Assembly (NCBI GenBank): GCA_030248195.1
Contig: JASAND010026020.1
Location: 19,519-83,518, forward strand
Origin: Trissonchulus latispiculum
Taxonomy: Eukaryota > Nematoda > Enoplea > Enoplida > Ironidae
Direction: 5' to 3'
Length of the DNA: 64,000 nucleotides
Shown here: positions 1-64,000 of the stretch, one piece after another
Position numbering within the stretch: position 1 is the stretch's first letter
Layout of the letters: every line of letters begins with the position of its first letter
Made by a program: the position numbers and the translations under genes
Notes under the pieces: generated by a model
Database searches by the model: none
Told to the model about the DNA's origin: nothing
What the model saw: only the letters and a program-made list of their open reading frames with translations

Positions 1-650
1 ATGGGGCCCGCAAATGTGTCAAAAAATGGTCACTCAAAACCAGTCAAAATGGGTCAAAACTGAAAATTGTCGGATCCGATCGATACTGATGTCATTCGAA
101 AGCTCTCGTTGCGTAGATAAAAAGTTGTAATAGGCTCATCGTGTCAAAGTGTGAGAAAAGGAGCTACGAGCCTTCGAATAGGGCAAAAATCGCCCAATTG
201 GTCAAATTGAGTGAAAATTGAACTTTGTCCAATCCAGCTTGTAGTGGTATCAATCGAAAGCTCTGGATGAGCTGGGAAACAGTTATAATAGTCTTAAAGA
301 TAAGAAACTACATACTTCTCCAGAAAATAGATAAGCTCTTTGTATAAACGGAAAAATGTCGGGCGGGAACCACTTGATGCCTTTTGACTTATTGTGTTGC
401 CCACTTTTCCAAAGGGAGGGCAACACCTTGTTATTGGTCTGTGCTTATTATTATTATTATCCGTCTGTCCCCCCCCTAGATCTCGAGATTGGGAAGTGGT
501 ACAGGGGTGGTTGATACCTCATTTGAAAGCCCTTGTCCAGGAGGTTGGTCGGCCGCGCGGGCAGTCCGATACTTTCCGGATTCCGGGATTTCGAATTCCG
601 GATTTTGAAAAAATGGTAAGGGGGGACCAAGGGAAACGTAAAAATTTTTT

Positions 651-1195
651 GTCTCCGATTTCGCTCAAAAGTTGGTCATGGGGTAACTCGACCACGCTGA
701 TTTCGAAACTGAAATCGAAATTTCTGGAAAATTTACGGATTTCGAGATATTCGACCCGGAAAATTCCGGATTTTGAAAAATTTCTCCAAAAGTGGTCAAT
801 ATGGTACTCAAACGAAAGAGCTCGTCGAGCTAAGCAACTTTCCTTCTTGCGACATTTTCTGAAAATGCGTCTAGCGAAAGTTATCGCCGAAAAACTGAAA
901 ATCCGGGAATTCACGGAAACCCGGATTTTGGACCAAAAAATTTTTTGTCTCCGATTTCGCTCAAACGTTGGTCATGGGGTAATTCGACCACGCTGATTTC
1001 GAAACTGAAATCGAAATTTCCGGAAAATTTACGGATTTTGAGATATTCGCTCCGGAAAATTCCGCATTTTGAAAAATTTCTCCAAAAGTGGTCGCTATGG
1101 TATTCAAACGAAAGAGCTCGTCGAGCCGAGCAACTTTCCTTCTTGCGACATTCTTTGAAAATGCGTCCAGCGAAAGTTATGGCAAAAAAATAAAC
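651..1195 (+). repeat. 296-bp tandem block, copy set 1
   Basis: The phrase GTCTCCGATTTCGCTCAAA recurs at 651 and 947, exactly 296 bp apart. The text between (CGGAAAATTTACGGATTT, AGAGCTCGTCGAGC, CTTCCTTCTTGCGACA) is repeated with few changes. Confidence 0.85.
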
Positions 1196-1268
1196 AGAAA
1201 AACCAGTTGTGGGCAACACATTCTTGCAGTAGCGCTAGTCCTTCTTATTATTATTGTCCACAATTTCG

Positions 1269-2200
1269 TGTCCCCCCCATCTATCTCGAGATTGGGAAGG
1301 GGTAGAGAGGTGGTTGATGGCTCATTTTGAAGGTCTTGACTTGAACTGCTCCCGGAAGCGCGGGGAGCCCCGGGGGAGCAGAGGTGCTCCCGGAGCACCC
1401 CCGTGAGTAAAAATGAGTAAAATAAAAAAGTTGTCCAAATGAGCTAATTTTGATATCATTCGAAAGCTCTCGTCGAGTAATGAAAAAGTTGTAATTGGGT
1501 CAAGGCCTGAAAATGCACCCATTTTTAGTTATGAGGCGAAAAAGGGTCAAAAATGGCCAAAAACGGCCAAAACGGCCGTTTGAAGGGGTTTTCCGCCTTT
1601 ATCTCGAGCTAGAGTCAACTAGTTGGCCTTAAATTTGGCATGCAGGATGGCACCCGATGCGGGAAGACCCTCCGGGCACCTGGGCACCATAGTGCTGCGC
1701 AATATGCAAGTACTCGATACGGTGATGCTGCAAATGGTCCAAATTGAAAGTGACGGAAACCCCCTCAATATGGATATCATTCGAAAGCTCTCGTTGCGTG
1801 GATAAAAAGTTGTGATAGGGCCAAGGCGTCAAAATGTAGGAAAAATGAGTTACGGGGCTTCAAAGGGGTCAAAAATGGCCAAAAACAGGTCAAAATGGGT
1901 CAAAATTGAAAATTGTCAGATCCGGTCGATACCGACGTCATTCGAAAGCTCTCGTTGAGTAGATAAAAAGTTGTAATAGGGCCGAAGCGTCAACGTGTAC
2001 GAAAAATGAGTTACAGAGCTTCAAATGGAGCAAAAATGAGCAAAAACGGTCAAAATCGAACTTTGTCGGATTGGTCTGATAGTGGTATAAATCGAAAGCT
2101 TTTGGTGAGCTGGGAGTGGGAACCAGTTATAATAGACGAAAACTAGTAACAGCATATTTTTCCAGAAAGTATATACATAAACTCATTCTATAAACGGAAA
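1269..2200 (+). repeat. Module type with GC-rich CTCCCGGAAGCGCGG segment
   Basis: Direct copies start at 1269, 3496 and 6221 and run about 550 bp in near identity. Markers are GGTCTTGACTTGAACTGCTC, GGAGCACCCCCGTGAG, TATCTCGAGCTAGAGTCAAC and GATACGGTGATGCTGCAAAT. The segment around 1360-1400 is strongly self-complementary (CTCCCGG, CCGGGGG, GGAGCACC). Confidence 0.8.
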
Positions 2201-2299
2201 AATGTCGGGCGGGAACCACTTGATGCCTTTTGACTTATTGTGTTGCCCACCTTTCCAAAGGAAGAGGGCAACCCTTTCTACTGTCTGTTTATTATTATT

Positions 2300-2332
2300 G
2301 GGTTGTCGCATTTTTTTAAAAAAAGACAACCC
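2300..2332 (+). repeat. Short hairpin module, arms GGGTTGTC / GACAACCC
   Basis: Near-perfect inverted repeat with a T7/A7 stem extension, preceded by TTATTATTATT. One of a series of alike 33-bp hairpins in the array. Confidence 0.75.
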
Positions 2333-2369
2333 TTTGATATGGCTAAGTTTCTTTATTTATTTATTTATT

Positions 2370-2403
2370 GGGTTCCCGCCCTTTTCCAAAGGGTTTGGAA
2401 CCC
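2370..2403 (+). repeat. Short hairpin module, arms GGGTTCC / GGAACCC
   Basis: Inverted repeat with CCCTTTTCCAAAGGG as its core, preceded by a TTTATT microsatellite. A second copy lies at 5444-5477. Confidence 0.75.
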
Positions 2404-2427
2404 TATGTTCTGGACATGTTTATTATT

Positions 2428-2459
2428 GGGTTGCCGCTTTTTCAACAAAAAGGCAACCC
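2428..2459 (+). repeat. Short hairpin module, arms GGGTTGCC / GGCAACCC
   Basis: Inverted repeat with a CTTTTTCAACAAAAAG core, preceded by TTTATTATT. Confidence 0.75.
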
Positions 2460-2699
2460 TTTAACTTGGGTATGTCCGTTATTTCTTATTTATTATTATT
2501 ATTCTCCGGATTCTTGTCCCCCCCCTCTAACTTTTGATTGGCTGGACCGATCCGGCTGAAATTTTCAGGGGGAGTTGGGGGTGACCTAAAGTGCTCCCGG
2601 AAACGCAGGCAGTTCGGTACTTCCCGGATTCCGGAAATGGCGAATCCCGGAATTTTTTAGAATGGTAAGGGGGGACCAAGGGAAACGTAAAAATTTTTT

Positions 2700-3400
2700 G
2701 TCTCCGATTTTGCTCAAAAGTTGGTTATAGGGTAATTCAACCACGCTGATTTCGAAACTGAAATCGAAATTTCCGGAAAATTTCCGGATTTCGAGATATT
2801 GGACCCGGAAAATTCCGGATTTTGAAAAATTTTTCCGAAAGTGGTCGATATGGTACTCAAATGAAAGAGCTCGTCGAGCTGAACAACTTTCCTTCTTGCG
2901 ACACTTCCCGGAAATGCGCCTAGCGAAAGTTATGGCCGAAAAACGGAAAATCCGGGAATACCCGGAAACCCGGATTTTGGACCTAAAAATTTTTTGTCTC
3001 CGATTTTGCTTAAAAGTTGGTCATAGGGTAATTCGATCACGCTGATTTCGAAACTGAAATCGAAATTTCCGGAAATTTTACGGATTTCGAGATATTGGAC
3101 CCGGAAAATTCCGGATTTTGAAAAATTTTTCCGAAAGTGGTCGATATGGTACTCAAATGAAAGAGCTAGTCGAGCTGAACAACTTTCCTTCTTGCGACAC
3201 TTGCCGGAAATGCGCCTAGCGAAAGTTATGGCCGAAAAACGGAAAATCCGGGAATACCCGGAAACCCGGATTTTGGACCTAAAAATTTTTTGTCTCCGAT
3301 TTTGCTTAAAAGTTAGTCACAGGGTAATTCGATCACTCTGATTTCGAAACTGAAATCGAAAATCACGGAAAATTTACGGATTTCGTGCTATTCACCCTGG
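2700..3400 (+). repeat. 296-bp tandem block, copy set 2
   Basis: GTCTCCGATTTTGCT recurs at 2700, 2996 and 3292, with identical 296-bp spacing. The last copy is cut short at the unit-end motif near 3418. Confidence 0.85.
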
Positions 3401-4686
3401 ATAAGAGGAAAAATGCCAGCGGCAACCCATTCATGCCAATTTGCTTGTTCTTATTATTCTTATTATTATTATTCTTATTATTGTCCACAATTTCGTGTCC
3501 CCCATGTCTATCTCGAGAATGGGAAGGGGTAGAGAGGTGGTTGATACCTCATTTTGAAGGTCTTGACTTGAACTGCTCCCGGAAGCGCGGGGAGCCCCGG
3601 GGGAGCAGAGGTGCTCCCGGAGCACCCCCGTGAGTAAAAATGAGTAAAATAAAAACGTTGTCCAAATGAGCTAATTTTGGTATCATTCGAAAGCTCTCGG
3701 CGAGTAATGAAAAAGTTGTAATTGGGTCAAGGCCTGAAAATGCACCCATTTTGAGTTATGAGGTGAAAAATGGTCAAAAATGGCCAAAAACGGCCAAAAC
3801 GGCCGTTTGAAGGGGTTTTCCGCCTTTATCTCGAGCTAGAGTCAACTAGTTGGCCTGAAATTTGCCATGTAGGGTGGCACCCGATGCGGGAAGACCCTCC
3901 GGGCACCTGGGTTCCATAGTGTCAGGCAATTAGCAATTACTCGATACGGTGATGCTGCAAATGGTCAAAATTGAAAGTGACGGAAACCCCCCAATATGGG
4001 TATCATTCGAAAGCTCTCGTTGCGTAGGTAAAAAGTTGTAATAGGGGTAAAGCGTCAAAATGTAGGAAAAATGAGTTACGGGACTCCAAAGGGGTCAAAA
4101 ATGGCCAGAAACGGTCAAAATGGCCAAAATTAAAAGTTGTCGGAAACCCCCCAATATGGATACCATTCGAAAGCTCTCGATGTGTGGATAAAAAGCTGCA
4201 ATAGTGCCCACGCACCAAAATGTGGGACAAATGAGATACGAGGCCGCAAAATGGTCAAAAATGGCCAAAACCGGTCAAAATGGGTCAAAATTAAAAGTAA
4301 CGTAAACCCAACAATATGGGTATCATTCGAAAGCTCTCGTTACGTAGATAAATAGTCATAATAGGGTTAACGCGTCAAAATATAGGACAAATGAGTTATG
4401 GGACCCCGAATATTATAAACTCATTCTATAAGCGGAAAAATGTCGGGCGGGAACCACTTGATGCCTTTTGACTTATTTATTTATTATTCCGGTCAACATT
4501 TGTGTCCCCCCCTTTTTCTCGAGATTGGCTGGACCGATCGGGCTGAAATTCTCACCATAGTTGTAGGGTGACCTGAAGTGCTCCCGTTTGTAAGGGCATC
4601 CCGATATCTCCCGGATTCCGGGAATGGCGGCTCCCGGAATTTTTAAAAATGGTAAGGGGGGACCAAGGGAAACGTAAAAATTTTTT

Positions 4687-5280
4687 GTCTCCGATTTCGC
4701 TCTAAAGTTGGTCATAGGGTAATTCAACCGCGCTGATTTCGAAACCGAAAACGAATTTTCCGGAAAATTTACGGATTTCGAGATATTCGCCCCGGAAAAT
4801 ATCGGAATTTGAAAATTTTCCCCAAAAGTGGTCGATATGGAGCTCAAATGAAAGAGCTCGTCGAGCTGGACAACTTTCCTTCTTGCGACATTTTCCGGAA
4901 ATGCGTCTAGTGAAAGTTATAGCCGAAAAACTGAAAATCCGGGAATTCGCGAAAACCCGGATTTTGGACTTTAAAATTTTTTGTCTCCGATTTTGCTCAA
5001 AAGTTGGTCATAGGGTAATTCGACCGCGCTGATTTCGAAACTGGAATCGAAATTTCCGGAAAGTTTACGGATTTCGAGATATTGGACCCGGAAAATTCCG
5101 GATTTTGGAAAACTTCTCCGAAAGTGGTCGACATGGTACTCAAATGAAAGAGCTCGTCGAGCTTAACAACTTTCCTTCTTGCGACATTTTCCGGAAATGC
5201 GTCCAGCGAAAGTTATGGCCGAAAAACCGAAAATCCGGGAATTCCCGGAAATACCGAATTTCTAAGAATTGTCACAAAAG
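4687..5280 (+). repeat. 296-bp tandem block, copy set 3
   Basis: GTCTCCGATTTCGCT at 4687 and GTCTCCGATTTTGCT at 4983, again 296 bp apart. Single copies of the same block begin near 5761, 7618, 8328 and 10008. Confidence 0.8.
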
Positions 5281-5498
5281 TAGACTCTATGGTACTCATT
5301 CGAAAGCTCTTAGCGAGTAGGAAAAAAGTTGCAATAGCACCAAAGCCTGAAAATGTACCAAAACTGAGTTTTCGCCCTTTAGATAAGAGGAAAATGGCTG
5401 CGACAACCCGTTGATGCCGGTAGGATTTATTATTATTATTATTGGGTTCCCGCCCTTTTCCAAAGGGTTTGGAACCCTATGTTCTGGACATGTTTATT

Positions 5499-5532
5499 GT
5501 GTTGCCCACTTTTCCAAAGGAATGGGCAACAC
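5499..5532 (+). repeat. Short hairpin module, arms GTGTTGCCC / GGGCAACAC
   Basis: Inverted repeat with a TTTTCCAAAGGAA core. The same hairpin occurs at 394-426, 7355-7387 and 8062-8095 (the last with one arm base missing). Confidence 0.75.
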
Positions 5533-8500
5533 TTTGTTATCGTTCTGTGCTTATTATTATCCGTCTGTCCCCCCCCTAGATCTCGAGATTGGGAAGGGGT
5601 ACAGGGGTGGTTGATACCTTATTTTGAAGCCCTTGACTAGGACATCTCCCGGAAGCAAGATGGATCCGAAATTCCGGGTTTTGAAAATTCGGATTTTTCC
5701 GGATGGTAAGGGGGGACCAAGGCGAAATTTCAAAAATCCAAAATTTGGTCAAAAATTTTTTGTCTCCGATTTGGCTCAAAAGTCGGTCATAGGGTAACTC
5801 GACCACGCTGATTTCGAAATTGAAATCGAAATTTCCGGAAAATTTACGGATTTCGAGATATTCGATCCGGAAAATTCCGGATTTTGAAAAATTTATTCAA
5901 AAGTGGTCGATATTGGGCTCAAATGAAAGAGCTCGGCGATCTGAGTAATTTTTGTCATTACCATATTTTCCGGAAATGTTTCTAGCGAAAGTTATGACCG
6001 CAGATTGGAAAATCCGGAATTTCCGGAAAAATCGATTTTAAAATCGTTGAAACATGGGCAATATGGTGCTTAATTGAAAGCTCTTTGAGTCCTGGGACAG
6101 ATTTCCTGAACAGAAACAGCTTAAAAGGGATCTAGTAAAATTTATACCCCAAAGGAATATGTTGTGGGCAACACATTCTTGCAGTAGCGCTAGTTATTCT
6201 TATTATTGTCCACAATTTCGTGTCCCCCATGTCTATCTCGAGAATGGGAAGGGGTAGAGAGGTGGTTGATACCTCATTTTGAAGGTCTTGACTTGAACTG
6301 CTCCCGGAAGCGCGGGGAGCCCCGGGGGAGCAGAGGTGCTCCCGGAGCACCCCCGTGAGTAAAAATGAGTAAAATAAAAAAGTTGTCCAAATGAGCTAAT
6401 TTTGGTATCATTCAAAAGCTCTCGGCGAGTAATGAAAAAGTTGTAATTGGGTCAAGGCCTGAAAATGCACCCATTTTTAGTTATGAGGCGAAAAAGGGTC
6501 AAAAATGGCCAAAAACGGCCAAAACGGCCGTTTGAAGGAGTTTTCCGCCTTTATCTCGAGCTAGAGTCAACTAGTTGGCCTGAAATTTGCCATGTAGGGT
6601 GGCACCCGATGCGGGAAGACCCTCCGGGCACCTGGGTTCCATAGTGTCAGGCAATTAGCAATTACTCGATACGGTGATGCTGCAAATGGTCAAAATTGAA
6701 AGTGACGGAAACCCCCCCCCAATATGGGTATCATTCGAAAGCTCTCGTTGCGTAGGTAAAAAGTTGTGATAGGGGTAAAGCGTCAAAATGTAGGAAAAAT
6801 GAGTTACGGGGCTCCAAAGGGGTCAAAAATGGCCAGAAACGGTCAAAATGGGCCAAAATTGAAAATTGTCGGATACGGCTGATACCGGTGTCATTCGAAA
6901 GCTCTCGTTGCGTGGATAAAAAGTTGTAATAGGGCCAAAGCGTCAAAATGTAGGAAAAATGAGTTACGGGGCTGCAAAGGGGTCAAAAATGGCCAAAACC
7001 GGTCAAAATGGGTCAAAATTAAAAGTTGCCGGAAACCCCCCAGTATGGGTATCATTCGAAAGCTCTCGTTGCGTAGATAAAAAGTTGTAATAGGCTCATC
7101 GCGTCAAAGTGTGAGAAAAAGGAGCTACGAGCCTTCGAATTGGGCAAAAATCGCCCAATTGGTCAAAATGAGTGAAAATTGAACTTTGTCCAATCGAGCT
7201 TGTAGTGGTATCAATCGAAAGCTCTGGATGAGCTGGGAAACAGTTACAATAGACTTAAAGATAAGAAACTACATACTTCTCCAGAAAATAGATAAGCTCT
7301 TTGTATAAACGGAAAAATGTCGGGCGGGAACCACTTGATGCCTTTTGACTTATTGTGTTGCCCACTTTCCCAAAGGAAGGGCAACACTTTCTTATTGGTC
7401 TGTGCTTATTATTATCCGTCTGTCCCCCCCCTAGATCTCGAGATTGGGAAGAGGTATAGGGATGGTTGATACCTTATTTTGAAGCCCTTCACTAGGACAT
7501 CTCCCGGAAGCAAGATGGGTCCGAAATTCCAGGTTTTGAAAATTCGGATTTTTTCGGGTGGTAAGGGGGGACCAAGGCGAAATTTCAAAAATCCAAAATT
7601 TGGTCAAAAATTTTTTGTCTCCGATTGCGCTCAAAAGTCGGTCATAGGGTAACTCGACCACGCTGATTTCGAAACTGAAATCGACATTTCCGGAAAATTT
7701 ACGGATTTCGAGATATTCGACCTGGAAAATTCCGAATTTTGAAAAATTTCCCCAAAAGTGGTCGATATTGGGCTCAAATGAAAGAGCTCGGCGAGCTGAG
7801 TAATTTTTATCATTACCATATTTTCCGGAACTGTTTCTAGCGAAAGTTACGGCCGCAGATTGGAAAATCCGGAATTTCCGGAAAAAACCGGATTTTCAAA
7901 AACTCATTGAAACATGGGCAATATGGTGCTTAATTGAAAGCTCTTTGAGTCCTGGGTCAGATTTCCTGCACAGAAATAACTTAAAGGGTATCAAGCAAAA
8001 TCTATACCCCAAAGGAATGTGTTGTGGGCAACACATTCTTGCAGTAGCGCTAGTTCTTATTGTGTTGCCCACTTTTCCAAAGGAAATGGCAACACCTTGT
8101 TATTGGTCTGTGCTTATTATTATTATCCGTCTGTCCCCCCCCTAGATCTCGAGATTGAGAAGAGGTGCACGGGTGGTTGATACCTTGTTTTGAAGCCCTT
8201 GACTAGGACATCTCCCGGAAGCAAGATGGTTCCGAAATTCCGGGTTTTGAAAATTCGGATTTTTTCGGGTGGTAAGGGGGGACCAAGGCGAAATTTCAAA
8301 AATCCAAAATTTGGTCAAAAATTTTTTGTGTTTGATTTGGCTCAAAAGTCGGTCATAGGGTAATTCGACCACGCTGATTTCGAAACTGGAATCGAAATTT
8401 CAGGAAAATTTACGGATTTCGAGATATTGGACCCGGAAAATTCCGGATTTTGAAAAATTTCTCCAAAAGTGGTCGATATGGTACTTAAATGAAAGAGCTC

Positions 8501-8889
8501 GTCGAGCTGGGCAATTTTTATCATTACAATATTTTCCGGAAATATTTCTAGCGAAAGTTATGGCCGCAGATTGGAAAATCCGGAATTTCCGGAAAAAACC
8601 GGATTTTCAAAAATTCGTTGAAACATGGGCAATATGGTACTTAATTGAAAGCTCATTGAGTCCTGGGACAGATTTCCTGAACAGAAACAGCTTAGAAGGT
8701 GTCTATCAAAATTTATACCCCAAAGGATGTGTCGTGGGCAACACATTCTTGCAGTAGCGCTAGTTATTATTATTATTAGCAGGTGGGTGTCCCCCCCCTA
8801 GATCTCGAGATTGGGAAGGGGTACAGGGTTGGTTAATATCTCATTTTGAAGAGCGTGAAAAGAAGGTGTGCATCCGTGAATTTCATCAC

Positions 8890-9660
8890 TCTATCTCCAC
8901 CCAGTCGACCAGGGCAGGGAATTTAATTTTTAAAAATTTTTGTTGGAGACCGCAAAAGTGAGCAGACTGTCGCCACAGTGCCGGAAGGTGTAAACCTTTT
9001 TGTCTTAGTTAAGATGAGCCGGTGTATTTGCTAGGACACGCTTAGAATGGTATATCAAGTAACTTTTAGCGATATGTAGTTGAAAATTGCTTATCCCAAC
9101 TGCCCTTTTATGGGCAACCATGTTCAGGCAAAGGTGTCAAAAATGGTCAAAAACTTTTTGTCTCCGATTTGGTTGAAAAGGCGGTTATAAGGTAATTCGG
9201 GGACGCAGATTCCAAATCTGCAATCGAAATTTTTCTACCTTTTGAGAATCTCGAGATATGGCAAAAAGTTACACTGTTGGAGACCGCAAAAGTGAGCAAA
9301 CTGCCCAGAAACACCTAATATCCGTGTTTTTTGAACTAGTTAGTCATGATGAGCCGGTGTATTTGCTAGGACACGGTTAGAATGGTATATCAAGTAACTT
9401 TTAGCGATATGTAGTTGAAAATTGCTTATCCCAACTGCCCTTTTATGGGCAACCATGTTCAGGTAAAGGTGTCAAAAATGGTCAAAAACTGTTTGTCTCC
9501 GATTTGGTTGAAAAGTCGGTTATAAGGTAATTCGTAATTATCCCAACTGCCTTTTTAAGGGCAACCATTTGTATGAAGCAGTATTAACAAAGTGTAATAT
9601 AAAAATCACTTATCCCAACTGTCCTTTTAAGGGCAACCATTTTAGGATAAAGGTGTCGTC
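8890..9660 (+). repeat. Divergent unit with two ~335-bp copies and CCCAACTGCC...GGGCAACC hairpins
   Basis: TGTTGGAGACCGCAAAAGTG recurs at 8941 and 9275, and GATGAGCCGGTGTATTTGCT near 9013 and 9348. Four hairpin-like phrases of the form CCCAACTG followed by GGGCAACC lie near 9094, 9432, 9542 and 9614. Confidence 0.7.
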
Positions 9661-11085
9661 ATTATTGTATTCGAATAAGACCAATCATATAACAGAAGAA
9701 CCCATTTCTTGAACGAGAGGCTATCGAAGTCTTAGGAAATAAAGCTCTGACCCAAATGGAATTTGCAGGTGGGCAACACACTCTCGCAGTCGCTAGTTAT
9801 TATTCATCTCGTTACCACCCCCTGTCCCCCCCCTCTAACTTTTGCTGGGGTGGCCCGATTGGGCTGAAATTTTTCAGGGGTGTTGGGGGTGGGGTGAAGT
9901 GTTGACTGAAGCACGGGCAGTCCGATATTTCCCGGATTCCGGGAATGGCGAATCCCGGAATTTTTTAGAATGGTAAGGGGGGACCAAGGGAAACGTAAAA
10001 ATTTTTTGTCTCCGATTTTGCTCAAAAGTTGGGCATAGGGTAATTCGACCACGCTGATTTCGAAACTCAAATCGAAATTTCCGGAAATTTTACGGATTTC
10101 GAGATATTCGACCCGGAAAATTCCGGATTTTGAAAAATTTTTCCGAAAGTGGCCGATATGGTACTCAAATGAAAGAGCTCGCCGAGCTGAACAACTTTCC
10201 TTCTTGCGACATTTTCCGGAAATGCGTCTAGCAAAAGTTACAGCCGAAAAACTGCAAATCCGGGAATTCCCGAAAACCCGGATTTTGAAAAATTTTTCCG
10301 ATTGTGGTCGATATGGTACTCAAATGAAAGAGCTCGTCGAGCTGAACAACTTTTCTGCTTGCGGCAGTTTCCGGGAATGCGTCTGGCGAAAGTTACGACC
10401 AAAACACTGTTGCATTCTTCTGACAAAGACCCGTGTTTCTTCTAAGGGAAAATGCCGCGGCAACCCATTCTCGCCATTTTGCTTGTTATTATTCATCTCG
10501 TTACCACCCTTGTCCCCCCCCTCTAACTTTTGCTAGGGTTGACCGATTGGGCTGAAATTTGCAGTGGGGGTTGGGGGTGGGGTGAAGTGTTGACTGAAGC
10601 GCGGGGGGCTCCCCCCGTTGCTATATGCGAAAGTACTCGATACGGTGATGCTGCAAATGGTCAAAATTGAAAGTATCGGAAACCGCCCAATATGGGGCTC
10701 ATTCGAAAGCTCCTGGTGAGTGGATTAAAAGTTGTAATAGGGCCGAGTCGTCAAAATGTACGAAATTTGAGTTACGGAGCTTTAAAGTGAGCAAAAATGG
10801 CCAAAATCGACCAAAAAACCAAATTTTGACAAATTCAAAATAACGTGGTGAATATGGCACTCAAATGGAAGCTCTCGACATGGAGTGCACGAATACGTAT
10901 ACTTTGGGTCATCCAAACGCTTTTTATGGGAGATATCGCTATATATAAACGGAAAAAGCAGCGGCAACCCATTCTCGCTACTTCGCTAGTTGTTATTTCA
11001 GTCAACGTAGTTTGATTTTGTGGAGTGACCTGACGATTTATAGGAAATGAATAATACGTTATTTAACGCCTTGAATATGTAAAAG

Positions 11086-12284
11086 CAAGAGTCCATAATT
11101 TATTCCTTTATATTATAGAAGAAGAGTCTGGGTTTACTTTAGGCGAAAAAAAGTGGGGGGGGGGGGAGAGGGGGGGGGGGGGGGTCCCCCCCCCCCCACT
11201 AGTGGGAGGGGGAGGTCGAAAAGTGGGGGGGGGAGATAAAATGGGCTAAAAATGCCAAAAATACCGTATAAAAGCCTGTTTTCTACATATGCTGCTATAA
11301 TTAAGCTTAAAAGTGCTCAAAAATGGAGTTTTAGCACCAAAAAAGACGATTTTTGACCAAAAATTTCCGGCGAAGCCGGAAAAATTTTGAAAATTTTGAC
11401 CAAAAATCCTAAAAATTTGACATTTTCTGGGCACCCTATAGTGAGTGGGAGGGGGAAGCCCAAAAAAGTGGGGGGGAACGAGTGGGGGGGAGGTGCTCGG
11501 AGTGGGGGGGGAACCCAAAAAGGGGGGGGGGGCCCCCCCCCGCCCCCCCCCAGTAAAATAAACCCAGAGAGTAAGCCACTAGAGGGATTCTCTTCTTGGC
11601 ATTGCGTAACGGTGCTCCGACCACAATACGCAAATGTTCCCCCGTTTGGTGGGGGGTCGACAAGTATACCCCCTCCCCATTTGGTGGGGGGGGGTAGGCA
11701 AAAGGGGTCCCCGTTTGGTGGGGGGGTATGCAAAAGGGGTCCCCGTTCGGTGGGGGGGGGGGGTTTCTGCAAGGGGTCCCCGTTTGGGGGGGGGGGTAGG
11801 GCAGAATGGGGTCCCCCGTTTGGGGGGGGGTCGCCAAGTCAGGCTAAGATTGGATGAATCTGATTGGCTGTTGGCGACCCCCCCCAAACGGGGACCCCTT
11901 GTGCATACCCCCCCCCCCAACGGGGACCCCTTGCATACCCCCCCCACCAAACGGGGACCTCTCTTTGCTACCCCCCACCAAACGGGGACCCTTTTGCGAA
12001 TAGAACAAAAACTACCGTAATCCTCTGCTCTACCCCCCCACCAAACGGGGAGGGGGTCTCTGCAATCTGATTGGCTGTTGGCTACCCCCCCACCAAACGG
12101 GGACCTCTTTTCTGCTACCCCCCCACCAAACGGAGGGGGGTATGCTTTGTCGATTTGGTCGACCCCCCACCAAACGGGGGAACATTCGCGTATTGTGGTC
12201 GGAGCACCGTTACGCAATGCCAAGAAGAGGAGCCCTCTAGTGGCTTACTCTTCTTCTTATATATAGTGCAATTATGCACTCTTG
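11086..12284. mobile_element. CAAGAGT-terminus foldback element, TSD GTAAAAG
   Basis: Begins CAAGAGTCC and ends GCACTCTTG, flanked by GTAAAAG at 11079-11085 and 12285-12291 (exact). Long inverted arms share AGTAAGCCACTAGAGGG, GCATTGCGTAACGGTGCTCC and tracts of CCCCGTTTGGTGGGG (left) against CCCCACCAAACGGGG (right), folding about a centre near 11860. A second element is nested in the left arm. No transposase is visible, and reading frames here are by-products of G and C runs. The nearest relative in the window is 46157-46833. Confidence 0.88.
11128..11567. mobile_element. Element nested in the left arm of the foldback element, TSD AGAGT
   Basis: Ends CTGGGTTTAC and TAAACCCAG are inverted, and AGAGT flanks both sides (11123-11127, 11568-11572). 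Removing it restores the reading GAAGAAGAGTAAGCC found in the other arm and at 46157-46833. The interior holds long G and C runs and an AT-rich core related to 18290-18560. Confidence 0.75.
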
Positions 12285-12490
12285 GTAAAAGGTTACGGTG
12301 TTGAGTTGAAGTCACTTTCAATGCGGAATAAGATTTGCCAGTTGAACTACAATAATATAAGCATGTTGTGCCATGGTTGCGTTTCGTGTCATTGTTTATT
12401 AAACAATGTTACCGTTTTGTTTGATTCGCTAAATATAACACAATAGTGTAAAGTAACTATTTGTACTATTCATTTTGTTTGTGTTTCTAG

Positions 12491-15400
12491 TGGATACCAT
12501 TGGTGCGGGAAGGTCATCTTAATACAGGGGACTTCAATTTGCCGGTTTTGTTGGACGCTTTACCCAAAAGTTACAGCTATGTTACTCCAGATGTAAGTTC
12601 TTCCGCTGTATCTTGGTCTTAAGGAGTATTTTGGAATAACTTTCGGGAGCTTTTTGCGACAACTTGATTTCTGGGGAAAACAAAGATTAACATTTGGATT
12701 TTCTGCAGGAAGAAAAGGATAGGATTTAGCAACACGAACTGGTCGAATTTTTGTGAAATTCTCTTTGTTATGTATGGGTGTGATATCACTCCTATGGGTA
12801 TAAAGGCTTCTCCGCGGCTCCCGGAGACCGTGTTGGCCTGGTGCCAGCTAATTAGAGATCCGGGAGGGGTAAAAATGTTACCTTCGTAAAGTACTCGAGT
12901 AGTACTGCAAGTATCACCATACTTTTGGTTCAAATTCAAAACTTCAATTTTTTACACTTGATAACGGTTAGTTTGCGTTTGCTTTTGTCTAGATGAGTAA
13001 CGCTTACGCTAATAGGAAGTGCATTTTCTAGGGAAATGTTGGAACGTTGTGGGCATTTTGGTCCAATACAATTGTTATGTAGATAGACAGTATCCTCATG
13101 TTACGTTTTCTTGGTCATTTTGGCAGTTTGGGGGCTCCGATAAGTGGAGGGGGAACCGGAAAGGGGACACATCCTCACTAAAAATGCCAGGCAAGAACGA
13201 CAAAAACTAATGAGAAATATGTTGCATGTCGTAAAAACTGTCGTAAACACACTTAAAACGTGAAAAACCAGTATTTAGGAAAAACACACTTTCCTAGAAA
13301 AACACGCTGAAATGCACAGGTCCGATTTTTGAAACAAGTCACTAAAAACGGCGTTTTCGGCCTTTTCGATGGTGCCCATAACCCATGTATCGTAAATTGG
13401 GGTCGCTGAATACGATGAGCATACTGCCGAAGTCGGTGGATGTGATCCCTGACCCCCATGGCCTGCGGGTCGGGGGTCCGGTGAGGGAGTAAAATGTTAC
13501 TTTATTCTAAGCAGTCTACTTTCAACGCGACTCTTGAACTGTTTACTTTATTTCAGATCAACTTGCCAAACTTAAAGTGGTTGGATGGTCATAAATCGGT
13601 TTTCAGTGTTAGCTTGTCTGCTGTTTCAACTGTGCACACTCAGGTAAATTTCGCAGAAAATGAAAAACGGAAATTTCCAAAGCTGTTTTGCACTATTTGG
13701 CATATGATTACATGGTTTAGTTTAACCATAATCTGTTTCATTCCGCTATTTAATGCACTAACGCACATTGTTGAAAAATTGTGTTTGTGCAAAAGACGGA
13801 ATACAGATTTCGTGAGAAAGTTGAGATAGCTTAGCCGTGGATGATGTTTTCGTTGGATATGGCAACGACTTCTTACTGATTCACTCAGAGTGCGTGGTGT
13901 AGACTGGGATTGAAATTCTTTTTAGGATAAATTTCTGGATAATTTCTTCAACATGTACTACAGTCTGTTGGCCGCAGTTTCTTCTGCCGGCTCAACCGGC
14001 AGCGATCGAGCGCTGCGAAATCTTGGCGATGAATCTCAGGTAGAACAGGATCTCAGACGCTGTATCACTGATCTGATGAAGGCCAGACCAGAGCCTTTGG
14101 TTCGATTTCTGCATTTGGTGTTGGATAAACTACTGATGCTAATGGTACATCCGCCAACCCTCTATGGACGAAGCAGTATGTGGCCCTTTTAACAGATTTT
14201 GAGGTTGCAACTTACGCTTATGTTTAGTAGCCGAATTCTAATTTCTATAATTTGCTGCAAAACATGGCATTGTAGCATAAACAGGGAAAATATCTTTTAA
14301 CTATAGTTTATGATCTTAGATTATGAATATCTTTAGCTTAGCTCAAGCTTATCACTTAGTTTTGTGTGCATCGAATCTTTTTTCTTGTACAGTCCATTTG
14401 TTTTTTATCAGTATATTATGATGTAAGTGATGAAGGCAGTACGTCGGTCGTTTAAATAAAAAAATTTTCTCGTTCAATGCTGTTAGTTTGCCAGAAATAG
14501 CAATATTGAGGGGTCAGCTATACAGCGGATGTGAGAATTGAATCTGGAAGAGGTCGCTCGCATGCACTACCAATATAGTTGATGTTTATTATACGTATTG
14601 CATTTTTATTATTGGCAACTATTTTGGCTTTAACATTCGTACGTATTGTATGAAAAAGTACGTACAGCTTCCAGCAAGTACTCATCTCAGTCCTGGGAAA
14701 TAAAGTTGGATGTGTATTAATACTTCTCTAGGTAGTTTAAAAATCCAATTAGACCTGCCTTGTTTATTTAATGTCTTGTGTTGGAAAAATTCGTGTCGAT
14801 GAGGCAGTGCATTTTGTTTCTATTTTAGAAGAGTACATAATGATAAGAGTATGCCATTAGGCAAGCTCTCTCTTATCAGAGCAAAGACTATGCTCTGCTC
14901 GCTAACGGCCCACCCCCCCCGCAAATCAGACCCTAGTGACCCCCCCCCGCAAATCAGTACCTAGTCGAAACGGGGGTACGCTCACTCGCTCTATGTTTAT
15001 GTGCTTAAGCTCGAAAACACAAGCAGTGCGTGCGAGATTTTGTGCCTGCTTCGAGCTTTAGAACATAAACATAGCGCACAAAATTCTTTGAAGTGATGGG
15101 TCTAATTTGCGGGGGGGGTGGGCCTTTAGCGAGCAGAGCATAGTTTTTGCTCTGATAACATAGAGTGTGCCTAGTGGCACACTCTTATTATTATGTACTC
15201 TTGATTTTAGTAAACTGTGGTCCCTGTTGTTTTGAGATGATTGGACAGGTTGTGAAAGTTTTGACCTGTCTGTTGGATGGATTTTGTGATCATCACGGAC
15301 GCAGCAGTCTCCTGACTTCCTATCTGCAGTATAGCTGTAGATTGCCTCATGCACCAGACGATCTATGTATGTAACTATTTTAATTAAGTTCAGAACAGAA

Positions 15401-18022
15401 TGCCGACTTAGAATGCATGATGTGTATGACATCTCACAGTTAGCAATTAAAATCGTGCGAATGTTAAAGTTGATGCATATTGAATCAGTAAAAGCTTCCT
15501 TCTGCGCACATTTCATTTTGGTTACTGTTTACCTTATTTCAGCTAAAGTGTCAGAAGTTCGTGGTCCTGGATCAACATTTGCGTCCCCCAGTATTCGTCG
15601 GGCAGCAAGCGGCGCTTCTTTACGACTTGCTGCCTCACACAATTCCTCACAGACTGAACCGCCATCGCCGAGTCATGCTGAATTACTGGACTTGATTCGT
15701 TAGCAGTTTTATTTAGTCTTTGAGAAATTAGTAACAATTTTGTTTTGTAGGCTTCATCTGTTATGTTGTTTAACTGTGTAATGCACCTGTATACTGGACG
15801 TAGAAACTGCTACAAGCTAGTTGTTATTTTCAAAATTTCTTTACATATTCTCTACACGTATTTGCTTGTGTAGGGGTTATTAGATAGATGATTAAGAGAG
15901 GAATATTTTGTTAGCAGCTGAGCAGGAATGAGTTGGTAATATTTCTCATCTTTTTGTACTCGTTCTATTATGTGCGCATTTGGCGAATATTGGAATGACA
16001 TTGTATTCGAAATACTTGTTTAGGTGGATTTGAAAAGGCGTCTAGTGTACGACGTGAAGGAAGCCCGCTGTCAACACTGCAGAGCAATCAAAAAGTAATA
16101 AACTTAAATCTTTAACTTTACCGTATTATATGTCAAACTGTGGCCCACCCAATAAAAGGGCCATTGGCTCGTTGCATTTTGGGGGGAGGTAGGCGCTTAT
16201 TGCATTTTTCAATGCTTTATGTCATGGATTTTAAAACCTCAAGTTAGTGAAGAAAGTAAGTAGTGGGGGACACTGACACTTGCCCAGAAGCCTGTTGTCC
16301 GCAACAACTTACCAGAACCAAATGTAACAAAAATTGAGAATACAGTTCCATTGAGTATACAGTTCCATTCATTGAGAAAATAAGCAAGTTCCCAAACTAT
16401 GGCCCATGGGGGTTTTTTTCGAGGGATGGGCGCTTTTTTGAATTGCAAAATTGCTTATTCCGAAAAAAACCGCTCGTGGGTCACTGCAAGGCATAATACG
16501 GTAGGACTATTCCTATTTTAGTCATTTAAATTTTTTGTCTCGTAGCGTGTCAATGCTTAATGTCTCCGTCTTTTTAAGGTAGTCCATGAGGAAGTAGCTC
16601 TACATTGGGTTGTCTCCAGTGGGCCAGCTAGGGAAATGGCTAACGCAAATGCGTGGTTCTTTTTCGAGCTGATTGTAAGTGTTTCACCTACAATTAATTT
16701 CATTATGCCTTGTGCTTCAGCAGTATATTCGAAAGTTTGGGGTTTGCTCTTCTGCTCGACCGTGGAAATATGTAAACGGTTGAATTGGGGTAAGCTCTCA
16801 AAATTCTAGTCCTTGTTGAATTTCTGATCTACAAAATGTTTCTTATTGTCCCGGCTTGTGCTTACTTCAGACTCGTAGTATGGCAGAATATCTGGCTGTC
16901 AGCAGTCGTCTCTATCTGCCTCGACGTGCTCGATTTTCGGAACAATTCGTGGACGATCTTACCAACTTGGTCTCCTCTTTGACCTCCGAAGTAATCGGGC
17001 GGACGGCCAGAGATTTTCGCCTCGCTCAGTGTATCAACACGGCCTTGGCATTTTTCATGCACGACTTGTTATCATTAATGGATAGGTCTTACGTTTTTGG
17101 ACTAATCAGGACGTACTGTAAACAGGTAAATAGTAAAGAGTTGAGTGATAATTTTCAAGCTTTTGAGTGCTTTGTTGATTGCTTTTCTCGAGTAGCATCC
17201 AAAAACACCATATGCAGGCAATAGACTAATGCTCCTCAGCAACATGTCTAAACTCTCTTCTCTTTTCTCAAAGATACACTGTTAAAACTAAATTATCACT
17301 ATTCTAATTGCAGACACCCATTTCTATCTGTCCTTTCTTCCTTTGCTTTGATTTTTCCAATTATTTAAAATTTCTTAGAATATTGGAGTGCTCTTACTCA
17401 CCATTCATGTACACGATCCGGTTAGCTGATTTTCATTGACGTTCGTTTCATCGTTCTCTGTACTTATGTCTACTTTTACATCTTTGTGTAGATTAGACCA
17501 GCTTCACTCATTTTTCTTTTATTTCAGGTCACTGCAAAAATCAGCACTCTGCCAGAGTCAAGTGTCAGCCTGATGATCCTGAAACTGGAGTATCTGCGCA
17601 TCGTCTGTGCACATGAGCACTATCTGACACTCAACCTGCCTCTTTTACCCACCAGTCTGGGCACTGCCCTGCCCACTCTGTCCGGCAGTGCTCACAGCAG
17701 TCAGCATTCGTCGTCTTCCGCAACGAGTGGCTCTCAGCCACCGCAGCCACCATCGCCTACCCCTTCTGTGGGTTCTCGATCCTCGGGTGGCTCTGGCCTT
17801 CTGCCTTCAGATCGCAGCTCTGGTTCTGGCCAGAGCGTTGGCTCGGCCGGTCTGACGACTGACTTTCGCTCCAAGCATTTTCTCACTGGCCTAGTGTTGT
17901 CTGACTTGGCCTCTGTGCTAGAGACCAGTAATAGGACTCTGCAGCATCGTGCTATCAATTTGCTCAGAAATTTGCTGTCGGCACATGATGCTGATCCACG
18001 GCTTGTGGATGCCAGTGTTAAA
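12491..18022 (+). CDS. DOCK7: DOCK gene, exons for the post-DHR1 helical region
   Basis: Nine exons between DHR1 and the middle of the protein. Phases: the intron after 14175 is phase 1, after 15366 phase 1, after 15698 phase 1, and the others phase 0. Recognisable conserved blocks are [13 protein letters not shown] (exon 3), HGRSSLL (exon 4), [10 protein letters not shown] followed by AWFFFELI (exon 7), [14 protein letters not shown] (exon 8) and [12 protein letters not shown] (exon 9). This region is the armadillo-like helical scaffold of DOCK proteins. Exons 15543-15698 and 16024-16094 are Ser/Pro-rich and poorly conserved; they correspond to the disordered phosphorylated linker of DOCK7 and are the least certain of the set. 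Exon 9 also has a long Ser/Gly/Pro insertion (roughly 17680-17850) in a loop that is also variable in other DOCK-C proteins. Confidence 0.9.
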
Positions 18023-21000
18023 GTGAGTACATCTAGAGTAATCTCCCTTTTGTTTGAGTACGTACTAAAAACGGAATTATTTGCTTACTGCTTGTTTTTT
18101 GTTAGTAAGCAAGGACTGTTGATTTGTTTTCATTTTGTGAGATTGGATTTGTGATGAGGGTTCTTACTATGGGGAGGTGGTGAGACGCGTCACACTTGTT
18201 TACCCCTCAATCTGGGTTCCTTTGCCACTCAAATGCTGCTTGCTTGTCCTACTCGTTCACTTACAAACTCATTTTCCAGGGTTTTCAGGCAAATGTAAGG
18301 GGGTGGAGGGAGACCAAATGTGGGGGTGGGGTAAAATGAACTAAAAATGCTAACAATGCAGTAAAGTTAGCCAGTTTTCTACGTACACTGCTATAACTAA
18401 GCTAAAATGTGCTCAATGATTACGTTTCGGTACCAAATAGTACGATTTTAGACCAAAAAATTCAGGCGAAACCGGGGATTTTCGGAAATTTAATTTACCT
18501 AAGGTTAACTATCCTTAAAATTTTGGCATCTGAACACCCTAGGGTGAGTGGGGGAAACAAAAAAGTGCATAAGTAGTGAAACAAAAAATAATCACAGATT
18601 TCACCCAAAATTCACAGAATACCAAATTTTTCAGCTGTTCTTTTCGATCAGTTTTGAAAAATGTTTCTCGTCGACAATCTTTATTTTAGATCTTTTCTTT
18701 TTTGTTTACTTTTGTACATGATTGTGCTTATTTCTATGGTGTTTAATTTATAGGTAGTTTGTGGTTCATTTAGTTTTTTTGCACAGTTCATCCACCACTT
18801 GAGCTTGCCGTGCTCCTAGGCAAATGGCGATCTATGTTCCATTTCTATTCTCACATTTCTTTTTCGTAAGAGTTGAGATTTCATTTATTCATGAAAATAC
18901 TTTACCAAATTATCATTCATCAAACTAGCAATTTGACTATTGTTTTTCAGAGTAAAGTGGCAGAGCTGTACATGCCCTTAGCTGGTATTGTCCTGGATGC
19001 CTATGGTCAGCTTTATGATCCATACAGCCGGCGTGCCGGCAAATCCTCAACAGACCAGTCTTCCGATGACAACAACTTTGTTGATACTAGTGGTCTTCCG
19101 GCCATAAAAGGCGTCGGTTTGACTGGCGCTGGAGGTTCCCTGCCTCGCGATCTTTCCATGACTATTGCCGTGGGAAGTGGCACAGGAACGGTCAAAGCGG
19201 CCACCGGCAGAGGGGGCCCGCAGCGGTCCTTTTCCGGGGAACTGTCGTCTGGATGGTCTGGGCAGAAATTCGGAGGACCGTTTTTTGCCGGCGCTGGTGG
19301 GGGCACCGCTTCACGCGATACTGAGTCGATTCCGCCCGTGGCCAATTCGGCCAGTCGGATCATGCGAAATGCCAGCTTCAATTCCACCACGTCCGGAGCT
19401 ACGCTTGGAGGACCTGGGCCCTATATAGGCAGCGGAGATGTGGGGGGAGGTGCTGCCAGCGGCGGGCTAATCCAGAACAAACGCTCCACGCTGAGTCTGG
19501 ACGATACCAGAAATCTGTTGCTCTGTTTCTGTTGGCTGCTGAAAAATCTGGAACGTGCCCAGCTGAAACAGTGGATCCGGGACCTGTCCTACCTGCGAGT
19601 CACTCAGCTGTTGGACGTGCTGCAGCTGTCCGTGTCCTGTTTTGAGTATCGAGGCCGGGGTCTGGCCAGTGCCAAGGCAGCCACGGCGCCCAAAACGCAC
19701 GAGCTGCAGGCCAAGCTGGAAGACGCCATCCTGGGCTCCAATAATGCTCGCTCTGAATGGCTGGCGGCTCGACGTGAGACGGCCACGACCTCAATTGCGG
19801 AGGAAGTGCCCAGTGTTGGGTCACCTGGCATTCCCTCCGCTGCACCACCACAGCAGCCCTCTACGCCCCTGCGTTCTCTGGGCAGCACAGGGAGTAACAG
19901 TGAGGCAGCGGTGCGCTGGCGTAAAGATCAGATCCTATGCCGGCAGAGTCTGGAACATGTGGATCGTCCGTTGCGCCCGGAGCCAGAGAATCATCCGCTG
20001 GCTGAGGCAAATCTGGACACTGAGATCAGTCTGATTGTGCTGGATAGTCTGGAAATGATCCTTCGAGTGGTGCTGGGCGCCGGTGCCGGTGGAAGCGAAA
20101 GCGCCGCAGTACAGTCGGCCCTCAGCACTCATAGTGGTACCGGGACTATTACCATGGTCATGCGTGTGGTCCTACATATGCTGACCTGTAACCAGAGCAT
20201 CATGACCCTTCACAGTCTGTTTGGCACTCAGCGAGCCTTGGTGGCCAAGTTTGCCTGGCTTCTGCTGGAGGAGGATACGGAACAGTGCTCGGATCTTTGC
20301 CTGCAGCTGCTGCGCCACTGCGCCTCAGCGTTGAGTCCTGTTCGGGCTCAGGCTGCCGCGTCTCTCTATCTGCTGATGCGACAAAGCTATGATATGGGTT
20401 CCAATTTTGCCCGTGTCAAGATGCTGATTACCATGTCGCTCAGTTCATTGGTTGGTACGGCTGTTCATTTCAATGAAGGATTTTTGAGGTTAAAAACTAT
20501 GTGTGTATATTGAAAATTAATGGAATTGAAAAGTGTGTAAAAAAACTGTGGTATCATGGAAAGTGAAAAGATAAAGTTTTGCTGAAATCGTTTAAGGCTG
20601 TTTTCAAATTATTTAACGCATTTTGTAAGTTACCTAGTTAAGTTTTTGAAGAGTTACCGTTGTCACTGACCACTTATATTTATTTCCGCTACTCTATGTT
20701 TTACATTCAAATTATACGTATACTATTCGGTCTGTTTAGCAAACTGCCTTTGAAGAGCTTTCAGATCTGTATCTTCATTCAATGTTGCTTATTAATTTGA
20801 CCCGTCTAGAAATTTCAATTTGCCCTTATTGTTAAAAACTTCATTTTGCGTCTATTGTTGAAAGAAGATTCTTTTGAAATTATAGCACTTTCGTTTCCTA
20901 CGTAGCTTCTACCTTCTATTTCTACATGTCAATTTATCTTTGTTGTTTTGATGGGCTGTGTTTTTGTTCAGGAAATCCTTGAAGACAGTTCTAATGTATG

Positions 21001-24000
21001 CTGAGGAAGACTGTGGGACTCCGGGAGAAAGTGCCAGAACCGGACGTCCTGATCATTCTGGTCCTGCCCCCTCTGCCTTTACGGAACAGGTTAAGGATTT
21101 GATCTTTAACCTTCACATGATCTTATCGGATACTATCCGCATGAAGGAATTTCAGCACGACTTTGACATGCTGTTGGATCTGATGTATCGAATTGCTAAA
21201 GGTAAACTTTCTCAGTAAAATCAGCTGACTTCTCGTTTGCATATGCTGTAGGTACTTGTCTTTCATTCGAATGTTTTCATTCGCGGAATCTGAAGTTGTT
21301 GTAACCGTTGTCATTACTTTTGGATTAAATCTGTGTCTTTGTCTTTGTCCTGCAGTAAAATCAGCTGATTATGTTCCACACTTTACGTGGTTTCGACTTA
21401 GTGGTCAGTTCCCAATCCTTTTCATCCGTTTCCGTAGTGTTAGCTTTTGCTTTTGCGAGTATTGTATGGAGCTGGTCTACAGCAACTGTCCACTTATTGT
21501 GAAGAATTGTGTTAGCTAAGCTTTTGAATTATGCGTTTGCAGCAGTTTAATATCTCGTGTTTCTTCTAGGTTACCAGAACAGTCCCGATCTGAGATTGAC
21601 CTGGCTTCACAGTATGGCCCAGAAGCAGTCAGAGCGTGGGAATTATGCGGAGGCGGCTCAGTGTCTGGTCCATGGTGCCGCTTTGGTGGCTGAATATTTA
21701 CAGATGCTTGATGACGTTGTCTATAGGCCGTCTGGCTGTGTTTCATTTACATGTAAGATTTATGAGAGCCAAAATGTTGATTTTGTTGATTTTTCCAGCA
21801 GTTAATCTTCCCGGTAACTTAATTTATATGCACACAGTTCGAGTATATGAACGTTCAGTCAAAACGTTTGAGCAAGAGTAGTTTGAGGTAGCAAATTTGA
21901 GTTGTGCGGTGAATTTATTCGAAATTTTAGCCAACTACTCGCCTCGAAATTACATTGTTTTTGTTAACTTTACTTGTTTTGGATGAGGCTGAGATGTAGT
22001 AGTATAAACCTAGTATTATTGAGATTACGCTTCCTACATAAATTTTGCTGCTATTAACTTGGATTTCGATTTACTTTTTTAGATTTGTCAAATAATGTGC
22101 TTGAGGAAAGTGCGGTGAGCGATGATGTTGTTAGTCCTGAAGAGGAAGGAATTTGTGAGAGTCGATACTTTTCTGAATATGGTTTGTGTCAGTTGTTGGA
22201 CCAGGCTGCACAACTGCTAACGTGAGTAGCTAATCTGTACCTATGTGGTTTTTCTTTCTCTGAGACTGACTATGATGCAGTTAAATAAGAATACATATGG
22301 GTATAAAGGCGTCTGCGCGGACCCCTGGAGACCGTGTTGGCCTGGTGCCAGCTAATTAGAGGTCCGGCAGTGGTAAAAAGGTTACCATCGTAAACAACTC
22401 GAGTAGTACTACAAGTACCACCATACTTTTGGTTCGAATTCGAAACTTCGAATTTTTGCACTAGGCGATAGTTACCGTGCGTTTGTTTTTTTTTCGGTGA
22501 ATAACGCTTATTGGAAATTACGGCTAAGTGTTGGAACCATGTGGGCATTTTGGCACCATACTACTATTATGTTGGTAGACAGGATCCCCCCATGCTACCT
22601 TTTTTTGGTCATTTTGGCAACTGGCCAATTTTGGCTCTGTGCCAAGGTCCCAAAGTCGGACTTTCGCTATTTTTCGCAAATTTTGGTCACACTTTTCTAG
22701 AACTGGGTAGAAGCTGGAGAGGTCTAGTATCTTTTGTTGAAAATTACCAGTAGGGGTGCATAAATTAACGAGGGGGATTTTTTAATTTTGCTCCCTAGCT
22801 TTCAGGAGATGGGCCCAAACTTTGTATTTTTTGGCCTGTTTGGGCGAAAAGTTTCTAAGTCCCACTTTTACTAGAAATGGCCTAAAAGCTAGGTTTTTTT
22901 TGGTCAAAAATAGCGTCGTTTGCAGAAATGAACAATAGTTTTGACGACGCCAAAATAAAAATGACGAAAGAATGACCAAGCCCAAATGTGGAAGTAGCAC
23001 TCAATTTTAACAAGAATGCAAAGTTTCTATTACGTTTTAACAGTGATTTTTCAAAAAATTTCTCAGATTTTGGGGGCTGCCGCCCCCAAACCCCCACTTT
23101 ATGTTGTCTTTGTGATTTGCCTATGTTAAGCTCCGAAGATATTTGAATAGTCAATCACAATCAGTATATATGTATTGTACAAAGCCATAGGCAACGAGAC
23201 TTCATGCTACATCCTTCAATTACATTTTGATCCAAGTTTCTCGTACCATTTTCGCTAAATATTTTCTTTGAACGCTTTCTCTTCAGATTATCTCGGCTAG
23301 AATGGAATGAGAGCTCATATTCGTACTTACCAGTACGTACTATGTTTAAGAACGTTTATTGCAGAAATGCTAAAAACTACTGGGGGTGGATCTTGAGGGC
23401 AGCCTCGTCGTCGCGATTTGAAGGTAAAAAAAGTAAACAGGAAAAACAGAAAAAAGCATATCAACAATATTTCACGAATACGTATATTTGCAACTTTTTA
23501 CCAGATTTTTGGATAGAAAAAGCTTAAAATGTCGTGCGAGTTTTGCAAATATTCTTATTTTTCCCTCAAAAGGGTATATATATTTTTAAAAATTTTCTTG
23601 TTTCTGCAAAATGATAAGAATTAAAGATTTGAAGAACGATTTCATCTAACAAGCAAAAAATTCCTTCTACTTCTGGGGGGCTCCGACCCCCAGATCCCCC
23701 GAATTGTATCGGGGTGCCATCTTCATTGTTAATGCTCAAAGTCATGCTAGTCACCAGATATTTGTAAGTTATACTCGCGGGACAATGTGAAATATGAAGC
23801 AACACTCGCCAACAAGGTAAAAATTCAACCAAAGTTACGACTATAGCCTAAAATCAAAACAAAATTGTGATTTTGCAAAAATTTATTTTTGACGTTGGAC
23901 AAATAAAAATGACGTTCGGAAAATAAAAATGACGAAAATTTCGATGAAATCCGATTTTGAAAAAAAACGCTGCCTAAAAGTCACTAAAAATGGCGTTTTT

Positions 24001-27000
24001 CGGCCTCGGAGTGGTCCCCGTATATAGTAAATCGGGGTCGCTGAAAACGATGAGCATACTCCCGATACCGCCCGAAGTGACCACTGGTCAGCATGGCTCC
24101 CGTGGTTCCTCGCCCAGGGTCAAAGTTGGGAAAACTCACGCTATACAGCGTTTTTCGGCGTTTTGGTCGGGGGCATATATAGTAAATCGACTACGCTCAT
24201 TTCAATGGGCATATCGCCGAAACCGACCGAAGTGACCACTGGTCACTACAGCCTATGGGGCCTATTGACCACTGGTCAAACGGCCTAAAACTGCGTTTTT
24301 CGGCGTTTTTGTCGGGGGCATATATAGTAAATCGACTACGCTCGTTTCAATGAGCATATTTTCAGAACCGGCGGAAGTGACCACCGGTCACTACAGCCTA
24401 CGGGGCCTAGTGACCACTGGTCAAACGGCCTAAAACTCCGTTTTTCGGCGTTTTGGTCGGGGGCATATATAGTAAATCGACTACGCTCGTTGCAATGGGT
24501 ATATCGCCGAAACCGACGGAAGTGACCACTGGTCACTACAGCCTACGGGGCCTATGACCACTGGTCAAACGGCCTAAAACTGCGTTTTTCGGCGTTTTGG
24601 TCGGGGCCATTAGTAAATCGACTACGCTCGTTTCAATGGGCATATCGCCGAAACCGACGGAAGTGAACACTGGTCACTCAGCCTACGGGGCCTAGTGACC
24701 ACTGGTCAAACGGCCTAAAACTGCGTTTTTCGGCGTTTTGGTCGGGGCGTATATAATAAATCGACTACGCTCGTTTCAGTGGGTATATCGCCGAAACCGA
24801 CGGAACTGACCACTGGTCACTACAGCCTACGGGGCCTATTGACCACTGGTCATAAGGCTTAAAACTGCGTTTCTCGGCGTTTTGGTCGGGGGCATAGTAA
24901 ATCGACTACGCTCGTTTCAATGGGCATATCGCCGAGACCGACGGAAGTGACCAGTGGTCACTACGGCCTAAACAGCGTTTTTTGGCGTATTGGTCGGGGG
25001 CATATATAGTAAATCGACTACGTTCGTTTCAATGGGCATATCGCCGAAACCGACGGAAGTGACCACTGGTCACTACAGCCTGCGGGGCCTAGTGACCACT
25101 GGTCAAACGGCCTAAAACAGCGTTTTCGGCGTTTTGGTCGGGGGCAAATATAGTAAATCGACTACGCTCGTTTCAATGGGCATATCGCCGAAACCGACGG
25201 AAGTGACCACTGGTCACTACAGCCTATGAGGCCTATTGACCACTGGTCAAACGGCTTAAAACTGCGTTTCTCGGCGTTTTGGTCGGGGGCATAGTAAATC
25301 GACTACGCTCGTTTCAATGGGCATATCGCCGAAACCGACGGAAGTGACCACTGGTCAAACGGCCTAAACAGCGTTTTTTTGGCGTATTGGTCGGGGGCAT
25401 TTATAGTAAATCGACTACGCTCGTTTCAATCGGCATATTGCCGAAACCTACGGAAGTGACCACTGGTCAGCCCTATTGCCCACTGGTCAAACGGCCTAAA
25501 ACAGCGTTTTGGGATGAACCGGATTTAGAGTTACCGTTCGTTCTCTTCGAATGGCACTCGAAAATATGTCTTTAGTCAGCGCTTTAAATTTAAATGGCTG
25601 AAATTATTGTTAACTGGATCACTGCTGTCATCGCTTACTGAGCCTGATTTGCAGGTTGTGTATAGTTTGTATGCTTACACAAATGGCGTAATGCCATGAT
25701 GCATTAGACGCTTGGAGGAGAATCTTTAAAAGGACAGAAGGACAAGAAACAAAAATGCTCCCCTGGAGCATGAAAAAAAAGTAATATGGGTGATGGTGAG
25801 GTTGCAAAATCAAGAGAGGACTAGTCTTTAAAATGCTTAATATGGGGCTAGGTTCAAAAATAGAAGAGGACTAGGTTGTGAGCGAATTAATATGGGCACA
25901 GCTTCGCAGAACAACCCATATTCGCGGGATTTCACGCTTCGTTTTAGCTTTTGTCGCATACAGAGCTATCAATTTCAGTCAGTAAGTAATAAGAAATTTA
26001 AGAAGTTGAATACGTACTCATTGAATACAGTTGTTTGCATATACGTACTCTGTTAGACTAGCTAGGAATACGGATGTGCGTAAATTATCATCATTTGGTC
26101 GGGTTGAACTGCGGCAAGCAACGAGAAGAGATCTAAGGACATGAGGCTAAAGCTATTGGTTCAAGCAGGGAGGAAATAGAAGGTCAGAGTCCTAAGATTA
26201 TTCTTGAAATATAAATTTTACGTATAAATGAATAAAACGCACTGGTCAGTATAAAACGTTTCTCGAAGAAAAAGTTTGACTAACTATAAACTAAACGTAG
26301 CTTGGATGGATATGCATACTGATATACATTTATAAACCGCGAATATGGGTTGTTCGGCGAAGCTGTGCCCATATTAATTCGCTCACAACCTAGTCCTCTT
26401 CTATTTTTGAACCTAGCCCCATATTAAGTATTTTAAAGACTAGTCCTCTCTTGATTTTGCAACCTCACCATCACCCATATTACTTTTTTCATGCTCCAGG
26501 GGAGCATTTTTGTTTCTTGTACATAGAATAAATTGATAAAAATGAATTTCCTGTCCGCGAAGATTTTTTGTTCGACTAAACTCAAATTTCTCGGTAAACG
26601 TGGTGAGATGACACAACCTGTGCATAAATGGCAATCGGTCTAGTTTAGTCTTGTCTTCTTTTTACCAAGAGTAACTAAGAGTGTGACAAACATCACATCA
26701 CACTCCTATAGTTCTGCACTCTTGCTTTTAACCTACATTATATTTTTCAGGGCTGCGCAGATGTACGAAGCAGCGCATGCAGCTTATAAGCTGCTGTTGC
26801 CCATCTATGAACAGTATCGCGAGTGGCATCGCGTGTCAGCAGTTTATGCTAAACTGGCTGATGTTATGGCCAAGATTGATGACGTTTCTTCGGGTGTGGG
26901 ATTTTTGGGAGTTGTTGATGTGCCAGGTTTAGGAATGGGCGCGGGCGGTCCTTCTCGCCGTGTATTTGGAACCTACTTTCGAGTTGGATTCTATGGTTCT

Positions 27001-30000
27001 AAATTTGGCGATTTAGATGGACTGGAGTTTATCTATAAGGAACCGCCGATCACGAAACTGTCCGAGATATCTAGTCGTCTAGAAAGCTTCTATTCGGATC
27101 TCTTTGGATCGGGTAGGCAATATTGTCCGATTGTATTGTGTTTCCTAAAAAATATATAAGGTTTGTGCTTCTCTACGCGTAACTAAGGTTTAGTTATTAG
27201 ACCTAATTTGTTTGAAAACGCAAGTTTCTGAAAACTTTTTCATTCTAATCGTTCGTATAAAGCCTAATGAACGTCTCTCCTTTAGATGCTGAGGAAGCAA
27301 AATAGAATGTCCTGTTTCTAACTACTGCTTTTCCTTTATTCGAGTGTAAATCGGACTTTTTCATTTGTCGTTTCATTACGATTACTGTCTCTATTTATCC
27401 TCCATGAATCCGTCGCACTTCACTGAAATTCGTGTATGACTTTATCCATCCAATGCTTCCTCAAAATTCTTCTACCTGCCTGCCCATTTTCATAATGTTA
27501 AATTTTTGGATGTAAAAATTGAAATCGTAACGCAGGCCAAATCCGAGTTGTCGTGTAGCAAGACAGAACATTTTTGGTATTTTTTATTACAGATCATGTG
27601 GAAGTCATCAAAGATTCTAATACAGTGGATCGTGGCAGACTTCAGCCACAGAAAGCCTATCTGCAGATTACCTATGTTGAGCCATATTTTGACCGATGGG
27701 AGCTTCGTCATAGACCTAGTCATTTTGAGCAGAATTATAACATCAGACGATTTGTCTACGCAACTCCATTTACCCCAGGCGGCAGGCCTCATGGCGAGTT
27801 GCATGAACAGTATAAACGAAAAACGCTGCTGACGACAAGTCACAGTTTTCCCTATGTAAAGACAAGAATTCAGGTAATTTGTGATAAGTAAGGACATCTT
27901 TTAGGCCTATGCTGACCCAGTGAGTGTGTGACAACACATACTTGAGTAGGGATAGGAAGCATACAGGGGATAGGCACGGGGTCTAAGCTTGAGATTTAAT
28001 ATGGGTACAAACTATAGGGGGGGGGGGGGCTGACTTTGATGGGCGGGTCACCCGATAGCGCGCATCGGATGTAGCGAGCTCATAATACATAGCGTATGAC
28101 GCTTGTCATACTCTTATGTATTATGTACTCTTGGTAATAGTGAGCTTCAAGGTATGCTGGTGTCGGTATAAATTCAAACTTACAGGCTCCAATTTTTTAT
28201 GAAAGTAGATAAAAACTTTCCAGATATATTATTTTTGCTCATTATAGCATTCGGAGACCGGTCCCGCATTTTTAGGTTATAAGGTTTTTGCCATTCTATC
28301 AGTACGTAGTCCATGCTCCGAATTGGTTGTTATGGCTAGAAAGAGAGCACCGAAATGCACATTTTTGCTTTTACAACTTCTGGAGCTCGTTTAAGCTATA
28401 GATTTGGCCAAAAAATTATTTTGGCAAAACTGCGATTATTTTGTTTCGGACATCGATTTCTCAAAAACTACCCAATGCATTCGCGTGATTTTTGGGAGAA
28501 TGAAAATTGGCATTATTCTGGCTTTTTCCGACGGGGGGCGGAGGGTTTCCCAGAAATCGGTTCCCTCCAGACTTGGTTCGCCCCTCTAGAATCATTCCCT
28601 CCAGGATTAGGGCCTGCCGTCCGTCCAGACTTCAAAAGTCAACAGAAAAAATAGTGTTTGGAGTGTAAATTTTCAAAAGCTTTTCTGGCTTCTCCGGATT
28701 TTTTTAGGCCTTTTTAAGCTATATTAAGGGGGGTCCATTTTTGGCCGATTTTTCGACTATTTGCTCATTTTCACATACTTTGTTGTCCGATTGGTATATT
28801 TTGACGAGTTTTTGAAATTAAAGTCGGATCTCTTACGGTTAGCGAGTAATTTCACATCAAAGTTGATGTCAACATGTGTTAAACATAGGGAACTGAAAAA
28901 GTGGTGATTTTTCCGTGCGCCAGAGAAATCTCGCGAATGACAAAACGGAACAGTTCAACGTCCAGTTTATGTTATAAATGCGATCAAGAAGGGTGATTTG
29001 TAGGAAGCAGAATTTTAATTTAGGCCTTCAGGATTTTTAATTAATTTTTGAAGTTTGAGAACAGCCAAATTTTGAGAACTGTTTTGCAACATTGAAATTG
29101 AGGGTCAGCAAATTTGATGAAATATTCTGAAAGCTGTAAGGCCTAATTAAAAATTCTGCTTCCTACAAATCATAGCTTATGACAATACATTTCGAACGAT
29201 ACCAATTGATTCTGGTTAGCTCTGCCAAACATTGAGATTTCTCTGGTCCAGAATTCTGAATTTTTAGCAAAAGTTCGGAAATTCATGTTTTTGACAATAA
29301 CATAAGGCTATGGCAACACAGACCTCTAAGATGGTAGACTATCTGTTTGCGCACCATTATTGTTGACTTTAGGTCAAGTTTGTATACAAATGATGCAGGT
29401 TAGTACACCCAGTTGGTCGCTGGGGTCAAATATGAGGTTCTGACAACAATAATCTCAAAAATAGCGATTTTCAAATTTTTCGAAATGCGTTAAATTTTAT
29501 ATCAATCGAAAGCTCTCATTGTCTGGAACATTTTTCTTCTTGCACCATAGCCCGCAAATGCGCCGAATTCAAATTATCGGCCGTTAAATGATTGTCGTGG
29601 TCAGGGCTTTCCAGCGCCCCTAAAATCTCCTAATCTCCTAAAAAATTCCAGGTACTTCTCCCTAAAATCACTAAATAAAGCCATAAAATAGACTTTTCCC
29701 ATTAAAAGTCGCCCTAATTCCTTTACTTACATTAGTTACCAAACATATAACCGAGCGAAGCTGCATTTTCAAAGATGTTCAGGTGTAAAGTGTCTTTGTT
29801 TGCTACGACACCGTCGTTTTCACCCATTTTCAAATTGCGTGCAATTAATAGCCGGGTATATATATACTCGCTAAGTCCTGAACGAAACTACTCAAAATTG
29901 AAACTCGATATGCAGCACATGTGTGACAATATTTTGTGTGAAAATGCGCAAAATCCGTGACCATAAAATTTTTCATTGCGCACCCTCCCCCTTAAGCTTA

Positions 30001-31420
30001 CGATTAGATTAAAAATTGCATAATTTTTAGCTCAGCAGCAAACAAATATTTTTTAAATATTTTTCGAAAAAAAATCTCTAGAAATCGGTGCTCCCTCCAG
30101 ACCTTGGGGCCCCCAGACTCCCTCTAGAAGTTTGTGCTTAAAAATAAGCCAGCACTGCGGAGGGACATTTTTCTTGGTTTGAGCTAAACGTCCCCAGTTG
30201 CGGGAAAATCTAGTAATTTCGGTTCGCCACTCGTTTGACAGATTGCTTGCCTTGTCCTTCATATCGTGGCAGAAAAATGACATTTTGGTCGAGTCTGCAG
30301 TTTTGAGAAATCTATTTTCAAAGATTGATGGTCTATATTTTGCCTGTGTGTCAGAACATTTTTGCTCCCAGAATTGTGAAAGTTATAGCGTTTCAAAAAT
30401 CGCTGCACAAAAGGATACCACCACCTTAACTACTTAAATATCAAGGCCTACTCCTGCGCTGGCGAAGTGTGAAGACTCAACGTCAAGATTTCCAGGATTA
30501 TGCACGTTTTGAAAAGGAGGGTCCAACATCTGAAACAGGAATTTCTGCTCAGAAAAGCTTTAGTTTAGATAGAGACAGATTTAATATTAGTATGGGGAAC
30601 GTCCGTTATCCCTGCCCCTATCCATCCCTGGATATGCTCCTGATTTAATGGCATATGGTATTTCAGGTAGTGAAACGAGAACAGTTCGTGCTGACTCCCA
30701 TTGAAGTTGCCATTGAGGATATCCAAAAGAAAACTCGGGAACTGGCTCTGGCAACGCGACAGCAACCGGCTGATCCTAAAATGCTACAAATGGTTTTGCA
30801 GGGTTGCATTGGAACAACAGTGAACCAAGTGCGTTGCCCTGACAGCTTCAATTGACAGTGATTACGTACATTGTGAAAAATTCTATCTTGAGCTTCATGC
30901 TTTGAGAACTAAAACGTTCCTTACGCCTCAGCAGTTTCCCCTTGGATCGAAGCAAAGTAGGAATCATTGTATAGAATTATCTCAATTTTCAACCGCGTGG
31001 AAAGCAGTTGCCATTTCGTGTTGGCATCTGTTGATCTGTCTATTGTCCCTTTTCATGTTCTAGGGTCCTTTGGAAGTTGCCAACGTATTTCTGACCAAGC
31101 AAGCAATCACGACAACATCCCTTAAGGACTATGCCAAGCATCAGAATAAGCTCCGTCTGTGCTTTAAAGACTTTTCCAAAAAGTGTGCTGATGCCCTACG
31201 GGAGAATAAGCGACTGATCGGTCCAGACCAACGAGAGTATCAGCGAGAACTGGAGCGTAACTACGTTAGTTTCACAGAGAAGCTGGCGCCACTGGTATCC
31301 AGCGCCGGCGTGCGACGTCTGCAGCATGCTCTCCTAGAAGCGGAGGATGATGGTATAGAGTCTGATCTATTGATTCCGTCAGCGGCTGGACCTGATGATA
31401 CTCTTGTCAGTGAGGTCTGA
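12491..31420 (+). CDS. DOCK7: DOCK6/7/8-family guanine-nucleotide exchange factor, 3' part of gene (17 exons, 5' end outside window)
   Basis: Exons read from splice sites and homology: 12491-12592, 13557-13643, 13926-14175, 15211-15366, 15543-15698, 16024-16094, 16579-16674, 16871-17125, 17528-18022, 18951-20488, 20972-21201, 21570-21752, 22083-22221, 26751-27112, 27593-27873, 30667-30828, 31064-31420. They join in one frame to 1639 residues plus a TGA stop. Seen: stretches nearly identical to vertebrate DOCK7, such as [41 protein letters not shown] and MLQMVLQG. Known: DOCK-C proteins activate Rac/Cdc42 through the C-terminal DHR2 domain and bind membranes through the C2-like DHR1. The first visible exon (starting WIPLVREG) matches sequence just after DHR1, so about 650-700 N-terminal residues lie upstream. 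The intron before it is therefore at least 12.49 kb. All junctions are GT-AG; the donors after 15698 (GTTAGC) and 30828 (GTGCGT) are weak but phase-compatible. A candidate AATAAA lies at 31636-31641. DOCK6, 7 and 8 cannot be separated; in an invertebrate this would be the single DOCK-C gene. Confidence 0.95.
12783..13135 (+). repeat. Dispersed repeat, copy 1 (DOCK intron)
   Basis: Shares with 22297-22625 the phrases GGAGACCGTGTTGGCCTGGT, GCCAGCTAATTAGAG, ACTCGAGTAGTACT, CCATACTTTTGGTTC and TGGGCATTTTGG in the same order and strand. Same-strand interspersed repeat of unknown class. Confidence 0.75.
14829..15203. mobile_element. CAAGAGT-terminus element at a DOCK splice acceptor, TSD ATTTTAG
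   Basis: The left end reads AAGAGTACATAATGATAAG (first C lost); the right end reads ATTATGTACTCTTG. ATTTTAG flanks it at 14822-14828 and 15204-15210. Inverted arms share GCAAATCAG with C/G runs, AGCAGAGCATAG and ATGTTTATG near the centre. Exon 15211 begins directly after the right duplication. Confidence 0.88.
15204..15210 (+). promoter_or_regulatory. Splice acceptor made by a target-site duplication
   Basis: ATTTTAG immediately precedes the DOCK exon at 15211. It is one copy of the 7-bp duplication; the other copy, at 14822-14828, follows the original-looking pyrimidine tract TTTTGTTTCT. The pyrimidines now upstream of the acceptor (ACTCTTG) come from the inserted element. Confidence 0.75.
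17190..17345 (+). repeat. Dispersed repeat, DOCK-intron copy
   Basis: Partner of 63745-63900. It begins 64 bp after the end of DOCK exon 16871-17125 and carries no coding signal. Confidence 0.75.
18290..18560 (+). repeat. Dispersed repeat related to 11220-11460
   Basis: GTGGGGGTGGG, then CTAAAAATGC, CAGTTTTCTACGTACACTGC and a closing phrase CACCCTAGGGTGAGTGGGG follow the same order as in 11220-11460. It fills much of the DOCK intron 18023-18950; the rest of that intron shows nothing recognisable. Confidence 0.6.
18951..20488 (+). CDS. DOCK7: DOCK gene, large central exon
   Basis: One 1538-nt exon (512 codons plus 2 nt) opening after a TTTTTCAG acceptor and closing at a GTTAAA donor. It starts with [16 protein letters not shown], matching the start of the second helical block of DOCK7, and ends in [15 protein letters not shown] sequence followed by FNEGFLR. 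Conserved segments include [64 protein letters not shown] and SASLYLL-like helices. Between roughly 19020 and 19480 it carries a Gly/Ser-rich insertion, locally GC-richer than the introns around it, which is likely disordered. The phase-2 end (AG) is completed by the first base of the exon at 20972. Confidence 0.93.
20972..31420 (+). CDS. DOCK7: DOCK gene, DHR2 (catalytic GEF) exons and C-terminus
   Basis: Seven exons. The first begins [14 protein letters not shown] and runs to YRIAKG. DHR2 lobe A begins near [16 protein letters not shown] (exon 21570). Exon 26751 carries [20 protein letters not shown] and [13 protein letters not shown]. Exon 27593 carries [24 protein letters not shown] and [16 protein letters not shown]. 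Exon 30667 ends GTTVNQ and exon 31064 starts GPLEVANVF; together they form the alpha-10 insert/nucleotide-sensor region that expels GDP in DOCK DHR2 domains. The tail contains [25 protein letters not shown] and a short acidic end. Intron 22222-26750 (4.5 kb) and intron 27874-30666 (2.8 kb) are filled with repeats. The domain appears intact, with no frameshift or missing block. Confidence 0.95.
22297..22625 (+). repeat. Dispersed repeat, copy 2 (DOCK intron)
   Basis: Second copy of the repeat at 12783-13135, about 80-85% alike by eye. It opens the 4.5-kb repeat-filled intron 22222-26750. Confidence 0.75.
24025..25510 (+). repeat. 144-bp satellite-like tandem repeat, about 10 copies
   Basis: TAGTAAATCGACTACGCTC recurs with CGACTACG at 24188, 24333, 24478, 24619, 24762, 24903, 25015 (variant), 25159, 25300 and 25412. 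Spacings are mostly 141-145 bp with two of 112 bp. Each full unit has two near-palindromes TGACCACTGGTCA. It lies in the DOCK intron before 26751. Part of the unit, GGGGTCGCTGAAAACGATGA, also resembles 13395-13440. Confidence 0.88.
25743..26519. mobile_element. Foldback element with ~180-bp inverted ends
   Basis: The left part (CAAGAAACAAAAATGCTCCC, GTTGCAAAATCAAGAGAGGA, GTGAGCGAATTAATATGGGC) returns inverted at 26335-26519. The middle (25930-26334) is unique and non-coding. No clear target duplication was found. The ends contain the small palindrome ATGCTCC-CCTGGAGCAT. Confidence 0.7.
26666..26724. mobile_element. Minimal 59-bp CAAGAGT-terminus copy in DOCK intron
   Basis: Starts CAAGAGTAACTAAGAGTGTG and ends CACTCTTG, 26 bp before the acceptor of exon 26751. 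Flanks CTTTTTAC and CTTTTAAC are alike but not identical. Almost nothing remains but the two ends. Confidence 0.5.
28020..28133. mobile_element. Right-end remnant of a CAAGAGT-terminus element
   Basis: TCATACTCTTATGTATTATG followed by TACTCTTG reproduces the terminal and subterminal pattern of the family. A G run at about 28018-28030 may be part of it. A matching left end or target duplication was not found. Confidence 0.45.
28996..29170. repeat. Inverted repeat in DOCK intron
   Basis: ATTTGTAGGAAGCAGAATTT at the left and AAATTCTGCTTCCTACAAAT at the right form 30-bp arms around a 110-bp loop. The remainder of intron 27874-30666 shows only AT-rich sequence and a CCCTCCAGAC phrase repeated near 28560 and 30088. 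Confidence 0.65.
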
Positions 31421-32756
31421 AGTGTTTGTTATTTCGTGGGATGAAGAGGTTAATAATATGTTTAAACATGTCGATGTGCTGATGTTGAATTATGATAAAG
31501 TACCGTTTTGTTTTCGATTAGTTTCTGTGATGACTATTATTTTTGTATTTTTATTTATATTATTGAAGGCAGATAGTACAAGTTTTATTAAAATGTGCAA
31601 TATTTTGTGTTTCGGCAGTTGGAACCAGGATCAAATAAATTGAATAATGTCTATCGTCCATTGCAGAGATCGAACGACGGGAGCAGCTTTATGTGTAGGC
31701 GGACTTGGTACCGAAATTTAATACAAAAATAAAAAAATTCGTCCTCAAGTTATGAACAGCTACAGGTTAATTTATTACAGGAAGATATTACGGATTACAG
31801 TCTGTTTCTGTCCCTTTTGCCGGATGTAGGAATCAGGATTGAACCAATCGAAAAGTTTTTAGGACAGTTGCAGCTATTGCCGCTGCAAAGTGTTAATTTT
31901 GTTATTCCGCTATCTAGCTGCTTTAAAACCCTAAACTGAGCTAATAACGATATCTTTATTCTTTTCATTGATTTCAATCGTTTGCAGTTCATACAAATCT
32001 GATACTGAGCAGAAACAATAATGGTGAAATAATTAGCTTCAGATTGTACTGCTGTATTTTTGAACCTTGTCTTTTTGATCAATTCCATTATCTTTCTTGC
32101 CCATTTGCTGTTTTGCATTTGTCTTTTTGCATTGTTTATCAGATTCGTATGGATCCGTTGATTTTTAAGCGCGTATCATTCTATAAATTCACAGTACAGA
32201 AACAGATTGAAGGTTGGAAAATGAAAATTTTATTAACTATTGACTTTTTGAAGTATGGGTTAAACGGAAATAAAGGAATTTAGTTACCTAATTTATAAAC
32301 TTGATTAGCTGATTATATATTTCATATGAAGTGTCTCGAATAGGTTGAGGATCCGATGTTATTGTTGTCATGTCTGTATAAAGAAATTTGTGTATATATA
32401 CTTGAGCTTATAGCGTACTGCTGTTTTGTTGCATAGCTTTGTCGTTGCAAAGTCTACTGTTTTATGTTGCTGTGATTAGTTTTGCTTTCCAGCAAAACGT
32501 TCATGTTTCAAGTGTTTTTGTTTTAAGCTGATATTGGAATTTTATCGATTTTGCTCTTGTTTGCGAAAGAGAACTTCATTGAAGTGCTGCTGTTGAAATA
32601 AATTATACGTTTTGTCGGTCTATTTTAGACAAAGTTTAGGGCTATAACCGAAACTTCGTGGCTGTTGTTAATTTTAACTGGCTTTAGTTGACGATTTTGC
32701 GTTCCATTAATTCATTAGTTCCCGAGGAATTACATTATAAGGACAAGGAGCTAGTT
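31421..32756. other. DOCK 3' flank, no gene seen
   Basis: AT-rich, with AATAAA at 31636-31641 as the likely poly(A) signal. No frame with recognisable similarity and no repeat structure noticed. Confidence 0.6.
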
Positions 32757-33389
32757 TGGGTCTTATCTCGATTACCCCACCACTCAAAATCCTTAAAACT
32801 TGACCAAATGAGCTAAAATTTGGTATCGGTATGTTTTCGACTATACGCTGAGATCAAATATCGCAAAATTTTTCGATTTCGTGAAATTAGATGTTTTCGA
32901 TCTCTAAGGGGGGACCAAGGAAACCCGAAAAATTTTTGACTTCGAAAAATGCTGAAGATATGTATTTAGTGGGTTTCGGGGATGTAGAACACGAATCTGA
33001 AGTCCGTTTTTCGAGGTACCTTTTCGTTAGCTCAGCATAAGCTAAGGATTGTTTGGTATTATGTAGGCTTATACTCAGCTAACGAAAAGCGGATATCGGA
33101 TTCAGGTTCTATGACCCCGGAAACCACTATATATACATCTTTTCAGCAAAATCGAAGACAAAAATTTTTCGGCTTCACTTGGTCCCCCCTTAGAAATAAA
33201 AAAATCGAATTGCGCTAAATCAAACAAGTTGGCCCCAAAAGGGGCAGTATTCCTTTCTAGACCTGCTATTTATTCAATTACAAAAATTGTCTTCGCTGCT
33301 TGAAGCATGGTGTAAGATCCAATTACTATATTCTTTCTCGCTGATCTCCGATCGTAAAGAATGTTCAGCGCAAGTTAGTGCCTTATCAC

Positions 33390-33590
33390 TAGTGTTGGGC
33401 GTTGGCCGGTGCGGCCAATGACCGGCCAAGCCATTGGCCGTTGGCCGAGAATTTCTGGGCCAATTGGCTTGGCTGGCCATTGGACGTTGGCCGGCCAATT
33501 GGCCGTTGGCTTTTTGTTAGCCGTTGGCTGTTGGCCTTTGGCCGGCCAATTGCCATTGGCCGTTTGCTGTCTGTTGGGTCGTTGGCCTAG
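33390..33590. repeat. TTGGCC-rich repeat block, left arm
   Basis: Runs of GTTGGCCGGCCAATTGGCC-type words in both orientations. The matching block at 35630-35775 lies on the other side of the 33777-35349 element; together they may be the two ends of one element split by it. The left edge TAGTGTTGGGC resembles hAT termini. Confidence 0.6.
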
Positions 33591-33776
33591 CTTAGACGTC
33601 TTGATTTTCACATCTACACTTGCAGAGAACTGGTTTTCTTGTGCGCTCTTTCTACTGTTTACGTTATGTTAAGAGTAATAGCAAGTAAATAATATGCGGA
33701 AAGGTACGGCATGCTCGCAAAGTAATAAAAGTTTGACGACCGACTTGACATATTTCTTTACTGCAACGTAATTATT

Positions 33777-35349
33777 AGGCATGGGCACGGGTAATCGGGT
33801 ACCCGGGTCCTGCTTCGGGTGCCCGATATCCAGTTAAAACCGGAAAAAACCGGATAAAACTGGATTAAGCAGAGTTAAAATTTTAGGCTCAGCAAAAATT
33901 TAACGAAAAATTTTTAAATTTCAGATCGCTATAAAATTTTAGTAAAGAATCTATAACTAAAAAGGAAACAATATGAGAAGAGGAGTTGTCCTGGTATTTT
34001 TCAAACTCTACATTTTTATATTAGTTCTGTTTTCAAAATTTTAGATTTCCTTTACTCCAATGATTTTTTCTTTCGAGTACCAATTGCCATTAGATTATGT
34101 CAATTGTGATTGAAGTGGGCTTGAAAGTTTAGTGATTCTTATTTACTGTCACGGTGTACTCCAACATAGAAATAACTTCATTCACTAATGCCCATCGATC
34201 ATTAGGTTTCAGTTTTGGAGTTTTAACTGTTTCTAAAGTGATTTCTGAACTCTGAAAAGCTCCCAGATTGTTCTACATTCAGTTGATCAAATGTAGGGGG
34301 ATCGTTACGGAGACTTTCTTCTGATACAGCGGGATCGTAACAACATTAATGAAATAATTTCAAGTCCGTAATATGTGTACATTTAATAAATGTCAAGTAA
34401 AAGTTTGGACTTGCTCCTTGTAACAGTTTTACATTTAGTAATCTTCCCTAAATAAAACTGGAAAAGAGTTATTGTTTACAGGTAAACTAAAATTCTAAAA
34501 TCAATCTAAATGGAAAATATAATTAATTTCAACACAGAAGTCAATGAATTTTTAATATACATATAAATCAAAATCAATTTTTCTGTCAGGCACTTGAGTG
34601 GGTTTAAAATTTTACATTTGTTATGAGGCAACTGTAGTGTCTGATCACAAAAACTTAGTTTGAATCCAAAACTTTATTTTTAGGTTTTATTAATAAATTA
34701 AACTTATGCTCCAGAACAACATATGTAAAACTTACAGTTGAACTAAAGTATTTAGTACTACAGTCTACTTACAGTAGATTAAAGCTTGTAATGCAGCTGT
34801 TGCTTATTTGTTGCCTTTTGTGCTGTTCCAATTTCCAGAGATAAGCAGTTTAAATTAGCCAAACTTTATCATAAGGTTTGCTCTTATAGTCCAAAAGCTT
34901 TTGAAAATTTGTTGATATTTGCAGGTTAGTAGAACCGGACAGTACAACGGTGGTACGAAACTCAGAAAATTGCTGAACAAAACGAGGTTATAAAATAAAA
35001 GCCAAAGTCGTCTGTATTAGCATCAGCTTCCGATACCTTGATAATTACTTGAAAGTCACTTTTAATTTTTTGATTTAATTTAATCCCTTTTAATTCTTTA
35101 AAACTACTGTAAAATACCTCAGGAATGAAAATCTGTTCAGTCTAAGCTTAATTTGAGTAAGAGACCCCTAATAACCGTTAAATTGTGAAATGCCCACCCC
35201 CAAAATTGGGTTAAAAAATTTCTCGGGTACCCGAAAGTGCTCGGGTACCCGAGTACCCGGGTACCCGGGTAGTGTCGCAATTACCCGACATAGGGCTTCG
35301 GGTAGTACCGCGTACCCGGGTCCAAATTTTTGAACCCGTGCCCATGGCT
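33777..35349. mobile_element. Non-autonomous DNA transposon, TSD CGTAATTATT
   Basis: Inverted ends AGGCATGGGCACGGGT (left) and ACCCGTGCCCATGGCT (right, one mismatch), flanked by CGTAATTATT at 33767-33776 and 35350-35359. Subterminal GGGTACCCGGG words occur on both sides. The AT-rich middle has no transposase. hAT (8-bp duplication) or a MULE-like element (9-10 bp) are the candidates. Confidence 0.78.
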
Positions 35350-35629
35350 CGTAATTATTGCAACGTAATACCCACGTCAGCATACGTGTAGCGACGATAT
35401 TATTCCATAATACAGACAAAAGTGTTGTAAGCTTCAGGCTTATTGTACCCACGTCAGCATAATGTATCAACGAATAATCTTGTTCCATAATACATACAAA
35501 GAAGTGTGAGAAGAACGTCATCCGAAAATTTGCCGGACAATTGGCTCTATTTAAAATAAAGAAAAACAGCAAAATTTTAGCAGTGTTTTGGGGTTTGCAG
35601 AAAAAATTCCCATCTGGGTTTGAAACCTG

Positions 35630-35775
35630 CACGTTGGCCGGCCGGTCATTGGCCGTTGGCCGTTGGCCGTTTGCTGTTGGCCGGCCAACGGCCAACGAAC
35701 GGCCAATTAGCCGTTGGCCGTTGGCTGTTGGCCGGCCAACGACCAAAGCCCGGCCAAGCCAATTGGCTTGGCCGA
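35630..35775. repeat. TTGGCC-rich repeat block, right arm
   Basis: Same TTGGCC/GGCCAA word usage as 33390-33590, ending GGCCAAGCCAATTGGCTTGG. Open frames here (GRWPLAVG-like) only translate the repeat. Confidence 0.6.
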
Positions 35776-36099
35776 CGAAAACCACTTAGATTGCTGACAG
35801 TCGAAGACTGCATGGAGGCTATCACTTGCGCTGCTTAATAGGACCCAAACCTAATTTGCATAATCTGAATGCAAAAAATGACCTAAGCTAGCCCTGTGTT
35901 GAAGATAGGGCTTCTAAATGGAGAAATAACTCACTATGCACTAAGCATAATAGTTTCCGTTTTATACATTCCTGCTCCAACATAAATAAAAATTGTGCGA
36001 TATTTGAACTCAGCGTAACCCATACTAAATTTAGCTCATTTGGTCAAGTTTTAAGGATTTTGAGTGGCGGGGGGGAGTGTTCGAGAACGGGGTCTTACC

Positions 36100-37006
36100 G
36101 GCCAGCGGCCAGTAAACCCGTAGGCCGGCCGGCTGCCGGTCTGGTCTGGAGCAGCTTTGATTGGAGCTATTATGACTGCTAAGATATTGATTTTCGGGTG
36201 TTTTATTAGAAAAATGTAGATGTATGTCTACACTGGCTGCGCAGGCCAGACTAAATGAGAAAAAGCCTTATCTATGCTGTGTCCAGATACTGGCGGCGCT
36301 GGAGCAGGAAGATATTGGAGATGAGTGTTAGAATGTGAAACGAAATCCTAGGCATAATGTGGATATTTTCAAATGCCGACAGCCCGAGAGAATTTTGATC
36401 ATTGTCATCCAAAGAAACTAAATTGTTGGGAATTCCACATTCGTTTAGTATTTCAGCTACTGTAAGAGAAGTTAATAATGAGGTAGTTTAGCGCGGCTTT
36501 AGTTTAAGCTTAGCTTCTGCTTTTCAGCATAGTTAGGTTTGGAGTTTATTGTAAGTTTGGTGCCCTAAATTTCTAAAATTTTTGATTGTTGATTTGCATA
36601 CCGGTCGTTAGTCAAAAGTTGGCGAAAGTAATCGGTCGTTCGCCTCAAACACTAGGTCTAAGTGCGTGTCGTATGGAGAAATAGTCTGACACTTGTGACT
36701 TCTGAATTATTAGTCATTTCTTAAAACTGATGGAATCTCATTAGTTTTTCTGGATTTATTTAATGTATGCTCACTGTCGGTTATCATATTTATTTATGTG
36801 GATAACAGCCAAACATGAAAGAATTAACTAATTAGCAAATCGAAAGCACCTCTGTGCTGTAACAAGTGCTTTCTTTTGGGGATAATAGTATCGCACAACG
36901 ATGAAGAAGTAACTGCGGTAATGTAGCGGTTTGTTGTCATAAGGTTGGATGCCGTTATGAAAAAGCAAAAAATGAAAAAAGCCGTTTTCTGACCTATGTC
37001 TGGTGC
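36100..37006. other. Intergenic DNA, nothing recognised
   Basis: A GGCCGGCCGGCTGCCGG stretch near 36120 recalls the element at 48485. Otherwise no gene, repeat array or RNA gene is apparent. Confidence 0.5.
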
Positions 37007-37175
37007 CTTTTATTTTATTCGTTTTATTAACACAACATTTTCATACTTTGAATGTACAGAAGAAAGTTGTACACCAATCACTCGAAAAATTAGACTCCCT
37101 GTGGGACTCGAACGCATAACCTCCAGCTCAACTCCCAGACGCTGTAGCCACCGGCAGCGATCTTAAAAAATATGT
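37007..37175 (-). mobile_element. tRNA-derived SINE-like copy
   Basis: On the - strand a tRNA-like head contains GGTGGCTACAGCGTCTGG (box A-like) and GTTCGAGTCCC (box B, + strand 37103-37113), spaced as in tRNA genes. It ends in an A-rich tail (AATAAAACGAATAAAA). The cloverleaf is imperfect, so a working tRNA is unlikely. Only one copy was noticed here. Confidence 0.55.
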
Positions 37176-37472
37176 CAGTGGTGAAACCAGGCCACTTTCT
37201 TTATTGGGCCAAAACAAAACCTATTTCGGTTCTGATACGATGTTTCTAATTTATCACAATCTAAAAATTTTTGTTTTTCTATATAATTAGCAACAAGCAG
37301 GTTAATTTTGTAAACTTTTCAAGACAAGGGCGTGTATGGATTTTTACAATTATAAGGTTCCTTTAATCGTAATAAGGTTTACAAATAAGGTTCCTTATTT
37401 ATTATTGAGGAATAATTTATTCGATTTTGCTAGTCATGAATCGTTTTTAAATTAAGATTCAACGATTGCATT

Positions 37473-37481
37473 ATTGTTTAG
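37473..37481 (+). promoter_or_regulatory. Possible 3' splice site abutting the PIGO start codon
   Basis: TTATTGTTTAG ends one base before ATG 37482. Such placement is typical of 5'UTR introns or spliced-leader acceptors. Confidence 0.45.
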
Positions 37482-40400
37482 ATGGATCGGCAGTTGTTGC
37501 CCAACAAATCTACTGTCACTTTTCTGTTTCTGTTGAGCTTGCTTTTCACTGTTGGTTTGCTAATTTTTATGCAAGGATTTCTACTGCGGCGATCCGTTAT
37601 TGATAGTAAAAGCCGATTCTGTTCAAATCCAGATGAACTCAGTAAATCCAGTTGTCAACAAAAGATTCCTCCCACCTTCAGTCGAGTGGTGATCATACTG
37701 ATCGACGCATTGCGATATGACTTCATGGAATGGCAGAGCCAGGTGTGGTTGAATTTCTGAGTTTCCATGTTATCATTTTTTCCAGAATATTATGATCAGT
37801 TAAACAAGCTACTGATCAACATAAAACTCCTCATTTAAGGTTAGTTACTGGATCGGATCAGTAAATCAGTGACTAGTTGCAGCTTTTTAACTCGCTAGCT
37901 AGACGTCCAAGAGCATGGTAGTCACTGTAGTGCATGTGTGGTACTACGGTAAAGATTCCCTTCCCCCACCCTAATGCAGGCCGCAGGGCATGGGTGCATT
38001 TTTTAATTTAGTTGTATTGATATTCAGCATGCAACAACTTACTCTTACTTCTATACCTTAGCTATCTGTTTTGAAGGGGCCTCTATGGCTGGATTAATGA
38101 CGTCAGTTGTAAGATTGATGGAAACTTGTGTTTCTTCAGTATTTCCACTGTCTTCTCTGGCCTTGTCAGCCTCAGCTCTATTGTACCGAGCTTTGAAACA
38201 GGCAATAAAGGCAACAGTGACTAGGCTTGCAGCCAGCATCAGCAGTGTTAAGGAGCGACTGAAATTTGCCGGTTCCACCTTACCATTGGGCGCAGCACTA
38301 ACAGAGCAGGTTTCGATAGCCAGTTGCCGTGGATGAGGGTCAATTCTCAGAGATTGCATTACAGTAATCAACACAGCACCGCACAGTTGACCGCTGAAAA
38401 TTATAAATCCACTTCCTGTGCTGGAAGCAACTGGATAGGTCAGTTCAGCACTGAGTTCCAGTCCTATAGGAAAAGCACCGAAGGCAAAAAATCCCAGAAA
38501 GAAGCAGCACAGGCCGATGGCCCATTTCAGATTGGGACAAAGTGCGGCATTGGAATAGCCAATACCAGACAGCGCCGTAAAAGCCATATTTATTTTAGCT
38601 ATTTCGTCCAATTTTCTGGTCCTATCAGCCAACATCCCAGATGCCAGACCACCCACGATGCCTCCGATAATCACCAAAACGGAGCAGAGTCCCGCAAAGG
38701 CATTGGAATAACCGTTGGTGCACAGAATCTGTTGCATTAAAGTGTACAGAGCTGTAAAGACGCCGGAACCAACAGATAGAGTGGCGGCCACTAACCAGTA
38801 CCCGGGTTGCTTTGCCAGTCGACAAATTGACTCCCGAAAGGATACCGTTTTCATCGTTGCCACTTTTGAAGGCGGCAACTTTGGTTCAGAAACGTTGACG
38901 GCAAGCGCTGTAAACAGAACCAGCATACAAAGTGCTAGACTGAATAGGTTCAGCCTGTATATGTGGTCTGTTGCCGTCACCAGGCGCGGGGCGACCAAGT
39001 TTGCCGTCAAAACGCCGATTCCGTCTGACAGAGCTCCCAGGGTGCAGGCCAGGGTTCGTTCTTGAGCTGGGAACCAGGCTACAGCCACCTTGCTGGGCAG
39101 CGCCAGACCAAAGGGAGAGGCAGCCCCTGCTAAAATCTGCCCTGTCAATGCCAGTCCAAATCTTCCCTTAATCGGCAAGACTGACAGGGAACTGGCGGCT
39201 CGAAATAAGGCACCGGCCACATTTGTCCAGGTTGCCAGAGAACAGTTGACCCGCAGACTTACATAGGAAACGATCCACATGGCTGGCAGTCCAATGCCAA
39301 CGGTGGCGCACAAAAACGCCAGACTGAAGTAGTTGGACGCCAGTCGGCCGTAGAATTCGTCGGCAAAGTTGGCGACGGACGCAAAACCAATCCAGGATAC
39401 GGAATTTGAAATGTTGAACAGCATTAGGGTCGCGATGACGCACCAGCGCCATTTGTATGTCCTATACAGGATCACCTGTTTCTGAATAGATTGGGACAGT
39501 TTACGACGTATATTCGATATTGACGTAGTGATGGATCTTCTGAGTGTTAGTCTTCTTTTGGACTTTAACGACTTTTCCTTGACTTTTACTGGTTTTCTGC
39601 GTTTCTCATCCGCAATTGTAAACAGTTGACCCCCAAGAGCCACGGTTCGCATTGAGCTGATGTCTGATGATGGCGTTTTTGCGGTTTTTAGTGTAATAGT
39701 CTTTCCTTCTGATTGTCGTGTTTTCCCTCCTTTGTGTAAAAAAGTGGCGAGTAGTCCACTCTTTGAGAGACTTTTTGCCGAAGTTTTCGCGATCCTGTCT
39801 TCCGTTTCCAGATCAAAGGAAGGTTTGGTCAGAACTGGACTTTCACTTTTCGGTGATGGACTTTTTCTGTCCGCGGATTTCAGTTTTTCATCTTTCTGTA
39901 TGGATTTTTTGACTGCGCTTGTCGAAGAACGTCCCTTATTTTCCTTCTTGAGGGCTTGCTTTGTTTGAGACTTAGATTTCTCTTCCAATGATGTGAATTT
40001 TTGTTTGTTTATGTTGTGCTGTTCGGATGAAAACATGATACTTAAAAATGGACACTGCGACCATTTGAATCTTTTAGATGCATGCAATGAGGGTTAACTG
40101 ATCAAATCTCAGCTTAAATTTTTAATTATATATATACTACAAAATTTAAGTAAACATCAAATTTTATTTTTGATTTTTAAAGTGTAAATGGCTAACCTTG
40201 ACGCTGTCAGTTAAACGAACACCTATTGTGTTTTTAATTTTTATTTTTATAATTTAATTCTACTTATGGTTGTATGCATACTTTATGTCATGTATCTTTA
40301 GTTTATTTTAGTTGACATTTCGTGTTTATGTCAAGCGTTTCGTATTTCAGATTGAAAACGATACCACCCTGCAGAAGCTGTATCTTAATCAGTTGCCAAT

Positions 40401-43371
40401 TATTGGAAAGTTACTGTATTCTCAGCCCAATCAGAAAACTTCCGGAAACGAAGCGGACCCGCAAACCAGAGCACCTGGTTGGTTGTATCTTTTCAAGGCT
40501 GATCCGCCTACAACGACATTGCAACGTCTGCTGGCGCTGACTGCTGGCACGCTACCGACGTTCATTGACGCTGGATCCAATTTTGGAGCCACCAAAATTG
40601 CAGAGGACAACTGGATTCAGCAGGCAAAAGTTGTAAGTGACAGAACCCCCCCACCCTCTGTTTCAAGTCACAATTTTGCCTTGACTTTGACTGTATATTT
40701 AACGTTGATAAACCCCTTTCACTGTTGACAGTGCCACAACGCATAGAAGGATACGGGATTTCTTTGGCAGGGAACCATTCTTGGAGGTGCTATTTTTGGT
40801 ATAGGGGACTTATAGATATTTGTTGGAAGTTTAGTCTTAAATGTTTGAAAACAAAAATGCTGCTTATGTTGAACTCAAATTAAAAATTATACTTTTAAGA
40901 AGGGCCTAAGTTTTGTTTCTTGGGTTTTCATCGATGTTGAGCGTCTTAGAGGTCGTGGCCTTCAATTTTCACTTCAGTAGAATGCCTATTGGGTAGTTTT
41001 ACGTGTAAACTTACCATCTGATTCCTATTGTTTAATTAACCTTTTTGTTTTATCAGTTCCCTTGTGTGTAAATTATGCTTCACGTTTTTTTCTGTTTTAG
41101 CACGATCATCGTCTTCAGTTTCTAGGAGATGATACTTGGCTTGGTCTTTATCCAGATCAGTTTGATTTTTCTCTGCCTTTCTCGTCATTTGATGTTTATG
41201 ATTTGGATACGGTCGATAATGGAATCATGAGTTATCTCGCCTCTGAAACTTTGGCACAAAGTAAGCAGATAACGTTCCTGGCGTTACAAGTTTCCCATAT
41301 TTTTATTATATTAGGATCAGACCTATTATTGGAAAAAATTGGGCGTGGTGATTGTGATTGGAATCAAGTAAGCAATGTTAAATTTATGAAAAAGGACATA
41401 ATGTGCTGGTATGCCTGCCCTGCCCAGTTTAAGTTGATGACAGCTTAGTCGAGAGTTGTCCTCGATTCTTTAAAAGGAGGGCTGAGCTGGCCCCCCCCCC
41501 CGAATTTTGGGGACTGGGCCGGAGGTTAGGCCACTACTTTGGGGGTCAGCCTGGGAGGCGACCACCAACCGGCCTCTAGGGCCGCCCGAGTGGATGGCCC
41601 CAGACGGTCACGGCACCATGCAAGCGTGCTTTTTTAGGAAGAACCATTACAGACATTGTTTCCATTTCCTATCTTAAGAAAAACTTCTAATTACAAATAA
41701 AAATGTAGCAGTACAAACAAGCAACTAGGTTAATTTTCTTGCATTACAGATAGGCTAAACCAAACTTCAATGTGATCGCAAAATGGAACCAAGTCGTCAA
41801 TCTGCTGTTGACAAAAGGCTGACTAAAATGAAGCAGATTTCGCAACTAAACCTTGTTTGTTTCCCATGTGATTGTCCTTTACTCGACTCAGTTAATTAAG
41901 AGATATGACGGCACGACAGCAAGCTTAGTTGGCTGTAAACAGCAGCCAGGCATTCAAGACCATACTTATAGAGAAAAGTTGCAGAAATATTGAGAAACAC
42001 TTTGTGTATACATCGTTATATATTATGCGTTAGGGTAAAGCGGAAGGCGTGCAGACACATCAGCTATGCGTACTGGTGGACATAGCAGCCAGTTGTGCAT
42101 TAAACGCATGTTTTAGGTGGAGCAATACAAATAGTCTATACAGAAATGTCAAGCTTAGAATGGTTTGGGGCCGGGGGCCGCCGTTGCGGACGGGCCACGG
42201 GGCCGTTGTGGGGACCGGCCTACAAAGTAGTGTGCTGGGCCCGGGCTGGCTCCCAATTTTGGGGAGTGGCCCGAAGTCCAGCCCCCGAAAAACTCTTGTT
42301 CTAAAAGATATATTGTCGGTAGTTTTTCTGTCACTGTTATTGTTTTGTATTTTATTTGTTCTTGATTTCTATAATTTGTTCTCCACAGGTTTATCAGTTT
42401 ATAATATCAGCATATTGCATTTTCTGGGCGTTGATCACTGCGGTCATCGTTATGGTCCAGAACACCCTGAAATGGCCAGAAAACTTCGAGAAATGAATGA
42501 CTTTATTAGGTTTGAGTTATTTTAGTTGGTTGTAGCTTAACTATTTTCGGTAGATATTAAATGCACTGACAGACAACATCCTTCTACAACAACATCCGAA
42601 TGAATTTATTTTTAAGTTTAAATTTGAAAATAGGTTTATTATGGCGTGTTTCTTGAGAAGAATTGAAGATAACGTTGGACTCAATAGAATTGAATTTACT
42701 TGTTAACTGTAGAAATGTATCCCAATTGATTTCGAACGATGATTTACTCTTGGTGTTCGGGGATCACGGAATGACTCCGGAAGGCGACCATGGTGGCGAC
42801 AGTCCGTTGGAAGTAACTCCTGGCCTGATGGCCTATTCGCCTCGATTTCTGGATTCTTCGTTCCGCCCTGTCACTTTGCAGCAGCATTTGGTAAGGATCT
42901 GCCTATTTATTAATATCATTTCTGAGTTTAGGTTTGAAATTTGAAGCTGCAGTTTCCACCGATGTCGGCATTGCAAGCCCCAATAATGAGTTAGTTGTTG
43001 TTCCATCGGCTTATCAAAGTATGTTCCTACAACGTAAGCCAAAAATGTAAATCCACAGTTTTCTGTTAGAGCCATGATGATAGTCTTTTAGGAGAAAACC
43101 TTTAAACTGATAATGTGCTTGGTTTCGGGACCGTGCATATGCTTTTATATTCATGTTTTAATTTAGTTGATTTGTACAACAACATGTCTTGGGACGCAGG
43201 AACTAAGCTTTCTTTCTTTTATTGCAGACGGAAATTCAGCAGGTTGATCTTGTACCTAGCCTATGTGCCGTTTTAGGAGTCCCGATACCTTTTTCCAACC
43301 TTGGGAAAGTTGTACTGAACTGGCTGCCTGAGCAAATACAAAGCCTTGCAGTTGGAAATAATGTTAAACAG
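37482..43371 (+). CDS. PIGO: PIGO, exons 1-6: signal anchor and catalytic domain
   Basis: Exon 1 has a hydrophobic anchor (about residues 9-36) and [14 protein letters not shown], the first metal-site strand. Exon 2 has [20 protein letters not shown], which contains the candidate nucleophilic threonine, and FIDAGSNFG. Exon 3 has FLGDDTW and DLDTVDNGI. Exon 4 has [14 protein letters not shown], and exon 5 has [16 protein letters not shown]; these Asp/His residues are the expected zinc ligands and all are present. Exon 6 has [22 protein letters not shown]. Exon 3 (phase 1) joins directly to exon 4. A possible micro-exon at 41315-41367 breaks the phase and was left out. The domain looks catalytically complete. 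Confidence 0.94.
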
Positions 43372-46300
43372 GTATTTCCAACGTTGAAACCAATGTTGAA
43401 TTTGCAAGACAAAGAGTAAACTGTTTCTTCTTCTCTTCTTCTCTCTCTTCTATTTAGGGAATGCAATGTTACGAACGCCAAGAGCACATAATAGATAAGA
43501 GTAGGAAACTCTTACATTACTATGTACTAAGCATGCTAGGCATGCTCGGTGCGTTAACACGGGACCCCCTTCCCCAAATTTGTAGTAATGTAATTCTCAA
43601 CGATTTTTATATCATTGAAAAGGATTAATGTTACAAAGTTGTCGCATTAGTTTTTAGTTACGTTAACCTAATTAAAGTTATATTAATTAATAATAATAAC
43701 TATTAAATTAGCTACGGTAAATCTTAGGTTAATTAGCAAATCAGCGAGCAGACACGCGTTTATATGAAAGCGTGTAATTAGTACTAATGTCGGACTCCCC
43801 TCCCCTCCCCCGGAAGTTACAGGGGGATACCTAGTTAACGGACCGAGCATGCCTAGCATGCTTAGTTAATAGTAGTGTAAGAATTTCTTACCTTATCTAT
43901 TATTCACTCTTGCAAACGCTATAGTGTTATATTGACATTGAAAGTGAGTAACTTAATATTTGATTACCATGTACTGGTTGTGGTACTGTTACACGTTGTG
44001 AATTCGGTTACCCTAGTGTGAACTGTGAATTGGTAAGTTTGATGCTAATGCACAACCAGCCTGGTTGTGATGGCGGGTTCTGGTGTTCGGGAGAAGTGCT
44101 TTTTTACCCAGGGTGAACTGTTACTTTGTTTAACAGCAAACATGGACTGCGCGTTTTTATGAAAAAAATTAAAAATTTATTGGTTTAATCTAATTCAGAG
44201 CAAAATTAACAAAAATGTATACGTATCGTTCGGTTTATTTGATGCAATGTTGGAAGTTATATTGGGTGGGATATATTGTATTTTTTATGTTTTCTGTAGG
44301 TCGGTTTCATTTTTTGCACAATTGGGTCATTTTAGATGAAACACTATATTGAAGCTTACCAGGAAAGGAGCGGCGTTCTCAGCACTTCTTTGCAAACTGC
44401 TGTTCACAAATTGGATATGTTATCCTTACAGAAGGATCCTAATATGCAGGATTATCTGAACACCCTGAACGAGATTAGATTGGAGTTCCGAGTAGCATTA
44501 ATTTTTCATTTCTTAAATTCTGTGTAGCAATTTTCAATCATATATGTCGACAAATTCTGCGTTGTTCATCAGCATCTGAGTATTTTCCACTTATAGCAAA
44601 CTTCAAAATGAATGTTTTCGAAAGAAATTATATTTTTTCAGAAAATTTTGGTTCAGTTCAAGGAACCATTAATGATTCTCGGATTGGTGCTGCTTGTTGA
44701 ATCGATCCTGTTATGTAGTGCTCTTCTGCTGGCTTTTCAGTTGCGCGTTGACTGCTGGTTGTCAGCTGGTGTATTGATTACTATTGGCCTGATCAGTTTT
44801 TCTATTTCCGATAGCAATGTGATGATAGAATTATTCGTGGCACTTTGTGCTGTCTCAGTCTTTTATACCTGTTTTCGGTATGAAGTATTTTAGTGGTAAA
44901 TTTTAGCATTTTTCGTCATTTCAACATGGTCAACTTAAAATCTGGTTACTGTCCCCCGAGATTGTCTTCAGTTAAATGAATTACCCTCCGAAGTCCCCGT
45001 TGAAATTCTTGATGAGAATACATTCAGGCTGAAATGGGCTGTTGTCTTCGTTTGCTATGTATTTTCCGGAAACGCCCTGGTATTTTTTAGGGTTTTGAAA
45101 GTGGAGGGGTGCTTCGCCCCTCCTAGGGAAGGGAAAGTGGGGGGACTTCCGAAAAGTGGGGGACGAGCCCAAGGTATAAATATACCTAAATTTTTTAGCG
45201 AAAAATTAGCATTTTTAAGTTAAAAGCGCAAAACACTCGCTGTTTTTAAACTTAAAATGAACTTATAAGCCCATAAATTAGCTAAAACTTGCGTAAAGTT
45301 CGTAAAGTTTTGAAAATATTACCTCAAAAACTTAATTTTTTCACTTTTGGGCAACCCCCAAAAAAGTGGGTGGGGGCTTGCCGAAAAGTGGAGGGGGAAC
45401 CGAAAAGTGGGAATCCCCACCACCCCTCCCCCAACTAAAAAATGCCAGACCCCTGAAAAGATGTCTGAGGGCATTTGGAGAACTACCATTCCATCATAGC
45501 GTGAGTATAGTCTTCGCTTAAAGCGGTCTGTGAATCATCTGCCCAGTCTTTTGCTACCCAGGGTCAGTTTTTGTACCTCAAGTTGTGCCCTTTTCAATTT
45601 TAATATTTTTAGGCTGGTTCCATATTTGACTAAATGGTTTAAGAAGGTGCTTGTTGACCCAGTTTATGCCGTTTCTGTCTTTGTTGTTCTGGGTCATTTG
45701 ATTGGCTTCTTCTCGAACAGTTTTGTGGTCTACGAAGACGCCACCTTAACCTTTTTGTGTTCAAGTCTAATTGTGGTTGTGCTTTTGGGAGCTTTAAGAA
45801 ACAATAAAACTAAGGTTAGTACTCTCTGTGGCTATTGCCAATGGAGCTGTTCCAAAAAATTACACCTGGTTTTAGAAATGCTGGTTGCGTTGGAATAAAA
45901 ACGGTGGTTCAGCAAATCATCATACCTGTGCGGTTCACGTTAATTGCTGACGCATGCATTTTCAGATGAATATGAGATGCTCACAAATTGAAAAAGGGCA
46001 CTGTCAGCGCAAGCACTTTAAATCCAGGGGTTCGATAACTTATGATATTTCGATGTCGATATTTAAATTTTGTTACACAGATATGCGTTATTATGGCATT
46101 TTCGTATGATACAAATTTTAAAAAGTGTCAAACCCTCGTTTTAACATTAATACAATCAAGAGTCCATGATTTTCGCCTATATATTAGAAGAAGAGTAAGC
46201 CACTAGAGGGCTCCTCTTCTTGGCATTGCGTAACGGTGCTCCGACCACGATACGCGAATGTTCCCCCGTTGGGGGGGTCGACAAGCATACCCCCCCGCCC

Positions 46301-49300
46301 GCTTGGTGGGGGGGGCTAGTCGAAAGTGGTCCCCGTTTGGTGGGGGGGGGGGCTAGTCGAAAGTGGTCCCCGTTTGGGGGGGGGGGGTAGCCAAAAGTGG
46401 TCCCCGTTTGAGGGTGGGGTCGCTGAAAGGGGTCCCCGTTTGGGGGGGGGAGAGTCGCTCAAGCAGGCTCGGGTTTGCCCCTTCTGGTTGGCTGTGGGCG
46501 ACCCCCCCCCAACGGGGACCACTTTTGGCTACCCCCCCCACCGAACGGGGACCCATTTTCGAATAGCACAAAAACTACCGTAATCCTCTGCTCTACCCCC
46601 CCCCCCCCCACCAAACGGAGGGGGGGTTTCTGCAATCTGATGAACTCTAGTCTGCTACCCTCCCCCCCACCACCAAACGGAGGGGGGTATGCAATGTCGA
46701 TTTGGTCGACCCCCCCCCCCAAACGGGGGAACATTCGCGTATTGCGGGCGGAGCACCGTTACACAATGCAGTGAAGAGAAGCCCTCTAGTGGCTTACTCT
46801 TCTTCTTAATAATAGTGCAATTATGCACTCTTGATACAATGTTTGCAAACATAAGCACTGGTGGTTATTTTGCTATCCGGCATCGACAGCACAAACTAAT
46901 CAACCTCCAATAGCCGGATTTCAAATTTGTACTACACAAAAATGATGATGCACATGCCCGTTCGTTACGAAATTAAAACATAGCTAGCGGGGTAGCGGAT
47001 TATCTTTTGTAGAAACAAAACTTTCTTCGTTAACACAACGTGTTATAGACGACGAAATATTTTTTGTAATTAGAAAAATGCATGTCATTACTTATTTTGC
47101 AGTGTCGTTATTTCAGCGCAATTCGGCCCTTTTATATGGACTTGTTAGTTTGAGCTGTAATCGACTGGGTCTGCTTTGGACTCGATGTCGTGAAGAGCAG
47201 TCGGAGTGCCAAGTTTCCAGTCTAGTGATCTCTTTTGTTTCCCTGTCAGCCACTGACAGTGATCTTGTTAGGAAGACTAGATTTGTCCTGGCCACCTTGA
47301 CTCTGTTGGCACTGTTGATTTTAATTGGAGGTAGTTTTTGTTTGTTATGAGCTATTTGTTTTTGATGTTGCGTTGAACGCTGTCCGCACCGCACGGTATT
47401 TCAGAGCGACAAATTTAGGGTTTAGGTACCCAGTTAGTACTAGGCGTTTCGTCTCCACAAGAATGCTAACTAAAATCTCGTCCGTATTTGGAGTTTTTGT
47501 TTGTTCAATTGTGCATGTCTGTCCTTCCTGCAATCTGTTTGCCTATATTTTGATATTCCACGCAAATATAAATGTAAGTTTATGTTTGTCTGTTACTGTA
47601 ATCTTGTGCATTGGTTGCTTTTGGTTGGTATTTTTGCAGGTTTTCTTCAGTGGAACGGTCATTTGACCATATCTGGAGCTCATGTCCATTCCTCTCTGGC
47701 TTTGGTCCTTCTGGGATTTCGATGGGCTCTACCTTGCAGTACGGCCCTGCTCTGGTTCCATTGGCTGAGTCAGTGGTTCCCGGTCTCTTTGCAGGAGCGC
47801 TATCGGCATATTTTCCAGATCGCCCTTCCGGCCACTATTTATGGATTGCTGCTGCTTTGCCTGTTGGCTTGGCTTAGAAGACCACTTTTAACGTCCGTTT
47901 GTGATATCAAAACTAAATCTGACGGTATAAAAAGCTTTATAAAAGTTTCTAAGAAAATTTAATTCAGGGAAATTTTAACTGAATATTTTTCAGTTTTATT
48001 GGTAATGTCATTATATAATGTAATTTATATAATGTGCTTGACTGACCGTGTTCACTTGGTGAGCACTGTATGTATTCGCGGGTGGGTGCCATGAGTAATC
48101 CAAATCCAGTCCTGTTTTTAGGTAATCCACAGCAGCTAACACGTAGATTCATCTTCGGGTTAGCCAGTGGCTTAACTGGTAGCTGGGTTGCCTTACTGTC
48201 TTTTCTGTTACTGTTCTTATCCTTGATATTGGGCAGTGGCGTAACTGTGGCACTAGGCTTAGCTGCTGCTCAGTCGATTTGCTTTCTTGAGCTGCACAGT
48301 GCTGCTGTTGATGGTAAGCTCTTAGGTTTAATTAGAATCTACTCACAAAGGACGTTATACGCTTGGTACAAATGCTTGGATTTTTGCCAATTGTGCGTAG
48401 GTCAGTGATGGAACCGGGTCACCACGTAATCGAGTCAGTTCTGGTCACTTTCTCAAGACTCAAGAGCTTCGACCTGGTCCTGACTAGTGTTTTAGAACGG
48501 CCGGCCGGTTCAATCCGGCCGCCGGCTGCCGGCCAGACACTCAGCTGGGCCGGCCGCCTGGCTTATTTTTACTGGAGGGGAGGGCGGGGGTCGTCCGCCA
48601 TTTTGCGACCTGTCCCCCATGAATTCGGACCTTCCCCCATAACCACCGATAACCCAAAAAATGGCCATATTTTAACATTTTTATCCTGAATTTTTGAACA
48701 ATTTTTCGGCTTCGCCGATTTTTAATGCAATTTTCGCTATGTTAGCTTAAAAAACAACTAAAAGTAGTCATTTTTAGCAATTTTTGGCAATATTCGCACA
48801 AAAACTAAAAAAATTCGCCAAATTTTTTCAAAAATATGCTTTCCATTTTTGGTGACCCATGGGGGCAACTTGGCGCCCCCCCCAAAGCCTCCCTCTCCAT
48901 AAATTTTAGCCTAAAATAATCCAGGCCGCCGGCTACCCTGCCGTTCTAAGGCTCTAGTCCTCACGCGGTAATCCTGATTTACCACAAGTTTCGAAAGTTT
49001 TGTTTTTATCCCGCCTAAAGGCGGGATAGCTATTATCGAATCTAGGTCAAAATGAACCGCCTATTGACAACACTAAAACTGTGGCCTATGTTCAGCGTTG
49101 CAGCTCGTTAAGGATTACGTTTTTGTGTAGAGGGTGCACATTCGAAAATGTTTCATGAGCGAATTTTCCTGTGACATTGTGTAGTGCAGGATGGTGATCA
49201 AAGTCGTAATTGCGATGATTACTTTATCCTGTGAGTTTTAGAATACAGTCCCCCTGTTTGAACTTGAATTTTCAATTCGCTGTAGCTTTCCAGCAGTGCC

Positions 49301-52300
49301 CCCACGATTGGATTCAGAAACAGCACATTTTAGCTGCAGCTTGATTCGATATGCAAATTAGTTGGCTGAACTTTAGTCCTTAGTTACTTAAATATTAAAT
49401 GCTGTCTGGTGAGCTATTTCTCAGCTTTTGGTGCCATTGCACCACAATCAGTTGATAAAGATATTGTATTCTTGCATTGCGCCTCTGATGACCTCACCAC
49501 CCCGCAAGTAAAAAGTTTGGTTAGTCACAGATTGGCGAAACAACTGTTTCTACAGGCAAACAAAATACAGATTTTGCCAAAGCGGAATAATTTTGGCTGA
49601 AATATATTCTGAAATAGTTCATACATCATGCTTCCGACATCATACCGATAACAGCATGGTTAATTAATTGTCCACAAGATAAGGTATATTCCTCTGCGCA
49701 TTCCAACAATGAAGAAATAGAAAAAAGGGCAGCAAGCCATACATCACCCACCAACTCAAACCACTTCGCTGAAGTATTTAAAAGTCGAATTTAATCGATC
49801 GTCTATATGAATCTGAATATTGTTATCCAGGTTTGTTAGGTTCACGTTAAATTATATGTGTCCTCAACTTCGGGATAATGTCCCTTTTAGGGGCCCACTT
49901 GTTATAATTGTGAAATATTCAGAAAATTTGAAAAAGTGATAATACCAGCTCTTTCTTGCTTCTTTGTCAACCAAAAACTAATTATGCCATAATTTACGCT
50001 TTTCTTACTGGTCACAGAGCAAGCACGTCAACTACTTAGGGTTTTTAGAAAAATCGAAAATATTTGGTAGGATTTTGGAATTTTTTGGAAAACCGGGTCA
50101 TCGAGTCACCGGGTCAGAGCTCTACCGGGTCGCGGATAAGTGAACCGATTGCATCTCTGATGTAGGGCTAGTGATGCTAATTTTATTGGATCGAGTTTTG
50201 CAATTATGTAACAATGTTTTCCCAGCAAGCAGGTGATGCTTTTGAAATTTTTTGTTTTAGTTGATTGCAAATTTCAGTTTCCATCTATGTGCTTTTGGTC
50301 ACTGCAGATAACTAGGTGGTTCTATGCCACAGGTCATATGCCAACGTTCACTGCCATTCCGTGGGACGCTGCTTTCATTGGTTTGCCTCAGCACCTACAG
50401 TATCAATCTTTACAAGTATATACGTATTTACTGCAGTGTTCTTGTACATTGTCTTTGTTGTCACCTATATACATTGCAGACCTAACAGGAGCATAGGCGA
50501 ACAAGCAGAGAGACTTATACTTGGTTTAATCGTGCGCTAAAATTATTAACAGACCGTTTTTAAAAAAAACTGCAGATTTACATTAAGTTGCAGGAATATT
50601 TTTGCAATTGAACAAACACTACTTTTGTGAGACTAATACTACGTTTATACTTACTACAAAGTGCGAGAATTCAAATTTTGTATTCATCTTTTTTTGTAAT
50701 TCAGTGATATTGTTGATTTTAGGCATTTCTTGTTTTGTGCAATATTTTCTGTTCCACAATTCTGTACACTTCTGCACTGCCTCTTCTCAGTCTCTGGTCC
50801 TACTTCCCGGGGAAACTGGGGGTTTTCAGTTTGACAGCTGCTCGTTCGAAAAGACGACCCCACAATGAACTAGAATTTCAAGCAGTAGGAGAAGCCGTCT
50901 TGTTGTCTACTCAATCGTCTTATATCAGTCGTAGTCTTTTGATGTATTACATCGGATTGTTGCTTCTGGGGTCTTTTAAGGTAAATGTTAAGCATACCTA
51001 CGTATACTATCAAGAGTGTATAATAGTAAGAGTGTGACACTCTTACACTAGCATGAACAAATCATGCTAGGTATGCTCGGTGCGTTAACTCGGGACCCCC
51101 CCCCCCGGAACTTCCGGGGGAGGGTCCCACTTTGCACTATCTACACGCTTTCATATAAGCGTGTGTCTGCTCGCTGATTGGCCCATTAGCCCAAGGCTTA
51201 CAGTAGACATTTTATTAGTAATTTTTAATTAATTAATAATAACTTTAATTAGGTTAATGCAATTAAAAAACTAACTCGACAACTTTGTAGCATTTTTTCA
51301 GCTCTTTTCAATGATATAAAAATTGTTGCAGATTACATTCCTTCGAATTTTTGTATTATGCAACAATTTTTATATCATTGAAAAGAGCAGAAAAATGCTA
51401 CAAAGTTGTTGAGTTAGTTTTTTAATTGCATTAACCTAATTAAAGTTATTATTAATTAATTAAAAATTACTAATAAAATGTGTACTGTAAGCCTTGGGCT
51501 AATGGGCCAATCAGCGAGCAGACACACGCTTATGTGAAAGCGTGTAGATAGTGCAAAGTGGGACCCCCCCCCCCGAAGTTCGGGAGGGGGGGGGGGTCCC
51601 GAGTTAACACACCGAGCCTACCTAGCATGATTTGTTCATGCTAGTGTAAGAGTGTCACACTCTTATCTATTATATACTCTTGATACTATCAAGAGTTTAT
51701 AATACCAAAAGTGGGAAGCTTAGCCCTTCACAATGGATTACCTTATGTCAAAATTATGTGTATAAGTGGACCCGCCCGAGATCTCAAGGGGGGATCCCGC
51801 TTAGCGTTGTTTAAGCGTGTGTTTATATGCGGTCGCATTGAAATGCACTGATGAGGATTACGGTAGCTAAGTAGCCAATCAAATACATTTCAGTTCAATC
51901 GCATATAAACACACGCTTAACAATGCTATGTGGGACCCCCTCTGAGATCTCTTGGGGGGTCCACTTATACACATAATTTTGACATGAGGTAAGCGATTAG
52001 CCAATCAGATGCGTTTTAGTTCAAACGCATATAAACACATGCTGAACAATAGTAAGTGGGACCCCCCCCCCCCCGAGATGTACTCTTGGTACTATGTAGG
52101 TCAAGTTAGCTAGCCAGTTTAAGAACAGCTTTTTATAATTTTGTTGTCAGTGGATGGATAGTCCCCTTAATTTGTAATACATATGTGTAGCAAGTTTGCT
52201 TTCTATTTATAGTTGCAAGGTTAACAGACAAATAGTGTTTGAAATTTCATATCTTATGCTGGCTGACAAGTTTTGGGTACTTTTCGGTTTTCCAAGCATT

Positions 52301-52751
52301 GTGTTAAGTTATATATCGCTAGGGATATGGGCGTATCAGCAGTTCACCAAATAAGTTTGGGACAGCTGTTTATGCTGATCCATCATTCTGTGTCGTTCTT
52401 TGACTTATTTAACATATAAACATTCTATTTTTATTAACTCATACGTTTTATTTATGTCTTGAGATGCTGTTTGATGAATTTTATATGGATTTTAGTTTAT
52501 CTCAGTTTAGAGTATGTTTGTTGACAGTTTTATGTGTCATACTTTAGCTCATGTCCAATATGTTAGCATGTTTCCTGCTTCGACGACATTTGATGGTTTG
52601 GAAAATTTTCTCACCGAGACTGATTTTTGAGTCGGCCTCGTTTTTGGCCTTGCTAGCAGCTGGGTGGATTTCGGCAGCATTTTTCGGAAGACTGTTTTCT
52701 GAGATGCGTAAAGGAGACTGGACAAAAAATGCATCATCTCTTGTGCGATAA
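37482..52751 (+). CDS. PIGO: GPI ethanolamine phosphate transferase 3 (PIG-O), 15 exons
   Basis: Exons: 37482-37742, 40351-40632, 41101-41260, 42389-42509, 42713-42890, 43228-43371, 44336-44491, 44642-44877, 45613-45814, 47117-47330, 47640-47924, 48122-48313, 50261-50415, 50723-50980, 52548-52751. They sum to 3048 nt (1015 residues plus TAA); vertebrate PIG-O is about 1090. Known: PIG-O with PIG-F adds ethanolamine phosphate to the third mannose of the GPI anchor in the ER lumen. Seen: an N-terminal membrane anchor, then an alkaline-phosphatase-fold domain, then many membrane segments, the family's order. The ATG at 37482 directly follows TTGTTTAG, a possible 3' splice site, so a 5'UTR intron or leader trans-splicing is likely. 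A candidate poly(A) signal AATAAA lies at 52842-52847. The donor at 37743 (GTGTGG) is weak. Introns carry several mobile elements and intron 1 carries an antisense gene. Confidence 0.95.
38051..40036 (-). CDS. SLC49A3: SLC49A3/MFSD7-like major facilitator transporter, intronless, inside PIGO intron 1
   Basis: A 661-residue single-exon frame. Seen: 12 hydrophobic segments from about residue 197 onward. Family landmarks are [10 protein letters not shown] (about 321-327), [12 protein letters not shown] (about 442-453) followed by [12 protein letters not shown], and [15 protein letters not shown] near the end. These match the SLC49 group and best MFSD7/SLC49A3; FLVCR proteins are the alternative. 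Known: SLC49 members move haem, choline or related cations, but SLC49A3's substrate is unsettled, so no substrate is claimed. Odd: the first ~190 residues are a Lys/Ser-rich hydrophilic extension absent from vertebrate SLC49A3. The start at 40036 is the first true ATG; the frame stays open further upstream but without ATG. On the - strand an ATTAAA lies about 45 nt past the stop (38002-38007). Lack of introns plus nested antisense placement suggests a retrocopy that became a gene. Confidence 0.9.
   Translation of the reverse strand: MFSSEQHNINKQKFTSLEEKSKSQTKQALKKENKGRSSTSAVKKSIQKDEKLKSADRKSPSPKSESPVLTKPSFDLETEDRIAKTSAKSLSKSGLLATFLHKGGKTRQSEGKTITLKTAKTPSSDISSMRTVALGGQLFTIADEKRRKPVKVKEKSLKSKRRLTLRRSITTSISNIRRKLSQSIQKQVILYRTYKWRWCVIATLMLFNISNSVSWIGFASVANFADEFYGRLASNYFSLAFLCATVGIGLPAMWIVSYVSLRVNCSLATWTNVAGALFRAASSLSVLPIKGRFGLALTGQILAGAASPFGLALPSKVAVAWFPAQERTLACTLGALSDGIGVLTANLVAPRLVTATDHIYRLNLFSLALCMLVLFTALAVNVSEPKLPPSKVATMKTVSFRESICRLAKQPGYWLVAATLSVGSGVFTALYTLMQQILCTNGYSNAFAGLCSVLVIIGGIVGGLASGMLADRTRKLDEIAKINMAFTALSGIGYSNAALCPNLKWAIGLCCFFLGFFAFGAFPIGLELSAELTYPVASSTGSGFIIFSGQLCGAVLITVMQSLRIDPHPRQLAIETCSVSAAPNGKVEPANFSRSLTLLMLAASLVTVAFIACFKARYNRAEADKAREDSGNTEETQVSINLTTDVINPAIEAPSKQIAKV
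41455..42310. mobile_element. Inverted GC-rich ends in PIGO intron
   Basis: GGGCTGAGCTGGCCCCC with CCGAATTTTGGGGACTGGGC near 41475 is mirrored by CCAATTTTGGGGAGTGGCCC and CCAGCCCCCG near 42255-42290. The AT-rich middle is unique. Probable foldback element; ends not resolved. Confidence 0.45.
43479..43922. mobile_element. CAAGAGT-terminus element in PIGO intron, TSD CGAACGC/CAAACGC
   Basis: Starts CAAGAGCACATAATAGATAA and ends CACTCTTG; flanking 7-mers differ at one base. The interior shares with 51011-51682 the phrases GCTCGGTGCGTTAAC, TTTTTATATCATTGAAAAG, CCTAATTAAAGTTAT and CAGCGAGCAGACAC, so it is a related subfamily that has largely lost one arm. Confidence 0.8.
44336..52751 (+). CDS. 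PIGO: PIGO, exons 7-15: C-terminal multi-pass membrane region
   Basis: Exon 7 is the amphipathic [10 protein letters not shown] segment that links the catalytic domain to the membrane. Exons 8-15 encode a run of hydrophobic helices. Family landmarks: [11 protein letters not shown] (exon 9), [13 protein letters not shown] (exon 10), [22 protein letters not shown] (exon 13, the motif shared with PIG-O/PIG-N relatives), [20 protein letters not shown] (exon 15) and a short basic tail. Phases: introns after exons 8, 10, 11 and 12 are phase 2, 1, 1 and 1; the others are phase 0. The 46157-46833 and 48485-48956 mobile elements and the pair at 51011-52087 all fall inside introns of this part, so the coding frame is preserved. 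Confidence 0.92.
44950..45450. repeat. GTGGGGG-type dispersed repeat in PIGO intron
   Basis: Two G-rich borders (AAAGTGGGGGGACTTCC near 45135 and AAAAGTGGGTGGGGGCTTGC near 45360) enclose an AT-rich core with TTAGCATTTTTAAGTTAAAA. Same general design as 11128-11567 and 18290-18560. Confidence 0.5.
46157..46833. mobile_element. CAAGAGT-terminus foldback element, TSD ATACAAT
   Basis: Flanked by ATACAAT at 46150-46156 and 46834-46840 (exact). Arms carry AAGAGTAAGCCACTAGAGGG, GTAACGGTGCTCCG and GTTCCCCCGTT, with repeated CCCCGTTTGG and CCAAACGG words in G/C runs. Same subfamily as 11086-12284 but without the nested insertion. Lies in the PIGO intron between exons 45613-45814 and 47117-47330. Confidence 0.9.
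48485..48956. mobile_element. hAT-like MITE in PIGO intron, TSD GTCCTGAC/GTCCTCAC
   Basis: Ends TAGTGTTTTAGAACGG and CCGTTCTAAGGCTCTA are inverted, and flanking 8-mers differ at one base, as expected of the hAT superfamily. Subterminal GGCCGGCCGG words and an AT-rich core with CGGCTTCGCCG. No transposase. Confidence 0.72.
51011..51682. mobile_element. Palindromic CAAGAGT-terminus element, TSD ATACTAT
   Basis: Two ~330-bp arms meet near 51343 and are nearly perfect inverted copies. Shared phrases include GTGTGACACTCTTACACTAG, CAATCAGCGAGCAGACACAC (right arm), TTTAATTGCATTAACCTAAT and AACAATTTTTATATCATTG. ATACTAT lies on both sides (51004-51010, 51683-51689). The only interior features are C runs and AT-rich sequence, with no gene. 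It lies in the last PIGO intron. Confidence 0.9.
51690..52087. mobile_element. Second CAAGAGT-terminus element abutting the first
   Basis: Begins CAAGAGTTTATAATACC directly after the ATACTAT shared with the element at 51011 and ends TACTCTTG followed by GTACTAT. Internal inverted segments contain CCACTTATACACATAATTTT, GAGATCTC and GTTTATATGCG. Confidence 0.8.
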
Positions 52752-54080
52752 TTTAATTTATCAAATTTTATTTCCAACATAGAACATTTTGTTGCTGTAC
52801 ACTTTTTGCTTTCTTGTGCTCTTTTGTAAGCAGTAACGACAAATAAATTCTTTGTTATTCATTTTACTGCCAGACGAATTGTTCGCCTTTCTCGTTTTTT
52901 AGAATAAGGAGAAACGCCAGCATATTTCTTTATAATAAGAAATATGCTTTACTCTGTTGAATGTATATTGTTATCGACTTAGTGCTAAGATGAAAAGACA
53001 GAGCTGAGTACGAAAGGATTTTTGTCAAAATTCGGGAAATTGAAAAACAGTTTGTTTCCTTCTACATAATTGCGGAAACTTTCCTTGACATTGGGTCATA
53101 ATAAAACGCAAACAGCAGAAATTTTCAGTGCCATTGGCGGAAATTGAATTCTTCATTTGCATCGATATCATAGAGTAATTAGGTTGTTCGAAATTATTTG
53201 TTTTCGCGACCATAATAAACCTATTATGAAAGAAACTTCGTCATAATAGCATTCTAATTATTTCGTTTCAACAGTAGGCATTTAGTTTCTGTATCTCTTT
53301 GAATTAGAATTAAAGCTGCTTGTCTGCTTATTTTATACCCATTACCCACTCAATTGCACAAATGATTCGGTTTAATTACAAAACAATGGCTAAAAGCGTG
53401 GTCATCAATTTCAAAAGGTTACTTACTTAGGTTCATTACTTTTATAAAACCGAGGTCGAGGACTCTCACAAAATTATTCCTGCAAAGACTACTAGTGATT
53501 GAAAACTAAGGGCATGGTTTTCGTAAACAAGCTTTAAGATTTTAAGTTTTGGAACGTTTTAGTTTTAGCTGGACTGGAGTGGACTCGCATTGAATGTCCG
53601 TCAATGCTAGTGAACTTGGCTTCAGCCACAGAATTCGCAGTTCATGTTGGTACATGTCTAGTTGAAGTTGAATAGTTTCACTATTCAGTCAACAAACCTA
53701 AGTTCTTGCAGTGTGTTTTATTGTTATTTTATTTCACTTTACAGACACCAGTCATAGGTTCAGCTCCATTCATTGGGCCAGTAATATTAATGCCAAGAAC
53801 CAGAAACTTTTAGTAGTTTGATGGAATAGCTGTTTTGGACTTTCAGTGCTCAATAGCGGGCGAATAGTTGTTAGTAGTCTTGTGTTGTTAAACTCTCATT
53901 AGTCATTATGGTCGCACCAAAATTGCTCAAATCTAATCCGACTAAATTTGAAAGTCCATTTTCCGTTCTCACGAGAGAAAATCTTGTTGGATTAAATTTA
54001 AGTTAATTTTGTCAGGGGATGTGTTAATATTTGACTCTGTAATTTCTGACTTCTAGCATATACTTAAAGTCTGGCCAAAT
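52752..54080. other. PIGO 3' flank and intergenic DNA, nothing recognised
   Basis: AATAAA at 52842-52847 is the likely PIGO poly(A) signal. The rest is AT-rich single-copy-looking sequence without a supported gene. Confidence 0.55.
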
Positions 54081-54082
54081 CG

Positions 54083-54787
54083 GCACATGTCAAGATAAAA
54101 GTTAGAACCCCCAGAACCCCCATCAGAAAAAAAGGAGGTTCTCAATTTTTTTTCATGCGTTTGTAACCAGGACTTTGATTTGTATGTGCCTACGTTGCGG
54201 ATCCTTTCCTGCAACGGACACTTCCGCAGACATGATAAGTTTATGATACGTATATAAGTATCCCAATCATCAAATTTGTAGCATATAACCGGGGCGTACT
54301 GGGGGGGGGGTACTCCTGGCTTTTCTCATAAATTTAGACTGAAATTTGTGTATATGCTACATTCAATATACACAATGGGTATCAATCGAAAACTGACGAC
54401 AAGAAGAACAACTTCGTCCTAGATCTAGGTACAGGCAACGCACACACTTTTCGGTATACCCGGACTCCAGGACCCTCAGAACTTCCAGCTAACACTTAAA
54501 ACAAAATAGTGGAGGATCAAATCTCTTGAAAAAATGTGAGCACCCTCATAACAAATTTGAACCTAAATATATGTAGTTACGGATTAAATCTCTTCGAAAA
54601 GTTAAGAACCCCCAAGAACCCCCAGAACCCCCATCAAAAAATGAACCTAAACATAGTTATTGATCAAATCTCTACAAAACATTAAGAACCCCCAGAACCC
54701 CAAGAACCCCCATGAAAATGAAAGCTCCAAGAAATTCAAGTGGTAGATCAGAGCGCATCAAAAAGTGACTTTTATCTTGACATGGGC
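54083..54787. mobile_element. Element with inverted ends CATGTCAAGATAAAAGT
   Basis: CACATGTCAAGATAAAAGT at the left and ACTTTTATCTTGACATG at the right. Inside, AGAACCCCCAGAACCCCC phrases recur near 54105, 54605 and 54690 with GATCAAATCTCT between them. Confidence 0.6.
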
Positions 54788-54939
54788 CCTAAAATGTAAG
54801 CGCAACCTCGATTTTGCCTACTTTTCCCATCTTTGATGAGCGGCTACTTTAGCTAGAAAACAGCAATGGCAACTAAATGGGTCCCGGGGTATTTTTGTGT
54901 AGAACACATGTGCTAAGTGGCAGGCGTCTAGGTGGCATA

Positions 54940-56635
54940 GGGCCGTATTCACCAAGTCGTGGTAGCCCTACCAGTGGTAGCCTTACCAGTGATAGGGTTA
55001 CAGACGGTAAGAAAACCAATTGGTTAGCCGAGCGTATTCACAACCAATTGGTTAAATTACTGGTTGTTAACCAACCAGTGGTTTACTTACAGTAGTTAAA
55101 AGCAGAGCATTGTTTAACGCATATTGGCACGTGTTTCCCCTTCTTACTAACACAAGAAGTGTTTTTAAGACTGCAGTGTGAATCTTTTAATATAGTTTCT
55201 TTTATCCTAAAGTGTTTCATAAAGTTAAATCATTTCATATTCGCACGTGCACTTATATATTTAATTAGTGTGAATAAATCAAGTCTGATTAATTATATTT
55301 GATGTAATTTTAACTTTTCTTATTTGCTTAGTGGTCGTTTTCCCATTTATTCTTTCAAATATTTTGTTAATTGCTTTCTTATAAGCTAGTGACTCTGGCT
55401 GGGGACATATAATTTTGGCAAATATTTAATAGCATATATACTTGCAATGCGACAGCTACAGAAATCTAGCTGCAGTTAATTAAGATTCAGATTAAATTTG
55501 GTTTTGTATCAGTTCTCACACACATGGAAGTTTTTTAAAAGAATCTGTAAATTGGAGTTTTGGGATTATACTTCTAAAACGTAATCTTGTGTGACATCAT
55601 GTTTTTCTAACCTATTTTTCGCTTGATAAATGAAAAGCGTGATAAACACTGAAGGCATTTTTGACTTTTTCTGACGAAAAATAGCACAAAAATCAGCATC
55701 TATTTCTAAAAATATGCGCTGCAAACCACGTCCACGTCCACGGATGGTTTGCAAAATACCTCTCGGTAAGCTACCAGTGGTATGCTACCACTGGTTAGAA
55801 AATGTTGGTGAAATGGATCTCTGTAAGTAACCAATTGGTTTAACGGCTTATGTCGATCTGAGTAGGGGCAAACGTTTTCTTCTGTTTAAAGATTAACTTA
55901 ATGACTCTGTCCACTTGAAATCAGCAGGGGTCAATTTCTTTCCAGTTCTATCAATAGTACAGTTCAACTCTGATGCACTGGACAGAAATAAAAAGGGGGT
56001 GAATGTTAAAAACGTGTTTTGTATGAAGTAAAGTTAAAATTATTAAGAATGAAAGTAATTACCAAAAACTGCTGCTACAATAACTTGTTGCAGAGTTACA
56101 TTTTAGCTTTCTAGTTTATTAAAAACTATAAGTTTACATTAATATTACTATATTATTGTTTGTAATAATGTTACCGTAAAACATTAAAGTTGTATATAAA
56201 TCGTAAAATTCGAAAGTTATTTGAATTTAACTTAGTTCCCTTTAAAAACGGATTAATAATTATTCATATTTTTACAAACTAAATAACTGCTCGCTCAATC
56301 GATTGATATATAATTAGATTCCTAATAATTTCAAGAAATTTCAAACTGATAAGTGAAATCTATTTACTACTAGATGAAATACATAAGTACAAATACAATT
56401 TCATTTAGCTAACACTCACCCCCTCTTTATTTCTGTCTTGTGCATCAGAGTTAAACTGTACTATTGGTAGAACTGGAAAGAAATTGACCCCTGCTGATTT
56501 CAAGTGGACAGAGTCATTAAGTTAATCCTTTAAACAGAAGAAAGCGTTTGCCCCTACTCAGATAAGCCAGTTTAACCACTGGTAACCTATAAAAGCTACC
56601 AGTGGTAGGCTACCAGGGCTTGGTGAATACGGCCC
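54940..56635. mobile_element. PIF/Harbinger-like non-autonomous element, TSD ATA
   Basis: Ends GGGCCGTATTCACCAAG and CTTGGTGAATACGGCCC are exact inverses, flanked by ATA. GGGCCGTATTC-type ends with 3-bp duplications are typical of PIF/Harbinger. Subterminal words ACCAGTGGTA and CCAATTGGTT are repeated in both orientations. No transposase frame was recognised; a second foldback unit is nested at 55850-56575. Confidence 0.75.
55850..56575. mobile_element. Foldback unit nested in the Harbinger-like element
   Basis: About 160-bp inverted arms: GAGTAGGGGCAAACG, GTCCACTTGAAATCAGCAGG and CACTGGACAGAAATAAA-like sequence at the left return inverted between 56410 and 56560. AT-rich middle. Confidence 0.7.
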
Positions 56636-56639
56636 ATAA

Positions 56640-57774
56640 ATTCTCCACAGGAAAAAATTGGTCATGTTTCTGGAAAAACTATATTTTGTATGATAGCAGC
56701 CTATTGGATAGCAATTGGAAGGTGACCATGCTTCCAATAATTGGCCTCAGTGAGACATTCAAATCAACACCTTTAATTTAATTTTACGGCTTGCGTAGCT
56801 TAAGTAGTAATTCATTATTTGATTTCTGCAGAAATGACAACCTTTGGACGCCAAAATATATCTCACAATAGAAGCAAGCTGGAAAGTAGCTTCAAAAAGC
56901 AAAAATGTAGAGCACAACGAGATCTTTCGAATTAATATTGTTATAAACTGTGCACTTGTTGTCTAACTGTCAAAAATTGGCAAAAACCGCACTGAAGGGA
57001 AATGTCGAAGTTTTGAAACGGGATTGCGCGGGGGGTATTAGAAAGCTGAAATAAGTGCTTTAGGAAGGTTTCATCAAATATCTTGATTTGAGCCGTGAGC
57101 CAACAATACGAGCTCAGAAGGAATCACCATGTTAAAGTTGAGGTTGCTGAATTATTACGCCCTCGCAGCACGAGTGCTCGCCTATCATCAGCACTGATAG
57201 TGAGGGAAGTTGGCTCTCGCTTAGCTAATCCAGCCGAGTCTAGCTAAAACTTTTGTGGTACACTAGCACTCGCAACTAGCACTAGTACTGCGAGTACTAG
57301 TAGAGTAGCATTACTTTTATGGAACCATGGAAAGCGTTTCGGCGCAGCAGGAATTAGTAAAAAAGAAAGCAGCTTCGCCAACCGGATTAGTTTCTTCTAA
57401 TTTTAACTCACAAGTTATTTGCATTTGTCAACAGTCAACATGACTGCTGCTTTTGTTAACTAGTTCCTGTTCCGTAAATCATTAACTACTGCTTCGTTGA
57501 ATAGGAAATCCCACGGAACACTTCAAACTGTGCAGGAAGTTTCATTTTTATTAATAAAATTAGTTTTGCGTAGTCCATGATCACATAGGATGTGATTAAA
57601 CAGAACAGCATGAATTGTCTCATTGCATCTCATGCAGGTCTAAGCTATACCGTCCTGAGGCCTGTGCTGCATTATTCCGATCAATGGGTATCTTTTATAG
57701 TATAGTCAGTATAAAAATGTATAAATGTATAGTCAGTAACTAATCTTGTCAGTCAGACTAATCAGTAACTAATA
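56640..57774. other. Intergenic DNA, nothing recognised
   Basis: Only a short cluster of CTAGCACTAGTACTGCGAG-type words near 57265-57310 stands out. Confidence 0.45.
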
Positions 57775-59360
57775 ACTAAAGTCTGACCAAAAAATCTTGG
57801 AACCGAACAGTCAGCACCAGTCCTGAGTTATCCTTAGAAGGTAGCCTATATAAAGTATATATTTTTAGAATCCTCAGGAGGAGGAGATTCCGATAAACCC
57901 ATCATATCCGGTCTATATCCGGGTACCGGATACTAAATCGATAAAAACGCTTCAGATTCGGAAGAAAAGTGCTAATTAATTCATACTCTAGTATATTGGT
58001 CCTTGGCTCAAAACATTTCCGAAAATCGGGTCACATCCGGTCCATGTCCGGTAACCGGATGCCCAGGTCACAAAAACTGTACAGCAAGATGGGTAGGTCG
58101 TACAGTTTCGCCGATTGGATTTTTGGATTCCTCGGGTCGAAATTAGTCTGTATCCAAAATTTTGTCCGGTTTGGACCAAAATTGCGTGATCTATGGTCGT
58201 ATCCGGTTCGCAAAAAACCGGAAAAAACGGTTTTTCCGGCCTGGTGCTCGGAATCGCGGATTAAAAATGTTCCCTTTTGGCACAATGAATGTTTGGGAGG
58301 CTACTTTCATTTAACCGGTGTCAAAGCAATCAAATATCCGGTCCATTTCCGGTTCTGAGCTTTGAAGTTTGAGATTTCATGTGCTGTTATCTCAGTATCC
58401 GGTTGGTTCGGAAGTCAAATTATTGCATTAAAATTATATTTGGTATATCCCTAACCAACACCAACCTCAAATTACTTCATATCTGCTGTAAATTTTGAAT
58501 GGCAGCGTTTTAAAAATGGGTGATTTTTGTTTGTTTTGTCTAATTGTTAAACCGGACATGAGATTTGATCCCATACGCTTAGCTTTGTCGCATGCAATAT
58601 AACCTATTTTTGAACCATTTTTAAAACGCTGCCATTCAAAATTTACAGCAGATATGAAGTAATTTGAGGTTGGTGTTGGTTAGGGATAGACCAAATATAA
58701 TTTTAATGCAATAATTTGACTTCCGGACCAACCGGATACTGAGATAACAGCCCATGAAATCTCAAACTTCAAAGCTCAGAACCGGAAATGGACCGGATAT
58801 TCGATTGCTTTGACATCGGTAAAATGAAAGTAGCCTCCCAAACATTCATTGTGCCAAAAAGGAACATTTTTAATCCGCGATTCCGAGCACCAGGCCGGAA
58901 AAACCGTTTTTTCCGGTTTTTTTGCGAACCGGATACGACCATAGATCACGCAATTTTGGTCTTAACCGGACAAAATTTTGGATACAGACTAATTTCGACC
59001 CGAGGAATCCAAAAATCCAATCGGCGAAACTGTACGACCTACCCATCTTGCTGTACAGTTTTTGTGACCTGGGCATCCGGTTACCGGACATGGACCGGAT
59101 GTGACCCGATTTTCGGAAATGTTTTGAGCCAAGGACCAATATACTAGAGTATGAATTAATTAGCCTTTTCCTTCCGAATCTGAAGCGTTTTTATCGATTT
59201 AGTATCCGGTAACCGGGTATAGACCGGATATGATGGGATTATCGGAATCTCCTTCTCCTGAGGATTCTAAAAATATATACTTTATATAGGCTACCTTCTA
59301 AGGATAACTCAGGACTGGTGCTGACTGTTCGGTTCCAAGATTTTTTGGTCAGACTTTAGT
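57775..59360. mobile_element. Large foldback element, ~745-bp arms with ~97-bp loop
   Basis: 57775-58518 and 58616-59360 are inverted copies from ACTAAAGTCTGACC inward to GCTGCCATTCAAAATTTAC. Both arms are rich in ATCCGGTC and GGTACCGGATAC words. Mirrored open frames of 60-130 codons occur in the arms but resemble no protein. No clear target duplication. Confidence 0.85.
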
Positions 59361-59410
59361 TTGCCTAGTCTTGCTGTCCTTAGAAAGAGCTACTTATGTA
59401 TTAGAAGAAC

Positions 59411-59935
59411 CAAGAGTTTATAATAGGAAGAGTTAGGCCCTATTTCTTTAAAGATTAAACGGATTAGCTTAAAATTAATCCGCATTAAAGAAACAGCACC
59501 TCGAATTAAACGGATTAAAATTTAATCCAGCGAGTTAAGCGAGTTAAACGGATTACATTTAATCATGCTCCTTTAATGCACCTAGGATTAAAATTTTAAT
59601 GTAATCCGGTTCCTTTATTCAAACTTCGGATTAAAAAATCAGCGAGTAATTTTAATCCGACCTGCTTAATCGCTGTTCTTGTAAAGATTAAATTTAATCC
59701 GTTTAATCCGTCTCGTACATTTCCAACTAGTTCTTAATCCTCGTGCATTAAATCCGCGTCCTACGCGAATTATTAAAGTTAACTCGTTTAATCCGAGGAT
59801 TAAAATGGTCGGATTAAACGAGTTAATTTTAATCCGTTTAATCCATTGAATAGCCGTTAACATTTTAATCCGTTTAATCTGAACATTTTAATCTTTAAAG
59901 AAGTAGGCTCTTAGTCTTCCCATTATAAACTCTTG
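59411..59935. mobile_element. CAAGAGT-terminus element filled with TAATCC/GGATTA words, TSD GAAGAAC/AAAGAAC
   Basis: Starts CAAGAGTTTATAATAGGAAG and ends ATTATAAACTCTTG; flanking 7-mers differ at one base. The interior 59461-59872 is built of TTTAATCCG and CGGATTAAA words in both orientations, separated by AGCGAGTTAA-like spacers. Confidence 0.82.
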
Positions 59936-60212
59936 AAAGAACTGATTTCCATTTTACTCCCCCTCTCCACTACTGTTACTGTTCTTGGTTCATGTAGATG
60001 TTTCTGTTTCAACTCTGTACTAACTAAGTAAGACATATCTGGCCCACACCCAGTTTTAGGGCTTTCTGAGGCAAGTTTTATCCAACTGCTAACACTTCTT
60101 TCTAAGCTAAAAGCAAGGCATGTTTTTGTACATTCCGTACGTTGATTGTGCATGCTGCCCATCTTAAACGATATTGCTTGAAGGTTATATCTGGCCTATT
60201 TATTACAGTTGA

Positions 60213-60222
60213 TAATTTTCAG
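60213..60222 (+). promoter_or_regulatory. 3' splice site just upstream of the receptor ATG
   Basis: TAATTTTCAG ends 14 nt before ATG 60236 and has the pyrimidine-AG form of the acceptors used in DOCK and PIGO. It implies a non-coding upstream exon or a spliced leader. Confidence 0.5.
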
Positions 60223-60235
60223 GCATTATCACAAA

Positions 60236-61186
60236 ATGGCCGATATGGAATTGTCAGATCATGTTGTCGAGTTTAAGCTAACGCCAACATTAATGCTGTA
60301 TTTAGTTTGGGCAGGTGCGATTGCTGGGTGTGGTCTTCTTGTGTACTTCCGAGTGAACTGGGTTTTTTGGAAATACCGATCCAGCAGCTTCAAAAATTCA
60401 TTTTATACTTTAGCCACAAGTTTAGGAGTCTTGGACATGACTGTTCTGGGACTTCAGCTTGTTTATATAACTCCACTGGCATTAGTAGGGCCGCTAAATT
60501 TGCCCCGGTGGTTTGTCTACGTTGGAGGATTCTTACATCACGGAGCTACCTGGAACTTACTTCTACATATTATTAGTATATGTTTCAATCGATTAGCAGC
60601 CATTGTTTTACTAAATAGGTATCATTCTTTGTACACTGTAAAACGTGCTTATTATGTGATTGCATTTTGCTATGTTTTGTCGATCACAACGAATTTGTTT
60701 CTGTATACTTCTGGCTGTTACTATAATGTACCGCATGGGTATACATATCGGTTTGGGTGTGCGGTAGAAACTTCTTACTCAGTTTTTGCAATGTGGTGGG
60801 TTTGGGTATTGTCCAACTGCTTGGCGTGCTGTGTATTAATTACTTATATCATCATCTTTTATAAAATTAAGAAAGCTAGCTTAACTGCAGCCGAAACGTC
60901 CACAATAAAAAAAGAAAAATCTTTAGTTTTTCAGTGTGGACTCATTTGTGTAGTTTATTATATGTATATAACTGTTTTCTGGATAACTGATAAATTGCAG
61001 GTGTATGGAGTGATTGGATTTGAGCTCGGTGAAAGTATGCTGGGTACTTTGGCAATGGTAAATAGTGCTGCAAATCCTTTCATTTATATATTATGCAGTA
61101 AAGATGTTAAGGAAAGATTGTTTCCCACAACAAGAGTCCGGCCAACAAGTTCTACACCAAACACAAACCCATTTGCCAAATTTTGA
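60236..61186 (+). CDS. Rhodopsin-like 7TM receptor (chemoreceptor-like), intronless
   Basis: 316 residues with seven hydrophobic segments beginning near residues 18, 55, 95, 138, 185, 230 and 262. TM7 carries NPFIY (280-284), the NPxxY motif, followed by a basic helix 8 (CSKDVKERLF). At the end of TM3 the DRY position reads NRL (118-120), and the usual TM3 cysteine is absent although loop 2 has cysteines at 161 and 175. These traits are common in divergent invertebrate chemosensory families such as nematode Srx/Srt-type receptors; assignment to one of these is inference. The third cytoplasmic loop is short and basic (KKASLT...KKEK). The ATG has a strong context (ACAAAATGG) and lies 14 nt after a TTTTCAG acceptor, so a spliced 5'UTR or spliced leader is likely. 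A possible poly(A) signal ATTAAA lies at 61590-61595. No ligand can be inferred. Confidence 0.85.
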   Translation: MADMELSDHVVEFKLTPTLMLYLVWAGAIAGCGLLVYFRVNWVFWKYRSSSFKNSFYTLATSLGVLDMTVLGLQLVYITPLALVGPLNLPRWFVYVGGFLHHGATWNLLLHIISICFNRLAAIVLLNRYHSLYTVKRAYYVIAFCYVLSITTNLFLYTSGCYYNVPHGYTYRFGCAVETSYSVFAMWWVWVLSNCLACCVLITYIIIFYKIKKASLTAAETSTIKKEKSLVFQCGLICVVYYMYITVFWITDKLQVYGVIGFELGESMLGTLAMVNSAANPFIYILCSKDVKERLFPTTRVRPTSSTPNTNPFAKF

Positions 61187-61779
61187 ACTTAGACTGCGCA
61201 AAGAAGATCTCTACCGCGAAAACTTACTGCTCGAGTTCTACATAGTTGTCAACCAAAGAATTACAAATGTCTGTAAAACTGTAATATAGCTAAACATTTT
61301 TCAAGAAATTAATAATTTGACACAAATTGTTGCTATGTTTTCAGTATCCATTTCTGTAGTATGTAGTTGTTCATGTAAACAATGGGAACTATTAACATAA
61401 TTTTATTTTATAGATTAGATTAAGTTTATCATCTCATGAATGTCTGAGTCTGCTATAGTAATATTGCGATTCCTGCGTCATTTTGGCTTGCTCTGCCTTT
61501 GGGGCGTTTATTTTACTTGTTATCCCATTTTGTATTTGGATATATGTATATATACTTGAATTATTACTGAGGTGGTATGACAATTTCCCATTAAAACATT
61601 TTCAAAATTTCATATCTAAATTCTTAAATTTTGCATAACATGCGTATTCTGAACCTATGTTTGTATTTCTTTGTTTGTACGAAAAGGTTGAGTTTGTCGT
61701 GAGAATCGTTGTGAATTGGGAATATTGTGAATATCGAATAAGTAAAGCACTACATTTGGCGTCAAAATACGCCCGTGTA
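61187..61779. other. Receptor gene 3' flank
   Basis: AT-rich, with ATTAAA at 61590-61595 as a possible poly(A) signal. No other feature. Confidence 0.5.
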
Positions 61780-62780
61780 TCCTACTTACACCTATCATAC
61801 TTGCGCCTAACGTTTGATGTTTCCGCCTAGAGATAACAAAACTGAAAATCCTACTTACGCCTAAAGCTCAAAACTGAAATTCCTACTTACGCCTAAAATA
61901 TTTCCTTGCAAAACTCCAATTCCTACTTACACCTAAAACGACTCTACCGTAATCTACTTGTATGTCTTTACCGCATAGATTTTATACAATGTTTTAATGT
62001 AAATAATGCGTGGAATTAATAATCTAATTAAAAATCATAATCTAGAATTCAATGTAACGTTTCGACAAATAATCTTTCGTCAGCTCGATCTTGCTGAATA
62101 GTTGTTCATAGGGATTTTCTGGGTCGTCTAAAACTAATTTGAAGGTATGTAGGTTTGTAATTCAGCATTCATTTAGTTTAGTATAAGCTCTAAGATTGTA
62201 CCTTAAGATGTAAGTATGTACTGAACTAAATGCTAAATTGAAAAACGGATTTAAAATTGGTGTTCTACTCCAGATACAACGCTGAAGCAAGATCGATAGC
62301 AAGCCATTTTTGGTTCCCCTTGGCCCCCTTGGAAAGTTTACATACTTTAATAATTTATGATTTTCTATAATAATATTCCAATAAAGATAATAATTCTAAT
62401 ATGAACAGCAATCAGTCAGATAAACAGTCGAAAAGCATCTATACAAATTTTGAGCTAAATTGGTTAAGTTTTGCTGAAGTTAGCTTCATGAAAACGAACT
62501 CCCTCTCCGAATTGTTTGCTTGATCCTGAAAAATATACCCTTACTTTAAAACTTAAAAAATTCAGGTGTGCTGTAATATTTCAATTTAGTTTGTTAATTT
62601 TGCAGAAGAAATGGATTTTTTCCAATAACTAACCTGAGTCGCATATTTGCTATTTAGATCATATAAGACTAATCCATCCTCAGAACAAATTTAGAAAGTG
62701 GATACTGTAATTTTAGGCGTAAGTAGGAATCCGAGTTTTGCGTAAACATTCTTTAGGCGTAAGTAGGAATGTGAGTTTTG

Positions 62781-63208
62781 ACAGATATGTACCCCCCAAA
62801 GAATCAGAACTTAATAAAGTAAATACTGGTCGAATATGCTGAAAACGTTCTTGACCTAAGTATACAAGTAGATAAAAAAATTGCGGTACTTTTGATACTA
62901 AGCTTTATGACAAGCGATTGGACTTTCAATTTAAAACAGTTAAGTTCCCAGTTCCGCATACAAATATCTCTAAATCTGTCTTTACCAATAGGATAAAAAG
63001 TCAAATAACTAGGATAACCGACATATGTAGCAACAAAACCTTTTTTAAGAAGCATACTAGCGATCTAGTACTTAGCTTGAAAGAAAGAGGGTACTCGAAT
63101 AAATTAATTAAACCTTGTATTTCAAAAATAAAAAATAATAACAAAATAATTAATAAACGATTTAACATGAATTCAAATGACTACTTCGATATTATCAGAA
63201 ATCAATAA
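62781..63208 (+). pseudogene. Broken reverse transcriptase fragment (C-terminal/thumb part)
   Basis: Three short reading-frame pieces in order match the end of a reverse transcriptase type common in invertebrate retroelements. They are YVPPKESELN near 62785, ENVLDLSIQVDKK near 62838, and LYDKRLDFQF near 62903, which continues through KFPVPHTNIS, RITDICSN and LKERGYSNKLI to a stop at 63206-63208. The family pattern is YP-EL-LN, then YLDL, then YDKR-DF, then SNIP, then a GY motif. The pieces lie in different frames: one break near 62835 and one in an A-run at 62874-62880. The fingers, palm and active-site YxDD are missing, so this is a dead 5'-truncated copy. It may be Penelope-like or LINE-like; the fragment is too short to decide. 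Confidence 0.7.
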
Positions 63209-63225
63209 CTATATCTAGCCTAATT

Positions 63226-63470
63226 CCTACAGTCTAATGTGGGCTTTGCCCAACCACGTCTAATACCAGGGTCTAACACCCTACAGTCTAATATGGCTTC
63301 GTCCCGTCTAATACGTAGGGATCACTTCCTACTGTCTAATCTCAGAATTAGAAACCGAAAATATACCTATACGACTGCTACAGTCTAATTTGAGCTTCGC
63401 CCACGTCTAATACCAGGGATGTCACCCTACAGTCTAATATGGCTTCGGCCCGTCTAATACATGGGATCTC
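63226..63470 (+). repeat. Duplicated ~90-bp block of CTACAGTCTAAT / CGTCTAATAC words
   Basis: Blocks at 63228-63320 and 63379-63466 share CACGTCTAATACCAGGG and CCTACAGTCTAATATGGCTT in order. They are built from short GGCTTCG...CCCGTCTAAT phrases. Confidence 0.65.
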
Positions 63471-63744
63471 TCTTTTTCTTTGTGTTTGCATGCATATACT
63501 AAATAACACGTATGAATGAGACCACAGATCTGAAACGCATTTCAATTGATTTTTTAATATTTTCCGGGGTTCTAAAAACCAAAAGCTGCAACTAGTATGT
63601 CGGTACGCCACTGGCGATGACCGCCGAATACTAGTATCAGTCTGGCAGAGTGGTCAGCGAACGAATGCACACCTAACTTGTATGACTGTGTCTGTAGCAC
63701 ATCATAATGGGTGCTTTCATCTTCGTTACCTATAGAAACCCCAG

Positions 63745-63900
63745 CTTTCTCGAATAACATCCAAAAACACCACATGCAGGCAATAGACTAATACTCCTCA
63801 GCAACATGTCTAAACTCTCTTTTCTTAAGTATGCACTGTTAAAAGTAAATTATCACTATTCTACTTCCAGACACCCATTTCTAGCTGTCCTTTCTTCCCT
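63745..63900 (+). repeat. Second copy of a DOCK-intron sequence (17190-17345)
   Basis: CATCCAAAAACACCA, GCAGGCAATAGACTAAT, CTCAGCAACATGTCTAAACT and GACACCCATTTCTA occur in the same order at both places, about 90% alike. Confidence 0.75.
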
Positions 63901-64000
63901 TAAGAGAAAGAATTAGGTGTAAGTAGGAATTGGGATTTTGAAAACGATTAGGCGTAAGTAGGATAACCCCTCCTGTACCATACTTAGTCATCCCGTTAAC

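What the first reader, a model, noticed from the sequence alone, without database searches (positions are those of the whole stretch)
11086..59935. A family of insertions with CAAGAGT...ACTCTTG ends, 7-bp target duplications and unrelated palindromic interiors
Seen: insertions at 11086-12284, 14829-15203, 43479-43922, 46157-46833, 51011-51682, 51690-52087 and 59411-59935, plus reduced copies at 26666-26724 and near 28133. The ends share CAAGAGT, then about 10-30 bp further in a second AAGAGT. Flanking 7-mers are exact for GTAAAAG, ATTTTAG, ATACAAT and ATACTAT, and match 6 of 7 in the others. Interiors share almost nothing except self-complementarity. Known: 7-bp duplications are unusual among DNA transposon superfamilies (Dada gives 6-7, P about 8, hAT 8). 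Inference: one transposase recognises very short ends and mobilises whatever palindromic cargo lies between.
Basis: partly seen in the sequence, partly recalled or inferred. Interest (0 to 1): 0.9.

Follow-up and report, generated by a model that had tools for sequence, protein, structure and literature searches.

The report
Self-targeting palindromic MITEs in a nematode
A nematode genome carries thousands of small palindromic jumping-DNA insertions that share one end signal and one insertion-site rule, and their own ends contain that preferred site, so copies also land inside and beside each other.

Summary
Of eight paired insertions in the window, 4 have exact 7-bp duplications, 3 match 6 of 7, and one 59-bp copy is ambiguous. 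The copy near 28133 is a single, truncated end; the third insertion ends at 43912, not 43922. The genome (734 Mb, a nematode by its genes) holds 6,690 exact matches to the extended end CAAGAGTNNATAATNNNAAGAGT, control 0. In 31 end pairs taken without regard to flanks, 19 have exact 7-bp duplications and 8 match 6 of 7, against 0.65% and 3.6% for mixed-up pairs; lengths 5, 6, 8, 9 and 10 gave none. Subfamilies share one palindromic 13-bp target, TNN-RTANTAY-NNA. Most copies are foldback MITEs in several related subfamilies, so interiors are not all unrelated. Best explanation: one cut-and-paste transposase, most like the P superfamily (Galileo: 7-bp duplications, GTANTAC). No transposase was found; two family searches were silent, and so were their controls. 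The unexpected point: the CAA/TTG tips regenerate the target's flanks, and one type of end holds a full target; nested and tandem self-insertions sit there.

The parts
11086..12284 (.). MITE, related to 46157; 1199 bp with G-rich interior; TSD GTAAAAG exact; its arms align only in part
14829..15203 (.). Foldback MITE, 359-388-bp subfamily (8 related copies in the fetched sample, about 87-94% identical in the same orientation); TSD ATTTTAG exact if the first C of the left end is taken as lost
26666..26724 (.). 59-bp minimal element, two ends back to back; flanks TTTTTAC/CTTTTAA (5 of 7; 7 of 8 as an 8-mer); lies just upstream of a DHR-2 (DOCK) coding stretch
28078..28133 (.). single right end with hairpin; taken as a truncated copy, no matching left end found (sequence runs on as in L032)
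43479..43912 (.). Foldback MITE, related to 51011; TSD CGAACGC/CAAACGC, 6 of 7
46157..46833 (.). Foldback MITE; TSD ATACAAT exact
51011..51682 (.). Foldback MITE, arms 327/331 bp with 314 of 332 columns identical; 93% identical to L031 over 673 columns; TSD ATACTAT exact
51683..51689 (+). 7-mer ATACTAT between two abutting elements: read as tandem insertion into a target duplication
51690..52088 (.). MITE of another subfamily in tandem with the previous one; TSD ATACTAT/GTACTAT, 6 of 7
59411..59935 (.). Foldback MITE, no close relative in the sample; TSD GAAGAAC/AAAGAAC, 6 of 7

Best explanation
These are non-autonomous, mostly foldback (palindromic) MITEs of one cut-and-paste DNA transposon system in a nematode. 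Shown: a shared end (commonest form CAAGAGTNNATAATNNNAAGAGT), a 7-bp target duplication, and a 13-bp palindromic target motif TNN-RTANTAY-NNA common to the sampled subfamilies. Inferred: a single transposase, most likely of the P superfamily (Galileo-like), binds the repeated AAGAGT/ATAAT motifs of both ends, excises the element and joins it at 7-bp-staggered cuts in that motif. The element tips (CAA at the left, TTG at the right) supply the A at +3 and the T at -3, so each insertion leaves its duplicated 7-mers as targets with both flanking letters. Ends of the form CAAGAGTNNATAATACCAAGAGT also contain the complete target T-NN-ATAATAC-CA-A. Self-insertion would then follow from the motif alone and build tandem and nested copies.
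For: 6,690 exact end matches in the genome, control 0. 31 distinct innermost end pairs taken without regard to flanks: 19 exact 7-bp, 8 at 6 of 7, 4 lower (1, 2, 4 and 4 of 7); no exact duplication at lengths 5, 6, 8, 9 or 10, one at 4; mixed-up pairs 0.65% exact and 3.6% at 6 of 7, n = 930. Target logo of the 27 pairs at 6 of 7 or better: T at -3 in 24, T2 in 24, A6 in 26, A at +3 in 23. 98 distinct CAAGAGTNNATAAT ends, single ends included: T2 and A6 in 77 of 98 against 8.8% background; with T at -3, 61 of 98 against 2.7%. Among exact 7-mer ends, right-end to left-end spacings up to 40 bp are 7 (5 cases) or 23 = 16 + 7 (1 case, the same place as one of the five); two of the five are the inner sides of the nested cases below. 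L062 and L065: an inner element of another subfamily lies exactly at the outer element's own ATAATAC and duplicates it, while the outer copies have their own exact TSDs GTCCAGA and GTTAAAT; with the inner copy and one 7-mer left out the outer arms pair (284 of 318, 293 of 324 columns) and align to the uninterrupted copy L066 (509 and 508 of 652 columns identical). P-superfamily comparison: Galileo makes 7-bp duplications of GTANTAC inside a palindromic target motif and has long foldback-like TIRs (PMC4168063, PMC2775673).
Against: No transposase gene was found. P-element RNase H (PF21787) and THAP (PF05485) gave 0 matches in the genome, but both controls were also silent, so this neither supports nor excludes the P assignment. 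Galileo's outer target letters (AANGT...ACNTT) differ from T at -3 and A at +3 here. Four of 31 pairs lack matching flanks, and many ends in the fetched stretches have no partner that I could find. The nested and tandem cases are few and come from loci chosen by end matches, so their rate is not estimated, and no genome-wide count was obtained.
Confidence: 0.62

Rival explanations
1. Same MITE system, but driven by a transposase of another superfamily with long duplications (hAT, Dada-like, Merlin, KDZ or an undescribed group), not P.
For: hAT targets are also described as palindromes with T at the second and A at the next-to-last position (recalled). Dada makes 6-7 bp duplications, shows tandem insertions separated by the duplication, and has subterminal repeats also present in its target (PMC3706591 passages). 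The P and THAP searches found nothing.
Against: hAT duplications are 8 bp (recalled); here no exact 8-bp duplication in 31 pairs. Dada lacks TIRs in the families described in the passages and targets small RNA genes; these have long TIRs and the window has no Rfam match. The consensus RTANTAY is that of Galileo.
Confidence: 0.3
2. Several unrelated transposon families have converged on similar 7-mer ends and 7-bp duplications.
For: Interiors of the subfamilies are largely unrelated, and the bare 7-mer alone is common by chance.
Against: The extended end has zero control matches, and target preference is seen over the pooled ends.
Confidence: 0.03
3. The palindromes and nested or tandem arrays are assembly or amplification artefacts, or arose by recombination rather than insertion.
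For: Some larger palindromes look suspicious: L058 sits inside a longer palindrome, contig C65 is palindromic around a G-run, and 57774-59361 shows no duplication.
Against: 7-bp duplications at one motif in 27 of 31 pairs at 6 of 7 or better, and nested copies of a different subfamily with the outer arms still pairing, are not expected that way.
Confidence: 0.05

Closest known systems
Galileo (P superfamily), Drosophila
   Same: 7-bp duplications, consensus GTANTAC/GTATTAC, palindromic target motif extending beyond the duplication, long foldback-like TIRs, many non-autonomous copies, subfamilies sharing about 40 terminal bp (passages and two sections)
   Different: Different terminal sequence (recalled) and different outer target letters; a transposase is known there and was not found here; nematode host; no mention of a target inside the ends in the passages I read
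P-MITEs of Anopheles gambiae
   Same: MITE families sharing ends with P masters, with unrelated interiors (PMC1562414 passages)
   Different: 8-bp duplications, copy numbers 5-310 per family, TIRs of the P masters 27-31 bp; here 7 bp, long foldback arms and thousands of ends
Tm1, Mutator/Foldback elements of root-knot nematodes
   Same: Nematode foldback elements with internally repeated TIRs (PMC3169594 passages)
   Different: 8-10 bp (mostly 9-bp) duplications without consensus, different terminal motifs
Dada superfamily
   Same: 6-7 bp duplications; tandem copies separated by the duplication; short end repeats that also occur in the target (PMC3706591 passages)
   Different: No TIRs; inserts in small RNA genes
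CERP2/CELE2 MITEs of Caenorhabditis
   Same: High-copy nematode MITEs whose inverted repeats contain a motif pair (PMC9757741 passages)
   Different: Co-opted as germline promoters regulated by HIM-17; I did not compare their motifs or duplications with these

Membership tests
MITE (non-autonomous TIR transposon) | Short, TIR-bounded, target duplication, high copy, no transposase | tested here: met
   No transposase seen: 5 open frames from the interiors of L059, L042 and 11086-12284 had no Pfam match at E 0.01; the other interiors were not scanned
P superfamily (Galileo-like) | 7-8 bp target duplication | tested here: met
   19 of 31 pairs exact 7 bp, 8 more at 6 of 7
P superfamily (Galileo-like) | Palindromic target motif with core GTANTAC | tested here: met
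   RTANTAY core; outer letters differ from Galileo's
P superfamily (Galileo-like) | THAP plus P-type RNase H transposase encoded by an element with these ends | tested here: inconclusive
   PF21787 and PF05485 0 matches, controls also 0; PF21788 did not complete
hAT | 8-bp target duplication (recalled) | tested here: not met
   0 of 31 pairs with exact 8-bp duplication; the 59-bp window copy, not among the 31, could be read as 7 of 8
hAT | hAT transposase (PF05699) in elements with these ends | not tested
   search did not complete
Mutator/Foldback (Tm1) | 8-10 bp target duplication | tested here: not met
   (8, 9, 10 bp: 0 of 31)
Mutator/Foldback (Tm1) | MULE transposase (PF10551) | not tested
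   search did not complete
Dada | Insertion in small RNA genes | tested here: not met
   No Rfam match at gathering cut-offs and no tRNA in the window with 8 insertions; not tested for the other loci
Dada | No terminal inverted repeats | tested here: not met
   TIRs of over 300 bp in several copies

The most novel reading that the evidence does not exclude
The transposon's ends have evolved into self-propagating landing pads. Terminal CAA/TTG letters rebuild the 13-bp target at every insertion, and a complete target (T-NN-ATAATAC-CA-A) lies 9 bp inside one common type of end, so each copy offers new sites. Successive self-insertion there would itself generate the 16-bp-spaced CAAGAGT repeats that make up the presumed transposase-binding end, so end architecture and target choice would co-evolve.
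Probability: 0.25. Interest if true: 0.75.

Novelty: new member of a known kind. Interest (0 to 1): 0.5.

Why it matters
If P-like, this would be a very large 7-bp-duplication foldback MITE radiation in a nematode. One search counts 6,690 exact ends; scaling by the 3 exact ends seen for 8 window elements suggests very roughly 18,000 copies, an estimate resting on only 3 ends. It would also be an unusually clear natural system in which the target motif is written into the transposon's own ends, making it testable how MITEs nest, array and diversify, and whether binding sites in ends and target choice share an origin.

Tried and rejected
Viral-contig scan for the end gave one match; 1.7 kb of that contig, read by eye, showed nothing like these elements, and I took it as chance. 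Homology search with the window's GPCR scored nothing at E <= 0.001, so the species is not identified. Stop-to-stop frames of at least 140 aa in the 20 stretches were listed; 4 of them were scanned with Pfam and gave nothing; a gypsy-like ORF in L047 was noted by eye. Five frames from element interiors also gave no Pfam match; one of them, in L059, looked to me like the end of a reverse transcriptase, which this did not support. Searching up to about 9.9 kb downstream of ends gave a few longer candidate pairs, e.g. 4,573 bp in L039 with 6 of 7 and poor ends, and one of 5,145 bp in L048 and one of 5,526 bp in the window, which I took as chance or mispaired ends and did not read for genes; no coding element was found. 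Joined flanks of six window insertions found no empty site within the sequence held. Eight paper searches showed no description of this family in their listings; one search looked for the letters CAAGAGT with 'inverted repeat' and 'transposon' and its 13 papers were seen as a listing only. Papers were seen as passages (PMC3169594, PMC4168063, PMC9757741, PMC3688188, PMC1562414, PMC2775673, PMC3573991, PMC3706591), and sections 8 and 12 of PMC4168063 in full.
Full report
Setting. The window is nematode nuclear DNA by its genes: it encodes a serpentine chemoreceptor of the Srx type, an MFS transporter and a DHR-2 (DOCK) coding stretch. It is part of an unnamed assembly of 734 Mb in 21,732 contigs. 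No tRNA and no Rfam family was found in it.

Observation. Eight paired insertions make up 4,340 bp, 6.8% of the window. Four have exact 7-bp duplications (one of them if a lost first base is allowed), three match 6 of 7, and one 59-bp copy is ambiguous (5 of 7, or 7 of 8 as an 8-mer). Random position pairs in the window give 0.0245% exact. The third insertion ends at 43912, and the item at 28133 is taken as a truncated end.

The extended end CAAGAGTNNATAATNNNAAGAGT has 3,372 forward and 3,318 reverse exact matches, and the reversed control has 0. In the DNA I could fetch I took innermost end pairs (exact CAAGAGT, at most one mismatch in ATAAT) without looking at flanks. Of 31 distinct pairs, 4 of them from the window, 19 are exact at 7 bp, 8 match 6 of 7 and 4 match 1, 2, 4 and 4 of 7. 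Lengths 5, 6, 8, 9 and 10 gave no exact duplication and length 4 gave one. Mixed-up pairs gave 0.65% exact and 3.6% at 6 of 7, n = 930. The fetched loci are among the places listed first by contig number; 15 stretches were chosen because both ends were in the list. The sample is therefore not random over the genome, but it was not chosen by flanks.

Target. The 27 pairs with 6 of 7 or better share a symmetric motif: T at -3 in 24, T at position 2 in 24, A at position 6 in 26, A at +3 in 23. Over 98 distinct CAAGAGTNNATAAT ends, including those without a partner, 77 have T2 and A6 (background 8.8%) and 61 also have T at -3 (background 2.7%). So the target is a 13-bp palindrome, TNN-RTANTAY-NNA, pooled over subfamilies with different interiors. 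This is the main evidence for one transposase.

Anatomy. Of 33 sequences compared (9 from the window, the truncated 28133 item included, and 24 from fetched loci), 26 have arms that start within 3 bp of both tips and align over at least 75% of the half-length, at 64 to 95% identity; the other 7 are 11086, 51690, 26666, L060, L009, L042 and L059. For example L031 has arms of 325 bp in a 664-bp copy with 307 of 326 columns identical. By alignment over at least 80% of the shorter copy they fall into six groups and six singletons: nine copies of 359-388 bp with 14829-15203; six with 51690; five of 408-415 bp; three with 51011 and 43479; 11086 with 46157; L053 with L063; and 59411, 26666, 28133, L066, L042 and L059 alone. 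Two longer copies, L042 (1,767 bp) and L059 (1,982 bp), carry other interior sequence. Five open frames from L042, L059 and 11086-12284 had no Pfam match. No transposase was seen.

Self-targeting. The element starts CAA and ends TTG, so any duplicated 7-mer beside an element has the A at +3 or the T at -3 that the target asks for. Among exact 7-mer ends within 40 bp, right ends are followed by left ends at spacing 7 (5 cases) or 23 = 16 + 7 (1 case, at the same place as one of the five). Three of the five are plain tandem pairs (window, L027, L055) and two are the inner sides of the nested cases below; L043 is a further likely tandem, with ATATATC at three junctions. In the window the three 7-mers around 51011-51682 and 51690-52088 read ATACTAT, ATACTAT, GTACTAT. 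Ends of the type CAAGAGTNNATAATACCAAGAGT contain T-NN-ATAATAC-CA-A, a complete target. In L062 and L065 an element of a different subfamily lies exactly there, with ATAATAC on both sides, inside an outer element with its own exact duplication (GTCCAGA, GTTAAAT). Leaving out the inner copy and one 7-mer gives outer arms that pair (284 of 318 and 293 of 324 columns) and a sequence that aligns to the uninterrupted copy L066 at 509 and 508 of 652 columns. L061 and L020 show a similar junction on one side. The motif occurs 0.28 times per kb in the sequence held, so elements may supply a good part of all targets, and self-insertion then needs nothing beyond the motif (inference). How common it is genome-wide was not measured, because the search did not complete.

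Which transposase. Galileo of Drosophila, a P-superfamily foldback element, makes 7-bp duplications with consensus GTANTAC within a palindromic target motif (PMC4168063; PMC2775673). P-MITEs of Anopheles make 8-bp ones, Tm1 Mutator/Foldback elements of root-knot nematodes 8-10 bp, and Dada 6-7 bp without TIRs in RNA genes. The nearest match by anatomy among those I compared is therefore P/Galileo. Membership is not shown: PF21787 and PF05485 gave nothing in the genome, but the control genomes were silent too. I therefore say that it works like a P-superfamily foldback MITE and do not file it as one.

Verdict. A real, very abundant MITE group, unnamed as far as the listings of my eight paper searches show. 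It is ordinary in mechanism, but notable for a target built into its ends.

Noticed in passing
window 57774-59361: A 1,588-bp near-perfect palindrome (arms 462 nt at 97% and 308 nt at 98%) with different ends and no visible target duplication; another foldback family or an artefact.
   Followed up: partly
L058 and L038/L039 (contig C65): Larger palindromes: L058's flanks are reverse complements of each other beyond the element; C65 carries the same sequence inverted in two places, with a G-run of about 1.1 kb between them. Possibly assembly or amplification artefacts.
   Followed up: no
L050 8436-9998: A 521-aa open frame with internal repeats and no Pfam match, about 5 kb from a single end with flank GTTTTAC.
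   Followed up: partly
window 519-971 and 9804-10319 (also 7431-7895); L046 2071-2679: A repeat whose translated frames share peptides like 'FEISVVELPYDQLLSEIGDKK' in several places; not identified.
   Followed up: no
L019/L020 around 1507-1539: Three ends in 16-bp register, probably an element inserted at another's internal target.
   Followed up: partly
L032-L051: Many ends have no partner with a matching 7-mer within reach although their own flank fits the target motif: truncated copies, degenerate partners or longer elements.
   Followed up: partly
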